Below are positions 1 to 64,000 of a stretch of DNA of 64,000 bases, one piece after another (position 1 is the stretch's first letter; each line of letters starts with the position of its first letter). A program made the translations under genes and the position numbers. The stretch comes from Stackebrandtia albiflava (GTDB lineage Bacteria; Actinomycetota; Actinomycetes; Mycobacteriales; Micromonosporaceae), in contig NZ_VLLL01000006.1 of NCBI RefSeq assembly GCF_007994225.1, forward strand, positions 62,001 through 126,000, in the 5' to 3' direction. Below the pieces are notes generated by a model that worked only from the letters and a program-made list of their open reading frames with translations, was not told the DNA's origin and did not search any database.

Positions 1-1
1 G

Positions 2-700
2 CCGATCACGCCACCGGGGGCTCCCGCCGCGAAACCGCCGCGAAACCACACCGGGATCATCATCGCGGTGATCGTCGTCGTCCTGCTCGGGGTGGCGGTG
101 TGCGGCGGAGGTGCCTGGTACCTGTTCGGTGGCGGCGCCGAGACCATCGAGGACGCCACGACGCCGCAGCCGGAGTATCCGCAGGCGTACCAGGTCACGG
201 CCCCGCCGTACGACGGCGCCGCCCTGACCGGCGAGGACCCCTCGGACGTGTGCGACCTCGTCGACACGGACCGGTTGGGGACGGTGATGCCGGTCGTGTC
301 GGCCGCCCCGGACGGCTACTACGACTGCGCGGTCACGTTGAACCACGAGGCGACGTTCCCGGAGTCGGGGCATCAGGGGCAGTTCGGTGTGACCGTGGAC
401 GTCCACCCGGACGTCGCCACCGCCGACGCGGCGTTCTCGGCCGACCTCGACTACTGGGACGGCGAGGACCTGGGCACCGGTGAGTTCCAGACCGAGGCGG
501 CGTTGCTGGTCGGCACGGAGACGGACTCCTCCCGTTGGGTGCACCTGGTCGTGCGGCAGGGGGCGCTGACGCTCTCGGTGCACTTCGAGGTCGAGGACAG
601 GATCGACGGCGACACGCCGCCGGGCGTGCCATTGGACGTGTTGCGGAACATGGCGGTCGACACGGCCAACGAGGTGCTGAACGGCTTGAGGACGGGTTGA
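2..700 (+). CDS. Membrane-anchored hypothetical protein, 5' end outside the window
   Basis: The reading frame is open to the first base of the window, so the gene begins upstream. A GTG at 68 lies inside the membrane helix and is unlikely to be the true start. Visible order: a Pro/Ala-rich stretch, one hydrophobic helix (about positions 56-125, residues such as IIIAVIVVVLLGVAV), then an exported region of about 185 residues with a CDLVD segment and a second Cys (DCAV), which may form a disulfide. The layout (cytoplasmic Pro-rich tail, one helix, extracytoplasmic domain) is common among actinobacterial sensor-like or DUF3558-like proteins, but I do not recognise the family. A hairpin follows directly. 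Confidence 0.7.
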   Translation, partial: PITPPGAPAAKPPRNHTGIIIAVIVVVLLGVAVCGGGAWYLFGGGAETIEDATTPQPEYPQAYQVTAPPYDGAALTGEDPSDVCDLVDTDRLGTVMPVVSAAPDGYYDCAVTLNHEATFPESGHQGQFGVTVDVHPDVATADAAFSADLDYWDGEDLGTGEFQTEAALLVGTETDSSRWVHLVVRQGALTLSVHFEVEDRIDGDTPPGVPLDVLRNMAVDTANEVLNGLRTG

Positions 701-704
701 CCCG

Positions 705-744
705 CCGTCTCCCGTGGCCCCGGCTCCGGGGGCGCGGGAGACGG
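705..744 (+). terminator. Hairpin after the first gene
   Basis: A 10-bp stem, CCGTCTCCCG (705-714) with CGGGAGACGG (735-744), plus an inner GGCCCC/GGGGGC pairing, starts 4 bp after the stop codon. There is no U-run, as is usual for actinobacterial terminators. Confidence 0.55.
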
Positions 745-1326
745 GCCGGTCGGTGCGCATCAAGGCCGGGTTCGCGGTGTGGGTCGGTGGGGTTCGGGTT
801 CGCCGGTCGGCCGGGCGTGGCGTTCACGACGTGCGCGGTCCGTCCGCGTGACGAGCCCGGGCCGGCTGAGCCGTGCGTCGTCGGCGCCGACGGCCCGGGT
901 TGCCCGACGCAGAGCACGGTGGAACGGGGGGCGCCGGGCACCGTGGGGCGACACTCGGCCGGGCGGGACGGGGCTCGGCAAGCACGGTGCGGTCCGTAAT
1001 CCGGCGGGGCGGCGGGTGTGCCACGCGTGGGCAGCGATAGCCGGCGGGCTCGCCTGAAGCCCCGCTGAATAACCCGTTGACAGTCTCGTGACCTGACAGT
1101 CACACTTCGTCGTGAGGGTGGTCAGCCCCCGGTAAGGGGTGGGGCGTGGCCGGGCACGGAATCACCGGCCCTGGGCGTCGGCGCGGATCGGTTCCGTCGA
1201 CGGCACGCCGATCGCGCGGGCACCGCCGCTGAACACCCCCGGCGGCCGGCACCTCGGCTCCCACATCCGGCGTGTCGTCCGATCGCACCGACCGGGCCCT
1301 TCACCTCTGACCCACGGCGTCGGGGG
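745..1326. other. Intergenic stretch without a recognisable gene
   Basis: Frames here give only Arg/Pro-rich shadow translations with no ribosome-binding site. A TTGACA at 1077-1082 is followed by GACCTGACAGTCACAC with no good -10 element, so I do not call a promoter. The 3' flank holds the end region of the merR-type gene read from the minus strand. Confidence 0.4.
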
Positions 1327-1713
1327 TCACGCCGCGGAGTCCACCGGACCGTTCCGGCTTCCGGCGGCCACCGAGATCACGTCGTCCAGGACGCCGCGCG
1401 CCCGTTCGAGTTCACCGATCATCCGGTCGATGCGTTCCCGCTCCGACGACAGTTCCTCCACCAGCCAGGGCGTCGCCGAGGCCGCCGGTCCGCCGTCGGC
1501 GTCCCGCATGCACGGTAGGATCTGCGCGATCTTGGCGCTGTTGAGTCCGGCGGCGTACAACTCCTGGATCCGGATGACCCGGTCGACGGCCGCCTCACGG
1601 TAGACGCGTTGCCCCCGGGGCGTCCGGTCCGAGACCAGGAGCCCCTGCTGTTCGTAGTACCGCAGCGACCGTTCACTCACTCCGGTCCGGCGGGCGAGTT
1701 CCCCGATGCGCAT
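1327..1713 (-). CDS. MerR family transcriptional regulator
   Basis: The 128-residue protein opens with a canonical MerR winged helix: MRIGELARRTGVSERSLRYY (residues 1-20), then EQQGLL and R-x-Y. The C-terminal half is an amphipathic dimerisation helix (SSERERIDRMIGELERARGV). I chose ATG 1713 because the family starts at this Met; a GTG at 1725 would add four residues. A single Cys (LPCMRD) gives no obvious metal site, so the signal may be a small molecule. It faces the Old Yellow Enzyme gene across 56 bp, and the shared region has a MerR-type operator. It probably controls that gene and itself. Confidence 0.9.
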   Translation of the reverse strand: MRIGELARRTGVSERSLRYYEQQGLLVSDRTPRGQRVYREAAVDRVIRIQELYAAGLNSAKIAQILPCMRDADGGPAASATPWLVEELSSERERIDRMIGELERARGVLDDVISVAAGSRNGPVDSAA

Positions 1714-1731
1714 GGTCCGTCCCACTCCGAC

Positions 1732-1763
1732 TTGCCTCTGACATTGGTGTCAGGTTCTACCGT
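1732..1763 (+). promoter_or_regulatory. MerR-type promoter and operator of the OYE gene
   Basis: The perfect dyad CTGACA-TTGG-TGTCAG (1738-1753) lies between TTGCCT (1732-1737) and TACCGT (1758-1763). The -35 to -10 spacer is 20 bp, the over-long spacing that MerR proteins untwist on activation. The -10 box begins 12 bp before the ATG at 1770, so transcription should start at the start codon. Confidence 0.75.
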
Positions 1764-1769
1764 ACCGGC

Positions 1770-2945
1770 ATGACGCATTCACCGTTGTCGACGCCTTACC
1801 GTCTCGGAGACCTCGTACTGCCGAACCGCGTCGTCATGGCCCCGATGACCCGCTACCGCGCCACCGAGGACGGTACGCCGCTGCCGATCGTCGCCGACTA
1901 CTACGCGCAACGGGCGACCGCCGCGTTGATCGTCTCGGAGGGCATCTCCCCCAGCGCACGCGGCCAGTCCGACTGGCGGATCCCCGCGCTGGAGACCGAC
2001 GCGCACGTCGCCGGTTGGCGCGCCGTGACCGACGCCGTCCACGCCGCGGGCGGCAGGATCTACGCGCAGCTCATGCACGGCGGCCGCAAGGGGCATCCGC
2101 TCGCGCGGGTCCTGGGCGACGTGCCTGCGGGTCCGTCGGCGGTACCGTCCCCGGACCCGGTGCGGACCCGCCACGGCGACAAGGCCGCCCCGATCACGCC
2201 CCGGGCGATGACCCGCGCCGACATCCGCCAGGCACTCGCCGACTACCACCACGCCGCCCGCAACGCCGTGGCCGCCGGTTTCGACGGTGTCGAACTACAC
2301 GGCGCCAACAGTTACCTCGTCCACCAGTTCCTCGCCGACAACACGAACCTGCGCACCGACGAGTACGGGGCCCGCCGCGTCACCGACCGGATCCGGTTCG
2401 CCGTGGAGGCGGTCGAGGCGATCGCCGACGCGGTCGGCGCGCACCGCACCGCCGTCCGGCTGTCACCCGGCAACCCCCAGTTCGGCATGTCGGAGGCCGA
2501 CCCGGCACCGGTGTACCGGGCGCTGGTGGACCGGCTCGACCGGTTCGGCCTGTCCTACCTCCACCTCACCGACGACGACGCCTACCCGGCGTTGCGCGAC
2601 CTGCGGCCCCGGTGGAACGGCACGCTCATCGGGAACGTGGGAGAGAACCGCGAACCGACCACCCGGGCGGCCGGGGAGGCCGTCCTCGCGGAGGGGCTGG
2701 CCGACCTGGTGTCCTACGGACGGGCCTTCATCTCCAACCCCGACCTACCGGCCCGGTTCGCCGCCGACGCACCACTCCAGGAGATCGACTCCGCCCACCT
2801 GTACGGGCAGACGGCGACCGGTTACGTCGATTACCCGGCACTGAGCCCGGCGGCGGTCTTATCAGGGGTCACCGGGAGGCGGCGGTCTCGTGGACGGTCC
2901 GCCACGACCAGTCGCCTCCCGGCTCCCGGACCAGCACGGCGGTGA
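1770..2945 (+). CDS. Old Yellow Enzyme family alkene reductase (FMN)
   Basis: This is an FMN-dependent ene-reductase that would reduce activated C=C bonds of unsaturated carbonyl compounds with NAD(P)H. Visible marks: MAPMTR near residue 23, LMHGGRK with His103, the substrate-anion pair H177/N180 in ELHGAN, the likely proton donor Tyr182, and DEYGARR. The translation runs about 30 residues beyond the family's usual end near YPALS; that tail is Arg/Ser/Pro-rich and overlaps the convergent gene by 77 bp. A TGA lies one frame away just after the Tyr-Pro codons, so a lost or mis-sequenced stop is possible. The gene appears leaderless and controlled by the divergent MerR protein. Confidence 0.9.
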   Translation: MTHSPLSTPYRLGDLVLPNRVVMAPMTRYRATEDGTPLPIVADYYAQRATAALIVSEGISPSARGQSDWRIPALETDAHVAGWRAVTDAVHAAGGRIYAQLMHGGRKGHPLARVLGDVPAGPSAVPSPDPVRTRHGDKAAPITPRAMTRADIRQALADYHHAARNAVAAGFDGVELHGANSYLVHQFLADNTNLRTDEYGARRVTDRIRFAVEAVEAIADAVGAHRTAVRLSPGNPQFGMSEADPAPVYRALVDRLDRFGLSYLHLTDDDAYPALRDLRPRWNGTLIGNVGENREPTTRAAGEAVLAEGLADLVSYGRAFISNPDLPARFAADAPLQEIDSAHLYGQTATGYVDYPALSPAAVLSGVTGRRRSRGRSATTSRLPAPGPARR

Positions 2946-3267
2946 CCCGCCGATGGTTGCCGCCCTCGCCGCGGTGATGGGTTTCCAGGAACCGCACCAC
3001 CACCATCTCCGGCACCCGCGCCACCTCGTGGAGGTCCGAGATCTCGATGCGCATACCGGGGACGGCGTTGCGGGCCTCCCGCAGTTCCGCCAGCAGCGAC
3101 TCCCGGTCGGTGACGGTGCCGTCGGGTCCCACCAGGGTGAAGTCGGGGTGTTGCGCGGCGGCGAACCGGGCGAACACCTCGGGTGCGGCTGGTGTACCCA
3201 GCCACGTCGCCAGGTCGTCGTGCAGTTCCCGGACCAGGGTGGCCAGTTCGTCCGAAGGGCTGGGCAT
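2869..3267 (-). CDS. SnoaL/DUF4440-like NTF2-fold protein
   Basis: The 132 residues match the small alpha+beta cone fold: an N-terminal helix (ELATLVRELHDDLATWL), then FAAAQHPDFTLVGPDGTV, a loop helix ESLLAELREARN, and C-terminal strands (VVVRFLETHH, VTAVLVREPGGDWSWRTVHET). Such proteins bind small ligands or act as cyclases or isomerases; no catalytic set identifies the role here. The start is fixed by GAGGAG 7 bp upstream. The 3' end overlaps the convergent OYE gene by 77 bp. Confidence 0.75.
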   Translation of the reverse strand: MPSPSDELATLVRELHDDLATWLGTPAAPEVFARFAAAQHPDFTLVGPDGTVTDRESLLAELREARNAVPGMRIEISDLHEVARVPEMVVVRFLETHHRGEGGNHRRVTAVLVREPGGDWSWRTVHETAASR

Positions 3268-3404
3268 CGGTTCTCCTCGATACGTGGCGGCGGTCGGGCC
3301 GGTGGGCGGGGTGTCGGCCGGCTTCCGCCACGCCCGGTCGGAGCGTAACCGGTGCCGAGCGGGCGGGGTGGTCCCGTCCGGTCTGCCCGGTGAATACTGG
3401 CGGC

Positions 3405-3914
3405 ATGATGACCACCGACCCGGATTCCGTCACGGTACGGCCCGCGACCGTCGACGACGACGCGGCCCTGCTGGCCATCGAGAAGACGGCGTGGAACTCC
3501 GACTCCGGATTCCCGTCGATGCGCGACCCGGATCAGGTCGTGTTCTTCGACGCCGAGCGGCGTCCCGTGGACATCCACTTCGTCGCCGAACACGCCGGCC
3601 GGATCATCGGGTACATCCGCCTGGCACCCGCCGCGAACAATCCCGAGTCGGCGCACGTACTACTGATCCCCGGCCTGGCCGTCGATCCGGCGGCGCGTGG
3701 CCGGGGCGCCGCCCTGCGGCTTCTGGAGCACGTGGCCGAGGTCGCGGCGGCCCGGGGCGCCCGCAAGATCATGCTGTACGTGTTCGCCACCAACGACGCG
3801 GCGATACGCCTGTACCGGCGGGCCGGCTACGTCGAGGAGGGCAGGATGCGCGACCAGTTGTTCATCGACGGCCGCTACATCGACTCCCTCCTGATGGCGA
3901 AACACCTGGTGTGA
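3405..3914 (+). CDS. GNAT family N-acetyltransferase
   Basis: A 169-residue acetyl-CoA-dependent acetyltransferase. It begins VTVRPATVDDDAALLAIEKT, has the acetyl-CoA loop in LAVDPAARGRGAALRLLEHV (R/Q-x-x-G-x-A form), and ends with NDAAIRLYRRAGYVEEGRM, the usual YxxxGF-like helix. The substrate cannot be told. ATG 3405 (or the adjacent ATG 3408) fits the domain start; AATACT at 3393-3398 lies 12 bp upstream, consistent with a leaderless mRNA. The frame is open further upstream, but that part does not resemble the family. Confidence 0.85.
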   Translation: MMTTDPDSVTVRPATVDDDAALLAIEKTAWNSDSGFPSMRDPDQVVFFDAERRPVDIHFVAEHAGRIIGYIRLAPAANNPESAHVLLIPGLAVDPAARGRGAALRLLEHVAEVAAARGARKIMLYVFATNDAAIRLYRRAGYVEEGRMRDQLFIDGRYIDSLLMAKHLV

Positions 3915-3933
3915 ACCGCGCGGTCGGCCGCCG

Positions 3934-4722
3934 CTAGAAGCAGCTCCAGTACATCCGGGTCTCCTCGAACCGCCGGGCGAGCAGGGCCTCCCGGTCGATC
4001 ACCCAGTGCGAGTTCCCCATGTCGCCCCAGCCGACGCCGTTGTCGTCGGTGTCGATCTGCGCCAGCAGGACGGGCAGGTCCTCGTCGGTCTCCCCGTCCA
4101 CCGCGACCCGCGCGGCGGCGGCCGCCGCGGAGGGCGCGAAGTCGGGGTCGTACTGGACGCCCTCGCCGTAGCCGCCGATCCGGTGCGTGCAGTACATCGG
4201 TCCCCCGTCGTCGGAGGGCAGCCACCGGCCGTCCAGGTATCGGTCGAGTCCGCCCCGGACATAGGGGTGGGTGCCGGAAGGGTGGCAGACCTCCACGTCG
4301 GCGGCCAGGTCCAGTCGCGGGTGGCTCTCCGCCCTCGAGCCGGGCGGCGGGGACGTGGACCGGGTCGGCGTGCCGGCGGGGATGTGCAGTACGGCGCAGT
4401 CCTGCAGGTCGTCGGGTTCGGCGAAGAACAGCAGGCGGCCGTCCGGCGGCAGCTCCAGATCGATCCGGGGCAACACGGCGAGGTCGACGCTCAGCAGGTG
4501 TTGGAAGGGCGTGTCGCCGCCCGGCCAGGGATGGTCCCCGGGGAGTTCGGGGTCGCCGCCGAGGTACCCGACGACGACGTCACCGGGTTCGGCGTCGCGT
4601 AGCCGCAAGCCGGTGGCGACGCGCGCCTCGCGCCGCCGGGCGATTCGGGCCGCCAGATGCCGTGAGGCGGAGTCGGCGACACGCTGCCACAGTTCTCGCC
4701 GGGGGTCCGGCCGTTCGGTCAT
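3934..4722 (-). CDS. DUF1963 (YwqG-like) protein
   Basis: The 262-residue protein resembles the YwqG/DUF1963 family: GDVVVGYLGGDPELPGDHPW, then FQHLLSVDLAVLPRIDLELP with an L-F-F-A-E-P-D segment, and at the C-terminus a VLLAQIDTDD and GWGDMGNSHW segment. YwqG proteins have a beta fold of unknown biochemical role, proposed to bind ligand or peptide. ATG 4722 (MTERPDPRRELW) is chosen over an upstream TTG or GTG because residues before it are low-complexity. The gene ends 19 bp from the convergent acetyltransferase gene. Confidence 0.75.
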   Translation of the reverse strand: MTERPDPRRELWQRVADSASRHLAARIARRREARVATGLRLRDAEPGDVVVGYLGGDPELPGDHPWPGGDTPFQHLLSVDLAVLPRIDLELPPDGRLLFFAEPDDLQDCAVLHIPAGTPTRSTSPPPGSRAESHPRLDLAADVEVCHPSGTHPYVRGGLDRYLDGRWLPSDDGGPMYCTHRIGGYGEGVQYDPDFAPSAAAAAARVAVDGETDEDLPVLLAQIDTDDNGVGWGDMGNSHWVIDREALLARRFEETRMYWSCF

Positions 4723-4780
4723 CCGACGATTGTGCGCGCCATCCGCAACCGAGACCGGAACCCGTGCCTGCACACGGAAA

Positions 4781-4805
4781 CGCCCCGGCCTGATCGGCCG
4801 GGGCG
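4781..4805 (-). terminator. Terminator of tRNA-Ile
   Basis: A perfect 10-bp stem CGCCCCGGCC / GGCCGGGGCG with a 5-nt loop lies 8 bp past the 3' end of the tRNA on the minus strand and is followed there by TTTCC. Confidence 0.7.
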
Positions 4806-4813
4806 CTTCTCCC

Positions 4814-4890
4814 TGGTGGGGCTAGATGGAATCGAACCATCGACCTCAGAGTTATCAGCTCTGCGCTCTAACCGACTGAGCTATAGCCCC
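4814..4890 (-). tRNA. tRNA-Ile (GAT), CCA encoded
   Basis: The 77-nt cloverleaf starts GGGGCTATAGCTCAG and ends ATCTAGCCCCACCA on the minus strand. The anticodon loop is CTGATAA with anticodon GAT, and the T arm is GATGG-TTCGATT-CCATC. The CCA end is encoded. A tRNA-Ile downstream of gyrA and a DUF3566 gene is the usual actinobacterial arrangement. Confidence 0.97.
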
Positions 4891-5042
4891 GGGGGATACT
4901 CGTGCAACGGTTGGAAACCTTACCCGACGCCGAAACCGCACCCACCGCGAGGGTGGTGGTTTCGGCGGTGCCGACGGGCACGCTCACCTCGGTGAGGATA
5001 GCCGTCGGAGGGCGGTCCGCGCATCCCGGTTACGCCGGGCAC

Positions 5043-5080
5043 GACGCGGGGCGGGCACCACCCGGTGCCCGCCCCGCGTC
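5043..5080 (-). terminator. Strong hairpin after the gyrA-DUF3566 genes
   Basis: A perfect 17-bp stem (5043-5059 with 5064-5080) closed by the loop ACCC lies 16 bp beyond the stop of the DUF3566 gene on the minus strand. It probably ends the gyrB-gyrA-DUF3566 transcript. Confidence 0.75.
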
Positions 5081-5096
5081 ACGTTCGGATGCGGTG

Positions 5097-5699
5097 TCAG
5101 TCCTTCTCGGCGAGGGTCAACTCGATGCCGCCGACCAGGTCCGCGCAGACGTTGTAGATGAACGCGCTGAGCGTGGACAACGCCGTGAACAACACCATGT
5201 TCACGAGGCCGAGCAGCGCCGACACCAGGATCACGCCCTTGGCGGTGAACTGGAACGACACGTCGCCCTCACCGCCGCCGGCCCCGATCAGCGACGCCAA
5301 CAGCTCGTTGACGCTGTCGAACACGCCCATCGCGTCCAGTGCGATGTACAGGACGGTGGTCGCGACGATCATGACGATGAACAGGACCACCGACACCGCG
5401 AACGAGAACTTCATGACCGACCACGGGTCGATGCGTTTCACATGCAACCTGGCCCGGCGTGGACCCCGTCCCGCCGCGGCCGACACGGCGGCGCGTGCCG
5501 CCTTGACGGCCTCCGCCACCCGGGCGGGGCCCTGGGCGACGGGGGGCTGATCCACCGCGTCCGGGGACGTGGGTGGCGGAGCCATGCCCGGTGGGCGGGT
5601 GTAGGTCGCGTTCACCTCGGTGTCGTCCGTCGCGGGCGTGGTGCCCGCGACGGCGGCATGCCCGGAGGCCGACGCGCCACCAACCTGTGCCTCGGTCAT
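5097..5699 (-). CDS. DUF3566 transmembrane protein
   Basis: A 200-residue membrane protein. A flexible Ala/Pro-rich N-terminal cytoplasmic part (about 1-85) is followed by RARLHVKRIDPWSVMKFSFA, the typical DUF3566 entry into the first helix (SVVLFIVMIVATTVLYIALD). A second helix pair follows (VILVSALLGLVNMVLFTALS). It ends with a short soluble tail, GGIELTLAEKD. Members almost always lie directly after gyrA in actinobacteria; the function is unknown. The 4-bp gap after gyrA implies co-transcription. Confidence 0.92.
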   Translation of the reverse strand: MTEAQVGGASASGHAAVAGTTPATDDTEVNATYTRPPGMAPPPTSPDAVDQPPVAQGPARVAEAVKAARAAVSAAAGRGPRRARLHVKRIDPWSVMKFSFAVSVVLFIVMIVATTVLYIALDAMGVFDSVNELLASLIGAGGGEGDVSFQFTAKGVILVSALLGLVNMVLFTALSTLSAFIYNVCADLVGGIELTLAEKD

Positions 5700-5703
5700 A
5701 GTT

Positions 5704-8199
5704 TCAGTCCTGTTCGTCCGGTTCGTCGGCGCTACGCGCGATCGCTATCAGCGTCACGCCCTCTGGCAGGTCCATCAGTTTGACACCCATCGTGTTGCGA
5801 TCGGTGGTCCGGCGCACCGGTTTCACCGGAGTCCGGATCACACCGCCCTCCGATGTGATAGCGAACAGTTCATCCTCAAGGCTCACCGAAAGCGCACCGA
5901 TGAGGACACCCCGCCTCTCGGTTATCTTAGCGGTGAGGACCCCCTTACCGCCTCGTCCTTGCTGCGGATACTCCTCGATGGGTGTGCGCTTGGCGTATCC
6001 GCCGCTGGTGGCGACGAGGATGTCCATGCCCTCGCGTACGACCTCCATGGTCAGCAGCTCGTCGGACTCGGTGAACCGCATCCCGATGACACCGGAGGTG
6101 GCGCGTCCCATGGGCCGCAGCGACTCGTCGCTGGCGGGGAAGCGGATCGCCTGTGCCCGCTTGGAGACCAGCAGCAGGTCGTCCTCCTGGCTGATCAGGG
6201 CCGCCGCCACGAGCTCGTCGCCGTCGCGCAGGTTGATGCCGATGACGCCGCCGCTGCGCGCCGAGTCGAAGTCCGACAGCCTGGTCTTCTTGACGAGCCC
6301 GCGGCTGGTCGCCAGGACCAGGTACGGCGCGACGTCGTAGCCGCTGATCTGCATGATCTGGGCGATGTGCTCGTCCGGCTGGAACGCCAACAGGTTCGCG
6401 ACGTGCTGGCCGCGCGCGGTACGACTGGCCTCGGGCAGCTCGTACGCCTTGGCCCGGTACACCCGGCCCTTGTTGGTGAAGAACAGGATCCAGTCGTGCG
6501 TGGAGCACACGAAGAAGTGGCTGACCAGGTCGTCCTGCTTGAGCCCGGCACCGGCGACGCCCTTGCCGCCGCGCCGCTGCGACCGGTACGAGTCGATCTT
6601 GGTGCGCTTGGCGTAGCCGCCGCGCGTGATCGTCACGACCACGTCCTCGCGGGCGATGAGGTCCTCCATGTTGACCTCGCCCTCGAACGGGACGATCTGG
6701 GTGCGACGCTCGTCGCCCCACTTGGCGACGACCGTGTTGAGTTCGTCCTTGACGATGGAGCGCTGCCGGTCGGGGCGGTCCAGGATGTCCTTCAGGTCGG
6801 CGATCTTGGTCTCGATCTCACCGAGTTCGTCGATGATCTTCTGGCGTTCCAGTGCCGCCAGCCGCCGCAGCTGCATGTCGAGGATCGCGGTCGCCTGGAT
6901 CTCGTCGACGCTCAGCAGCCGCATCAGGCCGGACTTGGACTCCTCCGCCGACGGGGAGCGGCGGATCAGTGCGATGACCTCGTCGAGCTGGTCGAGGGCC
7001 TTGGCGAGACCGCGCAGGATGTGGGCGCGTTCCTCGGCCTTGCGCAACCGGAACCGGGTGCGCCGCTGGATGACCTCGATCTGGTGGGCGACGTAGTGCC
7101 GCACGAACTGGGCCAGGTTCAGGGTGCGGGGCACCCCGTCGACCAGGGCCAGCATGTTGGCGCCGAAGGTCTCCTGCAGCTGTGTGTGCTTGTAGAGGTT
7201 GTTCAGCACCACCTTGGCGACGGCGTCGCGTTTGAGCACCAGCATGAGGCGCATCCCGGTGCGCCCGGAGGACTCGTCGCGGATGTCGGCGATGCCGGAG
7301 ATCCGCCCCTCCTTGATGTGTTCGGCGATCCGCTCGGCCAGGTTGTCGGGGTTGACCTGGTACGGCAGTTGCGACACGACGAGGCAGGTGCGGCCCTTGC
7401 GGTCCTCCTCGACCTCGATGACGGCGCGCATCCGCACCGAGCCGCGGCCGGTCCGGTAGGCGTCCTCGATGCCGGAGCGTCCGACGATGAGGGCGCCGGT
7501 CGGGAAGTCGGGACCCTGGACGAGCGTGATGAGCGCTTCGAGGGTCTCGTCCTCCGGGGCCTCCGGGTTGTCGAGGCACCAGTTGACCGCCGAGGCGACC
7601 TCCCGCAGGTTGTGCGGCGGGATCTTGGTCGCCATACCGACCGCGATGCCCTCGGAGCCGTTGATCAGCAGGTTCGGAATCCGGGACGGCAGGACGAGGG
7701 GCTCGGTGGTCTTGCCGTCGTAGTTGGGTCCGAAGTCGACACTGTCCTCGTCGATGTCGCGCAGCATCTCCATGGCCAGCGCGTCGAGACGGGACTCGGT
7801 GTACCGCATCGCGGCCGGCGCGTCGTTGCCGGCGGAACCGAAGTTGCCCTGTCCGTCGATGAGCGGGTAACGCAGCGACCACGGCTGCGCCATCCGGGCG
7901 AGGGTGTCGTAGATGGCGGAGTCGCCGTGCGGGTGGTACTGCCCCATGACGTCGCCGACGACGCGGGAGCACTTGACGTATCCCCGGTCGGGCCGGTAAC
8001 CGCCGTCGTACATCCCGTAGAGGATCTTGCGGTGTACCGGTTTGAGGCCGTCGCGCACGTCGGGCAGGGCCCGGCCCACGATGACGCTCATGGCGTAGTC
8101 CAGATAGGACCGCTGCATGGCGATCTCGACGCCGACCGGCTCGATCCGCCCGCCCGACACCTCCGGAACGTCGAGGTCCGGTTGGTTGACTTCTGACAC
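5704..8199 (-). CDS. gyrA: DNA gyrase subunit A
   Basis: The 831-residue breakage and reunion subunit of the A2B2 gyrase, which introduces negative supercoils with ATP. The catalytic Tyr is Tyr133 in [11 protein letters not shown]. The quinolone-determining region [12 protein letters not shown] has Ser94 and Asp98, the quinolone-sensitive form. The GyrA box QRRGGKG in the C-terminal pinwheel shows it is gyrase and not topoisomerase IV. It starts with GTG 8199 ([12 protein letters not shown]) and ends in an acidic tail DEPDEQD. It lies 64 bp after gyrB and 4 bp before the DUF3566 gene. Confidence 0.99.
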
Positions 8200-8263
8200 G
8201 GCTTACCTTTCCCCCGGAGACCGGGAATGACGTGTGACCATCGACGAACATCGGCCGCGCGGC

Positions 8264-10243
8264 CTAGATGTCAAGGAACCGAACGTCCCTGGCGTTGCGC
8301 TGGATGAACGATCGACGCGACGACACGTCCTCGCCCATGAGGACGCTGAAGAGCTCGTCGGCGGTTGCCGCGTCGTCGAGTGAAACCTGCAACAGCGCCC
8401 GCGTCGCGGGGTTCATCGTCGTCTCCCACAACTCGGTGTAGTTCATCTCGCCCAGACCCTTGTACCGCTGCACACCGTCGTACTTGCGGGGGTCGGGCTT
8501 GCCCTGGCTCATTCCCAGCTCGATCAGGCCGTCGCGTTCCCGGTCGGAGTACGCGTACTCGACGACGTCGCCCTTGCGGTTCCACTTGATCTTGTACAGC
8601 GGCGGCTGCGACAGGTACACGTGCCCCATCTCCACCAGCGGACGCATGAACCGGAACAGCAGCGTCAACAGCAGGGTGTTGATGTGCTGGCCGTCGACGT
8701 CGGCGTCGGCCATCAGGATGACCTTGTGGTACCGCAACTTCTCGATGTCGAAGTCGTCGTGGATGCCGGTGCCCAGCGCGGTGATGATCGCCTGGACCTC
8801 GTTGTTCTTCAGGACCTTGTCGATCCGGGCCTTCTCGACGTTGAGGATCTTGCCCCGGATCGGGAGGATCGCCTGGGTGCGGGGGTCGCGGCCCTGCTTC
8901 CCGGAGCCACCGGCGGAGTCGCCCTCCACGATGAACATCTCGGACTCGCGAGGGTCGGTGGACTGGCAGTCCGCCAGCTTGCCAGGCATCGACGACGTCT
9001 CCAGCAGGCTCTTGCGGCGGGCGAGCTTGCGGGCCTGCGCGGCGGCCTTGCGGGCCTGCGCGGCGGCGGACGCCTTCTGGATGATCGTCTTGGCCTCGGT
9101 CGGGTTGCGGTCGAACCAGTCGACCAGCCACTCGTTGCACACCTTCTGGACGAAGCTCTTGACCTCGGTGTTGCCGAGTTTGGTCTTCGTCTGGCCCTCG
9201 AACTGCGGTTCGGTGAGTTTCACCGACACGATGGCCGCCAGGCCCTCGCGGATGTCGTCACCCGACAGCCGGTCGTCGCCCTTGAGGAGCTTGCGGTCGG
9301 CGCCGTACCGGTTGACGCAGGTCGTCAACGCGGCCCGGAAACCCTCCTCGTGGGTGCCGCCCTCGTGGGTGTTGATCGCGTTGGCGAAGGTGTAGACGCT
9401 CTCGCCGTAGGACTCGTTCCACTGCATCGCGACCTCGACGGACATGCCGGTGTCCTCGGCCTCGAACATGACGACCGACTTGTGGAGCGCGTTCTTGGTC
9501 GCGTTGAGGTGCCGGACGAAGTCGGCGATGCCCTCCTCGTACTGGAAGACGACCTCGCGGGGCTTGGAGTCCTCCTCGGCCTCGGCGCGGGGACGCTCGT
9601 CACGCAGCACGATCTTGAGGCCCTTGTTCAGGAACGCGTACTCCTGGAGCCGGCGGTAGATCGTCTCGAAGTTGTAGACGGTGGTCTCGAAGATCGTGTC
9701 GTCGGGCCAGAAACTCACCGAGGAACCCGTGCGGTCGGTGGCCTCGCCCTTCTCCAGTTGCCCGGGAACGGCGTTCTTGTACTGCTGCCGCCACACCGAA
9801 CCCGACTTGTGGATCTCCACCTCCAGCCGGGTACTGAGCGCGTTCACCACCGACACGCCGACGCCGTGGAGACCACCGGAGACCGCGTAGGACTTGCTGT
9901 CGAACTTGCCGCCGGCGTGGAGGACGGTCAACGCCACCTCGACACCCGGCTTCTTCAGCTTGGGGTGCAGGTCGACCGGGAAGCCGCGGCCGTTGTCGAT
10001 CACCCGGATGCCGTTGTCGGCCAGGATGGTGACGTCGATGGTGTCGCAGTATCCGGCCAGCGCCTCGTCCACGGCGTTGTCGACGACCTCCCACACGAGG
10101 TGGTGGAGGCCGCGTTCCCCCGTCGAGCCGATGTACATACCGGGACGCTTGCGGACCGCCTCCAACCCCTCCAGGACGGTCAGCGACCCGGCGTTGTAAT
10201 CCTGCTGCTGTTTCGCCGCCACCAAGTACTCCCTTGTGTTCAC
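8264..10243 (-). CDS. gyrB: DNA gyrase subunit B
   Basis: The 659-residue ATPase subunit of gyrase. The GHKL ATPase region has [22 protein letters not shown] and [14 protein letters not shown]. The TOPRIM region has the metal-binding EGDSAGG and the DxD site [11 protein letters not shown], with PLRGK-type [15 protein letters not shown] between them. It starts at GTG 10243; the first domain residues ([25 protein letters not shown] region) match the family start. A 185-bp leader separates it from the dciA-like gene, so it may have its own promoter. Confidence 0.99.
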
Positions 10244-10428
10244 CTATGAGCTGTGGGCCACATCACCGCCGGGCGCTGTGAGCGAATCACCGCGTCCGCC
10301 GCAGATGCGACTCGTCCAATCTTACTTGGGCCGTCCGACAACAAGGCACAGCGCGCCCCTTGACTCGCCAGTGAGCGACCGAAAACCGACCGACGTACCC
10401 CCCTGCGCGGGTCAAGGCCGGAAATCCG

Positions 10429-10854
10429 TCATCGCCAGTCGTCGCGCGACCCACCGAACCGGACCCGCCGGGGACCCGACACGTACGACGGCTGCGACGG
10501 CCCCTGCACCCTGATCCGGTCGACGACCCCGGGCCCCACCTCACCGGCCAGCCTGGCCAGCATCTGGGCCTTGAACAGCCGCAGTTGCGTCGCCCACGCC
10601 GAGGACTCCGCCTCCACGATCAGCTCACCGTCCTGGCACGCGACCGGGCGGCAGTGCGCCGCCACCTCCTGCCCCACCAGCTCGGGCCACCGCGCGAACA
10701 GGCCGGCGTGCGCGGCGGGCCGCCGCCACCCCCGGTCCTTCACCAGCTTGCCCAGCACGTCACCGAGCAGCTGCGGGTCACGGTCGTCCGGTCCCGGACC
10801 CGACCAGCCGCCGCGCCTGCGCCGCCGAGGACGCCGAGACGACTCATACGACAC
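10429..10854 (-). CDS. DciA-like (DUF721) replication protein
   Basis: The 141-residue protein has an Arg-rich N-terminal tail (RRPRRRRRGG) and then the DUF721 core: LGDVLGKLVKDRGW, FARWPELVGQEVAAHCRPVA, GELIVEAESSAWATQLRLFK. DciA proteins are the ancestral loaders of the replicative helicase DnaB in bacteria lacking DnaC or DnaI, so this is a plausible helicase loader next to the origin. Its GTG start overlaps the recF stop by 11 nt (GTGTCGTATGA), implying translational coupling. Confidence 0.88.
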   Translation of the reverse strand: MSYESSRRPRRRRRGGWSGPGPDDRDPQLLGDVLGKLVKDRGWRRPAAHAGLFARWPELVGQEVAAHCRPVACQDGELIVEAESSAWATQLRLFKAQMLARLAGEVGPGVVDRIRVQGPSQPSYVSGPRRVRFGGSRDDWR

Positions 10855-11980
10855 GGTTCACCTCCCCGTCACAGATGTCGAACCGGCCACCCGTCATCGC
10901 GGCCGGGACGTCCTCGGCGACCGCACACGTCACCAACACCTGTGGGGCGTGCGTCACCATGGCCGCCAGTCGTTCCCGCCGGTCGGTGTCGAGCTCGGCG
11001 AACACGTCGTCGAGGATCAACACCGGCGACACCGCCTCGGCCCGCAGCAGCTCGGCCGCGCCCAGCCGCAACGCCAACGCGTACGACCAGGACTCGCCGT
11101 GACTGGCGTAACCCTTCGCGGGCAGGTCACCGAGCCGCAACAGCAGGTCGTCGCGGTGCGGACCGACCAGCGTGGTACCTCGTTCGGTCTCACGGGCCCT
11201 GGCCGCCGCCAGCGCCGCCGCCAACCGGGCCGTCAACAGGTCCCGGTCGGGACTCAACGGTTCCGCGTCGGCCCACGCCGCCTGATACGTCATCTGCGGC
11301 CGGCCACGACCGGCACTGACCGCGTCGTACGCCTTCACCACGTACGGCGACAGGCTCTCCAGCAACGCCAACCGGCCCGCCAGCAGGTCCGCGCCGTGTT
11401 GCGCCAGGTGCCGGTCCCAGATGTCGAGGGTGTGCAGGTCGGTGTTGCCCCGCCCACCGGTCTTCCTCGCCAGGTAGGCGGTACGCAGCAGGGTGTTGCG
11501 TTGCCTGACCACCCGCTCGTAGTCGGCGCGGACCCCCGCGAACCGGGGATGCCGCGCGATCAGGAGTTCGTCCAGCATGCGGCGCCGCTGCTCCGGCTCA
11601 CCCCGCACCAGGCTCAGATCCTCCGGCGCGAACACGACCGCCTTGAGGACCCCGATCAGGTCCCGGGCGCGCGGCAGCGGGCTGCGGTTGAGCCTCGCCC
11701 GGTTCGACTTCCCGGGTTGGATCGTCAGATCGGCGCGCAACTCACGGCCCTCGTGACCGATCGCGGCCCGGATCACCGCCGACTCCGCGCCGTGCCTCAC
11801 CAGCGGCGCGTCACCCGCGACCCGGTGGCTGGCACCGGTGGCGAGGTACCCCACCGACTCCACCAGGTTCGTCTTGCCGTGCCCGTTGGGACCCACCAGG
11901 ACACTCGGCCCCTCCGGGAACGTCACGTCCACCTGGGACCAGGACCGGAAGTCCGTCAACTGCAGTCGGCGCACATGCAT
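10844..11980 (-). CDS. recF: DNA replication and repair protein RecF
   Basis: A 378-residue SMC-like ATPase that helps load RecA at gaps. Walker A is GPNGHGKT (residues 30-37), the signature region contains LVGPHRDDLLL, and Walker B is ILDDVFAELD. ATG 11980 (MHVRRLQLTDFRSW) is the conserved start; the open frame upstream is low-complexity. It lies 59 bp after gnd and overlaps the dciA-like gene. Confidence 0.98.
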   Translation of the reverse strand: MHVRRLQLTDFRSWSQVDVTFPEGPSVLVGPNGHGKTNLVESVGYLATGASHRVAGDAPLVRHGAESAVIRAAIGHEGRELRADLTIQPGKSNRARLNRSPLPRARDLIGVLKAVVFAPEDLSLVRGEPEQRRRMLDELLIARHPRFAGVRADYERVVRQRNTLLRTAYLARKTGGRGNTDLHTLDIWDRHLAQHGADLLAGRLALLESLSPYVVKAYDAVSAGRGRPQMTYQAAWADAEPLSPDRDLLTARLAAALAAARARETERGTTLVGPHRDDLLLRLGDLPAKGYASHGESWSYALALRLGAAELLRAEAVSPVLILDDVFAELDTDRRERLAAMVTHAPQVLVTCAVAEDVPAAMTGGRFDICDGEVNRVV

Positions 11981-12039
11981 CGCGATGACCCGCCTTCCGT
12001 CCGGTCGACTCGTGCCGCGGAACCGCCCGACGGGCGGGT

Positions 12040-12927
12040 TCAGGCGGGCGTCTCCCGGTTCTTCACCGCGTGCCCGCCGAACTGGTTGCGCAACGCCGCC
12101 ACCGCCTTCATGGTCGGCGAATCGTCCTGCCGGGACGCGAACCGCGCGTACAGCGACGCCGCGATCGCGGGGGTGGGAACCGCCAGTCGGATCGACTCCT
12201 CGACGGTCCAACGGCCCTCACCGGAGTCGGGGGCGTAACCGGCGATGCGGTCCAGGTTCGGGTCCTCGTCGAGCGCCCGGTCCAACAGGTCCAACAGCCA
12301 GGAGCGCACAACGGTACCCTCCCGCCACGACTTGAAGACCGCGGGGACGTCGGTGACGAACTCGCTGGCCGCGAGCAGCTCGTACCCCTCGGCGTACGCC
12401 TGCATCAGGCCGTACTCGATGCCGTTGTGCACCATCTTCGCGTAGTGGCCCGCACCGACACCGCCCGCGTGCACGAAGCCGTACTCACCCGGCGGCTTCA
12501 GCGAGTCGAAGATCGGCATGAGACGTTCCACGTGGGCGTCCTCACCGCCGACCATCAACGCGTAGCCGTTCTCCGCGCCCCACACGCCGCCCGAGACACC
12601 GACGTCGACGTAGCCGACACCGTGCGCGGCCAGCATCGCCGCGTGCTCGGCGTCGTCACTGAACCGGGAGTTCCCGCCGTCGACGACGACGTCCCCCTCC
12701 GACAGCAGGTCACCCAGGGCCGCGACCGTCTGCCGGGTCGGGTCACCCGAGGGCACCATCACCCACACCGCGCGGGGCGCCGCCAACCGCGACACGAGGT
12801 CGGCCAGGTCGGCGGCGTCACTGAGGCCGGGGTCCGTGTCGTATCCGACGACGTCGTGTCCGGCGGCGCGCAACCTGGTGCGCATGTTGCCGCCCATCTT
12901 GCCCAGGCCGATGATGCCGAGCTGCAT
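12040..12927 (-). CDS. gnd: 6-phosphogluconate dehydrogenase, short decarboxylating type
   Basis: A 295-residue enzyme oxidising 6-phosphogluconate to ribulose 5-phosphate and CO2 in the pentose phosphate pathway. The nucleotide fold begins MQLGIIGLGKMGGNM (GLGKMG motif). Conserved blocks are VVVDGGNSRF, DVGVSGGVWGAENGYALMVGG and the catalytic Lys/Asn in AKMVHNGIEYGLMQAYAEG. The length of about 300 residues marks the short GntZ/YqeC type, often NAD-dependent. GGAGGAG upstream fixes ATG 12927. Its place between dnaN and recF is typical of some actinobacterial orders. Confidence 0.95.
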   Translation of the reverse strand: MQLGIIGLGKMGGNMRTRLRAAGHDVVGYDTDPGLSDAADLADLVSRLAAPRAVWVMVPSGDPTRQTVAALGDLLSEGDVVVDGGNSRFSDDAEHAAMLAAHGVGYVDVGVSGGVWGAENGYALMVGGEDAHVERLMPIFDSLKPPGEYGFVHAGGVGAGHYAKMVHNGIEYGLMQAYAEGYELLAASEFVTDVPAVFKSWREGTVVRSWLLDLLDRALDEDPNLDRIAGYAPDSGEGRWTVEESIRLAVPTPAIAASLYARFASRQDDSPTMKAVAALRNQFGGHAVKNRETPA

Positions 12928-12952
12928 CGAGGTCTCCTCCCGAGGAGTGGGG

Positions 12953-14095
12953 TCAGCTGTCGAAACGCAGCGGCTGGAGCATGTACCGGTAGCCGCCGTA
13001 GTCGTTGGTGTCGTCCTCGGAGAGCCTGCCACCGGTCAACACGACCGGCTTACCCGGCTGGGTGAACGAGAACACCGCCTGCGGTGCGGAGATCGCCGAC
13101 AGGCCGTCCAGCAGGTACTGGGGGTTGAACGCGACCTTCATCGGTTCACCGTCGTACTGGCAGTCCAGGCCCTCGGACGCCTTCGCGTCCTCCGCGCCCC
13201 CGGCCTCCACGACCAGGCCGTCGCTGTCGAAACTCAACCGCAGCTGCGAGTTGCGTTCGGCGACCAGCGACACCCGGCGCGCCACCGCGCCCAGTTCCGC
13301 CGCGGCCACCCGCAGCTCCGCCGCGAACGTCGCCGGCAGCAGGGACCGCAGTGGCGGCAGTTGACCGTCCAGCACCCGGCTCGTGGTGCGGCGTCCGGCC
13401 GCGGCGAACCCGACCATGCCGACGCCGCCGGCCGACGCGTCCGGGACCGCGATCGTGACGTCGCCGCCCCGCGCGCCGAGCGCCTTCGCGGTGTCCGAGA
13501 GCGCCTTGGCGGGGATGAGCGTCGTGACCTCCAGGTCACCGTCGTCGGGCCGCCAGTCGAGGTCCTTGATCGCCATCCGGTACCGGTCGGTCGCCAGCAG
13601 CGACAGGCCGCTGGGGGTCAGTTCGATCTGGACACCGGTCATCGTGGGGAGCGTGTCGTCCTTGCCGGCGGCGACGGCGGTCTGCGCGACGGCGGCGGCG
13701 AAGGCGGCGGCGTCGACGGTCCCGACCGCGCCGGGCATGTCCGGCAGCGCCGGGTAATCCTCGACCGGCATCGTGGGGAGCGTGAACCGGGCACTTCCGC
13801 AGGTCAGCTCCACGTGGCTGCCCTCGGCGGCGATGTCGACGGGCTTGGCGGGCAACGCCTTGACGATCTCGGCCAGCAGCTTGCCCGAGACCAGGGCGGA
13901 TCCGGACGAGTCGGCGGACACGTCGAGCGTCACCTGGCTGGAGACCTCGTAGTCGAAACCGGAGATCGTCAACCGGCCGTCGGTGATCGACAGCAGAGCT
14001 CCGGCGAGTACCGGGACCGACGGCCGCACCGGCAGGCTCTTGGCGGTCCATGCGACGGCGTCGGCCAACGCGTCGCGATCGACTCGAAGCTTCAT
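12953..14095 (-). CDS. dnaN: DNA polymerase III beta subunit (sliding clamp)
   Basis: The 380-residue ring clamp that tethers polymerase III to DNA. It starts MKLRVDRDALADAVAW, the usual DnaN opening, and contains three similar clamp folds; ATDRYRMAIKDL and the C-terminal YMLQPLR are family hallmarks. ATG 14095 is preceded by GAAGGAG at a good distance. It reads away from oriC, with dnaA on the far side, as in most actinobacteria. Confidence 0.98.
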   Translation of the reverse strand: MKLRVDRDALADAVAWTAKSLPVRPSVPVLAGALLSITDGRLTISGFDYEVSSQVTLDVSADSSGSALVSGKLLAEIVKALPAKPVDIAAEGSHVELTCGSARFTLPTMPVEDYPALPDMPGAVGTVDAAAFAAAVAQTAVAAGKDDTLPTMTGVQIELTPSGLSLLATDRYRMAIKDLDWRPDDGDLEVTTLIPAKALSDTAKALGARGGDVTIAVPDASAGGVGMVGFAAAGRRTTSRVLDGQLPPLRSLLPATFAAELRVAAAELGAVARRVSLVAERNSQLRLSFDSDGLVVEAGGAEDAKASEGLDCQYDGEPMKVAFNPQYLLDGLSAISAPQAVFSFTQPGKPVVLTGGRLSEDDTNDYGGYRYMLQPLRFDS

Positions 14096-14240
14096 GGGTC
14101 TTACTCCTTCGCGTGCCCCTCGATGAAAGCACCATGCTGCCACGTCCCGGTAGGCCGGGTGTCACCGATCTGGCATGGAACGGCCACTCGCGCCGACGAT
14201 CCGAAAACCCGTGAGCGGCCGCCGATCCGATCGGCGCGGG

Positions 14241-14650
14241 TTTTCCACATCGTCATTAATAGATTTTTTCCCCTATAGGTAAATACCGTAGTCGTATTGA
14301 GTCCTGTGGAAACTGTGGAAAACCGACGTATTCACAGCTCAACACGGTCGGGTGGCTGTGGATTTCATGTGGATGAAACTGTGGAAAAACCCGGAGTTAT
14401 CCACAGTTCCACAGCCGGGGCCGAGTTATCCACATTCGTCCACAGGACTGTCCACAGGTTATACACAGGTTTTCCACAGCACCTGTGGACGAACCGGAAT
14501 GGTTTTCCACACGATATCCACACCGTTCTCCACAGATTTCGGCCGGTTATGCACAGGTTACCCACAGGTTTATCCACACCTCCTGTGGAAAACCGAAGCC
14601 GCCCACGGCCTCTCCACGGGCCCGCGACGGCGTCCCCGGCGCCGTCCACA
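14241..14650. other. Chromosomal replication origin oriC
   Basis: The dnaN-dnaA intergenic region (14096-14769) has no gene; its frames carry spurious translations of the repeated boxes. An AT-rich stretch at 14254-14302 (ATTAATAGATTTTTTCCCC, then CTATAGGTAAATA) is the likely unwinding element. About 20 DnaA-box-like 9-mers are visible. TTATCCACA is exact at 14397-14405, 14426-14434 and 14570-14578. Near matches include TTTTCCACA at 14241, 14470 and 14503, TTATACACA at 14459, TTATGCACA at 14547, TTACCCACA at 14558, ATATCCACA at 14514 and CTGTCCACA at 14448. Reverse-strand forms such as TGTGGAAAA occur at 14314, 14380 and 14584. Confidence 0.92.
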
Positions 14651-14769
14651 GCCCGGAAATCACCCTTTCGGGCCATACCCCACCCGCCGAACGACCACCG
14701 CTGGAAACACCGAACGCGCCGCGTCCACCGACACGGCGCGCCCTCGTCACGGACCGGCGGGCCCGGAGT

Positions 14770-16356
14770 TCAGTCCCCCTGCAACTTCAACCGGTTCGTC
14801 AACTCCGCGATCTGGTTGTACAACGACCGCTTCTCCGCCATCTGTTTACGGATCTTGCGATCCGCGTGCATCACCGTCGTGTGGTCCCTGCCCCCGAAGG
14901 CCTGACCGATCCTGGGAAGCGACAGGTCCGTCAACTCCCGGCACAGGTACATCGCGACCTGCCTCGCGTTCACCAACACCCGGGACCGCGAATGCCCCCG
15001 CAGATCGGTGTCACTGACCCCGAAGTACTCCGCCGTCGCGGTCATGATGTCCTCGGCGGTGACGTCCGGGCTCTCCCCCTCCGGAATGAAGTCCTGCAAC
15101 ACCTCCTGCGCCAGCGCCAGGTCCACCGGCTTACGGGTCAGGCTCGCGTACGCCGTCACCCGGATCAGCGCGCCCTCCAACTCCCGGATCGAATGGTTGA
15201 TCCGCGACGCGATGAACTCCAACGCGTCCGGAGGCGCGGCCAACCGCTCCTGCGCCGCCTTCTTCTGAAGGATCGCGATCCGGGTCTCCAGGTCCGGCGG
15301 CTGCACGTCCGCCAACAGACCCCACTCGAAGCGGGTCCGCAACCGGTCCTCCAGCGTCGACAACTGCCTCGGTGAACGGTCGGACGTGATCACCAACTGC
15401 TTGTTCGCGTTGTGCAGCGTGTTGAAGGTGTGGAAGAACTCCTCCTGCGTACGCTCCGCCCGCTCCAGGAACTGGATGTCGTCGATCAACAGGATGTCCA
15501 CGTCGCGGTAACGCCGCTGGAACGCCTGCCGCTTGTCGTCGCGCAACGAGTTGATGAAGTCGTTCGTGAACTCCTCCGTCGACACGTACCGCACCGTGTT
15601 GGCGTTACCGAGGTTCTGCGCGTAATGCCCGATCGCGTGCAACAGGTGCGTCTTCCCCAGACCCGACGCGCCGTAGATGAACAGCGGGTTGTACGCCTTC
15701 GCGGGCGACTCCGCCACCGCCACCGCCGCGGCGTGCGCGAACCGGTTCGACGAACCGATCACGAAGGTGTCGAAGCTGTACTTCGGGTTCAACCGGCTCG
15801 CCTGCGCCACCGGCGGCGTCGCCTGCCGGGGCTCGCTCCGGAACACCCCGGTACGTTCCGGAGCCGGATCGGCCGCCGGCGGAGGCGGCACCATCGGTGC
15901 CGCGGAGCGCGGCGCCGGCGGCGTCGCCCGAGGCCCCGGCCCCAGCACCGAGGTGTCGAACAACGGCGGCGGCAACCCCGCCGACCGCGACGACGACCGG
16001 GACGCCTCCTGCCGCGCGGGCGGCGCCGGAGGAGCCGGTTCGGGCTCCGGATAGCGCGGGGCGGCCGCCTGCCGCGGCGGCGTCGGAGCCGCGGGCTCCG
16101 CCGAGGCACGCACGGTGACCGCGATCTGTACCGACCGGCCGAGACGACGCGTGAGGGCATCCGTTAGCATCGGCCGCAACCGAGACTCGAACGCTTCACG
16201 GGCGAACTGGTGGGGTGCGGCGATGATCACAGTGTCTTCGAACAATCCCAGCGGCTGAGTCACCGCCAACCACGCCCGCTGCTGGCCCGAGAGGGATTCA
16301 TCGCCAAGCTCCGCGGTCATGGCCGCCCATGCCGTGTGGAGTTCGTCCTGACTCAC
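14770..16356 (-). CDS. dnaA: Chromosomal replication initiator DnaA
   Basis: A 528-residue AAA+ initiator that binds DnaA boxes and opens oriC. Domain I is about residues 1-85. A long Pro/Ala/Arg-rich domain II follows (about 85-188), much longer than in E. coli but usual in high-GC actinobacteria. The AAA+ core has Walker A GASGLGKT (229-236) and Walker B ILLIDDIQFL, and domain IV has the signature GRDHTTVMHADRKIR. GTG 16356 (SQDELHTAW) is preceded by GAGGGG; the frame upstream is only DnaA-box translation. A box cluster upstream suggests autoregulation. Confidence 0.97.
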   Translation of the reverse strand: MSQDELHTAWAAMTAELGDESLSGQQRAWLAVTQPLGLFEDTVIIAAPHQFAREAFESRLRPMLTDALTRRLGRSVQIAVTVRASAEPAAPTPPRQAAAPRYPEPEPAPPAPPARQEASRSSSRSAGLPPPLFDTSVLGPGPRATPPAPRSAAPMVPPPPAADPAPERTGVFRSEPRQATPPVAQASRLNPKYSFDTFVIGSSNRFAHAAAVAVAESPAKAYNPLFIYGASGLGKTHLLHAIGHYAQNLGNANTVRYVSTEEFTNDFINSLRDDKRQAFQRRYRDVDILLIDDIQFLERAERTQEEFFHTFNTLHNANKQLVITSDRSPRQLSTLEDRLRTRFEWGLLADVQPPDLETRIAILQKKAAQERLAAPPDALEFIASRINHSIRELEGALIRVTAYASLTRKPVDLALAQEVLQDFIPEGESPDVTAEDIMTATAEYFGVSDTDLRGHSRSRVLVNARQVAMYLCRELTDLSLPRIGQAFGGRDHTTVMHADRKIRKQMAEKRSLYNQIAELTNRLKLQGD

Positions 16357-16383
16357 CGCTGACCCCTCATCCTTCGCGGAACG

Positions 16384-16592
16384 TTGTCCACAGGTTATCC
16401 ACAGGCCGCCCGCCCGCTGCGTGTGCGGTGGTCCCAACTGTGATCTTGATGAGCCCCGACCTATCTGACCTGTGGATTCACGCCTGGAAACCGGTCCGGC
16501 GACCGCCCGCCGACGCTCCGGGAAACGCCCGGCGAGCTGCGCCGACACCCGGTTATCCACAGGGCCTGTGGATAACCGGGCGGTTGTCCACA
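16384..16592. promoter_or_regulatory. DnaA-box cluster upstream of dnaA
   Basis: The dnaA-rpmH gap (16357-16739) contains TTGTCCACA at 16384-16392, TTATCCACA at 16395-16403, TTATCCACA at 16553-16561, TGTGGATAA at 16567-16575 and TTGTCCACA at 16584-16592. The boxes at 16553 and 16567 form a perfect 16-bp inverted repeat with a 1-bp centre (16548-16580). All lie where dnaA and rpmH transcripts begin, so they probably give DnaA autoregulation. I see no gene in the gap. Confidence 0.8.
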
Positions 16593-16739
16593 GGGCGGTG
16601 ACCTGCCGTTCGGCCCTCACCTGCCGGATTCTCCCGAGGTGACGGCCGGTACGATCGCGAGGTTGTCCATTGGCGGGCTGCTAGCCTGGGTGGGCGGCAC
16701 CGAACGCCACAACAACCCTTATCAACGTGGAGAGCACTC

Positions 16740-16877
16740 GTGAGCAAGCGCACCTTTCAGCCCAACAACCGCCGTCGCGCAAAGACCCACGGTTTCCGGC
16801 TGCGCATGCGCACCCGCGCCGGCCGCGCCATCGTCGCCGCCCGCCGCCGTCGCGGCCGTGCCCGCCTGACCGCTTAA
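16740..16877 (+). CDS. rpmH: Ribosomal protein bL34
   Basis: A 45-residue, very basic protein of the large ribosomal subunit: [20 protein letters not shown], then [23 protein letters not shown]. It starts at GTG 16740 with GGAGA 7 bp upstream and ends TAA 16877. It stands divergent from dnaA and heads the rpmH-rnpA-yidD-yidC-jag-rsmG run. Confidence 0.98.
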
Positions 16878-16899
16878 TCCGGGCCCCACGGGACATCCG

Positions 16900-17250
16900 G
16901 TGTTGCCGGCAGCCGCTCGGGTCCGGCGCAGCGCCGACTTCTCGGCGGTGCTCAGACACGGCCGCCGCGCCAGGCGCGGCGGCGTCGTCGTGCACGCCGG
17001 ACGCCGAGCCGACCCTCACCCCACGGGTGCACGGGTCGGCTTCGTCGTCAGCAAGGCCGTCGGCGGCGCGGTCACCAGGAACCTGGTCAAACGGCGCCTG
17101 CGGCACCTGGCCGCACAGCACCTCCCCGACTGGCCCGCCGACACCGACTTCGTGGTCCGCGCGCTGCCCGACGCCGCCACGGCCGGGTACGACCGACTGG
17201 ACGACGACCTCACCGCGGCGGTCGCCGCGACACTCCGGCGGCGGCAGTGA
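16900..17250 (+). CDS. rnpA: Ribonuclease P protein component
   Basis: A 116-residue basic protein that helps the RNase P RNA cut tRNA 5' leaders. The family opening is [17 protein letters not shown], and the RNR-type helix appears as [15 protein letters not shown]; a [15 protein letters not shown] block precedes it. It starts at GTG 16900, 22 bp after rpmH, and its TGA overlaps the GTG of yidD by 4 bp. Confidence 0.95.
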
Positions 17251-17483
17251 CCCCGACGGCCCGGATCCTGACGTGGCCCATCGTCGCGTACCGTCGATGG
17301 ATCAGCCCCGCACTACCGGACCGTTGCCGGTTCCATCCCACCTGTAGCGCCTATGCCGTGGAGGCGCTACAGACGCACGGCGCCGCCCGCGGCGCATGGT
17401 TGACCCTGAAGAGACTGGGACGGTGCCAGCCGTTCCACCCGGGTGGATTCGATCCGGTCCCCACGGCACCTGATCGACCTTGA
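17247..17483 (+). CDS. yidD: Membrane protein insertion efficiency factor YidD
   Basis: A 78-residue member of the YidD family, linked to membrane insertion of proteins with YidC. The family core is seen as [20 protein letters not shown], then [22 protein letters not shown] and [14 protein letters not shown] with three conserved Cys. It starts at GTG 17247 overlapping rnpA (GTGA) and lies 36 bp upstream of yidC. Confidence 0.95.
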
Positions 17484-17519
17484 GAGAGCGCAGATGACTG
17501 AAACGACCGGAGTCGGCCG

Positions 17520-18488
17520 GTGAACCTCAACTGGATCTACACCGCCATCTCGTGGCTGCTGCTTCGATGGCACGAGCTGTGGGGGCAGGTGGTCCCCGAA
17601 GACGCGGTACTCGGTACGAACTGGTCCTGGGTGCTGGCGATCGTGTTCCTCGTCATCACCATCCGGGTGATCCTCTTCCCGCTGTTCATCAAGCAGATCA
17701 AGTCGCAGCGGGCGATGCAGGCGCTCGCGCCGCAGCTCAAGGAACTCCAGAACAAGTACAAGAACGACCGCGAGACGCTGCAGCGCGAGATGGTCGAGCT
17801 GTACCGCAAGGAGAAGGCCAACCCGCTGATGGGTTGCCTCCCGCTGCTGCTCCAGGCGCCCGTGTTCATCGGACTCCTCCACGTCCTGCGACGCATCAAC
17901 CCCGACAACGTCTACGAGCCCAACTGGACGCTGTACGGCTGGACCACCGACCAGTGGTTCAGCGCGCTGGGCTCCCACGTGTTCGGCGCGCCCATCTGGG
18001 GCACCTTCACCACCAGCGCCTCGCAGCTCGCCGGCACCGGCAGCGACCCCCTCACCGTCAAGGTGGTGTCCGGGATCCTGGTCATCGTCATGACCGCGAC
18101 CACCTTCCTCACCACCCGGCAGATGATCCTCAAGACCGGTTGGAACCCCGACCCGCAGCAGCGGATGATCCAGAAGGTGATGCTCTACGGCATCCCCGTG
18201 ATGCTGCTGTTCTCCGGTGTCATCTTCCCGATCGGCGTCATCGTCTACTGGGTCATCAACAACGCGTTCTCGCTCGGCCAGCAGATCTGGGTGCTGCGCA
18301 AGTACCCGCCGCCGCAGAACATCACCGGCGCGAACCTTCCGGCGAAGAAGACCGCCAAGCCGGGCAGCAAGAAGCACGCCCAGGAGCTGAAGGAAAAGCA
18401 GGAACGGGCCAAGGCACTGGCGCCGAAGGTGGGCGCCAAGCCAACCAACCGAAAGAAGGGGGGTGCCACGCGTGGCGCCAGTAAGTGA
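17520..18488 (+). CDS. yidC: Membrane protein insertase YidC (Oxa1 family)
   Basis: A 322-residue insertase of the Gram-positive type, without the large periplasmic domain. It starts with an amphipathic helix and TM1 (WSWVLAIVFLVITIRVILFP) carrying the conserved groove Arg. KQIKSQRAMQALAPQLKELQ begins the cytoplasmic coiled hairpin, and later helices include PVMLLFSGVIFPIGVIVYW. The C-tail is Lys/Ala-rich (ribosome binding). GTG 17520 is the only start that keeps this N-terminus. The 3' end overlaps jag. Confidence 0.97.
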   Translation: MNLNWIYTAISWLLLRWHELWGQVVPEDAVLGTNWSWVLAIVFLVITIRVILFPLFIKQIKSQRAMQALAPQLKELQNKYKNDRETLQREMVELYRKEKANPLMGCLPLLLQAPVFIGLLHVLRRINPDNVYEPNWTLYGWTTDQWFSALGSHVFGAPIWGTFTTSASQLAGTGSDPLTVKVVSGILVIVMTATTFLTTRQMILKTGWNPDPQQRMIQKVMLYGIPVMLLFSGVIFPIGVIVYWVINNAFSLGQQIWVLRKYPPPQNITGANLPAKKTAKPGSKKHAQELKEKQERAKALAPKVGAKPTNRKKGGATRGASK

Positions 18489-18987
18489 AGCCGAAACCCC
18501 GGCTCCGGCCGCCGACGACGTCACCGAGGACGAACTGTTCGCCGAGAGTGAGATCGCGGCCGACTACCTTGAGGGTTTCCTCGACATCATCGACAGCGAC
18601 GGTGACATCGACGAACTGGTCGTGGGGGACCGGCCGGTCGTGGAGATCGTCGGAGGCGGTCTCGGAAAGCTCATCGGCACCAACGGCGCGACCATGGAGG
18701 CGTTGCAGGAGCTCGCCCGGCTGGCGATCTACCGCAAGACCGGCGAACACAGCCGCCTCATGCTCGACGTCGGCGGATACCGCGCGAACCGTCGCAAGGA
18801 ACTGACCGCGCTCGCGGAACGGACGGCCTCCAAGGTCCTCGACACCGGCAGGCTGGTGCGCCTGGAGAGCATGAGCGCCTTCGAGCGCAAGTGCGTCCAC
18901 GACGTCATCAACGCCACCGACGGCGTCGAGAGCGAGTCCGAGGGCAGCGAACCCAACCGCCGAATCGTGGTCCGACCGACCTCGTGA
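18472..18987 (+). CDS. jag: KH/R3H RNA-binding protein (Jag/KhpB)
   Basis: A 171-residue RNA-binding protein. An acidic N-terminus leads to a KH-type domain with the GxxG loop in GKLIGTNGATMEALQ, then an R3H domain with RKELTALAERTASKV and the R-x3-H motif in ERKCVHDV. The Jag_N extension of firmicutes is absent, as usual in actinobacteria. I prefer GTG 18472, about 9 bp after GAAGGGGGG, over GTG 18463, which lies against that site. It overlaps yidC by 17 bp and its TGA overlaps the rsmG ATG by 1 bp. Confidence 0.92.
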   Translation: MAPVSEAETPAPAADDVTEDELFAESEIAADYLEGFLDIIDSDGDIDELVVGDRPVVEIVGGGLGKLIGTNGATMEALQELARLAIYRKTGEHSRLMLDVGGYRANRRKELTALAERTASKVLDTGRLVRLESMSAFERKCVHDVINATDGVESESEGSEPNRRIVVRPTS

Positions 18988-19712
18988 TGACAGAAGACGC
19001 AAACACGGCGGGACCCTCCGGTGTGGAGGGTCCCGCCGTTTCACGTGACACCGCCGCCCCCGCCGAACCCGCGGCCGAACTGACCGGCCAACCCGAGGGC
19101 GTCCGCGCCGCCGCGGCGGAACTCTTCGGCGCCCGCCTCGACACCGCCGTCGCCTACGCCGGGCTGCTCGCCACCGACGGCGTGGTCCGTGGACTCATCG
19201 GCCCACGAGAGGTGCCCCGGCTCTGGGAGCGCCACCTGCTCAACTGCGCCGCCCTCACCGAACTCGTCCCCGCCGACTCCGACGTCCTCGACATCGGGTC
19301 CGGGGCCGGACTCCCCGGCATCCCGCTCGCCGTCGCCCGCCCCGACCTGTGGGTGACGCTCGTCGAACCGATGGAACGCCGGACCGCGTTCCTCACCGAG
19401 ACCGTCGAACGACTCGGACTCGACAACGTCGAAGTGCTGCGGTCCCGCGCCGAATCGGTCTCCCCCAAGGGAAAGGCCGACGTGGTGACCTCCCGTGCGG
19501 TGGCGGCGCTCCCCAAACTCGCCGGCTGGTGTCTCCCGCTCGCCCGCCGGGGCGGACTGGTCCTGGCGATCAAGGGATCGTCCGCGCCACAGGAGGTGGA
19601 GGACTACGTCGCGCAACGCCGCTCCCGGAGGGCCGAGCAACCGGCCGTGGTCCGGTGCGGCGAGAAGCTGCTGGACGTTCCGACGACCGTGATCCGGCTC
19701 CGCCGTCCGTGA
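18987..19712 (+). CDS. rsmG: 16S rRNA (guanine-N7) methyltransferase RsmG
   Basis: A 241-residue SAM-dependent methyltransferase acting on G527 (E. coli numbering) of 16S rRNA. SAM site VLDIGSGAGLPGIPLAV, then WVTLVEPMERRTAFL, SRAVAALPKLAGWCLPL and LVLAIKGSSAPQEV are typical. The first 40 residues are a low-complexity extension whose AVSRDTAA segment is encoded by a degenerate parS (19037-19052). ATG 18987 overlaps the jag stop (TGATG). A long palindrome follows the stop. Confidence 0.95.
   Translation: MTEDANTAGPSGVEGPAVSRDTAAPAEPAAELTGQPEGVRAAAAELFGARLDTAVAYAGLLATDGVVRGLIGPREVPRLWERHLLNCAALTELVPADSDVLDIGSGAGLPGIPLAVARPDLWVTLVEPMERRTAFLTETVERLGLDNVEVLRSRAESVSPKGKADVVTSRAVAALPKLAGWCLPLARRGGLVLAIKGSSAPQEVEDYVAQRRSRRAEQPAVVRCGEKLLDVPTTVIRLRRP
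19037..19052. promoter_or_regulatory. Degenerate parS-like site inside rsmG
   Basis: CGTTTCACGTGACACC matches the parS consensus TGTTTCACGTGAAACA at 13 of 16 positions, with the central TTTCACGTGA intact. It lies in the non-conserved N-terminal coding part of rsmG. Confidence 0.45.
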
Positions 19713-19735
19713 CGGCCGGCCCGGCCGTGTATTAC

Positions 19736-19763
19736 CGCCGTGGGCGCGATCGCGCCCACGGCG
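19736..19763 (+). terminator. Palindromic terminator after rsmG
   Basis: A perfect 28-bp palindrome (CGCCGTGGGCGCGA and its complement) lies 24 bp after the rsmG stop. It can fold into a 12-bp stem with a GATC loop. Confidence 0.65.
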
Positions 19764-20326
19764 TTCGTGTTCTCACCGGCGGCGAGTGTCGCCGGGTGGA
19801 GTGCGGGTTCGGCGGTGTCCTGCGGTGTTTCGGTCCTCCGGGGTGACACGCGGCGTCCGGGGACACGTGGTGACGGTGGTCTTCGCCGGAACCCGCGACG
19901 CCGGACTCGATGCCGAGATGCGGGGCGTGGGGTGCGTGTGCGGCATGTGCCTCGACTCGTTGTGGCCGTGGGTCCTCGATCAGCCTCGGGCTCCTGCGTC
20001 CGTCACCGACGGCGGCGTCCACTTCGCGGTGGGCGGCGGTTCCCTTTCTGGAATGCCTTCCGTGCCGAAGGGATGGGGACGGCACGGGTCGGCCGGCCGG
20101 TACGCGGCCGGGCTGGTCGCCCGGCTTCCGACGGCGTCCGGCCCGGATCGGCACAGGCGGGCCTCTGTGGCAGTGTGGTGCCGATGCCCGCCCGCCGTCA
20201 CCGGCCTTCGGTCGGCCCGGCGCGGCGGCTTCCCACCCGGGCGACGTCGACGGGGCCTCGAAGGAACGGGGGCCGGGCGAGGGGGACGGCCGGCCGGCCG
20301 AGAGAGATGACGCCCCGATCGATCTC
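19764..20326. other. Non-coding stretch upstream of parA
   Basis: Several long frames exist on both strands but give Arg/Gly/Pro-rich translations without ribosome-binding sites or known motifs. I see no RNA gene or gene remnant here. Confidence 0.4.
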
Positions 20327-20433
20327 GGGGGCCGCCACTCCTCCTCCCCATGGCGTCGAGCCTATGGGCCGATGTGGGGGTGTGTCGAGGCCGAAGCGCG
20401 GGGGCTGTGGATAACCCGCCGGTTGTGGACGGA
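20327..20433 (+). repeat. Dispersed intergenic repeat, copy A
   Basis: The left end is GGGGGCCGCCACTCCTCC, followed by TCCCCATGGCGTCGAGCCTA; these 38 bases recur identically in copy C. About 40 bp further, two reverse-strand DnaA-box-like sites end the unit: TGTGGATAA (20406-20414) and TGTGGACGG (20425-20433). It is intergenic, 83 bp before an exact parS. Confidence 0.75.
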
Positions 20434-20516
20434 TCCGGGGTGGCCCCGGCGACATGCGGCGATGCGGCATGTGGATACGTCGACGCGCCGGGTCGCACGG
20501 CATCCGGACACGCCAA

Positions 20517-20532
20517 TGTTTCACGTGAAACA
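20517..20532. promoter_or_regulatory. parS centromere site, exact
   Basis: TGTTTCACGTGAAACA is a perfect copy of the bacterial parS palindrome, the loading site of the ParB clamp. It lies 86 bp upstream of the chosen parA start. Confidence 0.95.
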
Positions 20533-20618
20533 TCGCGGCCCACGGGTGTGCGAAGGTGTTAGCGGAAATCGACCTGGGGCATTGCGTCAAAGGGCCGCCA
20601 TGGCCGTACTCTTGCGGA

Positions 20619-21800
20619 GTGCGTGAGAACTGGGATGAAGGTGAAGTCAGTCGCGAGCGCATTCGAGAGGTGCTGGACTCCGCGACACGGCCCGATTTAG
20701 CTGCCGACGGTGACCGGCCTGGTAATGAGACGACTCATGGAGCACAGATGCGAGCTGACCACACATGGGAGACTTCGGGCGCCGTTTCACGTGCGATCAC
20801 GGCCGCGGCCGAAGCTACGGATCCCCAGTTTCCGCAACAGAAGCCGAATGTTCCACGTGAAACAGAGACCGAATGGCCGTCGCCCTGGGACGACGACCTA
20901 CCTCTCGCCCGTGAGGCGCAGCGCGCCGTCAAGGTGTTGAATCCCGGCGGCGGAGTGTCGATGCCCCGTCCCCGTCGCCGCCGCGTCCTGGGGATCGCGA
21001 ACCAGAAGGGCGGCGTCGGAAAGACGACCTCGGCCGTCAATCTCGCGGTGGCACTCGCACTCCACGGCAACCGCGTCATGGTGATCGACCTCGACCCGCA
21101 GGGCAACGCGTCCACCGGACTCGGTGTGGAGCACGGGGCCGGAACACCCTCCATCTACGAGGCACTCATCGAGGGCGTTCCGCTCGTCGAGGTGACCCAG
21201 GCGGTCGAGGGCATCCCGAACCTGGTGTGCGCTCCCGCGACGATCGACCTCGCCGGCGCGGAGGTGGAATTGGTGTCGCTCGTCGCGCGGGAGAACCGAC
21301 TGCAGCGCGCCATCGCGGGTTACCCGCACGAGATCGACTACATCCTGATCGACTGCCCGCCTTCGCTGGGCCTGCTCACCGTCAACGCGATGGTCGCCGC
21401 CGAGGAGGTGTTGATCCCGATCCAGTGTGAGTACTACGCCCTGGAGGGACTCGGACAGTTGCTCCGCAACATCGAGCTCGTCAAGGTGCACCTGAATCCC
21501 CGGCTTCAGGTGTCGACGATCCTGCTGACGATGTACGACAAGCGGACCAAGCTCGCCGATCAGGTCGAGCAGGAGGTGCGCAGTCACTTCGGTGACACCG
21601 TGTTGAAGGCGGTCGTGCCCCGTAGCGTCCGGGTGTCGGAGGCACCGGGATACGGGCAGTCCGTCATGACGTACGACCCGGGTTCCCGGGGAGCGACGAG
21701 TTACTTCGAGGCGGCCGAAGAGATCGCCTTGCGAGGCGCGGCAATGGGGGCATCGTTATGCGCAAGAAGGGTGGTCTCGGACGAGGACTGGCGGCACTGA
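20619..21800 (+). CDS. parA: Chromosome partitioning ATPase ParA (Soj)
   Basis: A P-loop ATPase that binds DNA nonspecifically and moves ParB-parS complexes. The core starts near residue 125 with LGIANQKGGVGKTTSAVNLA (deviant Walker A), then VIDLDPQGNASTGLG, DYILIDCPPSLGLLTVNAM and RSVRVSEAPGYGQS. The N-terminal extension of about 120 residues is low-complexity and embeds a parS-like site (NVPRETE). Start choice is uncertain: GTG 20619 has TACTCT 12 bp upstream, fitting a leaderless mRNA, while ATG 20748 would give a shorter form. The 3' end overlaps parB by 43 bp. Confidence 0.93.
   Translation: MRENWDEGEVSRERIREVLDSATRPDLAADGDRPGNETTHGAQMRADHTWETSGAVSRAITAAAEATDPQFPQQKPNVPRETETEWPSPWDDDLPLAREAQRAVKVLNPGGGVSMPRPRRRRVLGIANQKGGVGKTTSAVNLAVALALHGNRVMVIDLDPQGNASTGLGVEHGAGTPSIYEALIEGVPLVEVTQAVEGIPNLVCAPATIDLAGAEVELVSLVARENRLQRAIAGYPHEIDYILIDCPPSLGLLTVNAMVAAEEVLIPIQCEYYALEGLGQLLRNIELVKVHLNPRLQVSTILLTMYDKRTKLADQVEQEVRSHFGDTVLKAVVPRSVRVSEAPGYGQSVMTYDPGSRGATSYFEAAEEIALRGAAMGASLCARRVVSDEDWRH
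20849..20864. promoter_or_regulatory. parS-like site inside parA
   Basis: TGTTCCACGTGAAACA differs from exact parS at one base. It encodes part of N-V-P-R-E-T in the non-conserved N-terminal extension of ParA. Confidence 0.75.
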
Positions 21801-22840
21801 TTCCGCCGTCCCCGGCCGAGGATGTTTCACGTGAAACGGCGTCGGAGGACGAGTCGCTGCCGACGCCGCGGCCTTCCCAGGACGACATCGCCTTCACCGG
21901 CGAATCGGCGGAGGCACCCGATGTTCCACGTGAAACGACACCGGAACTTCTGCCCGTACCGGGCGCGAAATTCAAGTTGATCCCGCTCGATTCGCTCGCC
22001 GTCAACCCGAAGCAGCCCCGCGAGGACTTCGCCCCGGAGGAACTCGACGAGCTGAAGGTGTCGCTCGGCGAGGTCGGGATGCTGCAGCCGATCGCGGTGC
22101 GGCCCCTGCCGCCGAACACGGTGCGCGTGGTCAAGAACGAGGACGACGAGGACGTCGAACGGGTCTTCGAGTACGAACTCGTCATGGGGGAACGCCGGAC
22201 CCGTGCCGCGCGCGCCCTCGGTTGGGAGACCGTTCCCGCCATCGTCCGGGAGACCAAGGACGAGGACCTCCTCAAGGAGGCCCTGCTGGAGAACATCCAC
22301 CGGGTGCAGTTGAACCCGCTGGAGGAGGCCGCGGCATACCAACAGCTTCTCGAGGAGTTCGGCGCGACGCAGGAGGATCTGTCGAAGCGGATCGGGCGCA
22401 GCCGGTCGCAGATCTCGAACATGATCCGGTTGCTGAGTCTGCCCGCCGGGCTGCAGAAGCAGGTGGCCGCCGGTGTCCTCACTTTCGGGCACGCGCGTGC
22501 GCTGTTGGCGCTGCCGAACACCGATCGGCAGCACGCGGTGGCGAAGCGGATCGTTCAGGAGGGTCTCTCGGTCCGGACCACCGAGGAGGTCGTGCGCTTG
22601 GAGAACGGCGGCCGGATTCCGGACGGCGACCTGGCGCAGTCGGTGCCGGCGAAGAAGCGGGCCACCAAGATCCACTCGCCGGGGGTCACGGATCTCGCCG
22701 ATCGGCTCTCGGACCGGTTCGAGACGCGCGTGAAGGTCGCGTTGGGGCAGAAGAAGGGCAAGATCGTCATCGAGTTCGGCAGTATCGCCGATCTGGAGCG
22801 GATCGCGAAGAGCATGGGCCTGGACTCCCGCGAGAACTGA
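21758..22840 (+). CDS. parB: Chromosome partitioning protein ParB (Spo0J)
   Basis: A 360-residue CTP-dependent DNA clamp. It opens MRKKGGLGRGLAALIP, the ParA-stimulating N-terminal motif. The ParB/Srx domain has IPLDSLAVNPKQPREDF and the CTP-binding GERRTRAARALG; the HTH domain has ATQEDLSKRIGRSRSQISNM, which reads parS. The C-terminal part is a short dimerisation region. Two parS-like sites are encoded near residues 22-60 in the linker (DVSRETA, DVPRETT). It overlaps parA and is followed by two terminators. Confidence 0.97.
   Translation: MRKKGGLGRGLAALIPPSPAEDVSRETASEDESLPTPRPSQDDIAFTGESAEAPDVPRETTPELLPVPGAKFKLIPLDSLAVNPKQPREDFAPEELDELKVSLGEVGMLQPIAVRPLPPNTVRVVKNEDDEDVERVFEYELVMGERRTRAARALGWETVPAIVRETKDEDLLKEALLENIHRVQLNPLEEAAAYQQLLEEFGATQEDLSKRIGRSRSQISNMIRLLSLPAGLQKQVAAGVLTFGHARALLALPNTDRQHAVAKRIVQEGLSVRTTEEVVRLENGGRIPDGDLAQSVPAKKRATKIHSPGVTDLADRLSDRFETRVKVALGQKKGKIVIEFGSIADLERIAKSMGLDSREN
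21823..21838. promoter_or_regulatory. parS-like site inside parB (first)
   Basis: TGTTTCACGTGAAACG matches parS at 15 of 16 bases and encodes D-V-S-R-E-T near residue 25 of ParB. Confidence 0.8.
21922..21937. promoter_or_regulatory. parS-like site inside parB (second)
   Basis: TGTTCCACGTGAAACG matches parS at 14 of 16 bases and encodes D-V-P-R-E-T in the ParB linker, 99 bp after the first copy. Confidence 0.65.
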
Positions 22841-22854
22841 TCCCGGGAGTATTC

Positions 22855-22883
22855 ACCGGTCACCGGATTCTCCGGTGACCGGT
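22855..22883 (+). terminator. First terminator after parB
   Basis: A 13-bp stem ACCGGTCACCGGA / TCCGGTGACCGGT with a 3-nt loop, then TCTTCGT, begins 15 bp after the parB stop. Confidence 0.8.
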
Positions 22884-22929
22884 TCTTCGTGTCATCGGGT
22901 GGCCCGGATCGTCTCCGGACAGCACGAAC

Positions 22930-22957
22930 ACCGCCGAGGTCGTCGGCGGTTTTTTTG
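22930..22957 (+). terminator. Second, classical intrinsic terminator after parB
   Basis: Stem ACCGCCGA / TCGGCGGT with a 5-nt loop runs straight into seven further T residues. It is one of the few true U-tract terminators in the window. Confidence 0.88.
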
Positions 22958-23072
22958 TTTCACTCATTCGGTTGTCTGAGAACGTCGGTGTGGTCGACGG
23001 TCCGGCTCACGTGTCCGCATGTCTCCCCCGCTGGGCGACATGACCGACGTGGCGAACACCTGGAACGTGGAA

Positions 23073-23088
23073 TGTTTCACGTGAAACA
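23073..23088. promoter_or_regulatory. parS centromere site, exact, downstream of parB
   Basis: TGTTTCACGTGAAACA, identical to the site at 20517, so that parAB is bracketed by two exact sites 2.55 kb apart. Confidence 0.95.
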
Positions 23089-23438
23089 TCGCGTCGTGGG
23101 TGTGGAGCACCGACCGGAACGAGTGACGAGGTGGTCCGCGTCCCCGGGGTTCGGGCGGCGGTGCCACGCCGACCGGAGGGGCCGGTCGGGACCGGATCGG
23201 GGTGACGGTTCGGCCGACGACACGTGCGACCCGGTGGAGGCCGTGGGCCATCCAGAGCCACAGCGCCCACCAGGTCGATGGTGGGATCGGCCGGCCGGAC
23301 ATACATCGGTGTCTATCAGCACGGCGCCCGGTGTGGCGGGAGGCGCGCCGGAGGCCCACCGCCGGAAGCGACGCGCGTCATACCGGACTTTGAGAAAGCA
23401 TCTGGTGCCCGGGAGAACCATCGGGCACTGTTGTATCC
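23089..23438. other. Non-coding stretch between parS and an acetyltransferase
   Basis: No convincing gene, RNA or repeat was seen; frames here are Arg/Gly-rich without start signals. Confidence 0.4.
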
Positions 23439-23999
23439 GTGCATTCCGCTACAGCGGTCGGCCCGGACGCGGCTGCCGAAACAATCGAAGTCCTGGTGGA
23501 TCCACCGGTGACCACGGCCCTGGTGGACGAACTCACCGAGCTGTGGGCGAAGGTGACGAACTCGGGTGGATCGGTGGGCTTCGTCGCCCCGGTCACCGAG
23601 GAGGGGGTTCGACCGCACACCGTGGCCATCCTCTCCCGGGTCATCGACGGCAGCGACACCTTGGTCGCCTTGACGAAGGGAGGACAGATCGTCGCATGGT
23701 GCGTTCTCGCCGCCAACGACAGTCCGCCGCGTCAGGGTTGGCGGAACGTCCGTCACGTGCAGGTGGATCCGGACAGTCAGGGCGGCGGGCTCGGCGGTCG
23801 GTTGCTCCAGGCGGTCGAGGCGGTCGCGCGAGGCGTCCTGGGGTTGGAGGCGTTGAGCCTGAAGGTACGGACCGGTACGGGTGCCGAGGAGTTCTACCGC
23901 CGGCACGGCTTCGTCGAGGTCGGCCGGTTGCCCGGTGCCGTCAAGGTCGCCGAGGACGACTACCGGGACGACATCATCATGTGGCGGCGGTTGCGGTAG
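23439..23999 (+). CDS. GNAT family N-acetyltransferase
   Basis: A 186-residue acetyltransferase. After about 45 residues the domain shows HTVAILSRVIDGSDTLVALTKGGQIVAWCVL, the acetyl-CoA binding segment VQVDPDSQGGGLGGRLLQAVE, and the closing AEEFYRRHGFVEVGRLPGAV. Substrate unknown. The start is GTG 23439, and a TTGTAT (23431-23436) just upstream could be part of its promoter; the exact start is uncertain because no ribosome-binding site is visible. It stands alone downstream of parB. Confidence 0.82.
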   Translation: MHSATAVGPDAAAETIEVLVDPPVTTALVDELTELWAKVTNSGGSVGFVAPVTEEGVRPHTVAILSRVIDGSDTLVALTKGGQIVAWCVLAANDSPPRQGWRNVRHVQVDPDSQGGGLGGRLLQAVEAVARGVLGLEALSLKVRTGTGAEEFYRRHGFVEVGRLPGAVKVAEDDYRDDIIMWRRLR

Positions 24000-24067
24000 C
24001 CGCGCGGCGGATGATCTCCGGCCGCCGGTCGGTCCGGGTGCCGTCAGGTATGCGGTAACTTCTATCT

Positions 24068-24616
24068 GTGGCAGGCAACCCCCGATCTCAGCAGCTTCCG
24101 GATTTCGTGACCTGGCCCGCTTTTCCGTTCGAGGGCGACCTTCGGTTGAAGCCGATCGCCCCCGCATCGGACGTGGAGCCGCCCCGGCGTGGCGAGGAGC
24201 CCGGTGAGTGCGTGTCGTGTCTCACCGGGGACGACGGCTATCTGTGGACGAACGACCGTTGGCGGGTGAAGACCCCGCCGAAGCCTTCGGGGTTGCCGGT
24301 CGTCGTCATCCTGGAGACGCGCGCGCATCTCGATCTCGGCGACCTCTCGACGATGCACGCCGCGGAGTTGGGTGTCTTGACGGTGCGTCTCGAACGGGCG
24401 ATCCGGTCGCTCGACTCGGTCGCGCGGGTGCACGTCAATCGCTGGGGTGACGGTTCGGCCCACCTCCAGTTGTGGTTCCTGGCCCGCCCGAAGGGCCACC
24501 TGCAGCTTCGGGGGCCGTTCATGACGATGTGGGACGACATCCTGCCGCCGACCGAGGAGTCGCAGTGGCGCAGCGACCTGGAGTACCTCCGGGCGTGGCT
24601 GGACGACACCGACTGA
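24068..24616 (+). CDS. HIT-like (AP4A hydrolase/GalT fold) protein
   Basis: A 182-residue protein conserved in layout with actinobacterial HIT-like proteins: a CVSC pair near residue 49, GYLWTNDRWRVKTPPKPSG, VVVILETRAHLDLGDLS, a long helix, and HVNRWGDGSAHLQLWFLARP at the place of the histidine triad. Only one His remains in the triad position, so nucleotide hydrolase activity is doubtful. GTG 24068 has TAACTT 12 bp upstream and no ribosome-binding site, consistent with leaderless translation. Family assignment is from pattern and not firm. Confidence 0.6.
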   Translation: MAGNPRSQQLPDFVTWPAFPFEGDLRLKPIAPASDVEPPRRGEEPGECVSCLTGDDGYLWTNDRWRVKTPPKPSGLPVVVILETRAHLDLGDLSTMHAAELGVLTVRLERAIRSLDSVARVHVNRWGDGSAHLQLWFLARPKGHLQLRGPFMTMWDDILPPTEESQWRSDLEYLRAWLDDTD

Positions 24617-24626
24617 ACTGGGCGGG

Positions 24627-24731
24627 TTTTCCACAATGCCCCGGTTATCCACAACCTTCGCGGACAGCGCTGGACGGGCGCCTCGAATCGGTTCTACGCT
24701 CAAGCCATGGGGTGGAGGATGGCGGCCCCCC
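24627..24731 (-). repeat. Dispersed intergenic repeat, copy B
   Basis: Read on the minus strand, it starts GGGGGGCCGCCATCCTCC, continues CCCCATGGC and TGAGCGTA, and ends with the box pair TGTGGATAA (24645-24653) and TGTGGAAAA (24627-24635), 18 bp apart. It differs from copies A and C by a few indels and substitutions. It lies 10 bp after the HIT-like gene. Confidence 0.7.
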
Positions 24732-24834
24732 GGCTCGTCGGCGGGTGCCGGGGTGGGCGTGGGCGGGTCGTCGTCCTGGGGCACACGGCTCGGTGGTGGT
24801 TGTGGAGCCGGGGTGGAAACCGGTGGGAATGCGA

Positions 24835-24865
24835 AAACCGGAACCGATCACGTCGGTTCCGGTTT
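24835..24865 (-). terminator. Terminator of tRNA-Phe
   Basis: A perfect 13-bp stem AAACCGGAACCGA / TCGGTTCCGGTTT with a 5-nt loop lies 6 bp past the tRNA on the minus strand and ends in TTTT there. Confidence 0.85.
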
Positions 24866-24870
24866 CTCGG

Positions 24871-24944
24871 TGGCCAGGGCCGGGGTCGAACCGGCGACCT
24901 CTCACTTTTCAGGCGAGCGCTCGTACCAACTGAGCTACCTGGCC
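24871..24944 (-). tRNA. tRNA-Phe (GAA), CCA not encoded
   Basis: A 74-nt cloverleaf: acceptor GGCCAGG/CCTGGCC, D arm AGCTCAGTTGGTACGAGC, anticodon loop CTGAAAA with anticodon GAA, T arm GCCGG-TTCGACC-CCGGC. After the discriminator A the genome reads CCG, so the CCA end must be added by enzyme. Confidence 0.96.
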
Positions 24945-25076
24945 GGGATAGAGCCATGCATACGTTACCGCATGAGTGGGCGAGGCCGCATCCGGGATAC
25001 CGGTGGCGGCGACAGCGGGCGTCCGTGACCGCGGACGTCACGATTCGGTCCCGCACGGCTCGGTGTGGCGGTCGGG

Positions 25077-25781
25077 TCAGGCCGGGGGCCGGGTGAGCCG
25101 GAAGGTGACGTACCGGACGGGGTACCCGTGCCGGTCCTCGGTGAGTTCGGCGACGGGGGCGGCCGACAACGGCGACGCCTCGACGAGTTCCATCAGGTAG
25201 TCGAGATCCCCGCTGGAACCGAAGAACAGCAACACCCTGCCGTCGTCGGTGAGGTGCCGGTCCACCTGTTCCATGAAGCCGGTGAGCGTCCGGTAGTCCC
25301 GGTCGGTGACGGCGCGTTCGAAGGTGTCGCGCGGCGCGAACCATCGGAACGGCGGGTCGAACACGATCAGGTCGAAACGTCCGTCGATTCCGGTGAAGCA
25401 GTCGCCCTCCCGGACCGTCACACGGTCGGCGACCCCGTTGCGGGCGGCGTTCGCGCGGGCGGTCGCCACCGCCGACGGGTTCACGTCGACGGCCAGTACC
25501 TCGGCGGCGGTGCCGGCTGCCAGGACGGCGTTGACGCCGGAGCCGGTTCCCATGTCGAGTACCCGGTCACCGGGCCGGACCTCGGCCAGGACCGCCTCGC
25601 CCAGGACGTGGGACACCGGGGTGATCGGCATGACGTCGGGCGGGACGGTGAAGGTGCGCCCCAGGTACTCGGTGGTCTCACCGGTTCGCTCGGCGGCACG
25701 GTCTCGACCGGCTTCGTGCCACCGCAGTACCCATTCGGCGCGTTCCGGTGACATCCGGGGCTGGTGTGTGGAGCCGGTCAT
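25077..25781 (-). CDS. SAM-dependent methyltransferase, MTS (PrmC/RsmC-like) domain
   Basis: A 234-residue protein with the SAM motifs VLDMGTGSGVNAVLAA, VLAVDVNPSAVATARANAA and DLIVFDPPF, the last equivalent to the N/D-PP-Y/F motif of methyltransferases acting on planar amino groups. The N-terminus (TPVSHVLGEAVLAEV) resembles small-domain methyltransferases that modify rRNA bases or glutamine side chains. The target is unknown. ATG 25781 is used; ATG 25754 is an alternative. It stands alone between two tRNA genes. Confidence 0.8.
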   Translation of the reverse strand: MTGSTHQPRMSPERAEWVLRWHEAGRDRAAERTGETTEYLGRTFTVPPDVMPITPVSHVLGEAVLAEVRPGDRVLDMGTGSGVNAVLAAGTAAEVLAVDVNPSAVATARANAARNGVADRVTVREGDCFTGIDGRFDLIVFDPPFRWFAPRDTFERAVTDRDYRTLTGFMEQVDRHLTDDGRVLLFFGSSGDLDYLMELVEASPLSAAPVAELTEDRHGYPVRYVTFRLTRPPA

Positions 25782-26003
25782 GGTGGAAGCGTAGGAGACG
25801 GTTCGGTTGCGCGACAGCGGTTATCGCCGCGCGGCACCGGCGTCCGTTCGCGGCCCGGGTGGTTCGCGCCGTTCGCGACGGCCGGTGCCGTGGCCTTATA
25901 TCCCCGGGTGCCCGTGCCGGGCGGGCGGATGTGTTTCCCCGGCCGTGGTCGGGGGATGAACGGTGTCCGAACGATCCGCGAACAATCGGGGTGCGGAGAC
26001 GAC

Positions 26004-26047
26004 GAACCCCGGGCCTGAGCCGATGTCGGACTCTGGACCCGGGGTTC
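26004..26047 (-). terminator. Terminator of tRNA-Leu
   Basis: GAACCCCGGG (26004-26013) pairs with CCCGGGGTTC (26038-26047). The inner 24 nt are partly unpaired. It lies just past the tRNA 3' end on the minus strand. Confidence 0.6.
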
Positions 26048-26049
26048 CA

Positions 26050-26135
26050 TGGTGCGGAAGGAGGGAGTTGAACCCTCACGCCCTTTCGGGCACACGGACC
26101 TGAACCGTGCGCGTCTGCCATTCCGCCACTTCCGC
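26050..26135 (-). tRNA. tRNA-Leu (CAG), CCA encoded
   Basis: A class II tRNA of 86 nt: acceptor GCGGAAG/CTTCCGC, D arm TGGCGGAATGGCAGACGC, anticodon loop TTCAGGT with anticodon CAG, a long variable arm (TGCCCGAAAGGGCG) and T loop GGTTCAACTCC. The CCA end is encoded. Confidence 0.96.
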
Positions 26136-26310
26136 GAGTGACCGGACGCCTCGAACGAGGCGAATGGAACTCTAACACAGGCGTCGTCGCGCCCGAAACC
26201 GGCTTACCGGGTGGGGGTGCGGGCGGGGCCGCGTCGGCTGGCGGGAATTGCGGCGACACTCTAGGCTTACTTAGTCCTGGAATGACCGGCTACGGCTGCT
26301 GAAATCACGT

Positions 26311-26339
26311 GACCGCTCAGCGCGCGACGCTGAGCGGTC
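26311..26339 (+). promoter_or_regulatory. Strong hairpin in the leader region of fhaA
   Basis: GACCGCTCAGCG and CGCTGAGCGGTC form a perfect 12-bp stem with loop CGCGA, about 80 bp upstream of fhaA. A six-codon open frame (M-T-G-Y-G-C, 26282-26302) lies just before it. It could be a leader attenuator, or the terminator of an unannotated small transcript. I see no larger gene in 26136-26420. Confidence 0.45.
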
Positions 26340-26420
26340 TCACGCGGCCCGATACCATCGTTGACGGGCACACAAATGCCACCGTGGTGTTCAATGGTGT
26401 GATTGGCAAGGAGGAATCCG

Positions 26421-27152
26421 GTGACTGTGCTGGGACGCTTCGAGAAGCGGCTGGAGGGCCTGTTTGAGGGTGCCTTCGCGAAGATATTCAAGGGTGTAGT
26501 CCACCCGGTGGAGATCGCCGGCGCCATGCAGCGGGAGGCCGAGTCGCACAAGGCCATTCTTGCCGGTGGCCGGATTCTGGTACCGAATCGTTACGTGATC
26601 GACCTGTCGCCGCCGGACCACGACAGGCTCGCCCCCTACGCGGCGGCGTTGGCGCAGGAGTTGGCGCAGTCGCAGGCGGAGCACATTGGGGAGCACGGTT
26701 GGACCGTGTACGGCGACGTGATCGTGGAGATCGAGCGCGGCGAGGGCCTGGACACGGGGATGTTCCGGGTGATCGCGGAGGTGGCCGCTCAACAGGACCA
26801 GCACGCGCAGCACGGCTACGGCCACGGCGGTGGTTACGACGGTTCGCATCCGGGTGGCCAGCCCGCGCCGCCGACGGGTCCCCGCCTGGTGTCCGGTGAC
26901 GGCAGGCAGTACGCCATCACGATGGGTTCGACCACGATCGGCCGTGGTGAGCAGGCGCAGATCAGGCTGCCCGACGTGGGTATCTCCCGGGTTCACGTGC
27001 GCATCGACTTCGACGGCGGCCAGGTGATCGTGACCGACCTCGGCTCGACCAACGGCACGCTCGTCAACGGGCAGCGGATCTCGACGATCGCCCTCCAGCC
27101 GGGTGACATGATTCAGCTCGGGACGACTTCGCTGACGCTGCAAGCCAACTGA
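26421..27152 (+). CDS. fhaA: FhaA-type protein (DUF3662 plus FHA domain)
   Basis: A 243-residue regulator of cell-wall synthesis. The N-terminal DUF3662 domain reads LGRFEKRLEGLFEGAFAKIF and PVEIAGAMQREAESHKAI. A short His/Gly-rich linker follows, then a C-terminal FHA domain with IGRGEQAQIRLPDVGISRVH and STNGTLVNGQ, the phosphothreonine-binding loops. Mycobacterial FhaA binds phosphorylated MviN. GTG 26421 follows AAGGAGG at 26408-26414; a TTG at 26403 would place that site inside the gene. First gene of the fhaA-pknB operon. Confidence 0.95.
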   Translation: MTVLGRFEKRLEGLFEGAFAKIFKGVVHPVEIAGAMQREAESHKAILAGGRILVPNRYVIDLSPPDHDRLAPYAAALAQELAQSQAEHIGEHGWTVYGDVIVEIERGEGLDTGMFRVIAEVAAQQDQHAQHGYGHGGGYDGSHPGGQPAPPTGPRLVSGDGRQYAITMGSTTIGRGEQAQIRLPDVGISRVHVRIDFDGGQVIVTDLGSTNGTLVNGQRISTIALQPGDMIQLGTTSLTLQAN

Positions 27153-27209
27153 GCGCGCGGCCGATGTCGGGGCCAGGCCCAATGATTCCTGACCTTTGGA
27201 GGACTGTCC

Positions 27210-27689
27210 GTGCCTGAGTTGGTCTTCACGGTCGCCCGGTTCGGCTTGCTGATCCTGTTGTGGGTGTTCGTCTTCGTGGTGGCGCGTGCGATCCGGCGGG
27301 ACGTGTTCGCGCGCCCGGGTGGCGGCGTCGCGGTGGCCTCGCGTGGTGCCGCCGCGACGCCGCCGCCGCGTGGCGCACCGGGCGCGCCCGCCCCGCAGGC
27401 GGCCAGGTACCTGATCGTGACCGAGGGGGATCGCAAGGGCACCCGGTTGTCGTTGGGGGGTTCCACGATCCGGATCGGCCGTTCCCCGGATTCCACTCTG
27501 GTCATCAACGACGACTTCGCGTCGGCGAGGCACGCGCAGTTGATGCCGCGCGGCGGGCAGTGGCTCGTGGAAGACTCCGGATCGACCAACGGAACGTATC
27601 TGGGACGCGCTAAGGTCACCGGACCAACTCCAGTCCCCCTAGGGGTGCCGATCCGTATCGGCCGAACCAGCATTGAGCTTCGCCCATGA
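27210..27689 (+). CDS. fhaB: FhaB/FipA-type membrane FHA protein
   Basis: A 159-residue protein with one N-terminal helix (FGLLILLWVFVFVVARAI), an Ala/Pro/Gly linker and a C-terminal FHA domain: IRIGRSPDSTLVINDDFASARHAQ with GSTNGTYLGR. In mycobacteria FhaB (FipA) links FtsZ and FtsQ during division and is read by PstP and PknA partners. TTTGGAGGA lies 8 bp before GTG 27210. The stop overlaps the pstP start by 4 bp. Confidence 0.95.
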   Translation: MPELVFTVARFGLLILLWVFVFVVARAIRRDVFARPGGGVAVASRGAAATPPPRGAPGAPAPQAARYLIVTEGDRKGTRLSLGGSTIRIGRSPDSTLVINDDFASARHAQLMPRGGQWLVEDSGSTNGTYLGRAKVTGPTPVPLGVPIRIGRTSIELRP

Positions 27690-29071
27690 CTTTGACTTTG
27701 CGTTACGCCGCCGTATCCGATCGCGGCCTGATCCGCAGCGGCAACCAGGATTCCGTGTACGCCGGGCCGAGGCTGATCGCCGTGGCGGACGGCATGGGGG
27801 GTATGGCCGCCGGCGATCTGGCCAGCAACATAGTGATCAGCTCCCTCTCGGTGCTGGACGAGGACGTTCCCCGTGGTGACCTGACCGCCGCGCTGGCGGG
27901 CGCGGTGGAGGAGGCCAACCACCGTATCCGCACCACTGTGGAGGAGAACCCGCAGATGGAGGGCATGGGTACGACGCTCACGGCCTTCCTGTTCTCCGGC
28001 AGCACTCTCGGAATGGTCCACATCGGTGACTCGAGGGCGTACCGGTTGCGTGGCGGGGCGCTGAACCAGATCACCAAGGACGACACCTACGTCCAGATGC
28101 TCGTGGACGAGGGACAGCTCAGCCCGGACGAGGCGGAGAACCACCCGCAGCGGTCGCTGTTGTTGCGGGCGTTGGGTTCCAACGAGGTGGAGCCGACGTT
28201 CGCGAGCCTGGAGGCGGTGGCGGGCGACCGTTACCTGCTGTGCAGCGACGGACTGTCCGGTGTGGTCAGTGATGAGACGATCGCGGAGGTGCTCCGGCAG
28301 ATCCCGGACCCCCGCGAGGCGGTCGACCGGTTGGTGCAGTTGGCGTTGCGGGGTGGAGGCCCCGACAACGTCACGGTCCTGGTCGCCGACGTCACCGACG
28401 CCGACATCATCGAGGCCGCCCCGATCGTGGGTGGGGCCGCCGCCGCCGACCGTGACGACGTGTCCGCCGCGGACCCTTCGACGGCCGCGGCCCGTGCCGC
28501 GGCGACCACGGCGGGACCGGCCGAGCCGGAGGCCGAGACGCACACCGATGACGCGGCGGCCGAGCCGCCCCGTAAACGCCGGGGTAAGGCCGGTTGGTAC
28601 ACCCTGGTGGCGTTGCTGCTGGTGGGGATCGTCGTCAGCGCCGGGTATCTCGTCTACCAGTCGCAGTACTTCGTCGGGGTGGACGACGAGGGGCACGTCG
28701 CGGTGTTCCAGGGCTTCAACGGTGAGGTACTCGGTGTCTCGTTGGCGACCGTCGAGGTGGCGAGCGAGAGGTCGGTGGACGACCTGACCCCGGACGCCCG
28801 CCGCAAGGTCACCGCCGGTATTCCCGCCGACAGTCGTGAGGAGGCCCTGGAGATCCTGCAGGGCATGACCGACGACGACCCCGACAACGCGAACCTGTTG
28901 GATCCCTGCCCGTCCCCCAGCCCGTCTCCGCTGCCCGAACCGTCCGGGGACCCGGATTCGTCCGAGTCCGCTTCGGACGACGCCGATCCGAGCCCGTCCG
29001 ACTCACCGTCTCCGGACGGCACGACGACGTCCGGCCCGGAACCCGGCGTCGACTGCCGTCCGATCGACTGA
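27686..29071 (+). CDS. pstP: PP2C-type Ser/Thr phosphatase PstP
   Basis: A 461-residue Mn-dependent phosphatase that removes the phosphates set by PknA and PknB. The PP2C motifs are SDRGLIRSGNQDSV, AVADGMGGMAAGD (metal-binding Asp), HIGDSRAYRLRGG and GGPDNVTVLVADV. One TM helix (WYTLVALLLVGIVVSAGYLV, about residue 306) leads to an extracytoplasmic domain ending in a Ser/Pro/Asp-rich tail. ATG 27686 overlaps fhaB. Confidence 0.96.
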   Translation: MTLTLRYAAVSDRGLIRSGNQDSVYAGPRLIAVADGMGGMAAGDLASNIVISSLSVLDEDVPRGDLTAALAGAVEEANHRIRTTVEENPQMEGMGTTLTAFLFSGSTLGMVHIGDSRAYRLRGGALNQITKDDTYVQMLVDEGQLSPDEAENHPQRSLLLRALGSNEVEPTFASLEAVAGDRYLLCSDGLSGVVSDETIAEVLRQIPDPREAVDRLVQLALRGGGPDNVTVLVADVTDADIIEAAPIVGGAAAADRDDVSAADPSTAAARAAATTAGPAEPEAETHTDDAAAEPPRKRRGKAGWYTLVALLLVGIVVSAGYLVYQSQYFVGVDDEGHVAVFQGFNGEVLGVSLATVEVASERSVDDLTPDARRKVTAGIPADSREEALEILQGMTDDDPDNANLLDPCPSPSPSPLPEPSGDPDSSESASDDADPSPSDSPSPDGTTTSGPEPGVDCRPID

Positions 29072-29083
29072 CCGGGAGGCCGG

Positions 29084-30646
29084 GTGACCGCGAGACAGGC
29101 CACGCGAGTACCGACACGCCGCAACGTCGAACTGGCGTTGCTGCTGTTGGTGATCCTCGTGCTGTTCGTGTTCCAGACCGCGGTGGAGATCGCGTTGCTG
29201 GGCGAGCTCACCCAGACGGCGTTCTGGCTGGTCGGCCTCATGGGGGCCGCGATGCTGGTCGCGCACGTCCTGGTGAGGATCTTCGCGCCGTACGCGGATC
29301 CGGTGCTGTTGCCGTGCGGGGCGATGCTGACCGGGATCGGCGTGGTGTTCATCCGTCGCCTCGACATGAGCGCGGTCGTGTTCTCCGAGGAGGCGCAGGC
29401 CCTCGTCCAGGTGTATCCGACGGTCGAGGACCGTGCCGCGCTCGGCCTGTTCGACGACCCGGGCGGTCGGCAGCTCATGTACCTGTTCGCGGCGGTCGCG
29501 GTGTTCGCGGCCTTCCTGTGGCTGGTGCGGGACCACCGGAACCTGTCGCGGTACCCGTTCATCCTGGGGCTGACGGGGATCCTGATGGCGGCGTCCCCGG
29601 CGATCATCGGTCAGGAGATCAACGGTTCGAAGCTGTGGATCGACCTCGGTTTCGCCAGTGTGCAGCCGAGCGAGTTCGCGAAACTGTTGTTGCTGATCTT
29701 CTTCGCCTACTACCTGGTGCGTAAGCGGGAGGTGTTGTCGCTCGCGAGCCGCAAGTTCCTGGGGATCCCGTTCCCGCGCGCCAAGGACCTGATCCCGGTG
29801 CTGGTGGTGTGGCTGGTGAGCCTGCTCATCATGATCGGGATCCGGGACCTTGGCACGTCGCTGTTGTTCTTCGGCCTGTTCGTGGCGATGCTGTACATCG
29901 CGACCGAACGGATCAGCTGGATCATCATCGGGTTGAGCCTGTTCACCGGTGGTGTCCTGTTGATCTACCCGTTCTTCTCGCACCTGCAGTTGCGGGTGTC
30001 GATCTGGCTGGACCCGTTCGCCGACCCCAACGGTGACGGCCGGCAGCTCGTCCAGTCGTTGATCGGCCTGGGATCGGGCGGCCTGTTCGGGGCCGGCCCG
30101 GGCGCGGGGCAGCCGCAGGCGACGAACCCCGCCGCCAACAGCGACTTCATCCTGTCGGGTCTCGGTGAGGAACTGGGCCTGTTCGGGTTGACGGCGATCC
30201 TCATGGTGTACCTGCTGTTGGTCGCGCGCGGCATGCGCGCCGGCCTGGGGGTGCGTGACTCGTTCGGGAAACTCGTCGCGGGCGGCCTGGCGTTCAGCGT
30301 CGGTTTCCAGTTGTTCGTGGTGTTGGGCGGAGTCACGAAGCTGATCCCGTTGACGGGTCAGACCGCGCCGTACATGGCCGCCGGTGGTTCGTCGCTGTTG
30401 GCGAACTGGGTCCTGTTGGCGATGCTGGTCCGGTTGTCGGACGCCGGGCGGCGTCCGCAGGCGGCTCCGGCGGGCCCCATCAAGATCGCGCCGCCACCGG
30501 CTCCGGTGGACGACTCCCCGACCCAGATCGTGTCGGTGCCGCAGCTGGCGAAGGAGCCCGGCACGGGTTCCGACCCGGGTTCCGACGGCCCGCCGACCGA
30601 CCCCTACCGGACGTCACCGTCCACCACTCCCGAGGTGAAGCCGTGA
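29084..30646 (+). CDS. rodA: SEDS family peptidoglycan glycosyltransferase (RodA/FtsW)
   Basis: A 520-residue polytopic protein of the FtsW/RodA/SpoVE family, which polymerises lipid II. About 12 helices are visible; family blocks include GSKLWIDLGFASVQPSEFAK, FAYYLVRKR and the late LGGVTKLIPLTGQTAPYMAAGG. The C-tail is Pro/Ser-rich and cytoplasmic. GTG 29084 follows GGGAGG. Pairing with pbpA by a 4-bp overlap makes this the elongation-type SEDS enzyme. Confidence 0.95.
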   Translation: MTARQATRVPTRRNVELALLLLVILVLFVFQTAVEIALLGELTQTAFWLVGLMGAAMLVAHVLVRIFAPYADPVLLPCGAMLTGIGVVFIRRLDMSAVVFSEEAQALVQVYPTVEDRAALGLFDDPGGRQLMYLFAAVAVFAAFLWLVRDHRNLSRYPFILGLTGILMAASPAIIGQEINGSKLWIDLGFASVQPSEFAKLLLLIFFAYYLVRKREVLSLASRKFLGIPFPRAKDLIPVLVVWLVSLLIMIGIRDLGTSLLFFGLFVAMLYIATERISWIIIGLSLFTGGVLLIYPFFSHLQLRVSIWLDPFADPNGDGRQLVQSLIGLGSGGLFGAGPGAGQPQATNPAANSDFILSGLGEELGLFGLTAILMVYLLLVARGMRAGLGVRDSFGKLVAGGLAFSVGFQLFVVLGGVTKLIPLTGQTAPYMAAGGSSLLANWVLLAMLVRLSDAGRRPQAAPAGPIKIAPPPAPVDDSPTQIVSVPQLAKEPGTGSDPGSDGPPTDPYRTSPSTTPEVKP

Positions 30647-32115
30647 ACGCACCACTGCGTCGGGTGACGATCGTGGTGATCGTGCTCTTCTCGCTGTTGT
30701 TCCTGAACCTGAACTGGGTCCAGTTCGCCGAGCACGACTTCTACCAGAACAACGCCTACAACGACCGGGTGACGATCGCGGAGTACTCCCGGCAGCGCGG
30801 TTCGATCGTCGCCGGCAGTGAGACGCTCGCCGACAGTGTCCCCACCGAGGACGGCGACGAGTACAAGTACCGGCGGCAGTACCCGCTCAACGAGCCGTTC
30901 GCGCACCTGACGGGTTACCAGTCGCTGGTGTACGGCGACAGTGGGCTGGAGCAGACCGAGAACCAGATCCTCTCCGGTGAGGACCCGAGGTTGTTCGTGG
31001 ACCGGTTGAGCGAGTTGTTCACCGGTACCGAGGTGGCCGGCGGCAACGTGGTGTTGTCGATCGAGCCGGAGATCCAGTTGGCGGCGTGGGAGGCGATCAC
31101 GGGTGTGAGTGAGGGCCAGGTCGGCGCGGCCGTGGTCCTCGATCCGCGCAGCGGCCGGGTGCTGGCGCAGGTGTCTGCGCCGTCGTACGACCCGAACCCG
31201 TTGGCCAGCCACGACAACCAGGAGTCATCCGAGGCGTGGACCGCGTACACCAGCGACCCGTCGAATCCGATGCTCGACCGCAGCACCCGGGAGCTGTACC
31301 CGCCGGGTTCGACGATGAAGGTCGTGGTCGCGGCGGCGGCGCTGGCGGCGGGCATGACACCGGAGACCGAGATCTCGTCCGGTAACTCCTACACCCCTCC
31401 CAACGCGGGCACCACCATCACCAACAGTGAGAACCAGTGCCCGGAGGACGAGTTGACGCTGCAGGAGGCGTTGACCCGGTCCTGCAACACCTCGTTCGCG
31501 AAGCTGTGCGTGGAGGAGCTGGGGCCGGAACCGATCGCGGAGATGGCCGAGGCGCTCGGCTTCGGGCAGCAGCTCACGACGCCACTGGGCGTGGAGGCGA
31601 GCCAGTGGGGTGACCTGTCCGACCCGGCGTTCCTGGCGCAGGCGTGCATCGGGCAGCACGAGGTGAAACTCACCGTGATGCAGGACGCCATGTTGTCGGC
31701 GGCGGTCGCCAACGGTGGTTCCCTGATGTCGCCGCAGTTGATCCGGGAGATCCAGGCCCCCAACCAGACGACGCTGGAGTTCGGGCCGGAGGACGAACTG
31801 TCGAACCCGTTCAGCGCGGACGTCGCCGCCGACCTGCGCAAGATGATGGAGAACGTCGTCTCCGCGAGCAACGGCACCGGCGCGAACGCCCGCATCGAGG
31901 GGTTCACGGTGGGTGGTAAGACGGGGACGGCGCAGCACGGCGTCGACGAGAACGGCAACGACCTGCCCGAACACGGCTGGTTCACCGGTTACGCCTTCAA
32001 CGGTGACGGCGAACCGGTCGTCGCGGTCTCGGTGTTCCTGGCCGCCGCCGGTGACGGCGGCAGTGGCGAGGCGACCCGGATCGCCGGCGAACTGATGCGG
32101 TTGGCGCTGGAATGA
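30643..32115 (+). CDS. pbpA: Class B penicillin-binding protein PbpA
   Basis: A 490-residue transpeptidase cross-linking peptidoglycan, anchored by one N-terminal helix (RVTIVVIVLFSLLFLNLNW). Active-site motifs: Ser223-Thr-Met-Lys (SxxK), SCN in TRSCNTSFAKL (SxN), and Lys426-Thr-Gly in GGKTGTAQHG. The acyl-enzyme Ser is where beta-lactams bind. GTG 30643 overlaps the rodA stop (GTGA), so the SEDS-PBP pair is translationally coupled. There are no PASTA domains. Confidence 0.96.
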   Translation: MNAPLRRVTIVVIVLFSLLFLNLNWVQFAEHDFYQNNAYNDRVTIAEYSRQRGSIVAGSETLADSVPTEDGDEYKYRRQYPLNEPFAHLTGYQSLVYGDSGLEQTENQILSGEDPRLFVDRLSELFTGTEVAGGNVVLSIEPEIQLAAWEAITGVSEGQVGAAVVLDPRSGRVLAQVSAPSYDPNPLASHDNQESSEAWTAYTSDPSNPMLDRSTRELYPPGSTMKVVVAAAALAAGMTPETEISSGNSYTPPNAGTTITNSENQCPEDELTLQEALTRSCNTSFAKLCVEELGPEPIAEMAEALGFGQQLTTPLGVEASQWGDLSDPAFLAQACIGQHEVKLTVMQDAMLSAAVANGGSLMSPQLIREIQAPNQTTLEFGPEDELSNPFSADVAADLRKMMENVVSASNGTGANARIEGFTVGGKTGTAQHGVDENGNDLPEHGWFTGYAFNGDGEPVVAVSVFLAAAGDGGSGEATRIAGELMRLALE

Positions 32116-32179
32116 CGTTGGCGGCGGACAGGCACCATGGAGGGTGGACACGACCCTCGGTGAGTAAGGACGGAAGACG

Positions 32180-33553
32180 ATGATGACTCCGGGCAGCAAG
32201 CTCGGCGGCCGGTATCGGCTGGACCGGCGGATCGCCACGGGCGGCATGGGCGACGTGTGGCGTGCCACCGACGAGGTGCTGGGCCGGGAGGTCGCCGCCA
32301 AGGTGCTGCTGCCTTCGCTGTTGAATGAGCCGGGTTTCGTCGAACGGTTCCGTGGCGAGGCGCGGGTGGTGGCGACGTTGACGCACCCGAACATCGTCCG
32401 GGTGTACGACTACGGCGAGTCGCCGATGCCGGGGGGCGGTCAGGTCGCGTACCTGATCATGGAGTTCATCGACGGTGAGGCGTTGACGGCGCGGTTGCAG
32501 CGGCAGGGGCGGCTCACCGCGCAGGAGGCGATGCCGATCATCGCGCAGGCCGCGGAGGCGTTGGACGCCGCGCATCAGCGCGGCGTCATCCACCGGGACG
32601 TCAAACCGGGGAACCTGCTGTTGTCGCCGCAGGGGAACGTGATGCTGACCGATTTCGGCATCGCCCGGTCGGCGTTGACGGGGGGCCTGACCCAGGCCGG
32701 TTCGGTGCTGGGGACGGCCGCGTACATCTCACCGGAGCAGGCGTCGGGGCAGCCGATCACCGGTCAGGCCGACGTGTACTCGCTGGGCATCGTCGCGTAT
32801 CAGTGCCTCGCGGGGCGGCGGCCGTTCGACAGCGACAACCCGGTCGAGTTGGCGATGCGGCACGTGAACGACGCTCCGCCGCCGTTGCCGGACGACGTGC
32901 CGGAGCCGGCGCGGCGGTTCGTGGCGCAGGCGTTGGCGAAGGACACGGCGCAACGGTTCCCGACGGGTGAGGCGATGGCGGCCGCGGCCCGGGAGGTCGT
33001 CGGTATGGCGGGTCCGGCTGTGGTCTCGTCGCCGGCGAGGGGGGCGGCGGTGCCGCCGCCGGGTGTCGGACTGGACGACCGTACGCGGGTGAATCAGGCA
33101 CTGGATCCCCATACGCCGCCGCCGGTGGCGAAACGCAACAGGTTGATGCTGGTGGTCGCGGGCGCGGCCCTGGGCCTGGTGGTGTTGGCCGGTGGTGTCT
33201 GGGCGATCGTCGACGGAGGTGGCGCGGAGGCCGGCGACGGGGGCTCCGACAACACCACGCAGTCCGCGGACGCCGAGGAGGAGACGCTGCTCATCGACGT
33301 CGGGGAGTACGTCAACGAGGACCCGCAGCAGGTGCAGGCCGCGTTGCAGGAGCTCGGGTTCACGGACGTGGAGATCGACGGGAACGGGCGCTTCGTGGCG
33401 GACATCACACCGAATGGTGAGCAGCTCCCTGGAACCCCGATCGTGATTGAAACGAGTATGACAAGGGTGAATCCGGGCGACTCGCAGGATCCGTCCGCAC
33501 CGGACGGTTCACCGAGCTGTACACCTGGGACCATCGGATGCATCCCCCGCTAG
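32180..33553 (+). CDS. pknA: Ser/Thr protein kinase PknA
   Basis: A 457-residue receptor-like kinase. Kinase domain about residues 10-275: GGMGDVWRATD (Gly loop), VAAKVLL (Lys), HRDVKPGNLLL, TDFGIARS and GTAAYISPEQ. One TM helix (LMLVVAGAALGLVVLAGGVW) follows near residue 320. The exterior part holds one PASTA-like segment (QAALQELGFTDVEIDGNG, then GEQLPGTPIVI) and a Cys-containing tail; mycobacterial PknA has no PASTA. GGAAG sits 7 bp before ATG 32183 and 4 bp before ATG 32180. Confidence 0.94.
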   Translation: MMTPGSKLGGRYRLDRRIATGGMGDVWRATDEVLGREVAAKVLLPSLLNEPGFVERFRGEARVVATLTHPNIVRVYDYGESPMPGGGQVAYLIMEFIDGEALTARLQRQGRLTAQEAMPIIAQAAEALDAAHQRGVIHRDVKPGNLLLSPQGNVMLTDFGIARSALTGGLTQAGSVLGTAAYISPEQASGQPITGQADVYSLGIVAYQCLAGRRPFDSDNPVELAMRHVNDAPPPLPDDVPEPARRFVAQALAKDTAQRFPTGEAMAAAAREVVGMAGPAVVSSPARGAAVPPPGVGLDDRTRVNQALDPHTPPPVAKRNRLMLVVAGAALGLVVLAGGVWAIVDGGGAEAGDGGSDNTTQSADAEEETLLIDVGEYVNEDPQQVQAALQELGFTDVEIDGNGRFVADITPNGEQLPGTPIVIETSMTRVNPGDSQDPSAPDGSPSCTPGTIGCIPR

Positions 33554-33587
33554 ACCGACACAAGTTTCCACACGAAGGACAGTGACG

Positions 33588-35405
33588 ATGACGGCGCAGC
33601 CCAGACTGCTCGGCGGCCGCTACGAGATCGGCGGCGTCCTCGGCTACGGGGGCATGGCCGAGGTACACCGCGGCCGTGACCTGCGGTTGGGCCGCGACGT
33701 CGCCATAAAGATGCTGCGCACCGACCTCGCCCGCGACGAGACGTTCCTGACGAGGTTCCGGCGGGAGGCGCAGAACGCCGCGTCGCTGAACCATCCGTCG
33801 ATCGTGGCCGTGTACGACACCGGTGAGGACTCCGGCAACGGGTCCGTCCCGTACATCGTCATGGAGTACGTCGAGGGCCGCACCCTGAAGGAGGTGCTGA
33901 TCGCCGAGGGGCGGTTGGCGCCCCGGCGGGCGTGCGAGATCGTCGCCGACGTGTGCGCGGCGTTGGACTTCAGCCACCGGCACCAGATCATCCACCGGGA
34001 CGTCAAACCGGGCAACGTCATGCTGGCCACCAACGGCCAGGTGAAGGTCATGGACTTCGGTATCGCCCGGGCGATGGCGGCGGGCCAGGCCACGATGACG
34101 CAGACGTCGGCGGTGATCGGGACGGCCCAGTACCTCTCGCCGGAGCAGGCGCGGGGCGAGACCGTGGACCGCCGTTCCGACGTGTACGCGACCGGTTGCC
34201 TGCTGTACGAGCTGTTGTGCGGGGACCCGCCGTTCACCGGCGACAACCCGGTCAGTGTCGCCTACCAGCACGTGCGGGAGGCGCCGAAGACCCCCAGCTC
34301 CGTCAACCCGGACGTGCCGCCGTCGGTGGACGCGATCGTGTTGAAGGCCCTGGCGAAGAACGCCGCCAACCGGTACCAGACGGCCGGTGAGATGCGGGAG
34401 GACCTGGAACGTGCCATCGCGGGCCGTCCCGTGCTGGCGACGCCGTTGATGGGCGAGGAGGAACGCACCCAACTGCTGGGGGCCGCGACCGGGGACGACA
34501 CCCGGCACGTGCCCGCCGCGGTGGAGGCGCCCCGCCGGAACCGCAAGCGCGTGGTCGCCCTGTGGACGGTGTTGGCGTTGCTGTTGGCCGGTGCCGTCGG
34601 GTACGGCGCCTGGTACATGGCGGCCGGCAACCGGGTCGAGGTCCCCACCGTCATCGGTGAGACCCAGGCCGACGCGGAGACGATGATCCGGGAGGCGGGC
34701 CTGGAACCGGAGGTCGACATGGTGCCCTCCACCGAGGAGGAGGCCGGCCTGGTGCTGGACCAGTCGCCACCGGGCGCCGCCTCGGTGGTGGAGGGTTCGG
34801 CGGTGACCATCGAGGTGGGTGCCGGCCCGACGATGGTGGAGGTCCCCGACCTGTCGGGGGCACAGACGCAGCAGGAGGTCATCGACCTGCTCGCCGAGGT
34901 GGACCTGTCGCCGAAGTTCGAGGAGGTCGACGGTGTCGAACCGGGGTTCGTGTCGCAGGACCCCGAGGCCGGTGAACAGGTCGAACCGAACGGCAAGGTA
35001 ACCGTCAAATGGTCCGACGGCAATCTGAACGTGGTGCCCAACGTGGTCGGGCAGAACGAGGACGACGCCTGCGGCCAGTTGAGCAGCGCCGGGTTCGGTT
35101 GCAACCGCGAGTACGTGACGGGCAACCAACCCGTCGGTACGGTACTGGAGCAGAACCCCGGCGGCGGTCAGGAACTCGAAGGCGGTGACGTGACGATCCG
35201 GGTGGTCGGGGTGAGCGTCCCGAACCTGGACGGTAAGACCATCGACCAGGCCCGGGCGGAAATGCCCGATGGTCTGCAACTGGAGGTACCGGCCGACGCC
35301 GAGGGCGACTGGGTGATCAACGGCCAGGACCCCGCCCCCGACACGGTGGTGCAGGGCGGCTCGACCGTGACGGTGACCGCGGAGGACCCGGGACCGATCG
35401 GGTGA
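33588..35405 (+). CDS. pknB: Ser/Thr protein kinase PknB with PASTA domains
   Basis: A 605-residue membrane kinase sensing cell-wall fragments. Kinase domain: YEIGGVLGYGGMAEVHRGRD, catalytic Lys41 in VAIKMLR, Asp138 in HRDVKPGN, MDFGIARAM, and a Thr-rich activation loop (QATMTQTSAVIGTAQYLSPE). TM at about residues 322-347. Four PASTA units follow (starting near VEVPTVIG, VEVPDLSG, NVVPNVVG, VSVPNLDG); the last is the most divergent. ATG 33588 is preferred over GTG 33582 by its distance from GAAGGA. Last gene of the operon. Confidence 0.96.
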   Translation: MTAQPRLLGGRYEIGGVLGYGGMAEVHRGRDLRLGRDVAIKMLRTDLARDETFLTRFRREAQNAASLNHPSIVAVYDTGEDSGNGSVPYIVMEYVEGRTLKEVLIAEGRLAPRRACEIVADVCAALDFSHRHQIIHRDVKPGNVMLATNGQVKVMDFGIARAMAAGQATMTQTSAVIGTAQYLSPEQARGETVDRRSDVYATGCLLYELLCGDPPFTGDNPVSVAYQHVREAPKTPSSVNPDVPPSVDAIVLKALAKNAANRYQTAGEMREDLERAIAGRPVLATPLMGEEERTQLLGAATGDDTRHVPAAVEAPRRNRKRVVALWTVLALLLAGAVGYGAWYMAAGNRVEVPTVIGETQADAETMIREAGLEPEVDMVPSTEEEAGLVLDQSPPGAASVVEGSAVTIEVGAGPTMVEVPDLSGAQTQQEVIDLLAEVDLSPKFEEVDGVEPGFVSQDPEAGEQVEPNGKVTVKWSDGNLNVVPNVVGQNEDDACGQLSSAGFGCNREYVTGNQPVGTVLEQNPGGGQELEGGDVTIRVVGVSVPNLDGKTIDQARAEMPDGLQLEVPADAEGDWVINGQDPAPDTVVQGGSTVTVTAEDPGPIG

Positions 35406-35417
35406 CGTGACGACGAG

Positions 35418-35445
35418 AACGGCCGCCGGTCACCCGGCGGCCGTT
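35418..35445. terminator. Bidirectional terminator between pknB and fahA
   Basis: AACGGCCGCCGG (35418-35429) pairs with CCGGCGGCCGTT (35434-35445), loop TCAC. It lies between convergent genes: 12 bp after the pknB stop and 18 bp after the fahA stop on the other strand. Confidence 0.8.
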
Positions 35446-35463
35446 TCGCGTATGGGGGCCGGA

Positions 35464-36681
<1,218 letters not shown>

Positions 36682-36684
36682 TTC

Positions 36685-37497
36685 TTATTTCTCCTCATGT
36701 ACCAGGGACAGACCGGTGAGGTCATCGAGCGGTTCGGCGATGCTGCACGAACCGAAGCCCGCCCACAGTGGCCGTGCGGCGGTGAGCAGTTCACGCAGCC
36801 GCGCGGCGACCACGGTGGAGTCGCGGATCTCCAGACATTCTGTCACGGAGTCGACACTTTCCGATCGGTGGGCCTGATCGGCCGCCAGCAACACGTTCCC
36901 GAAACCGTGATGCGTGAAACCGGTGGCGGGATCGGTGTGCCGGGCCAGGTGGTGCAGACCCGCCGTCAGCTTGAAACCCGTCCCGGCGCGGGCGCACACG
37001 GTGATCGCCTCCGCCAGCCGGCGGGGGCTCGGGAACAGGTCGGCGGTGAGACCACCGGTGCGGAACTTGGGGACCAGGCCGCCACCGGTCAACTCGGGAA
37101 GCCAGTCGCCGGCGGCGTCGACGGGTATTTCAGCGAATACCGGTATCCCGTGCCGCTTCACGGCGTCGGCCAACCGTTCCACGTCGGCGCCTCCGGAGAC
37201 CCGTGCCTCCAACTGCACCGGCCGAAGCCCCGGCGGCGGCGCGTCCAGGACCGCCACGGCGGCGGGGACCCCGGTGTCGGCGATGACACCGACCCGCAAC
37301 GGTCCCTCCCCGGCGGGCACCTGCGACAGCCGCCCCACCGGCAACAGCAGCGGCCCCACCAGGTCCGCGTACCAGGCGGAACGGTGAACGCGGTGAGCCG
37401 CGACCGCGTCCGGGACCGCCGCGTTGCCCGGCGGGAAGACCGCGGCGTCGTCGATGAGGCCGGTGAACAGCGCCGGTATCGCGAAGCGGTGTGACAT
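36685..37497 (-). CDS. Conserved protein of unknown function in the homogentisate cluster
   Basis: A 270-residue soluble protein that I do not assign to a named family. Visible blocks: FTGLIDDAAVFPPGNAAVPD near the N-terminus, GPLLLPVGRLSQV, PVQLEARVSGGADVERLADA, PVFAEIPVD, VPKFRTGG, then AGTGFKLTAGLHHLARH and THHGFGNVLLAAD. The alternating strands and helices with a KFRTGG and a GFKLTAGLHH segment look like a TIM-barrel enzyme with His residues near the strand ends; this is inference. ATG 37497 is the first Met before the conserved part. It is tightly coupled to fahA, and the maleylacetoacetate isomerase step is otherwise unfilled here. Confidence 0.75.
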   Translation of the reverse strand: MSHRFAIPALFTGLIDDAAVFPPGNAAVPDAVAAHRVHRSAWYADLVGPLLLPVGRLSQVPAGEGPLRVGVIADTGVPAAVAVLDAPPPGLRPVQLEARVSGGADVERLADAVKRHGIPVFAEIPVDAAGDWLPELTGGGLVPKFRTGGLTADLFPSPRRLAEAITVCARAGTGFKLTAGLHHLARHTDPATGFTHHGFGNVLLAADQAHRSESVDSVTECLEIRDSTVVAARLRELLTAARPLWAGFGSCSIAEPLDDLTGLSLVHEEK

Positions 37498-37654
37498 CGT
37501 TCCGAGAATAGTTGACGGCGGTCCCGGTATACCCGTGCGAACCGGACGGACCCGTTCCGTGAAGTGACCGGGCCGGTCAGGGGTCGCGTTAGGCTGGCCA
37601 CACCACCTACGCTGTCGTGACACCGGCAGCCGACCGCGCGTCAAGGAGTCGATG

Positions 37655-38839
37655 ATGCCCTACTACCGTGCCGTCGGGGAGATCCCCCAGAAGCGACACA
37701 CCCAGTTCCGGCAGCCGGACGGCAGCCTGTACGCCGAGGAGCTGATGGGGCAGGAGGGTTTCTCCTCGGACTCGTCGCTCCTGTACCACCGGCACCTGCC
37801 CACCGCGATCTCCGACAGTCTCGCGTACGACCCCGGCACCGTCGAACCGGTCACCAACCACCCGTTGAAACCCCGGCACTTCCGCACCCACAAGCTCGGC
37901 GGCGGCGGCGACGCCGTCCTGGGCCGCCGCCACCTGCTGGCCAACGCCGACTGCCGGATCTCGTACGCGGTGGCGGACCGGCCGTCCCCGTTGTACCGCA
38001 ACGCGATCGGCGACGAGTGCGTCTACGTGGAGGCGGGAACCGCGACGGTGGAGACCTCCTTCGGTGCGTTGGACGTGTCGCCCGGTGACTACCTGATCGT
38101 GCCGATGTCCACCATCCACCGGATCGTGCCGACCGGGGACGAACCGTTGCGGACGCTCGTGGTGGAGTCCAGCGGGCACATCACCCCGCCGAAGCGTTAC
38201 CTGTCGGTGCGGGGCCAGTTCCTCGAACACTCTCCGTACTGCGAACGCGACATCCGCGGGCCGGAACAGCCGCTCCTGGTGGAGGGTGAGGACGTCGAGG
38301 TGTACGTGCAGCACCGCGGCCGCGGCGCACGCACCGTCTGGACGAAGTTCGTGTACCCGCACCACCCGTTCGACGTGGTCGGCTGGGACGGCCACTTCTA
38401 CCCGTGGGTGCTGTCGATCCACGACTTCGAACCGATCACCGGGCGGATCCACCAGCCGCCGCCGGTGCACCAGACGTTCCAGGGACCGAACTTCGTGATC
38501 TGCTCGTTCGTGCCGCGCAAGGTCGACTACCACCCGGACGCGATCCCGGTGCCGTACAACCACCACAACGTCGACTCCGACGAGGTGCTGTTCTACACCG
38601 GCGGGAACTACGAGGCCCGCAAGGGGTCCGGCATCGAGCAGGGATCGATCTCGCTGCACCCGTCCGGTTTCACGCACGGGCCGCAGCCCGGAGCGGCGGA
38701 ACGCGCGATAGGCATCGACTACTTCGACGAGCTGGCCGTCATGGTCGACACGTTCCGGCCGCTGGAACTGTGCGACGCGGCGTTGGAGTGCGAGGACACC
38801 GGTTACGCCTGGACGTGGAACCGCAGTCCCGAGGCGTGA
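37655..38839 (+). CDS. hmgA: Homogentisate 1,2-dioxygenase
   Basis: A 394-residue Fe(II) ring-cleaving dioxygenase turning homogentisate into maleylacetoacetate. Family blocks: MPYYRAVGEIPQKRHTQFR, ISYAVADRPSPLYRNAIGDE, YNHHNVDSDEVLFYTGG with the ligand Glu, and HPSGFTHGPQPG with a ligand His. AAGGAG is 6 bp before ATG 37655 and only 3 bp before ATG 37652, so the second Met is preferred. It is divergent from the unknown gene and fahA, 157 bp apart. Confidence 0.96.
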   Translation: MPYYRAVGEIPQKRHTQFRQPDGSLYAEELMGQEGFSSDSSLLYHRHLPTAISDSLAYDPGTVEPVTNHPLKPRHFRTHKLGGGGDAVLGRRHLLANADCRISYAVADRPSPLYRNAIGDECVYVEAGTATVETSFGALDVSPGDYLIVPMSTIHRIVPTGDEPLRTLVVESSGHITPPKRYLSVRGQFLEHSPYCERDIRGPEQPLLVEGEDVEVYVQHRGRGARTVWTKFVYPHHPFDVVGWDGHFYPWVLSIHDFEPITGRIHQPPPVHQTFQGPNFVICSFVPRKVDYHPDAIPVPYNHHNVDSDEVLFYTGGNYEARKGSGIEQGSISLHPSGFTHGPQPGAAERAIGIDYFDELAVMVDTFRPLELCDAALECEDTGYAWTWNRSPEA

Positions 38840-38843
38840 ACGG

Positions 38844-38880
38844 CGAACCGCCCCCCGGCCGTGGGCCGGAGGGCGGTTCG
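38844..38880 (+). terminator. Terminator after hmgA
   Basis: CGAACCGCCC pairs with GGGCGGTTCG, with an inner CCGGCC-GTG-GGCCGG stem, 5 bp after the hmgA stop. Confidence 0.8.
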
Positions 38881-39017
38881 GGTCGCTGTCCTGTGCACTG
38901 AAGGCTCAGGAGCCGCCCGGGGTGATCACCCGGCCGGTTCCCAGCGTCCTCGTCGAAGCAGTGGCACCGCGCGCCGTCCCACGAGTGGACCGGACACGCG
39001 GATCGACCACGGATGTC

Positions 39018-39398
39018 CTAATCGAACAGTTCTTCGAAGAAGCTCTTGCGGCGCTTCCTCGGGTGGCCGTGGCCGTATCCGTGGCCGTGCTTGTAGTAGG
39101 GCTGCCCGTGCCCGTGCTTGTAGTACGGCTGTTGGCCGTGCCCGTACGGGGACGCCGGCGGCGGGTAGTGGCCCGGCGCGACCGGCGGCGGCGGGGCCTG
39201 CGGCGCGGGAGCGGCCGGAGGCCGGGGAGCCGACTGCGGCGCCCCACCGGACTGGAACTTGGCGTCGGCGTCGATCAGGTGCTCCAGCTCACCCCTGTCG
39301 AGGAAGATCCCCCGGCATTCGGTGCACTGGTCGATCGTGACGCCGTTGCGCTCGAACTGGCGCATCTTCGCGTGGCACTTGGGACAGTTCATCTCCAT
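39018..39398 (-). CDS. zf-TFIIB zinc-ribbon protein with a His/Tyr/Gly-rich tail
   Basis: A 126-residue protein. The N-terminal zinc ribbon has two Cys pairs, CPKC and CTEC, 16 residues apart, followed by GIFLDRGELEHLID, the zf-TFIIB hallmark. A Pro/Ala linker leads to a tandem repeat (YYKHGHGQP, then YYKHGHGYGHGHP) rich in His, a likely metal-binding or disordered segment. The end RKRRKSFFEELFD is a basic then acidic tail. ATG 39398 is preferred to TTG 39407. The role of the family is not established. Confidence 0.82.
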   Translation of the reverse strand: MEMNCPKCHAKMRQFERNGVTIDQCTECRGIFLDRGELEHLIDADAKFQSGGAPQSAPRPPAAPAPQAPPPPVAPGHYPPPASPYGHGQQPYYKHGHGQPYYKHGHGYGHGHPRKRRKSFFEELFD

Positions 39399-39455
39399 AC
39401 TTTCCAACGGTACCTGGCAGGTGCACGCATACGCATATGGGTGACGGTTGACACG

Positions 39456-40691
39456 TCAGCGTCGCGCCTGGGCACCGTTCTCCACGCGCCACGGCGAGCG
39501 TGGCGACTCCGCCTCCCGGAGCACCCACCACCAGATTCCGAACACCGCCGGGTACAGCAGGTAGCCGAACCGGCTCGCCGGCAGCAGGCACATCGCGACC
39601 GTGAGCCCCACCGCGCACACCGCCGAGGCGTGGTGCGCGGAGGTGACCGGGGTGCGCCACAGGTACACCGCGAACCCCGCCGCCGCCGACGCCAACAGCA
39701 TCATCGCGATGATCCCGCCGCCGGGGACGTGCTCGGCGATGAGATGACCCGGCAGCGGCGACGCGGCGGTCGACTTCACGACGCCCTGCCCGAGCGGGTA
39801 TCCGATCACGTTGTCGTAGAAGGCGCCGGCGTCGGCCACCAGGGCCGGCACCATGGCCAGCACCGGGATCCCGGCGGCGGCGGGCGCGAACCGGCGCAGT
39901 TCCCCGCGCCGCCAGGCCAGGACCGCCACGACCACCAGGACCGGCCACGCGAACAGTTTCAACGCCGCGGCGACACCGATGGCGACACCCGCGAGCACCG
40001 GCCTGCCCACCGCCATGGCCGCCAACGCCAGTACGCACGCCGCCACCACGGGCAGGTCGTCGCCGCCGGTGGCGAGCGTCAACGCGCACACCGGCACCAC
40101 GAACACCGCCTGGATCGCGCGGACCGTCGGGTTGACCGGCATACCGGCGTCCCGCAGCAGCCGGACCGCCCACCACACCGCCGCGACCGTCACCAGCGCG
40201 AAGTAGATCCGGGCGTCGGTGAACCACGCCTCACCGAACCAGGCGCGCGGCAGGCCGAACAACGCCATGCCGGGCTGGTACGGGTCGTAGCCCAGCAGCG
40301 GCACCGGCAGCGCCGAGATCACCTCGTCGGTGAGATAGGGGGTTCCGGTCTCCCACAGCCGGACCCCGGAGTCCTCGACGACCAGCACCTCGTCCTGCGC
40401 CCGGCCGGCAACGCCCTGGGCGCGTTGCGCGACCTCCGCCAGCAGGGGCATGCCCGTGACGGCGGCACCGGTACCGACGGCGACCCACAGCCGCAACCGC
40501 ACCGGTGTGCCGTAACGGTTCCACAGCAGCACGGACACGATCGTCGCGGGCACGTACCCGCCCAGGACGACGGCCCCCCAGAACCGGTGCGCGGGCAGGG
40601 TGGACCACACCGCGGTGTACACCGCGAACGCGGCCGACAGCCCGTACAGGAGTGCGTCGAGGTAGAGCGGGTCGCGCCGCAGTCGCTCCAT
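39456..40691 (-). CDS. Multi-TM glycosyltransferase 87-like (DUF2029) protein
   Basis: A 411-residue membrane protein with about 10-11 helices. A soluble loop after TM3-4 (VLVVEDSGVRLWETGTPYLTD, GYDPYQPGM) resembles the first extracytoplasmic loop of polyprenyl-phosphate-mannose-dependent mannosyltransferases; VAAALKLFAWPVLVVVAVLAW has the Lys common in the family. Substrate unknown. It lies 14 bp after the DUF5926 gene and is probably transcribed with it. Confidence 0.7.
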   Translation of the reverse strand: MERLRRDPLYLDALLYGLSAAFAVYTAVWSTLPAHRFWGAVVLGGYVPATIVSVLLWNRYGTPVRLRLWVAVGTGAAVTGMPLLAEVAQRAQGVAGRAQDEVLVVEDSGVRLWETGTPYLTDEVISALPVPLLGYDPYQPGMALFGLPRAWFGEAWFTDARIYFALVTVAAVWWAVRLLRDAGMPVNPTVRAIQAVFVVPVCALTLATGGDDLPVVAACVLALAAMAVGRPVLAGVAIGVAAALKLFAWPVLVVVAVLAWRRGELRRFAPAAAGIPVLAMVPALVADAGAFYDNVIGYPLGQGVVKSTAASPLPGHLIAEHVPGGGIIAMMLLASAAAGFAVYLWRTPVTSAHHASAVCAVGLTVAMCLLPASRFGYLLYPAVFGIWWWVLREAESPRSPWRVENGAQARR

Positions 40692-40705
40692 TGTGTCCCC
40701 GTGCC

Positions 40706-41590
40706 TCAGCGGAGGGTGAGCTGGCGGCCGACCAGGCCGTCACGGGCCCGGCGCTGCGCGCTCGTCAACGGGGCCGTCTCGGTGAGCGCCTCCGCGTAAC
40801 GCTTCATGAACTCCGCGACCGGTGACTCGCACTCCTCGGCGGTGACGTCGGGAGCCAGGTCCCACACCGGAACCAGCAGGCCGTGCGCGCGGAACATGCC
40901 CGCGAACTTCGACGCCTCGGTCAGTTTGAGCCGGTCGTCGCCGCGGAGCCGCGCGAGGGCGTCCAGGGCGGAGTCCTCGTCCTGCGGCATCACGATCCGC
41001 ACGTGTACGTGTTCCGGTGTGCGGCACCAGTAACCGGCGTCGGCGGAGGCGAGCGGACTCGTCGGGTAGATCGACGCGTTGGCGCGTTCCATGCTCGCGC
41101 CGATCTGCGGGTTCTCGGTGTCGGCGTCCGGCGCGAGCCAGTAGTCGAAGGTGTCGTGGACGGTGACCTCGAGCGGGGCGTCCGACAGCAGGTCCTGCAT
41201 GCGCGGGCCGGGACCCGGCCGCGCGGGGACGGCGACGGGCCGGCCCGGGGCGGCCGCGAGCGCGGCCAGCAGGGACGCGGCGATGTCGCGGCTGACGTCA
41301 CCGGACTGGAACTGCCGCTGCATCGCGACGAAGACCTTGTCGTCGGTGCGGCTCATCGCGGGCCACGCCAACGGGAGCACGGTCGTCAGAACGACCTCGC
41401 GGTCGCCGACCTGCTCGGCGAACTCCGGTTTGAGGCTCAGTGGCGCGGTCGCGGCGGGGAGCAGTTCCCGCATGGCGACCCAGTCGCCCTCGCCGGGAAG
41501 GCCCTCGAAGGGCCGGGCCACGAATACGTCGCGGATCTTGGTCTTGCGCGGTGTCGCGCCGCTGGCGCTGTGTTTGCGTCGCTTACTCAC
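40706..41590 (-). CDS. DUF5926 family protein
   Basis: A 294-residue actinobacterial protein of unknown role. It begins with a basic stretch (SKRRKHSASGATPRKTK), then FVARPFEGLPGEGDWVAMRELLPAATAPL, TVLPLAWPAMSR and TPEHVHVRIVMPQDEDSALDAL. GTG 41590 is the start used because the basic leader is typical of the family. It lies 11 bp after the stop of the ATPase-domain gene upstream on the same strand. Confidence 0.8.
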   Translation of the reverse strand: MSKRRKHSASGATPRKTKIRDVFVARPFEGLPGEGDWVAMRELLPAATAPLSLKPEFAEQVGDREVVLTTVLPLAWPAMSRTDDKVFVAMQRQFQSGDVSRDIAASLLAALAAAPGRPVAVPARPGPGPRMQDLLSDAPLEVTVHDTFDYWLAPDADTENPQIGASMERANASIYPTSPLASADAGYWCRTPEHVHVRIVMPQDEDSALDALARLRGDDRLKLTEASKFAGMFRAHGLLVPVWDLAPDVTAEECESPVAEFMKRYAEALTETAPLTSAQRRARDGLVGRQLTLR

Positions 41591-41601
41591 AGTGTGACAG
41601 C

Positions 41602-42027
41602 CTACGGGTGAACCGCTTGCTGTGCTCCGGGTGTCAGCCTCGCCCACACCGTTCGCCCGTGTGACTCGTCCTGCACACCCCAGTTGGAGGCGAGGGCGCT
41701 GACGATGAGCAGGCCCCTGCCGTCGGGTGCGGTGGTGTCGAGGGGGCGGGGCCGGGGAAGGGTCGCGCCGCCGCCGTCGGTGACGGAGAACTCCACCTCG
41801 CCGTCGGCCACCCGGCAGCTCACGGAGAGGTCGCCGTCGGGCAGCGGGGTGGCGTGGCGCACCGCGTTACAGATGAGTTCGGTGGCGACGGCGTGTAGAT
41901 CGGCGAGCCGGTGCGGGTACAGCGAACCGACCACCTCTGCCAGCCAGCGACGGATGGTGGCGGCGCTGCGGGCATGGTGGGGCACCCTGGTCTGCCATGA
42001 GGTGGGGCTGTTCACCACCGTCCGCAT
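41602..42027 (-). CDS. HATPase_c (RsbW-like) regulatory ATP-binding protein
   Basis: A 141-residue stand-alone GHKL ATPase domain: the N box is LHAVATELICNAVRHA, the G1 region VTDGGG, and the G2 region GRGLLIVSALASNWG. Such proteins act as anti-sigma factors or kinases in partner switching, or as companions of Streptomyces-type regulators. No anti-anti-sigma or sigma gene is adjacent. ATG 42027 has GGAGG 11 bp upstream; the frame is open 17 codons further. Confidence 0.82.
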   Translation of the reverse strand: MRTVVNSPTSWQTRVPHHARSAATIRRWLAEVVGSLYPHRLADLHAVATELICNAVRHATPLPDGDLSVSCRVADGEVEFSVTDGGGATLPRPRPLDTTAPDGRGLLIVSALASNWGVQDESHGRTVWARLTPGAQQAVHP

Positions 42028-42273
42028 GTACTCAAGCCTCCACGTGACGCGTGTGTGATACGGCACGGGCGTGAACACGAGCCCCGTTGGGCCGACCCGT
42101 CCATGAGGGGTCCACCGAACAGTGTGCCGATCCGTCTAGAAGATACCGCTAGATCGCCGAAACGGCACACGTCCGGTCCGCGCGGCCGGCCGTGAGGTGA
42201 CGGGATTGTGGCCGCGTTATGGATTCCGGGTGCCTCGTCACGCCTGGCGTGACGACCCGTCGTGTCGGGGAGA

Positions 42274-43005
42274 TCACGGTGTGCGACCCAGTGTGGCCAA
42301 CGCCATAGCGGGATCGTCGGTGATGACGGCGTCGGCGCCGAGGCCGGCGAGGAACTCGACGTCCTCGGGCCGGTTGGCGGTCCACACGTACACCTTGCGG
42401 CCCGCGTCGTGGGCCTGCCGGATCAGGTCCGGCTTGGACCGGACCAGCGACAGCCGGGGTCCCACGATCCCGGCGGCCTCGGGCACTGTCCCGAGCGGGA
42501 ACTCGTAGAGCCACACCAGCGGTACGGCGGGGTCCATGGTGCGGTACCGGCTGACGGCCGCCCGCGCGAAGGACATGACGGTGACGTCCAGGCCGGGGAA
42601 GTCGGCCAGCGCCCGGTGCAGTGCCCGTTCCACCTCCGCGCCGAACCGGGATGGGTGCTTGGTCTCGACCAGCATCCGCACCCTGCGTGGGGCTTCGTTG
42701 ATCAGCCGCAGCAACTGCACGAACGGCAGGATCTGGTGTTGTTCACCGGCGACCGGTTCGCGCCTGCCGGAGAAGTCGAGCTTCTGGAGTTCGGCGAGTG
42801 TCTGACCCGAGATGGCGCCCCTGCCGTTGCTGGTGCGGTCGACCGTGCGGTCGTGGTGGCACACCAGGTGCCCGTCCCGGGTCAGCCGGACGTCGCATTC
42901 GACGGCGTCCGCGCCCACCTCGACGGCCCGGACGTACGCGGGAAGGGTCTGCTCGGGGAGATCGACGTTGGCCCCACGGTGCGCCACGATCATGGGTTCC
43001 GGCAT
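42274..43005 (-). CDS. Glycerophosphodiester phosphodiesterase
   Basis: A 243-residue GDPD-family TIM barrel that hydrolyses glycerophosphodiesters to glycerol 3-phosphate. The signature region is IVAHRGANVDLPEQTLPAY, then GADAVECDVRLTRDGHLVCHHD, both holding the metal and general acid/base residues, and KVYVWTANRPEDV near the end. There is no signal peptide, so it acts in the cytoplasm. ATG 43005 has TATGCT 13 bp upstream and appears leaderless; ATG 43017 overlaps that box. Confidence 0.9.
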   Translation of the reverse strand: MPEPMIVAHRGANVDLPEQTLPAYVRAVEVGADAVECDVRLTRDGHLVCHHDRTVDRTSNGRGAISGQTLAELQKLDFSGRREPVAGEQHQILPFVQLLRLINEAPRRVRMLVETKHPSRFGAEVERALHRALADFPGLDVTVMSFARAAVSRYRTMDPAVPLVWLYEFPLGTVPEAAGIVGPRLSLVRSKPDLIRQAHDAGRKVYVWTANRPEDVEFLAGLGADAVITDDPAMALATLGRTP

Positions 43006-43072
43006 GCCGCGAAGCATAGTCAACCCACCTGCGTCGGGCCGGGTGGCGGTGTCGGTGGCAGCATTGCCCTCC

Positions 43073-43855
43073 GTGACGCCTGAAGAGATCTCCCTACTGT
43101 TGCACCGGGTCGCGGACGGTACCGCCTCGGTGACCGAGGCCGCCGCCGCGTTGACGGAGGGCGTCTTCGCGGGCGGACCGGGATACGCCGACCTCGGTTT
43201 CGCCAAAGTGGACACTCACCGTCCGTTGCGGACGGGTGAACCCGAGACGGTGTTCGGCGACGGTAAGACCCCCGAGCAGTTGGTGGCGATAACGGAACGC
43301 CTGCTCGCGGCACGACCCGGCGGCGCGGTGCTGGCCACCCGGTTGCGGCCGGAGGGCCTGGCGGCGTTGCGGAGCGGGTTCGCGCCCGTCGAGACCGACG
43401 AGTCGGGCCGCACCGCGCTCGTCGGCACCCCGCCACCGGCGCGGGGCACGGTCGCGGTGGTGTCGGCGGGGACGTCGGACCAGCCGGTCGCCGGTGAGGT
43501 GGTGTTGACCGCGCGCGCCCACGGGCTCGGTGTCGTACCGGTGCCCGACGTGGGGGTCGCCGGACTGCACCGGGTGCTGCGGGCCCGGCCCGCGTTGGCG
43601 GGGGCCGACTGCGTGGTCGTGGTCGCCGGCATGGACGGCGCGCTGCCGTCGGTCGTCGGTGGACTCGTGCCGGTGCCGGTGGTGGCGGTACCGACGTCGG
43701 TGGGTTACGGCGCGGCGTTCGGTGGCCTGGCGGCGCTGTTGACGATGCTGAACTCGTGCGCGCCGGGCGTCACGGTCGTCAACATCGACAACGGTTTCGG
43801 GGCGGCCGTCGCGGCGGCCCGCATCGTGCGCGCGGGTGACCGGCGGGAGGCGTGA
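43073..43855 (+). CDS. larB: Nickel pincer cofactor biosynthesis protein LarB
   Basis: A 260-residue enzyme that carboxylates and hydrolyses nicotinic acid adenine dinucleotide to pyridinium-3,5-biscarboxylic acid mononucleotide, the first step to the nickel-pincer cofactor. The N-terminal part carries [23 protein letters not shown]; the C-terminal PurE-like domain has [28 protein letters not shown] and [23 protein letters not shown] 43073 is the first start before the conserved part. larC is 2.1 kb downstream on the same strand. Confidence 0.95.
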
Positions 43856-43872
43856 GGGACCCGAGAAGGGGA

Positions 43873-43904
43873 ACGCGCGTGCCCGGATCACCGGGCACGC
43901 GCGT
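43873..43904. terminator. Bidirectional terminator between larB and a small gene
   Basis: A perfect 14-bp stem ACGCGCGTGCCCGG / CCGGGCACGCGCGT, loop ATCA, between the larB stop and the end of the small minus-strand gene. Confidence 0.82.
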
Positions 43905-43924
43905 CTGGACTGGGTGAACGGGGC

Positions 43925-44053
43925 TCAGTGACCGGCCGCCACGGGTTCGCGCTCCTCGGAGCTGCGGCGGGGCTGCGTGGGCCGCGCGGCGGGCGAGGTC
44001 TTGTCGGCCCGGGCGATGCGGTCACGGCGGTGTCGTCCGATGTACTTGGCCAT
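43925..44053 (-). CDS. Small basic protein of 42 residues
   Basis: This frame is short but has a near-perfect ribosome-binding site, AAGGAGGAG, 3-4 bp before ATG 44053. The product starts MAKYIGRHRRDRIARADKTS, continues with Pro/Arg-rich residues and ends PVAAGH. It has 9 Arg and 2 Lys, no Cys and no hydrophobic segment, so it is probably cytosolic and may bind nucleic acid or be disordered. A bidirectional terminator lies just beyond the stop. I do not recognise a family. Confidence 0.65.
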   Translation of the reverse strand: MAKYIGRHRRDRIARADKTSPAARPTQPRRSSEEREPVAAGH

Positions 44054-44226
44054 GTCTCCTCCTTGTTCATGCGCAGATTACCCACGGGGTACGACATTCA
44101 ACCCCCAACAGATCGAACACAGTGGATGAATGGTCGGTGGCCGACCGTGACATGTCCTGACCAGGACCTTCGGGGCGCCATGACGGGGCTCACGATATGG
44201 CGGTCACCACGGCGCCTCCCCGGAGT

Positions 44227-44334
44227 GGGGGGCCGCCACTCCTCCTCCCCATGGCGTCGAGCCTAGGAGCGGCGCGCCCGGGATGTCCAACGGGGACGCG
44301 GCGGGCTGTGGACAACCGGGTGGTTGTGGAAAAC
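44227..44334 (+). repeat. Dispersed intergenic repeat, copy C
   Basis: It starts GGGGGGCCGCCACTCCTCC, then TCCCCATGGCGTCGAGCCTA identical to copy A, and ends with TGTGGACAA (44307-44315) and TGTGGAAAA (44325-44333), 18 bp apart. The rest of 44054-44379 holds no gene that I can support. Confidence 0.75.
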
Positions 44335-44379
44335 GCCCGGACGCGGCGTCGACCGGCGGGAAACCGGGGACGGCACCGC

Positions 44380-44730
44380 TCAGCGGGCGATCAACAGGAC
44401 GAGGTTCAGCAGGGCGAGCAGCCCCAGGGCGATCGAGGGTGTGGCGGCCTTCGTCGGGTCGCCGGCCCGGCGGTGGGCGACGACCGCGCCGATCATCAGC
44501 AGGACCAGTCCGATGGACGCCACGACGGCCAGCCACTCCCACCACAGTCCCACCACCAGCGCGACGGCGGCGGCCGTCTCCAGCCAGCCGATCGCCCGGT
44601 AACCACCGAACGGCACACCCAGGTGTTCCGCCTGGCGGCGCGCCGCGTCCTTGCCCGTCACCTTGGGCAGGCCGGTCGCCAGGAACGCCACGGCCAGCAG
44701 CAGCGACACGATGATGATCACGACCGTCAC
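44380..44730 (-). CDS. DoxX-like four-helix membrane protein
   Basis: A 116-residue protein with four hydrophobic helices: VVIIIVSLLLAVAFLATGLP, YRAIGWLETAAAVALVVGLW, LAVVASIGLVLLMIGAVVA and SIALGLLALLNLVLLIA. The first helix ends with the GLPKVTG motif typical of DoxX-like proteins. The role may be in redox or membrane stress; no partner is evident. GGGGGAGG precedes ATG 44730. Confidence 0.8.
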   Translation of the reverse strand: MTVVIIIVSLLLAVAFLATGLPKVTGKDAARRQAEHLGVPFGGYRAIGWLETAAAVALVVGLWWEWLAVVASIGLVLLMIGAVVAHRRAGDPTKAATPSIALGLLALLNLVLLIAR

Positions 44731-44793
44731 GGCACCTCCCCCGTAGGAGGCCGATCCTATGTGCCGGGTCGGCGCCGCAGGGGCGAATCACGA

Positions 44794-45339
44794 TCAGTGC
44801 CGCGCCGCCAGGCCGTCGAACACCACCCGCAGTACCGCGCGGCACCTGGTGTCGTCCCAGCCGGTGGTCACGGCCGTCTGGCACAGGCCCAGCAGCAGCG
44901 CGAGCACGTCGTCGCCCCCGACGTCGGGGCGTACCGCGCCGGCCGCCTGCGCGCGGGCGAGCAGGCGTTCCACGGTGGCGCGCCAGGCGTCGATCGGTTT
45001 GTGGACCGCCGGCGCCTCCCCGGTCTGCGCCAGCAATGCCATCACCCCGTGCTTCTCCCCCGCCTGGCGGACCAGTTCGGTGAAGAAGTCGTAGAACGCG
45101 GTGGCCGGGTCGCCGTGGGACTCCAGTTCGGTGACGCGGACGGTCAACCGTTCCAGGCTGTCGGTGATGATCGCGTGCAGCAGGTCGGACTTGGTGGGGA
45201 AGTGCCGGAAGACGGTGCCGATGCCGACTCCGGCGCGCCGGGCGATCTGTTCGGTGGTGGCGGCCGCGCCGGCCTCCTGGAACACCGCCTCGGCGGCGGC
45301 GAGGACCCTCGCGCGGTTGCGGCGTGCGTCGGCGCGCAT
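44794..45339 (-). CDS. TetR family transcriptional repressor
   Basis: A 181-residue regulator. The HTH reads AAEAVFQEAGAAATTEQIARR, then AGVGIGTVFRHFPTKSDLL; the C-terminal ligand domain is helical and carries a DVLALLLGLCQ segment. ATG 45339 places the HTH at the usual distance; a GTG at 45384 is open in frame. It is divergent from the SnoaL-like gene, with two matching palindromes between them, so it probably represses that gene and itself. Confidence 0.9.
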   Translation of the reverse strand: MRADARRNRARVLAAAEAVFQEAGAAATTEQIARRAGVGIGTVFRHFPTKSDLLHAIITDSLERLTVRVTELESHGDPATAFYDFFTELVRQAGEKHGVMALLAQTGEAPAVHKPIDAWRATVERLLARAQAAGAVRPDVGGDDVLALLLGLCQTAVTTGWDDTRCRAVLRVVFDGLAARH

Positions 45340-45382
45340 CGGCCGCGACGGTGACGGATCCGGCAAGGCACCCTCCGAGTCA

Positions 45383-45429
45383 ACCGGAGTGGAGACTCCG
45401 TATAGTGGAACCGGAGTGGCCACTCCGGT
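45383..45429. promoter_or_regulatory. Double TetR operator
   Basis: The perfect palindrome ACCGGAGTGGCCACTCCGGT (45410-45429) is repeated imperfectly 27 bp away as ACCGGAGTGGAGACTCCGTA (45383-45402). TATAGT (45401-45406) between them looks like a -10 element for the rightward gene. Confidence 0.78.
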
Positions 45430-45476
45430 AAACAGGCTGTCGGCACAAGTGTGCCCCGCATCGAAACGAGCCACAC

Positions 45477-45902
45477 ATGACGGATCATCCCACCCCGCGC
45501 GAGGTCTTTGAACGCTTCGCCGCCGCCGGCGTCTCCGGAGACGTCACCTCCCAGGCCGACCTCTACACCGAGGACGGCGTCCTCGAATTCCCGCTCGTCG
45601 CCGACCCGGTGCCCCACCGCTTCCAAGGCCGCGCCGCGATCCGCAGGACACTCCAGGCGCTCCGCGACCACGTCACGGACAGCGGCACCGTCGTCGACCC
45701 CGCCGCCACCCGGGTCACCCTCCACGACACCACCGACCCCCGCGTCCTCGTCGCCGAGATCGCGTTGGCCATCACCCTGCCCACCCCCACCGTCGCCCAC
45801 TACGTCCAGGTGTTCACCGTCGAGGCGGGACTCATCCGCAACATGCGCGACTACTTCGGCCCCCACCAGATCGACTTCGTGACCCGGGCACTCCGCGACT
45901 GA
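45477..45902 (+). CDS. SnoaL-like NTF2-fold protein
   Basis: A 141-residue protein: PREVFERFAAAGVSGDVTSQ, ADLYTEDGVLEFPLVADPVP, then FQGRAAIRRTLQALRD and a late YVQVFTVEAGLIRNMRDYFGPHQ. The pattern is that of SnoaL-like ketosteroid-isomerase-fold proteins, which often act on xenobiotics or polyketides. ATG 45477 is 48 bp past the TetR operators. The likely ligand of the repressor is unknown. Confidence 0.82.
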   Translation: MTDHPTPREVFERFAAAGVSGDVTSQADLYTEDGVLEFPLVADPVPHRFQGRAAIRRTLQALRDHVTDSGTVVDPAATRVTLHDTTDPRVLVAEIALAITLPTPTVAHYVQVFTVEAGLIRNMRDYFGPHQIDFVTRALRD

Positions 45903-45989
45903 GCCCGACGTCACCCCCACATCCGACCGGGTAACCTCGTCGCGTCCCGTGGACCCGCCACGGGACGCGACGGCGCCCCTGGAGGACGG

Positions 45990-47180
45990 ATGACGATCGG
46001 CTGGCTCGACTGTGCCGCCGGCGCCAGCGGGGACATGTTCCTCGGCGCCCTCGTCGACTCCGGCGTGCCACTGCCCGTCCTGCAGTCCGCGATCGACGCA
46101 CTCGACGTCGAACCCGTGGAACTGCGGGCGGAACCCGTCACCCGGCACGGACTCGCCGCCGTCCGCGTCCACGTCGACCACCCCGAAAGCCACGTGGACC
46201 GCCGCTACACCGCCATCCGCGACCTCATCGAGACCGCCGAACTGCCCACCCCGGTCAAGGAACACGCCGTCGACGCGTTCACCCGGCTCGGACACGCCGA
46301 GGCCGCCGCCCACCGCGTGCCCCTCGACCGGGTCCACTTCCACGAGGTCGGCGCCCTCGACTCGCTCGCCGACGTCGTCGCCGCCTGCGCCGGACTCCAC
46401 TGGCTCACCGAACACCGGGGCCTGACCACCGTCACCGCCTCCACCGTCACCGTCGGCGGCGGCGTCACCCGCGGCGCCCACGGCGGCATCCCGCTACCCG
46501 CGCCCGCCACGCTCGCCGTCCTGTCCGCGGCCCGGGCACCCGTCACCGGCGACGTCCCGTACGAGGCGTGCACGCCCACCGGAGCCGCGCTCGTCGCCGC
46601 CCACGCCCACGGCTACGGCCCGATGCCGCCCATGGTGGTCGACACCGTCGGCTGCGGAGCCGGCGGCAGGGACCCGGCCGAACGCGCCAACCTGCTGCGC
46701 CTGGTACTCGGGCAGCCGGTGGAGACCACCGCGCCCGCCGAAGCCGTCCTGCTCGCCGCCAACGTCGACGACCTCGATCCGCGGCTGTGGCCCGACGTGC
46801 TGGCCGCCCTCCTGGCGGCCGGTGCCTCCGACGCCTGGCTCACCCCCGTCCTCATGAAGAAGGGCCGCCCCGCGCACACCCTGCAGGTCCTGTGCGCCGA
46901 CCCGGCGGTCCCCGCCGTCACCGCCGCCGTATTCCGGCACACCACCACCATCGGCCTGCGCAGCAGCCGAGTCGGCAAACACACCCTCCCGCGCCGGTTC
47001 GGAGAGGTCTCACTCGACGGGCACACCGTCGCCGTCAAGATCGCCGAACACGACGGCACGGTCGGCAACATCTCCGTCGAACACCGCGACGTCGCCGCCG
47101 CCGCCGAGGCACTCGACCTCCCCGTCAAACACGCGCTGGCCAGGGCCACCGCCCTCGCCTGGGACCGGTACGGCCGATGA
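45990..47180 (+). CDS. larC: Nickel insertion protein LarC
   Basis: A 396-residue CTP-dependent enzyme that inserts nickel into the pincer cofactor of lactate racemase and relatives. It starts MTIGWLDCAAGASGDMFLGA, a near-invariant LarC opening. Further blocks: HFHEVGALDSLADVVAAC, HGGIPLPAPATLAVL, TPTGAALVAAHAHGYGP and a C-terminal KIAEHDGTVGNISVEHRD. It is one continuous reading frame, not split as in Lactobacillus plantarum. GGAGGACG precedes the ATG. The stop overlaps the next gene (ATGA). Confidence 0.95.
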   Translation: MTIGWLDCAAGASGDMFLGALVDSGVPLPVLQSAIDALDVEPVELRAEPVTRHGLAAVRVHVDHPESHVDRRYTAIRDLIETAELPTPVKEHAVDAFTRLGHAEAAAHRVPLDRVHFHEVGALDSLADVVAACAGLHWLTEHRGLTTVTASTVTVGGGVTRGAHGGIPLPAPATLAVLSAARAPVTGDVPYEACTPTGAALVAAHAHGYGPMPPMVVDTVGCGAGGRDPAERANLLRLVLGQPVETTAPAEAVLLAANVDDLDPRLWPDVLAALLAAGASDAWLTPVLMKKGRPAHTLQVLCADPAVPAVTAAVFRHTTTIGLRSSRVGKHTLPRRFGEVSLDGHTVAVKIAEHDGTVGNISVEHRDVAAAAEALDLPVKHALARATALAWDRYGR

Positions 47181-47767
47181 ACGACCTCCTCCCGCTGCTG
47201 GCCACCTTCGGCCTCATCTTCATCGCGGAACTCCCCGACAAGACGATGATGGCGACGCTGGTCCTGTCGAGCCGGTACCGGGCGGTGCCCGTCCTCGTCG
47301 GGGTCGGCGCCGCCTTCGTCCTCCAGTCGGCGATCGCCGTCGCGGCGGGCGGCCTGCTCACCCTCCTGCCGGACTGGATCGTGCTGGCGATCGTGGCGAT
47401 CCTGTTCGCCGTCGGCGCCGTCCTGATGTTCCGGGAGAGCCTCTCCGACGACGACGATCCCACCGAGGACGACCGGCGGCGACAGACCCGTTTCTGGCCG
47501 ACCGTGTTCACCAGCTTCGGCGTCCTGTTCGCCGCCGAATGGGGCGACGCGTCCCAGCTCGCCACCGCCGCCCTGTCGGCCCACTACGAAGCACCCGTCC
47601 TGGTGTTCGCGGGCGCGGCGCTGGCGCTCATCGCGGTCGCCTCGCTCGCGGTCGTGCTGGGGCGGCTGGTCGTGCGCTACGTGCCGTTGAAGTGGATCCA
47701 ACGCGGTGCCGCCGTCCTGTTCGCGGGCTTCGCGATCGTCGCGCTCGTGGAGCTGCTCACCCGGTGA
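47177..47767 (+). CDS. TMEM165/GDT1 family cation transporter
   Basis: A 196-residue membrane protein with six helices in two similar halves. The two family motifs are FIAELPDKTMMATLVL and FAAEWGDASQLATAAL (E-x-G/P-D-x-S/T), which bind the cation. A charged loop with DDDDPTEDDRRR separates the halves. UPF0016 members export Mn or exchange Ca/Mn with protons. The ATGA overlap with larC suggests that the two are made together. Confidence 0.9.
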   Translation: MNDLLPLLATFGLIFIAELPDKTMMATLVLSSRYRAVPVLVGVGAAFVLQSAIAVAAGGLLTLLPDWIVLAIVAILFAVGAVLMFRESLSDDDDPTEDDRRRQTRFWPTVFTSFGVLFAAEWGDASQLATAALSAHYEAPVLVFAGAALALIAVASLAVVLGRLVVRYVPLKWIQRGAAVLFAGFAIVALVELLTR

Positions 47768-47787
47768 AACGGTTACGCTGGGCCGGT

Positions 47788-48606
47788 ATGTACGTCTTCC
47801 GGCGACCCGGCACACCGGCCCTGCGGCCGTTCGTGGCGGCGCTGTGGTGGCTGACGGCGCCTCCCCGGAAGGGATTCGACCGGGTCACCCCCGACGGCGC
47901 CGCGGCCCTCTACATCGACCTGGCCGAGACCGGCATCCGCACCTACCACCCCGACGGACGGGTCAGTGAATCGGTGACCGCCGCCGCCGTGCAGGGCGCC
48001 GGGACCCGGCCCGTCGTCATCGCCCCCGGAGAACTGACCCGGCACGTCGGTGTCGCGTTCCACCCCGGCGGCGCGTACCCGTTCCTGCCGGAACTGCCGC
48101 CCGCCGACACACTGCTCCCCGCCGCCGAACTGTGGCCCGGCGCGAACGCGTTGACCGACCGGTTGCGGCACATCGACGACCCGGACCGGGCACTCGACAC
48201 CCTGGAGACATTCCTGACCGCCCGGCTGCACCGCCGGCCGGCCCGGGCACTGCCGCAGGTGATGACGGCGCTCGCCGACGGCGTACCGGTCCCCGAGGTG
48301 GCGGCCCGGTTCGGCATGACCCGGAAACGGTTCGCCGCCGCGTTCCAGGCACAGGTCGGCGTGTCCCCGAAACGGTACGGGCGCCTGCGGCGATTCCGGC
48401 GGGTGTTCGACGCCACCGTGAACGTGCCGGGACCCGACTGGGCGCGGCTCGCCGCCGTCCACGGCTTCCACGACCAGGCCCACCTGATCCACGAGTACCG
48501 GTCGTTCACCGGGACCACACCCGGCAGGTACCGGCCGCGATCGCCGCGCGAACCGAACCATTCGCCGTTTTCTACAATCCCCGGCGGCGCGACTGCGGCA
48601 AGCTGA
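47788..48606 (+). CDS. AraC family transcriptional regulator (DUF6597-type)
   Basis: A 272-residue regulator. The N-terminal part (RPGTPALRPFVAALWWLTAP, then VTPDGAAALYIDLAE) matches DUF6597-like AraC proteins. The C-terminal double HTH has EVAARFGMTRKRFAAAFQAQ, VGVSPKRYGRLRRFRRVFD and FHDQAHLIHEYRSFTGTTPG. ATG 47788 has TACGCT 14 bp upstream and no ribosome-binding site. It ends 4 bp before the VOC gene and probably controls it. Confidence 0.88.
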   Translation: MYVFRRPGTPALRPFVAALWWLTAPPRKGFDRVTPDGAAALYIDLAETGIRTYHPDGRVSESVTAAAVQGAGTRPVVIAPGELTRHVGVAFHPGGAYPFLPELPPADTLLPAAELWPGANALTDRLRHIDDPDRALDTLETFLTARLHRRPARALPQVMTALADGVPVPEVAARFGMTRKRFAAAFQAQVGVSPKRYGRLRRFRRVFDATVNVPGPDWARLAAVHGFHDQAHLIHEYRSFTGTTPGRYRPRSPREPNHSPFSTIPGGATAAS

Positions 48607-48610
48607 AGCC

Positions 48611-49057
48611 ATGACCGGATTCCACGTGATCAAGCTGCAACCCCGACTGGTGGTGTCGGGCGCCGACGCCGCCATCGACTTCTACGGCCGGGCGCTCGGG
48701 GCGACGCTCACCGAGCGGTACACCACCCCGCAGGGCAAGGTCGTCCACGCCGAGATCGCCGTGGGGGACTTCACCGTCGCGATCAAGGACGAGGGCGACG
48801 GCGACCCGGCACCCCGGGACGGCGGAGTCCCGGTGATCATGTCGCTCCGCGTGACCGACGTCGACGCGGCGGCGGCGGCCTTCGACGCGGCCGGTGGCAC
48901 CGTCATCTACCCCGTGAGCGACTGGCCGCACGGCGAACGCGGCGGCAGGTTCGCCGACCCGTTCGGGCACCAGTGGATGCTCACCCAGGTGATCGCGGAC
49001 ATGTCGCCCGAGGAGATCCAGCGCGTCACCGACGAGATGTTCTCGCGGGACGACTGA
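48611..49057 (+). CDS. VOC superfamily (PhnB/glyoxalase-like) protein
   Basis: A 148-residue member of the vicinal oxygen chelate fold, close to the PhnB type: LQPRLVVSGADAAIDFYGRA, HAEIAVGDFTVAIKDEG, VPVIMSLRVTDVDAAAAAFD and RFADPFGHQWMLTQV. The usual metal ligands are partly present (His in VHAEI, Glu replaced late). AraC-VOC pairs are common in actinobacteria; the substrate is unknown. ATG 48611 lies 4 bp after the regulator stop. Confidence 0.88.
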   Translation: MTGFHVIKLQPRLVVSGADAAIDFYGRALGATLTERYTTPQGKVVHAEIAVGDFTVAIKDEGDGDPAPRDGGVPVIMSLRVTDVDAAAAAFDAAGGTVIYPVSDWPHGERGGRFADPFGHQWMLTQVIADMSPEEIQRVTDEMFSRDD

Positions 49058-49064
49058 CGGCGAC

Positions 49065-49760
49065 TCACCGGGGAGGCGTGGGCGGCCAGTGGGTGGCCTC
49101 GGCGGTCTCGGGCACCGGCGGGTTCGGGCGGCCCGGCCGGGGCGGCGCCCACGGGCTGTCCATCGGGACGGACGTCACCGGGTGGTCGGCGTCGGGAGCC
49201 GGAGGACCGTAACGCGGCGGTGGCGGCCCGAACCGGGGCGGGGGTGGCGGCCGCAGCCGCGCGAAGTACTGGTTCACGGGTGTCAACGCGATCAGGATGA
49301 TCGCCACGACCAGTGCGACACAGGCCCCGACCCCGGCGATGACACCGGTGTCGAACAGCCACCGCCAGGCACTGCCCGCACCGTCGTCCCCGTCGGTGCC
49401 GTAGAGGGTCAGGAGCAGCACCGTGCCGTACATGCCGCACGGCAGGTGCCAGCCGAGCAGGACTCCGCCGGTCGACCACACGACGACCCGGCCGGCGGGT
49501 CTCCCGGCACGCAGCATGACCGCCCCGGTGGCGAGTCCGCCGGCGAGCAGGAACGGGAACGCCAGGATCACCGCGAATCCGGCTCCGGCCCGCGCGATGT
49601 CCTCACCGGAGGCGTGGACGGCACCGTCACCGGTGAGCGCGAAGTACGACCACAGCAGACAGACGCAGTGCAGTACGGTGGCCGCCGCCGCACCGATCGC
49701 GGTCCACTGACCCGCGACGAGCTGGCGCGGTCTCTCGGCGGGATCGGGGCGACTCGTCAT
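49065..49760 (-). CDS. Four-TM membrane protein with a Pro-rich tail
   Basis: A 231-residue unassigned membrane protein. Hydrophobic segments: WTAIGAAAATVLHCVCLLWS, FAVILAFPFLLAGGLATGAV, VVWSTGGVLLGWHLPCGMYG and TGVIAGVGACVALVVAIILI. The C-terminal 60 residues are Pro/Arg-rich (PPPPPRFGPPPPRYGPPAP) and cytoplasmic. The start is ATG 49760, preceded by TAGGCT 13 bp upstream, consistent with a leaderless mRNA. No function can be inferred. Confidence 0.78.
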   Translation of the reverse strand: MTSRPDPAERPRQLVAGQWTAIGAAAATVLHCVCLLWSYFALTGDGAVHASGEDIARAGAGFAVILAFPFLLAGGLATGAVMLRAGRPAGRVVVWSTGGVLLGWHLPCGMYGTVLLLTLYGTDGDDGAGSAWRWLFDTGVIAGVGACVALVVAIILIALTPVNQYFARLRPPPPPRFGPPPPRYGPPAPDADHPVTSVPMDSPWAPPRPGRPNPPVPETAEATHWPPTPPR

Positions 49761-49815
49761 GCCGGACAGCCTAGCGATCGGCGGCATCCCGGTTCACCGG
49801 ACGCCGCAGCTCGGT

Positions 49816-50781
49816 CTATTGAGGACGGCGCGTCCGTTCGGGTCGATCCGCGAACCAGTGCGCCGACTGACCGTGCCCACGGGTCCAGGCCAGTGGTGCA
49901 CCGTCCAGGGCCAGGACGTTGTGGTGGCCGGGACCGGGCGGTTCCGGCAGCGAACCGTACGGCAGCACCGTGGGTGCCTCGTTGGCGATCCAGTGACCCG
50001 GGAGCGCGCGGACGGTCTCGGTGAACGCCGCCCGGCCCTCGGGTGGGACCAGGTGCAGTACGGCGGTGTGGAACACCACGAGGGTGGCGCCCGAGGGGGC
50101 CTCGGCGGCCAGCGCCGCGAGGTCGCGGCTGAGGTCGCCGCGCACCAGTAGCGGCGGTTCGGCGGCGGCGATCGCCGCCGCGGCCCGGAGTCGCTCCCTG
50201 CGGTGCGCGTGCTCCGGCCAGATGAGGGCGTCGAGCCAGGCGAGGTCGTCGGGGTCGGTGACGTCCAACGGGTTCAGTTCGAGGCCGGCGCGCCACACCA
50301 CCTCGGGCAGCCGGTCGGGAACCGCGACACCGGTCAGCTCGCAGTCCAGGACGGGCGTGCCGGTGCCGCGCAGTCGTTCCCCGTAGCGGTAGCCGTATCG
50401 GTCCGGGTACAGGCACAGTCCGGCCGAGGCGCCCACCTCCAGTAGCGCCAACGGTTGCGGAAGGGACGCCAGGACGGGGAGCAGCACGGCGCAGCGACCG
50501 GGTTCGTTGGTCTGGGTGATCCGGTTGCGGATCTCGGTGGAGACGCGGGTCCAGTGTTCCCGTACGTACTCGCCGAACCGTGCGGTGTCGTCCACGGGGC
50601 CGCCGAGCAGCCGGACGACGCCGAACAGCAGGTTGGGTTGCCGCTTCTCGCGCGGCAGCGTGGCCAGCAGGCTCAACAGCCCGGGGTCCTCGGCGACGGC
50701 GAGTGCGAGTCGTTCGTATGTGGGCGAGACGCCTCGGGCCTCGTCGAGGCCGAAGCGGACGTACCTCTCGGCAAGCGACAT
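49816..50781 (-). CDS. DUF2332 family protein
   Basis: A 321-residue protein with the DUF2332 pattern: SLAERYVRFGLDEARGVSPT, YERLALAVAEDPGLLSLLA, RQPNLLFGVVRLLGG, LLEVGASAGLCLYPDRYGYRYG and LVVFHTAVLHLVPPEGRAAF. The LLEVGASAG block resembles a nucleotide-binding methyltransferase motif, but activity is unproven. ATG 50781 has GCCGAGAGG nearby. A repeat half-unit lies upstream. Confidence 0.85.
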   Translation of the reverse strand: MSLAERYVRFGLDEARGVSPTYERLALAVAEDPGLLSLLATLPREKRQPNLLFGVVRLLGGPVDDTARFGEYVREHWTRVSTEIRNRITQTNEPGRCAVLLPVLASLPQPLALLEVGASAGLCLYPDRYGYRYGERLRGTGTPVLDCELTGVAVPDRLPEVVWRAGLELNPLDVTDPDDLAWLDALIWPEHAHRRERLRAAAAIAAAEPPLLVRGDLSRDLAALAAEAPSGATLVVFHTAVLHLVPPEGRAAFTETVRALPGHWIANEAPTVLPYGSLPEPPGPGHHNVLALDGAPLAWTRGHGQSAHWFADRPERTRRPQ

Positions 50782-50854
50782 GGCGTCATGCTGGCACGCC
50801 CGGCGGGCGGGAGGTGGCGTCTGTGGTGCTTCTCATCGGCGGGTATCGGTGTGG

Positions 50855-50881
50855 TTTTCCACAATCCCCGGGTTATCCACA
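50855..50881 (-). repeat. Dispersed repeat, box-pair half (copy D)
   Basis: On the minus strand it reads TGTGGATAA (50873-50881) and TGTGGAAAA (50855-50863), 18 bp apart as in copies B and C. No GGCCGCCACTCCTCC end follows at the expected distance; a matching end lies 1.4 kb away at 52258. Confidence 0.6.
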
Positions 50882-51063
50882 AGCCACCGTTCCGCGACTC
50901 GACACCCCGTGACCCGCCAACATCATATGGCGGAGAGGAACCGTCGATGAAGACGACGCTGCACCTTACGCCCGCCCACCGGCGCAATGCACCATCTTCC
51001 TGCTTTCGTTATGGAGAACGTGGCAGCGGTGCGAGCATGCAGGATGGCATTGTGCAATGTGAC

Positions 51064-52158
51064 TCATACCGATTTCGGAACCGGCGCTACGACGGTGGAA
51101 ACCTCAACCTGGCCATCCCGAGTCTTAACGAGGTCGGCCGATCGCTCGCTTGTTGCGAGCAAGTGTGGCTGTGCGAAGTCCTCCAGTGCGGCTACAACGT
51201 CAAGTACGGGATATTCCCGACGATCGGCCAAGTAGCGGGCGACCTGCCGTAGCGCTGGCTGCGGCAGGTTGACCTCCTTCGGGACGTTTGCGTCGGCCTT
51301 GAGGAAGGACCGGATTACCTGCCAACCACTGTAAAACACTTCCATGAAGTCACCGTCATGCTTGAGCGGACAGACGATCATGTTTTTGGAATCGTCTTTG
51401 TATGGGAGATCCGACGCGCCTTGTTTGCTCGGCACGATTCCGACCCGCAGCCCTCGTGCGGATTCTAGCTGTGAAGGATTGATCTTTACCGACGTCCCAA
51501 CCCATTTGTCTAGATCAGACATTCCAAGGAATAGGTCTGCCTTCCAAAGGCCGGCAATGCTTTGCGGTAGATTGGGCGGATTCTTTCTCTTGCGAAAGGC
51601 GTCAGCGACGTTACGTAGATGCTTTTTGAGCTTTACGGGACGGCCCTGGGTTCCATACATGAGTTGAGAATCAGCTGTGAGGAGGGCTAGCGACGTGTCA
51701 ACCAGTTGGTTCACTCCTGCCTTTTCTGCCGCAAACAGCATGGATGAAGGAGCTTCACCAGGTAGCTTACAGTGCTTTGCAAGGGCATCATGAACCCTTT
51801 CCAGCACCATGGGGTCCTTGTGGAGTACAGCACTGTGGACTGCGTACTCAAAGCAGATACCGCAGTCCCCATCGCCTTCCCGGTATACCCTCGGTAGCAT
51901 TTTTAGCTTCAGTTTCTCGTGCCCGCCTGCCTCGTTGACGATGTCCGCTTTTTGGGCAAGCAACAGCCCGGTTAGGATCGGTCGCACAACGGAAGTAATC
52001 GCGGAAACCTCGTCAGCGACGGGACTCTGCTGGGTTTCAAGCCTTAGGCTCAAATGATCCACGTTGGCTCTCCGATTGAAGTTGGAATCTTGACTAGGTG
52101 AGGGTCTGACTGTCACCGCTTCCACAACGGCTAGGTCGTACCCGCTGTAGTAGACCAA
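51064..52158 (-). CDS. Unrecognised protein in a GC-poor island
   Basis: A 364-residue protein of no family that I recognise. Base and codon use differ sharply from all neighbours: many AT-ending codons and a much lower GC. Features: about 30 residues of variable N-terminus, then HLSLRLETQQSPVADEVSAI, LKLKMLPRVYREGDGDCGIC with CGIC, FEYAVHSAVLHKDPMVLERV, a Lys-rich central part (KLKKHLRNVADAFRKRKNPP) and SKNMIVCPLKHDGDFMEVFY. It has no signal peptide or membrane segment, so it is likely cytosolic. The start is weak: TTG 52158, with an in-frame stop at 52201. A CATATAGAAC upstream may be its promoter. Confidence 0.7.
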   Translation of the reverse strand: MVYYSGYDLAVVEAVTVRPSPSQDSNFNRRANVDHLSLRLETQQSPVADEVSAITSVVRPILTGLLLAQKADIVNEAGGHEKLKLKMLPRVYREGDGDCGICFEYAVHSAVLHKDPMVLERVHDALAKHCKLPGEAPSSMLFAAEKAGVNQLVDTSLALLTADSQLMYGTQGRPVKLKKHLRNVADAFRKRKNPPNLPQSIAGLWKADLFLGMSDLDKWVGTSVKINPSQLESARGLRVGIVPSKQGASDLPYKDDSKNMIVCPLKHDGDFMEVFYSGWQVIRSFLKADANVPKEVNLPQPALRQVARYLADRREYPVLDVVAALEDFAQPHLLATSERSADLVKTRDGQVEVSTVVAPVPKSV

Positions 52159-52257
52159 GGCATGGACGCTAGGCGGATCGACCCAGCGTGCTCGTTCGTT
52201 CTATATGTACACGTGCGTTGCTGTGCTCCAATGAGCGGGATCACCACAACTGGTATC

Positions 52258-52279
52258 GGGGAGGAGTGGCGGCCCCCGA
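52258..52279 (-). repeat. Dispersed repeat, GGCCGCCACTCC half (copy D, other end)
   Basis: On the minus strand it reads TCGGGGGCCGCCACTCCTCC and differs from copy A only by lacking one AGG triplet of the following run. With the box pair at 50855-50881 it forms the two ends of a single element in the same orientation, with the GC-poor island between. Confidence 0.6.
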
Positions 52280-52324
52280 CCCGGGGACGGCGCGGTCGGC
52301 ACCGGAACCCGCTCGGCTCGCCTG

Positions 52325-53812
52325 TTACTTGGTGTGTTGCGCGCCGATGCGGAAGCCGTAGTCGCGTTCGAGTCGTGCCACGGCGTCGGGGTCGCCCGAG
52401 CGCAGCGCCTCGTGGATCTCGTCGTGCGGTGTCGGGCGGGTCTCGGCGACGATCTGGGTGAAACGGAGTTCCCCGTCCGCCAGCATGACCCCCGACCAGC
52501 CGGCCGCGACCATCACACCGAGGCAGAGGAACAGGAAGCCGTCGAGTTCGAAGTCCATGAACGCCTCGACGATCCGGTAGCCGGCCACTCCCATGCCCGC
52601 GAACGTGAGCATGAAACCGATCCAGGCGAGTGTCTCCGTCGACCAGGTCACCGTCGTCACCCACTGCGCCCGCCCGTTGAGGGCGATCCACCACACCGCG
52701 TTCACCGTGTACAGGGCGGCGATGACGGCCAGTACCGGGATCTCCCACCAGTAGCCGGGCCCGAACTCCGCGATCCAGCGGATCAACGTGATGACCAGCA
52801 GTGTCGCCATGACGGTGCTGACGATCAGTCCCCGGTACAGCAGGAAGGTCCGTGACCGTGGCGGCTTGGGGTCGTCGGCCCAGTCGGGGGCCACCGGCCC
52901 CAGGTCGGGACCGTCGCCGCCGGCCTTCGGGCGGCGCAGGTGTTCCACGTCGGTCTGGAAGCGTTGACCGACGATGCGGCGTTCCAACAGGATGCGTTCC
53001 GGGTCGTCGGGGGCGGCCGGGTCGTACCAGACGTCGAAGCGGTTTCCGACGACCGGTGCCCAGCGCGGATAGTCGGGGTAGTGGAACTTGACGTCGCGGG
53101 TGCCGTCGGGTCCCGGGTACTCGACGGTGAGGGCGAACACCGGTTGCTGGTTGAGCCATTGCCGGGTGAACCGGACCCCGGTGACCTCACCCGCGACACG
53201 GACACCGTGGGCGGCGACGTGGGCGGCGATCGCCTGCCGTCGCCGTTCGTCCCGCATGCCGGCGGTGAAGCGGCGCACGCGCGTGAACGCCGTCCAGCCG
53301 ATCAGTCCCGGCATCAGGAGCGTGGCGACACCGGTCAACGCCAACGGTACGGCGTCGATCCGGTCCGCCGCCTGCCACAGCGCGATCCCGGCTCCCACCG
53401 GCCACCCGGTGGCGAAGGCGAGTCCGGCGACGCCGTAGGTGATGCCGGCCAGCGGCGTCGGGGGTTTGGCGTGCCGGCCGGAGACGGTGTTCATCCCCGC
53501 GCGGGCGTATCCGATCGACTTGATGAGCGCGGGATTCAGGTGTTCGGCGGAGCTGAAGGCGGCGAGGACGCAGGGGGTCAGCATCATCACCGGCGCGAAC
53601 CACCAGGGCATCACCGGCCACAGGGCGAATCCGGGCGCCAGTGCGGATCCGGTGAGTACCCAGCCCATGCCGGCGCCCAACGGGAACCACATGAGGGCGC
53701 TGACGACGACGCCGCGGCGGAACACGGCGTGGTGTCGTGCGCGGATGCGGGGCGCCCACGGCAGCGGAAACGTCTTCGCCCCGACCCGCGCCTGCGCGAG
53801 GGTGAACGACAT
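52325..53812 (-). CDS. Large membrane protein with a DUF3592-like exterior domain
   Basis: A 495-residue unassigned membrane protein. Two helix pairs lie at the start (about 35-80 and 120-170), then a soluble domain of about 170 residues with VRVAGEVTGVRFTRQWLNQQ and NRFDVWYDPAAPDDPERILLE, similar to DUF3592-type beta domains. A second set of helices follows (LLYRGLIVSTVMATLLVITL, IPVLAVIAALYTVNAVWWIA and later). The C-terminus is a soluble helical tail. No role can be given. ATG 53812 is the family-neutral choice. Confidence 0.75.
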   Translation of the reverse strand: MSFTLAQARVGAKTFPLPWAPRIRARHHAVFRRGVVVSALMWFPLGAGMGWVLTGSALAPGFALWPVMPWWFAPVMMLTPCVLAAFSSAEHLNPALIKSIGYARAGMNTVSGRHAKPPTPLAGITYGVAGLAFATGWPVGAGIALWQAADRIDAVPLALTGVATLLMPGLIGWTAFTRVRRFTAGMRDERRRQAIAAHVAAHGVRVAGEVTGVRFTRQWLNQQPVFALTVEYPGPDGTRDVKFHYPDYPRWAPVVGNRFDVWYDPAAPDDPERILLERRIVGQRFQTDVEHLRRPKAGGDGPDLGPVAPDWADDPKPPRSRTFLLYRGLIVSTVMATLLVITLIRWIAEFGPGYWWEIPVLAVIAALYTVNAVWWIALNGRAQWVTTVTWSTETLAWIGFMLTFAGMGVAGYRIVEAFMDFELDGFLFLCLGVMVAAGWSGVMLADGELRFTQIVAETRPTPHDEIHEALRSGDPDAVARLERDYGFRIGAQHTK

Positions 53813-53869
53813 CCGTTGAATGTAGTCAGGACGCGCAAACGTTTTGTGCGCGTGGGAGGTGGGCCGTCG

Positions 53870-53910
53870 GCGAGGTCTCGTGGCGGGACGGACCCGCCAC
53901 GAGACCTCGC
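53870..53910 (-). terminator. Terminator after clpB
   Basis: A perfect 18-bp stem (53870-53887 with 53893-53910), loop ACGGA, ends 4 bp past the clpB stop on the minus strand. Confidence 0.8.
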
Positions 53911-53913
53911 GTG

Positions 53914-56520
53914 TCAGTCCTTCGGCGTCGCGCCGCCGGTGAGTGCGAGGCCGTCGCCGGATTCGGGGACCGTGACGGTCACGGTGTCGCCGTCGTGGAT
54001 CTCGCCGGCGAGTAGGCCGCGGGCGAGCCGGTCTCCGATGGTGTTCTGCACCAGGCGGCGCAGCGGCCGGGCGCCGTAGACCGGGTCGAAGCCGCGTTCG
54101 GCGAGCCAGGTCTTGGCGTCGGGGTCGACCTCCAGTTGCAGGCGGCGGTTGGCGAGCCTGCGCCGCAGCGCGTCCAACTGGACGTCCACGATGGACGTGA
54201 GTTCTTCGCCGGTGAGCGAGTCGAAGACGACGACGTCGTCCAACCGGTTGAGGAACTCGGGTTTGAAGTGTTCCCGGACCCCGGCCAGCACCGCCTCCCG
54301 CCGGGATTCCGGCGACAGGGTCGGGTCGGCGATCGCCGCCGAACCGAGGTTCGACGTGAGGATCAGGATGGTGTTGCGGAAGTCGACCGTCCTGCCCTGC
54401 CCGTCGGTGAGCCGTCCGTCGTCGAGCACCTGGAGCAGCGTGTCGAACACCCCCGGGTGCGCCTTCTCGACCTCGTCGAGCAGTACGACGCTGTACGGGC
54501 GACGCCGTACCGCCTCGGTGAGCTGCCCGCCCTCCTCGTAGCCGACGTAACCGGGGGGCGCGCCGACGAGCCTGGCCACCGAGTGGCGCTCGGAGTACTC
54601 GCTCATGTCGATGCGGACCATGGCGCGTTCGTCGTCGAACAGGAAGGCGGCGAGCGCCTTGGCGAGTTCGGTCTTGCCGACGCCGGTGGGGCCGCAGAAC
54701 AGGAAGGACCCGGTGGGCCGGTTCTCGTCACTGATCCCGGCGCGTGCCCTGCGCACCGCGTCCGACACCGCCGACACCGCGGTGGCCTGGCCGATGACCC
54801 GGCGGCCCAGTTCCTCCTCCATGCGCAGCAGTTTGGCGGTCTCGGCCTCCAGCATGCGGCCGGCGGGGATGCCGGTCCACGAGGAGACGACCTCAGCGAT
54901 GTCGTCGCTCTCGACCTCCTCCTTCAGCATCGCGCCGGACGCCTGGAGTTTCGTCAGGTCGGCCTCCGCCGCGGTGAGTTGCCGTTCCAGCTCGGGGATG
55001 CGGCCGTACCGCAGTTCGGAGGCGGTGGCGAGGTCGGCGTCGCGTTCTGCGCGGTCGGCCTGGCCGCGCAGTTGTTCCAGTTCCTCCTTGATGGCCGAGA
55101 TGGCGGAGATGCGTTCCTTCTCGGTGTTCCAGCGTTGCGAGACGGCGGTCAGTTCCTCGCGGCGGTCGGCCAGTTCGCGGCGGAGCCGTTCGAGGCGTTC
55201 GGCGGAGGCCGGGTCGGCCTCCTTCGCCAGCGCCATCTCCTCGATCTCCAGGCGTTTCACTGCCCGTTCGATCTCGTCGACCTCGACGGGCCGGGAGTCG
55301 ATCTCCATGCGCAACCGGGAGGCGGCCTCGTCGATGAGGTCGATCGCCTTGTCCGGCAGGAAGCGGTCGGTGATGTAGCGGTCGGACAGTGACGCGGCGG
55401 CGACCAGCGCGCCGTCGGTGATGCGGACGCCGTGGTGGACCTCGTAGCGTTCCTTGAGGCCGCGGAGGATGCCGACGGTGTCGGCGATCGAGGGTTCCCC
55501 GATCAGGACGGGCTGGAACCGGCGTTCCAGTGCCGGGTCCTTCTCGATGTGTTGGCGGTACTCGTCGAGGGTGGTGGCGCCGACCATCCGCAGCTCGCCG
55601 CGCGCCAGCATCGGCTTGAGCATGTTCGAGGCGTCCATGGAGCCCTCGCCCTTGCCCGCGCCGACCATGGTGTGGAGTTCGTCGAGGAAGGTGATGATCT
55701 GGCCGTCGGAGCCCTTGATCTCCTCCAGTACCGACTTGAGCCGTTCCTCGAACTGGCCGCGGTACTGGGCGCCGGCGACCATGGCGCCGAGGTCGAGTGA
55801 GACGACGCGCCGGCCGCGCAGCGACTCCGGGATGTCCCCGGCGACGATGCGTTGCGCGAGCCCCTCGGCGATGGCGGTCTTGCCGACGCCGGGCTCCCCG
55901 ATGAGCACGGGGTTGTTCTTGGTGCGGCGGGACAGTACCTGTATGACGCGGCGGATCTCGGTGTCGCGGCCGATGACCGGGTCGACCTTGCCGTCGCGGG
56001 CGGCGGCGGTCAGGTCGATGCCGTACTTCTCCAGGGCCTTGTAACCGCCCTCTGGGTCGGCGCTGGTGACCTTGCGGTCGCCGCCGCGGATCTGCGGGAA
56101 CGCCGCCACGAGGGACTGTTCGGTGGCGCCGGCCTTGCCGAGGGCGTCGCCGCAGGCGCCGCCGACCTGGGCGAGCCCGGCGAGCAGGTGTTCGGTGGAG
56201 ACGTACTCGTCGCCGCCGGAGGTGGCGAGGCGGTCGGCGGCGTTGATGGCGTTGAGCAGTTCCCGGGCCATCGAGGGTTCGGCCATGGAGGAGCCGCGGG
56301 CGCTGGGGAGGCCGCGCAGGCCGGTCTCGGCGGTGACGAGGAGGGCGTCGGGGTCCGCGCCGACGGCGCGGAGCAGTGCGGGGGCGGTGGAGCCGGCGGT
56401 GGTGAGCAGGGCTCGCAGCAGGTGCCAGGACTCGACGGTGGCGTGCCCGGACTGGGCGGCGTCGGTGGCCGCCGTCGAGATGACCTCCCGGCTCTTGGTC
56501 GTCAGTCTTTCGACGTTCAA
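53914..56520 (-). CDS. clpB: ATP-dependent disaggregase ClpB
   Basis: An 868-residue hexameric AAA+ disaggregase that works with DnaK. Order: Clp N domain ([20 protein letters not shown]), NBD1 with Walker A GEPGVGKT (208-215), the coiled-coil middle domain ([15 protein letters not shown] region), and NBD2 with GPTGVGKT and the [16 protein letters not shown] block. The start is TTG 56520, preceded by GGGAGA; an upstream ATG in frame is absent. The promoter region carries a HAIR-like operator. Confidence 0.98.
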
Positions 56521-56560
56521 CGTGTCTCCCGTTCAAGGCGCGTGCGGAGTCGGTTCGAGA

Positions 56561-56581
56561 GTTGAGTCTAGTCGGCTCAAG
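56561..56581. promoter_or_regulatory. HAIR-like operator (HspR site) upstream of clpB
   Basis: GTTGAGT-N7-GCTCAAG matches the HAIR consensus CTTGAGT-N7-ACTCAAG at 12 of 14 defined bases with the exact 7-bp spacing. HspR binds such sites upstream of dnaK and clpB in actinobacteria. Confidence 0.75.
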
Positions 56582-56668
56582 GTTGATCGGCCAGTCGGAA
56601 TCCGGGCGCGGCGTGCCGTGTCGTCCGGACGACCCACCGGGCGGCGGACGGTCTATATCGTCGTGTGC

Positions 56669-57427
56669 ATGTCCATGAATCCGATCGCGCTCGTGACCGG
56701 AGCCGGCGGCGGAATCGGCCGGGTCACCGCGATCCGGTTGTCCCGCGCGGGTTACCGCGTGGCGTTGACCGCCCGCGACCCCGACCGGCTGGAGCGGGCC
56801 GCCGCCGAATGCCCCGGTCCCACCCTCGTCCTTCCCGTCGACCTGACCGCGCCGGGAGCGGTGGAGTCGGTGTTCGCCGACACCGAGGACGAGTGGGGGA
56901 CGGTCGGGGTGCTCGTCCTCGGGGCCGGCACCGCCACCTCCTCCCCGGTCACCCGCATCACCGACGAGGAGTGGCGGCGACAGCTCGACGTGAACCTGAC
57001 CGCGCCGTTCCGGTGCGTGCGGCGTGCCGTCCCCGGGATGCGGGCCGCCGGTCACGGCCGGATCGTCGCGGTCGCGTCGGTCGCGGCCAAACGGGGGGAC
57101 CCCTACGTCACGGCGTACTCCGCCGCGAAACACGGCCTGCTCGGAATGGTGCGGTCGGTCGCGGCCGAGCTCGCCGGTACCGGGATCACCGTCAACGCGG
57201 TCTGCCCGGGATACGTGGACACCCCGATGACCGAGGAGTCGGTCGCCAACATCGCCGCCCGGACGGGTAAGACGCCGGACGAGGCCCGGCGGCTCCTCGC
57301 CGGTAAGCAGCCGATCGGGCGGCTCATCACGCCCGAGGAGGTCGCGGCGGCCGTCCAGTTCTGTATCGACAGCCCCGGCGTCACGGGGCAGGGTCTCAAC
57401 ATCGACGGTGGAGCGGTGCAGTCGTGA
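56669..57427 (+). CDS. Short-chain dehydrogenase/reductase
   Basis: A 252-residue NAD(P)-dependent oxidoreductase with the classical SDR marks: TGAGGGIGRVTAIRL (cofactor loop), NLTAPFRCVRRAVPGM, VASVAAKRG with the Ser, YSAAK with Tyr and Lys, and PGYVDTPMTEE. It resembles acetoacetyl-CoA or 3-hydroxyacyl-CoA reductases. ATG 56669 is used; ATG 56675 and GTG 56663 are in frame. TATATC (56654-56659) may be the -10 box. It overlaps the RidA gene by 4 bp. Confidence 0.9.
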   Translation: MSMNPIALVTGAGGGIGRVTAIRLSRAGYRVALTARDPDRLERAAAECPGPTLVLPVDLTAPGAVESVFADTEDEWGTVGVLVLGAGTATSSPVTRITDEEWRRQLDVNLTAPFRCVRRAVPGMRAAGHGRIVAVASVAAKRGDPYVTAYSAAKHGLLGMVRSVAAELAGTGITVNAVCPGYVDTPMTEESVANIAARTGKTPDEARRLLAGKQPIGRLITPEEVAAAVQFCIDSPGVTGQGLNIDGGAVQS

Positions 57428-57834
57428 ACCGATACGTGAATCCCCCCGAACTGGCCGCCCCCTCGGGGTTCTCGCACGCGGTGATCGCGCCGCCGGGCCG
57501 CACGGTGTACCTGGCGGGGCAGACGGCGGCCGACGCCCGTGGCCGGATCGTGGGCGGCGGTGAGTCACCGGACGTGGTGACGCAGTTCGCGCAGTGCCTG
57601 TCCAACCTGTTGACCGCGCTGGCGGCGGCCGGGGGCAGGGCCGAGCACCTGGTGAGCATGCGCATCTACCTGGTGGACGTACCGGCCTACCGTGCCCGGG
57701 CGCGGGAGATCGGCGCGGTCTGGCGGCAGCTCGCGGGCGATCGTTATCCGGCGGCGGCCGGGATCGGCGTCGCCAGGTTGTGGGACGACGACGCGATAGT
57801 GGAGATCGAGGGCGTCGCGGTCATACCCGGCTGA
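57424..57834 (+). CDS. RidA family enamine/imine deaminase
   Basis: A 136-residue RidA-type trimer that hydrolyses reactive enamine or imine intermediates to ketones and ammonia. Family features: VIAPPGRTVYLAGQTAADARG, FAQCLSNLLTALAAAGGRAEHL, MRIYLVDV and AGIGVARLWDDDAIVEIEGVAV. The catalytic Arg of the canonical form is in the position of the RLWDDD segment. GTG 57424 overlaps the SDR stop, so they are co-translated and probably act in the same pathway. Confidence 0.9.
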   Translation: MNRYVNPPELAAPSGFSHAVIAPPGRTVYLAGQTAADARGRIVGGGESPDVVTQFAQCLSNLLTALAAAGGRAEHLVSMRIYLVDVPAYRARAREIGAVWRQLAGDRYPAAAGIGVARLWDDDAIVEIEGVAVIPG

Positions 57835-57846
57835 CGTGCGCGGCCG

Positions 57847-58623
57847 TCACGCGAGGAGGCGGGCGGCGGCCTCGGCGGCCGGCGCGGCGAGTCTGCGGCG
57901 CAACCGGCCGAAGAGCCGTTGGGCGTGGTGGCCGGGCCAGTCGGCGGGCAGCAGTTCGGTGGGGAGTCCGGGGTCGAGGTAGGGCAGCCGGCGCCAGTCG
58001 GTCACCGCCGAGACCCATCCCGCCAGCGGCGCGGCGTCGAGGGTGCCGGTGTGCCGGTCGAGGAATTCGCGGTACATCCCGGCGATGCGCGGGAGGTCCC
58101 ACCAGGTCGCGACGGCCTCGGGAAGCGGCAGGTCGCCGTGGTAGTCGGACGTGAACAGTGAGACGTAGCGGCCGAGCGCGATGCGGCGGAGCATCGCGGC
58201 GGCGGCGGGCAGGGTGTGGGCGGGCGCGATCCACACTCCGGGGGCCGCCTGTCCGAAGCCCAGCCAGGTGAGTCTGCCCCGCAGAACGTGTCGTTTGGCG
58301 CGCATCGACTCCGGTATCGAGAACACGCACAGCACCCAGCCGTCGCCGGAGCGGCCGGCGGTGGGCCGGAAGATGCGGCGGTCGCCCTCGTCGAGCAGTT
58401 CCCGGCCGGGTTCGGTCAGGGAGTACCCGGCGGCTCCCGCCACCCGGGTGGCCTGCAACATGCCGCGTCGTTTGAGGCGTGACACGGCGGCTCGCACCGC
58501 CTGTTCGTCGACGTCGAGTTCGGCGAGGAGCCGCACCAGCCCGGCCACCGGCAGCGCACCGCCGGCCTGCCGGGCGTACAGCCCGTAGACGGTGACTATC
58601 AGGGAGCGGGGGGTGGCGGACAT
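57847..58623 (-). CDS. PaaX family transcriptional repressor
   Basis: A 258-residue regulator: TPRSLIVTVYGLYARQAGGA, VRLLAELDVDEQAVRAAVSR (winged HTH), RLKRRGMLQATRVAGAAGYSL and a C-terminal effector part. PaaX proteins sense aryl-CoA thioesters such as phenylacetyl-CoA. ATG 58623 is the usual N-terminus; AAAGG lies 9 bp upstream. It converges on the RidA gene and is divergent from the CoA-ligase gene across 234 bp, so it probably represses this cluster. Confidence 0.9.
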   Translation of the reverse strand: MSATPRSLIVTVYGLYARQAGGALPVAGLVRLLAELDVDEQAVRAAVSRLKRRGMLQATRVAGAAGYSLTEPGRELLDEGDRRIFRPTAGRSGDGWVLCVFSIPESMRAKRHVLRGRLTWLGFGQAAPGVWIAPAHTLPAAAAMLRRIALGRYVSLFTSDYHGDLPLPEAVATWWDLPRIAGMYREFLDRHTGTLDAAPLAGWVSAVTDWRRLPYLDPGLPTELLPADWPGHHAQRLFGRLRRRLAAPAAEAAARLLA

Positions 58624-58857
58624 GACCGGGCCTTTCTTCGGCGAACTGAACGATAGCCGGTCTGATGGCGATATCTTGACGCACGTCACGGTTACGGAAT
58701 ACCGTCGTATGGGGAGGAAGTCACCGCGGGTCGGTACGCGCCGTGCGGATTCGCGGCCGGTGACGGACGAGTGTCCGCGACGCGGTGGAACGGCCGGGAC
58801 GTGCCGCCGCGGGGTCCGTGTGCCGGACACGTCGTCAACTCCGAAAGGCTTGTGACC
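58624..58857. promoter_or_regulatory. Divergent promoter region paaX / aryl-CoA ligase
   Basis: It contains TTGACG (about 58676) and, 18 bp on, AATACCGT, giving a possible rightward promoter. ACGGT-N8-ACCGT overlaps this promoter and may be the repressor site. No gene is seen. Confidence 0.45.
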
Positions 58858-60459
58858 ATGGCAGCGTCGCCCGTTCTCAGCCCGTCCGCTCATATCGATA
58901 CATTTACTCGCGATAATCTCCCCGATCCGGCCGACTGGCCGGACCTGGGCTGCGACCTGCCCGGCCTGCGTTATCCCCAGCGGCTCAACTGCGCCGACGT
59001 CCTGCTGGACGAGACGATCGCCCGGTTCGGCGGCGACCGGCGGTGCCTGATCACCGACACCTCCGAGTGGACCTACGCCGAACTCGCCGACCGGTCGGCG
59101 AGGATCGCCGACGTCCTGACCCGGGACGCCGGACTCGTCCCCGGCAACCGGGTGTTGTTGCGGGGACCGAACAACCCGATGATGGTGGCGTGCTGGTTCG
59201 CCGTCCTCAAGGCGGGCGGCGTGGTCGTCACAACCATGCCGTTGCTCAAGGCGGGCGAGCTGCGCACCATCGGGGAGATCGCCCACATCGATCTGTCACT
59301 TGTGGATGACCGTTTCGCGGACGAGCTGGTCGAGGCGGACGTCTCCCCCGTCATGACCTTCGGCGAACTCACCTCCCGCGCCGAGGGCCGGCCCGCCGAC
59401 CACCGCTCCGTCCCGACCGCCGCCGACGACGTCGCCCTGCTCGCGTTCACCAGCGGCACCACCGGGCGGCCCAAGGCCACCATGCACTTCCACCGCGACG
59501 TCCTCGCCAACGCCGACACCTTCTCGCGGCACGTGCTGCGGCCCCGCGCCGACGACGTGTTCGGCTGCTCCCCACCGCTGGGCTTCACCTTCGGGCTCGG
59601 CATGGAGGTCGTCTTCCCGATGCGGGCCGGTGCCGCGTCACTGTTGCTGGAGAAGGGCACCCCGGACCTGCTGCTGCCCGCGTTGGCCGCCCACCGGGTG
59701 AGCGTCATGGCCACCGCGCCGACCGCGTACCGGGCGATGCTGGGGGCCCTCGCCCTCGACGGCTCCACGGACCTGTCCCGGTTGCGGCGCTGTGTGTCGG
59801 CGGGCGAACCGCTGCCCGCCGCCACCTGGCACGACTGGCGGGAGGCGACCGGTTGCCGGCTCATCGACGGCATCGGCGCCACCGAACTGCTCCACATCTT
59901 CATCTCCGCGGCCGACGACGACATCCGGCCGGGCTCCACCGGGCGACCGGTGCCCGGATACCGGGCCGCCGTACTCGACGACGACGGCCGGGAGCTCCCC
60001 GCCGGGGAACTGGGCCGCCTGGCGGTGCGGGGACCGACCGGTTGCCGTTACCTGTCCGACCCCCGGCAACGCGACTACGTCCGCGACGGCTGGAACATCA
60101 CCGGCGACATCTACCGCACCGACGAGGACGGCTACTTCTGGTACCACTCCCGCAGCGACGACATGATCATCTCCGCCGGATTCAACATCTCCGGCACCGA
60201 GGTGGAGTGGGCGCTGCTGGGGCATCCGGGCATCGCCGACTGCGCCGTCGTGGGCGTCGCCGATCCGGTGCGGACCATGACGGTCAAGGCGTACGTGGTT
60301 CCCCGGCCGGGTCATGAACTGACCGCCGAGGACGTCGTAGGGCACTGCCGTGACCGGATCGCCAGTTACAAGCGGCCACGTGAGGTGGAGTTCGTGGAGT
60401 CGCTGCCGCGCACCTCGACCGGCAAGGTGCAGCGGTACCGGTTGCGCGCGGCGGAGTGA
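58858..60459 (+). CDS. AMP-dependent aryl-CoA ligase, 2-aminobenzoate-CoA ligase type
   Basis: A 533-residue adenylate-forming enzyme that makes an aryl-CoA from an aromatic acid, ATP and CoA. The N-terminus (AHIDTFTRDNLPDPADWPDL, then YPQRLNCADVLLDE) is the pattern of benzoate/2-aminobenzoate-CoA ligases. The ATP loop is LAFTSGTTGRPKATMH. GWNITGDIYRTDEDGYFWYH has the ribose-binding Asp, and RTSTGKVQRYRL near the end has the catalytic Lys. ATG 58858 has GAAAGG 10 bp upstream. Divergent from paaX. Confidence 0.88.
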   Translation: MAASPVLSPSAHIDTFTRDNLPDPADWPDLGCDLPGLRYPQRLNCADVLLDETIARFGGDRRCLITDTSEWTYAELADRSARIADVLTRDAGLVPGNRVLLRGPNNPMMVACWFAVLKAGGVVVTTMPLLKAGELRTIGEIAHIDLSLVDDRFADELVEADVSPVMTFGELTSRAEGRPADHRSVPTAADDVALLAFTSGTTGRPKATMHFHRDVLANADTFSRHVLRPRADDVFGCSPPLGFTFGLGMEVVFPMRAGAASLLLEKGTPDLLLPALAAHRVSVMATAPTAYRAMLGALALDGSTDLSRLRRCVSAGEPLPAATWHDWREATGCRLIDGIGATELLHIFISAADDDIRPGSTGRPVPGYRAAVLDDDGRELPAGELGRLAVRGPTGCRYLSDPRQRDYVRDGWNITGDIYRTDEDGYFWYHSRSDDMIISAGFNISGTEVEWALLGHPGIADCAVVGVADPVRTMTVKAYVVPRPGHELTAEDVVGHCRDRIASYKRPREVEFVESLPRTSTGKVQRYRLRAAE

Positions 60460-60472
60460 CCCGCGCGGCCGG

Positions 60473-61045
60473 TCAGTACCACCACCACAGGAACCGTTGC
60501 CGCCGCCGTATCGTCAGCGACGATCCCTTGATCTCGCCGGTCACCACGAACCGCACCCCGCGACGGTCACCGGTGAACGGCACCTTGTTCGTCGCCGACG
60601 ACGCCCGAAGCGACACCGACTCCTCCGCCCACGCGTCCGGGGGAAGGACCAGGACGATGCTGGAACCCTTGGTGTTCAACTCCACGTCGACCTGCCGGTG
60701 CCCGATGACCGCCTCGGTGAAGTCGAGTTTCATCGAGGAGGAACGCGGCTTCAACCGCAACCGGCGCGGCACGAGCCAACGGCCGTTGCGGGTCATCGAC
60801 GAGCCGCGTGGGGCGAGCAGCTCGTCGTCGCCGGCCGTCGTCTCTCCGGCCGCCGTCGCCGGCAGGTCGGCCAGCAGGGGCTTCAGATCGCCGAACGTCC
60901 GGGCCTCGTACACCGCGCTGCTGCGCGCCGCGAACTCGTCGAGGTCCAGCCGGCCCTCGGCGGTGCAGGCCTGCAGGTGCGCCACCACGCGTTCCCGGTC
61001 TTCGTGTGAGAGCCGAAGCCGGGCCGATTCCATCTCACCTGACAT
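60473..61045 (-). CDS. DUF1707 domain protein
   Basis: A 190-residue protein. The N-terminal SHOCT-like DUF1707 domain reads LRLSHEDRERVVAHLQACTA, EGRLDLDEFAARSSAVYEAR and FGDLKPLLADLP. The second half (KPRSSSMKLDFTEAVIGHRQ, VDVELNTKGSSIVLVLPPDA) resembles the beta-solenoid region of LiaF/DUF4097-like stress proteins. The end is RRRQRFLWWWY. No membrane helix is visible. ATG 61033 may be the true start, because TAGATA lies 19 bp upstream of it and too near to ATG 61045. Confidence 0.82.
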   Translation of the reverse strand: MSGEMESARLRLSHEDRERVVAHLQACTAEGRLDLDEFAARSSAVYEARTFGDLKPLLADLPATAAGETTAGDDELLAPRGSSMTRNGRWLVPRRLRLKPRSSSMKLDFTEAVIGHRQVDVELNTKGSSIVLVLPPDAWAEESVSLRASSATNKVPFTGDRRGVRFVVTGEIKGSSLTIRRRQRFLWWWY

Positions 61046-61152
61046 GTATCTACTCTGCCATCCCCTCGGCCGCCCGGCATCGGCGGCGAAGGCGGACGCG
61101 ATCCGTGGGGTCGGCACCCGGTGTCCCGGGCGCCGACCGGTGACGTGTCGGT

Positions 61153-62436
61153 TCAGCCGCGACCGTGCGCCCGCGACGCCAGCCACAGCGACATCGCGCG
61201 GACCCCGTGACCGATGGCGTTCTCGTCGGGCGTGAACGCCCCGAAGTGCGGATAGCTGTCGATGACCTCCGCTCCGGGGGAACGCACCCCGAGGAACGTC
61301 CACGTGCCCGGGAGCCGGTCGAGGAAGAGCGCGTAGTCCTCGCCGCTGAACGGGACGGCGGCCTCCATCCGGATCGCCCGTTCCCGGCCGAACGTGCCGC
61401 GCAGGAAGCGGTGTAGCGCGTCGCCCTCCTCGACGGGGCAGGCCATCGCGGGGAACGGGTCTTCCGGGAACACCGCGCCGGTCGTGCCGTGTTCCCGCGC
61501 GATGCGGTCGACGTCGCCTCTGAGGGTGACGTACCGCTCCTCCGGCCAGCACCGGAACACGACCTGGACCTCGGTGGCGGTGTCGGTCCGTGCGACACGG
61601 GTCCGCAGATACACGAACTCCGCGAGCGGTCCGTCGGGCGTCACGAAGTCGGTGACGAGCCGTTCCACCCCCTCCGGTCCGTCGGGGGGTGACACGGTGC
61701 CGAGCGCGGCGATGCGGGCGGCGAGTTCCTCCGCCCGCGCGGCGGCGTCCGGGCCGGTCACGGTGATCGCGCCCGAATCGCGGCCCGGCAGGCCGAATCC
61801 GGCCGTGGTGGCGAACGTGCCGACCGGAAACGGTCCACAGTGCAGCGCGTGGATCTCCTCGGGGCGGACCCGGTCGAACACGCCGTCGTCGAGCATGGCC
61901 GCCGCCCCCGTCAACGCCTCCTCGGCGGGCTGGAAGACGAACACGACGGTGCCGTGCAGGCGGCGGCGAAGCCGGGACAGCACCTCCGCGACGCCCACAC
62001 CGACGGTGGTGTGCAGATCGTGCCCGCACAGGTGCGCGGCGGCGATGCCCCCGGGGATCTGGTCGGGCGCGGGGACGGCGTCCATGTCGGCCCGGAACGC
62101 GACGGTGCGGCCGGGATGCGCGCCCCGCAGTACCCCGACGACTCCGTGACCACCGACGCCGGTGGTGACGTCCAGACCGCACGCCCGCAGCCGCGCCGCG
62201 ACGACCCCGGCCGTGCGGCGTTCCTCGCCCGGCCCCTCCGGGTGGGCGTGCAGGTCACGGCGCAACGCGATCAGGTCGTCGCGCAGCTCGTCGGTCAGCG
62301 CCTCCACTGAACGGTCGAGCCCCTTCGGCGAGTCGCCGGAGGCCCGGCCGGTGCCGGGTAGCGCCGCCACGGCGACGGCGGCGGCCGTGCCGCCGAGCAG
62401 CGTGCGTCTGTTGAGGACGGTGTCGGGTGTGGGCAT
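61153..62436 (-). CDS. M20 family amidohydrolase with a Tat-type signal
   Basis: A 427-residue metallohydrolase. The N-terminus NRRTLLGGTAAAVAVAALPG has a twin-Arg motif, a hydrophobic stretch and a likely cleavage near GRASG, so it is probably exported folded by Tat. M20 marks: RRDLHAHPEGPGEE, RADMDAVP (metal Asp), LCGHDLHTTVGVG (metal His), FQPAEEALTGAAAML and FSGEDYALFLD. Such enzymes cleave N-acyl amino acids or small peptides. GGAGGAAACG precedes ATG 62436. It lies 156 bp from the divergent Hsp70-like gene. Confidence 0.9.
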   Translation of the reverse strand: MPTPDTVLNRRTLLGGTAAAVAVAALPGTGRASGDSPKGLDRSVEALTDELRDDLIALRRDLHAHPEGPGEERRTAGVVAARLRACGLDVTTGVGGHGVVGVLRGAHPGRTVAFRADMDAVPAPDQIPGGIAAAHLCGHDLHTTVGVGVAEVLSRLRRRLHGTVVFVFQPAEEALTGAAAMLDDGVFDRVRPEEIHALHCGPFPVGTFATTAGFGLPGRDSGAITVTGPDAAARAEELAARIAALGTVSPPDGPEGVERLVTDFVTPDGPLAEFVYLRTRVARTDTATEVQVVFRCWPEERYVTLRGDVDRIAREHGTTGAVFPEDPFPAMACPVEEGDALHRFLRGTFGRERAIRMEAAVPFSGEDYALFLDRLPGTWTFLGVRSPGAEVIDSYPHFGAFTPDENAIGHGVRAMSLWLASRAHGRG

Positions 62437-62592
62437 CGTTTCCTCCGGTGGACTGGATGGTGCGGCTACTGCGCCGAGTGTGGCCCGGAATCCACCGCCG
62501 CGCATTGAGGAGAACCCCCCTGTCCACCATGGTGTTTCCCCCACCCCGTGACGGGGACCGTGCCGCGGGTCCACTGTCGTTAACCTGAGTCC

Positions 62593-64000
62593 ATGTCAGA
62601 TGCGGTACCCCTCGGCGTCGACTTCGGCACCTCGCACACCGTCGCGGTCGTCCGTACCGCCGACGCCGCGTTCACGCCGCTGTTGTTCGACGGCTCTCCG
62701 ATGCTGCCCTCGGCGGTGTACGCCGAACCGGGCGGTGCGCTCGTGGTGGGGCGGGAGGCGTTGCACGCGATGCGCCTGGAGCCGGCCCGCTTCGAGCCGA
62801 ATCCGAAGCGGTGCGTCGACGACGGCGCGGTGCTGCTGGGTGACCGTGAGGTTCCGGTCGCCGACATGATCGGCGCCGTGCTGGCGCGGGTCGGTGAGGA
62901 GTACACCCGGGTGGTGGGCACCGCCCCGGGATCGGTGACACTGACGCATCCCGCCGCCTGGGCGTCGACGCGGCGGGTGATCCTGCTGGACGCCGCCGCC
63001 CGCGCCGGATGGCGGGAGCCCCGGCTCGTGCCGGAACCCGTCGCCGCCGCGGCCAGGTTCGCCGCGAGTCGCGGTGTGGCCGTGGGATCTGCCGTGGTGG
63101 TCGCGGACTTCGGCGGCGGCACCTTCGACTGCGCCGTGGTCCGCAGGACCGGGACCGGGTTCGAGGTCGTCGAGGTGGACGGCCGGGAACGGTTGGGCGG
63201 CGTGGACGTCGACGAGGCCTTGGTGCGCCGGTTCCGTGATCGTGTCGAGGGTGACGCCGAGTGGCGGCGGCTGCTCGCGCCCGAGACCGCCGCCGACCGC
63301 CGACACCGGCGGAGCCTGTACGACGACGTGAGGTCCGCGAAGGAACTGTTGTCCCGGAGGCAGTCCGCGGAGATATTCCTGCCGGTGTTCGACCGTGACT
63401 CGCATCTGACCCGTGCCGAATTGGAGGAGACGGCCCGTCCACTGCTGGAGGAGGCGACCCGCGTCACCGGCGCCGTGATGCGGTTGGCCGGGGTGCAGGC
63501 CGGTGAGGTGGCGGGCCTGTTCCTGGTGGGCGGCGGCAGCCGGATGCCGTTGGTCGCCACCATGCTGCATCACGCGACCGGGATCGTCCCGACGGTGTGG
63601 GAGCAACCCGAGCTCGTCGTCGCCCAGGGCGCGTTGCTCACCGCCGCACCGGCGGTACCGGTCGCCGGGGGCGGCACGGTTCCGGTTCCGGCGTCTCGGG
63701 CTCCGGCGTCTCCGGCCCAGGCGGTTTCGGCCCCGATTCCGCGACGGGATCAGCCGCCCGGTCCTGCGAGGACGGAGCCGTACCCGGTGTCACCCGGCGC
63801 ACCGCCGGTGGCGGAACCGGCAGCGCATCGCCGCCCGGACCGACCGGCCCGGTTGTGGGTCGTTCGGGGGCTGCTGGCGGTGCAGGTGGTGTTCATGGTG
63901 ATCCTGGCACCTCGCTTCGGCGGGTACTTCTTCGAGCTCGGTGCGGCGATCACATTCTCCATCGTCGTATGCGCCTGCATCGTGTTGTCGGCAGTCCGGC
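62593..64000 (+). CDS. Membrane-anchored Hsp70-like protein, 3' end outside the window
   Basis: The frame stays open to the window end (469 codons), so the gene is truncated. The actin-fold ATPase region has PLGVDFGTSHTVAVV (phosphate 1), VADFGGGTFDCAVV (phosphate 2), DVRSAKELLSRRQSAEI and GLFLVGGGSRMPLVATMLHH (adenosine). The typical substrate-binding domain is missing: a Pro/Ala linker of about 80 residues follows and then hydrophobic helices (LLAVQVVFMVILAP, AITFSIVVCACIVL). TAACCT (62581-62586) lies 12 bp before ATG 62593, so the mRNA is probably leaderless. Confidence 0.88.
   Translation, partial: MSDAVPLGVDFGTSHTVAVVRTADAAFTPLLFDGSPMLPSAVYAEPGGALVVGREALHAMRLEPARFEPNPKRCVDDGAVLLGDREVPVADMIGAVLARVGEEYTRVVGTAPGSVTLTHPAAWASTRRVILLDAAARAGWREPRLVPEPVAAAARFAASRGVAVGSAVVVADFGGGTFDCAVVRRTGTGFEVVEVDGRERLGGVDVDEALVRRFRDRVEGDAEWRRLLAPETAADRRHRRSLYDDVRSAKELLSRRQSAEIFLPVFDRDSHLTRAELEETARPLLEEATRVTGAVMRLAGVQAGEVAGLFLVGGGSRMPLVATMLHHATGIVPTVWEQPELVVAQGALLTAAPAVPVAGGGTVPVPASRAPASPAQAVSAPIPRRDQPPGPARTEPYPVSPGAPPVAEPAAHRRPDRPARLWVVRGLLAVQVVFMVILAPRFGGYFFELGAAITFSIVVCACIVLSAVR

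What the first reader, a model, noticed from the sequence alone, without database searches (positions are those of the whole stretch)
20327..44334. Dispersed intergenic repeat carrying a spaced pair of DnaA-box-like sites
Copies A (20327-20433), B (24627-24731, reverse) and C (44227-44334) share one architecture. A GC-rich end GGGGGCCGCCACTCCTCC leads to CCCCATGGC and TCGAGCCTA-like bases. A variable stretch of about 40 bp follows, then two DnaA-box-like 9-mers in the same orientation. The box starts are 18 bp apart in B and C and 19 bp in A. A and C are identical over 38 bases. All are intergenic and none is explained by a gene. Three intact copies plus a split one in 64 kb suggests a genome-wide element. 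It could titrate DnaA like datA, act in chromosome organisation, or be a small non-autonomous mobile element; these roles are inference.
Basis: partly seen in the sequence, partly recalled or inferred. Interest (0 to 1): 0.78.

Follow-up and report, generated by a model that had tools for sequence, protein, structure and literature searches.

The report
Competence-type promoters making G-quadruplex-headed RNAs
About 67 scattered stretches of this bacterium's genome look like small switches, wired like its DNA-uptake genes, that each start an RNA beginning with an unusual four-stranded G-rich fold; that they work, and what for, is not yet shown.

Summary
The repeat is real and genome-wide. Read on its other strand, each copy looks like a promoter: two TTnTCCACA-like boxes 18 bp apart, 41 bp, a -10 (TAnnnT) with a -35-like hexamer 19 bp before it, then a G-rich head GGGGnGGAGGnn(n)GGnGG(a)CCC at the predicted RNA 5' end. 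This genome has 67 heads; four other Stackebrandtia genomes have 23, 19, 1 and 16, Herbihabitans 4; 74 other genomes gave two chance-like matches. In silico all 108 distinct head sequences (19 cores) hold a two-quartet G-quadruplex, 100 of them closed by a GGGG:CCCC-type stem, against 11% of shuffles. Box pairs without a head stand before DNA-uptake and recombination genes (SSB, ComEA-type, pilus genes, DUF4192, RecA, YraN) in 14 of 18 Stackebrandtia and 20 of 29 foreign loci examined, so the pair looks like an actinobacterial competence-regulon site. A second motif (TTAAG-N7-TCAG) is followed by a head at 27 of 27 sites. Copies are biased towards oriC in two of three genomes. I read them as non-coding members of a competence-type regulon whose product is a 5' stem-capped G4. 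Transcription, folding and function are inferred. DnaA titration or a mobile element fits less well.

The parts
20424..20433 (-). Copy A, outer box (TCCGTCCACA)
20406..20414 (-). Copy A, inner box (TTATCCACA), 18 bp from the outer one
20384..20389 (-). Copy A, -35-like hexamer CTCGAC, 19 bp before the -10
   Evidence: promoter assignment inferred
20359..20364 (-). Copy A, -10-like TAGGCT, 41 bp after the inner box
   Evidence: inferred
20327..20349 (-). Copy A, G-rich head GGGGAGGAGGAGTGGCGGCCCCC (GGGG:CCCC stem closing a two-quartet G4)
   Evidence: structure predicted
24627..24635 (+). Copy B, outer box (TTTTCCACA)
24645..24653 (+). Copy B, inner box (TTATCCACA)
24670..24675 (+). Copy B, -35-like CTGGAC
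   Evidence: inferred
24695..24700 (+). Copy B, -10-like TACGCT
   Evidence: inferred
24709..24730 (+). Copy B, G-rich head GGGGTGGAGGATGGCGGCCCCC
44325..44333 (-). Copy C, outer box (TTTTCCACA)
44307..44315 (-). Copy C, inner box (TTGTCCACA)
44285..44290 (-). Copy C, -35-like TTGGAC
   Evidence: inferred
44260..44265 (-). Copy C, -10-like TAGGCT
   Evidence: inferred
44228..44250 (-). Copy C, G-rich head GGGGAGGAGGAGTGGCGGCCCCC
50854..50882 (+).

Best explanation
Each copy is a short transcription unit read from the boxes towards the G-rich end. An activator, either DnaA itself or a dedicated protein with a DnaA-like site, binds two direct boxes 18 bp apart and recruits RNA polymerase to a sigma-A-type promoter 41 bp further on. 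The same box pair drives DNA-uptake genes, so these are non-coding members of a competence-type regulon. In part of the relatives a second site type (about 11-bp direct repeats, TTAAG/TTCAG) replaces or joins the boxes. The transcript has no conserved ORF. Its first 20-25 nt fold into a GGGG:CCCC stem closing a two-quartet G-quadruplex. This head is the working part, as RNA or as non-template DNA opened by transcription; the downstream sequence is free. Shown by sequence: the anatomy, spacings, copy numbers and shared motif. Predicted in silico: the fold. Inferred: transcription, competence control and any role of the fold.
For: Geometry in the 87 pair-bearing copies of five genomes: spacing 18 (72), 17 (13) or 19 (2), only 17-19 being allowed by the pattern; inner box to -10 at 39-43 bp in 81 of 87. 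In G000 63 of 67 heads have an exact box pair upstream and one more a pair with one mismatch; conservation in that set puts a CTGGAC-like -35 19 bp before the -10. TAnnnT was imposed in the head scans, but 14 of 14 headed box-pair hits printed, found without the head, also have it. Headless box pairs precede SSB (4 loci), DUF4192 (4), SLBB/ComEA-type (2), CpaE-homologue (2) and M23 (2) genes in 14 of 18 Stackebrandtia loci examined. In other genera of the order they precede ComEA-type 5, RecA 3, CpaE homologue 3, YraN/UPF0102 3, SAF/RcpC-like 2, DUF4244 pilin-like 2, SSB 1 and DUF4192 1: 20 of 29 loci, each of these 20 with a Pfam or NCBIfam match; reversed pattern 0. TTAAG-N7-TCAG-N11-TAnnnT: 27 of 27 sites have a head. 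The head fits G4 logic: the two single separators are A, C or T, never G, in 62 species-haplotypes; one loop is 2 or 3 nt; an extra A before CCC occurs. Folding with G4 terms: 108 of 108 distinct head-plus-8-nt sequences (19 distinct cores) hold a G4, 100 of them closed by a 3-4-bp stem; shuffles 238 of 2160; 98 of 116 keep a G4 in an about 80-nt transcript. Orthologous copies at rsmG-parA in three species keep the element but differ in head type and upstream sites.
Against: No transcript, binding or competence data were found for these species. The fold rests on ViennaRNA's simple G4 energy model; two-quartet G4s can be weak; 8 of 108 lack the clear stem form. The stem does not vary, so covariation cannot support it; the A of GGAGG is fixed although a loop base need not be; one G004 head reads GGACTCC. 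Downstream RNA shows no clear conserved structure. The opposing gene often ends within 100 bp (45 of 73), so the RNA is very short or runs antisense. In G004 only 1 of 12 heads classified has an exact pair, so control by the boxes is not universal. 4 of 18 Stackebrandtia and 9 of 29 foreign headless pairs do not lie before an obvious uptake gene; about 18 more listed pairs away from known heads, 4 of them in G003, were not examined (hand count). The gene judged was the best-scoring ORF within about 300 bp on the boxes' strand, and no set of control loci was judged the same way.
Confidence: 0.55

Rival explanations
1. DnaA titration or chromosome-control sites (datA, DARS or DnaA-box-cluster-like): pairs of boxes near oriC soak up DnaA; promoter features are incidental.
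For: TTnTCCACA in 44 (outer) and 41 (inner) boxes of 63 G000 pairs; the genome has 166 such 9-mers against 53 reversed, many of those listed lying in these elements; ori bias in G000 and G001; boxes resemble those beside dnaA in the window.
Against: The same pair stands before protein genes of one pathway across the order. The most invariant part is the head, not the boxes. Heads without any box pair exist. A fixed 41-bp distance to a -10 is not needed for titration.
Confidence: 0.13
2. Transcription-opened, recombinogenic G4 sites (pilE-like): the promoter exists only to melt the head, and the G4 promotes gene conversion.
For: Promoter abuts the G4 with the G-rich strand as non-template; 36 of 67 heads are identical over 36 nt while the adjoining 41 nt average 42% identity, as head-only conversion would leave; at rsmG-parA the head type differs between species; pilE precedent (abstract and outline).
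Against: No variable gene or donor cassettes were noticed beside copies, though none were searched for; the identity could reflect selection or recent spread (one spacer pair is 83% identical); G4 formation and breaks untested.
Confidence: 0.15
3. A non-autonomous mobile element (MITE-like).
For: Multicopy, mostly intergenic, uneven numbers between species, present in a distant genus; the four Herbihabitans copies resemble each other in the spacer too (by eye), and one G000 spacer pair is 83% identical.
Against: Most G000 copies are not alike over their whole length; few decayed heads seen; some positions are conserved between species; one copy each gave no phage or plasmid match, and the full pattern no viral-contig match.
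Confidence: 0.07
4. Ordinary promoters or leaders of neighbouring genes.
For: 35 of 108 have a same-strand gene downstream; two stand before the ssb and DUF4192 promoters.
Against: 73 of 108 face an opposing gene, and same-strand genes start at least 75 bp away.
Confidence: 0.07

Closest known systems
pilE G4 with its cis-acting sRNA promoter (Neisseria gonorrhoeae; PMC3547852, abstract and outline read)
   Same: A small promoter placed so that transcription starts at a G4-forming sequence.
   Different: One locus with a known recombination role there; here dozens of copies, a two-quartet G4 closed by a stem, upstream sites shared with DNA-uptake genes, no known recombination role.
Sibling small RNAs tied to competence control (pneumococcal csRNAs; recalled, not read)
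   Same: Several copies of a non-coding unit sharing a 5' part and linked to competence regulation.
   Different: Far more copies; only 20-25 nt are conserved; no clear shared structure downstream.
datA / DARS / DnaA-box clusters (recalled; start of the abstract of PMC4585315 seen in a listing)
   Same: Non-coding, DnaA-box-like sites outside oriC.
   Different: Two boxes at about 18 bp inside a promoter geometry; same motif before uptake genes.
Natural-transformation gene set of Micrococcus luteus (PMC12849477, PMC8467076, passages read)
   Same: comEA/EC and Tad/Flp pilus genes, the kind found behind headless box pairs here.
   Different: The passages I read name no regulatory DNA motif, and PMC12849477 calls that species' competence regulon unknown.

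Membership tests
Competence-type regulon member | Shares a specific promoter site with DNA-uptake genes | tested here: met
   Box pair before uptake or recombination genes in 14 of 18 Stackebrandtia and 20 of 29 foreign headless loci examined
Competence-type regulon member | Induced in competent cells | not testable with these tools
   no expression data
datA-type titration locus | DnaA-box consensus sites | tested here: met
   TTnTCCACA in 44 (outer) and 41 (inner) of 63 pairs; the rest deviate at the first two bases
datA-type titration locus | Dense cluster of boxes without promoter function | tested here: not met
   usually two boxes at fixed distance to a -10; same pair stands before genes
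datA-type titration locus | Binds DnaA and changes initiation | not testable with these tools
   needs experiment
Transcribed G4 (pilE type) | Promoter abutting a G4-forming sequence on the non-template strand | tested here: met
   (promoter and G4 both predicted)
Transcribed G4 (pilE type) | Promotes recombination in cis | not testable with these tools
   head homogenisation is only suggestive
MITE | Copies alike over the whole element | tested here: not met
   36 identical heads, adjoining 41 nt 42% identical on average (35% shuffled; best pair 83%)
MITE | Terminal inverted repeats and target-site duplications | not tested
   no dedicated search was run
Known Rfam RNA | Match to a curated family | tested here: not met
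   window: 3 tRNAs only; 5 loci with E up to 0.5: none

The most novel reading that the evidence does not exclude
A competence-wired family of self-homogenising transcribed G-quadruplex sites: when DNA-uptake genes are switched on, dozens of ori-proximal loci are transcribed just far enough to expose a stem-capped G4, which marks or initiates recombination; head sequences sweep through the genome by short-tract gene conversion while their promoters stay put.
Probability: 0.12. Interest if true: 0.92.

Novelty: new variant of a known kind. Interest (0 to 1): 0.76.

Why it matters
How natural competence is controlled in Actinobacteria is open; a 2026 paper on Micrococcus luteus calls its regulon unknown (PMC12849477, passages). 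The 18-bp box pair gives a concrete, testable site before uptake genes in many genera. The G4-headed units would be a numerous non-coding arm of such a regulon, and a natural family of bacterial transcripts predicted to begin with a stem-capped quadruplex.

Tried and rejected
Small-ORF reading: ATG/GTG before GGGG in most copies but absent in several G001, G004, G002 and G000 heads, and AGG of the head never changes to a synonymous codon; rejected. SD-plus-start reading: GGAGG lies against or within a few bases of any start codon; rejected. Structured RNA downstream: from +8 on, mean folding energies stay within about 1 kcal/mol of single mononucleotide shuffles; no Rfam match. DNA-uptake-sequence reading: 1-67 copies per genome is too few. 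Polar FtsK-type sites: by hand count, 12 of 23 (G001) and 12 of 16 (G004) promoters point with replication; no clear polarity. Phage, plasmid or viral origin: no match (one copy or one exact pattern each). Papers on Stackebrandtia/DnaA, DUF4192, competence motifs, DnaA boxes with competence, Streptomyces DnaA-box clusters and stem-G4 RNAs showed no description of this element or of the box pair as a competence site; I saw listings only, apart from passages in PMC8467076 and PMC12849477 and the abstract and outline of PMC3547852.

Biases: TAnnnT, GGAGG and the G runs were imposed in the head patterns, and TCCACA in the box counts. The foreign loci judged for genes are one per genome, 30 of the 105 places listed; L230, the own genome, is left out of 'n of 29'. 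Gene contexts come from a home-made codon-usage caller; 8 of 116 elements had no downstream gene called and 4 of 116 fell inside a called gene. One search classed 12 of 16 G004 heads, 14 of 23 G001 heads and none of G003. One search did not list G000, G001 or G004, though searches show that they hold the pattern, so its named list is not complete. Contig placement of G000 rests on three C1 markers, one of C2 and one of C4.
Full report
WHAT IS THERE. The three copies are at the stated places, with box cores 18 bp apart in all three. The window is G000:C2:62001-126000 of a 5.55-Mb genome. Its genus is Stackebrandtia, judged from its same-genus relative G002, whose copies carry the record name Candidatus Stackebrandtia excrementipullorum. 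The window holds dnaA, a DnaA-box-rich region (14240-16593) and rsmG-parA.

GENOME-WIDE COUNT. Head plus -10: 67 in G000 and 14, 19, 0 and 12 in G001, G002, G003 and G004, with 0 in the reversed control. A pattern that does not demand CCC gives 67, 23, 19, 1 and 16, and 4 in G417, whose four heads equal those of Herbihabitans rhizosphaerae. Of the 74 other genomes in that search two gave one chance-like match each; the reversed control gave 1 in all 80 genomes. In 397 genomes of the order, two of them Stackebrandtia, only those two and G417 had the first form. Among named genomes the full pattern with boxes was listed only in Cand. S. excrementipullorum and Herbihabitans (a list that leaves out the window's genome and possibly near relatives), and not in viral contigs.

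ANATOMY. In G000, 63 of 67 heads have an exact box pair and one more a pair with one mismatch. Over five genomes with exact pairs the spacing is 18 (72), 17 (13) or 19 (2), only 17-19 having been allowed, and the inner box to -10 distance is 39-43 in 81 of 87. A CTGGAC-like hexamer sits 19 bp before the -10 (20384-20389, 24670-24675 and 44285-44290 in the window). Among the 36 copies with the identical head the 41 nt before the -10 average 42% pairwise identity, against 35% with shuffled partners; the best pair reaches 83%. Fixed distance with mostly free sequence is promoter logic.

TWO KINDS OF UPSTREAM SITE. Heads without boxes mostly carry TTAAG/TTCAG repeats at about 11 bp. A search for TTAAG-N7-TCAG-N11-TAnnnT gave 27 sites in five genomes (reversed control 1); 27 of 27 are followed by a head. 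Direct repeats at this spacing next to the -10 resemble OmpR/PhoB-type activator sites (recalled, not tested).

WHAT THE BOX PAIR DOES ELSEWHERE. TCCACA-N12-TCCACA occurs 58 times in G000 (control 4) and 34 times in G001 (control 0). I examined 18 headless loci of G000, G001, G002 and G004. Fourteen precede SSB (4: L002, L213, L216, L219), DUF4192 (4: L007, L202, L215, L218), SLBB proteins of ComEA type (2: L211 with SLBB and HHH and five boxes in a row; L220 with SLBB only, cut by the locus end), the CpaE homologue TIGR03815 (2: L208, L221; NCBI's product name is septum site-determining protein Ssd) and M23 peptidases (2: L053, L212); L045, L206, L209 and L217 are unclear. About 18 further listed pairs away from known heads were not examined. 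In 110 genomes of the order TTnTCCACA-N9-TTnTCCACA is found in 30 (29 besides G000), reversed control 0 in all. Of 29 foreign loci, 20 have an uptake or recombination gene as the judged ORF: ComEA-type (SLBB plus HHH) 5, RecA 3, CpaE homologue 3, UPF0102/YraN 3, SAF with RcpC just below cut-off 2, DUF4244 pilin-like 2, SSB 1, DUF4192 1, each with a Pfam or NCBIfam match. HNH/DUF222 proteins take 3 more (L223 HNH only, L231, L234), and 6 are unclear. This is the strongest clue to what controls the element. Whether the protein is DnaA or one with a similar site is open.

THE HEAD. In 62 distinct species-haplotypes the two single separators are A, C or T (62 of 62 each), never G, and one loop is 2 or 3 nt. 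In G001, G003 and G004 an extra A may precede CCC, and one G004 head reads GGACTCC. ViennaRNA with G4 terms finds a two-quartet G4 in 108 of 108 distinct head-plus-8-nt sequences, which share 19 distinct cores; in 100 of them a 3-4-bp stem of the GGGG and CCC(C) ends closes it. Mean energy is -17.1 against -9.2 kcal/mol without G4; composition shuffles give a G4 in 238 of 2160; 98 of 116 keep a G4 near the start of an about 80-nt transcript. This structure explains the conserved G runs, the free separators, the variable loop length and the optional A. Against it: the fixed A in GGAGG, no covariation, few independent cores, and a crude energy model.

GENOMIC SETTING. Of 108 elements with a called downstream gene, 73 face an opposing gene (45 of these end within 100 bp) and 35 a same-strand gene at least 75 bp away; 4 of all 116 fall inside a called gene. 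So the product is a short RNA, an antisense RNA, or the act of transcription itself. Distances to dnaA as a fraction of half the chromosome: G001 n=23, mean 0.24, 20 in the ori half, KS p 8e-5; G004 n=16, mean 0.35, 11 in the ori half, p 0.09. The G000 contig C1, placed in the terminus half by three markers, has 5 of 67 heads against 37% of the genome, p 2e-8.

HISTORY. 36 of 67 G000 heads are identical over 36 nt, including positions that vary in other types. Copies are kept at rsmG-parA in G000, G001 and G002 with different head types and upstream sites. In G004 the stretch holding rsmG and parA has no head even with one mismatch. Of 21 locus pairs with similar neighbours, six have a neighbour of 70% identity or more on the same side and strand. 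This suggests old positions and recent homogenisation or spread of heads; gene conversion is an inference.

VERDICT. The best-supported reading is a family of promoter-plus-stem-G4 units wired to a competence-type regulon, found in two genera in what was searched, while the box pair itself is widespread and probably marks a DNA-uptake regulon of the order.

Noticed in passing
G000:C2:284517-284678 and C2:570209-570373 (L280, L281), outside the window: Two other DnaA-box clusters (5 boxes, partly 21 bp apart; 6 boxes partly as inverted pairs) that look more like true DnaA-cluster loci.
   Followed up: partly
window 14240-16593 and 20519-20530: Dense TCCACA boxes on both sides of dnaA, the likely oriC region; a parS-like TTTCACGTGAAA lies beside copy A.
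   Followed up: partly
window 50854-51250: Headless box pair before a promoter and a 101-aa ORF without Pfam match.
   Followed up: partly
L007, L202, L215, L218, L248: DUF4192 genes repeatedly follow the box pair; a candidate new competence-linked protein family, as are HNH/DUF222 proteins (L223, L231, L234).
   Followed up: partly
L227, L229, L238: recA genes preceded by the box pair in three genomes, suggesting recA belongs to the same regulon there.
   Followed up: partly
G001:C1:4196684-4196761 (L211): Five boxes in a row at 18-bp steps before a ComEA-type gene.
   Followed up: partly
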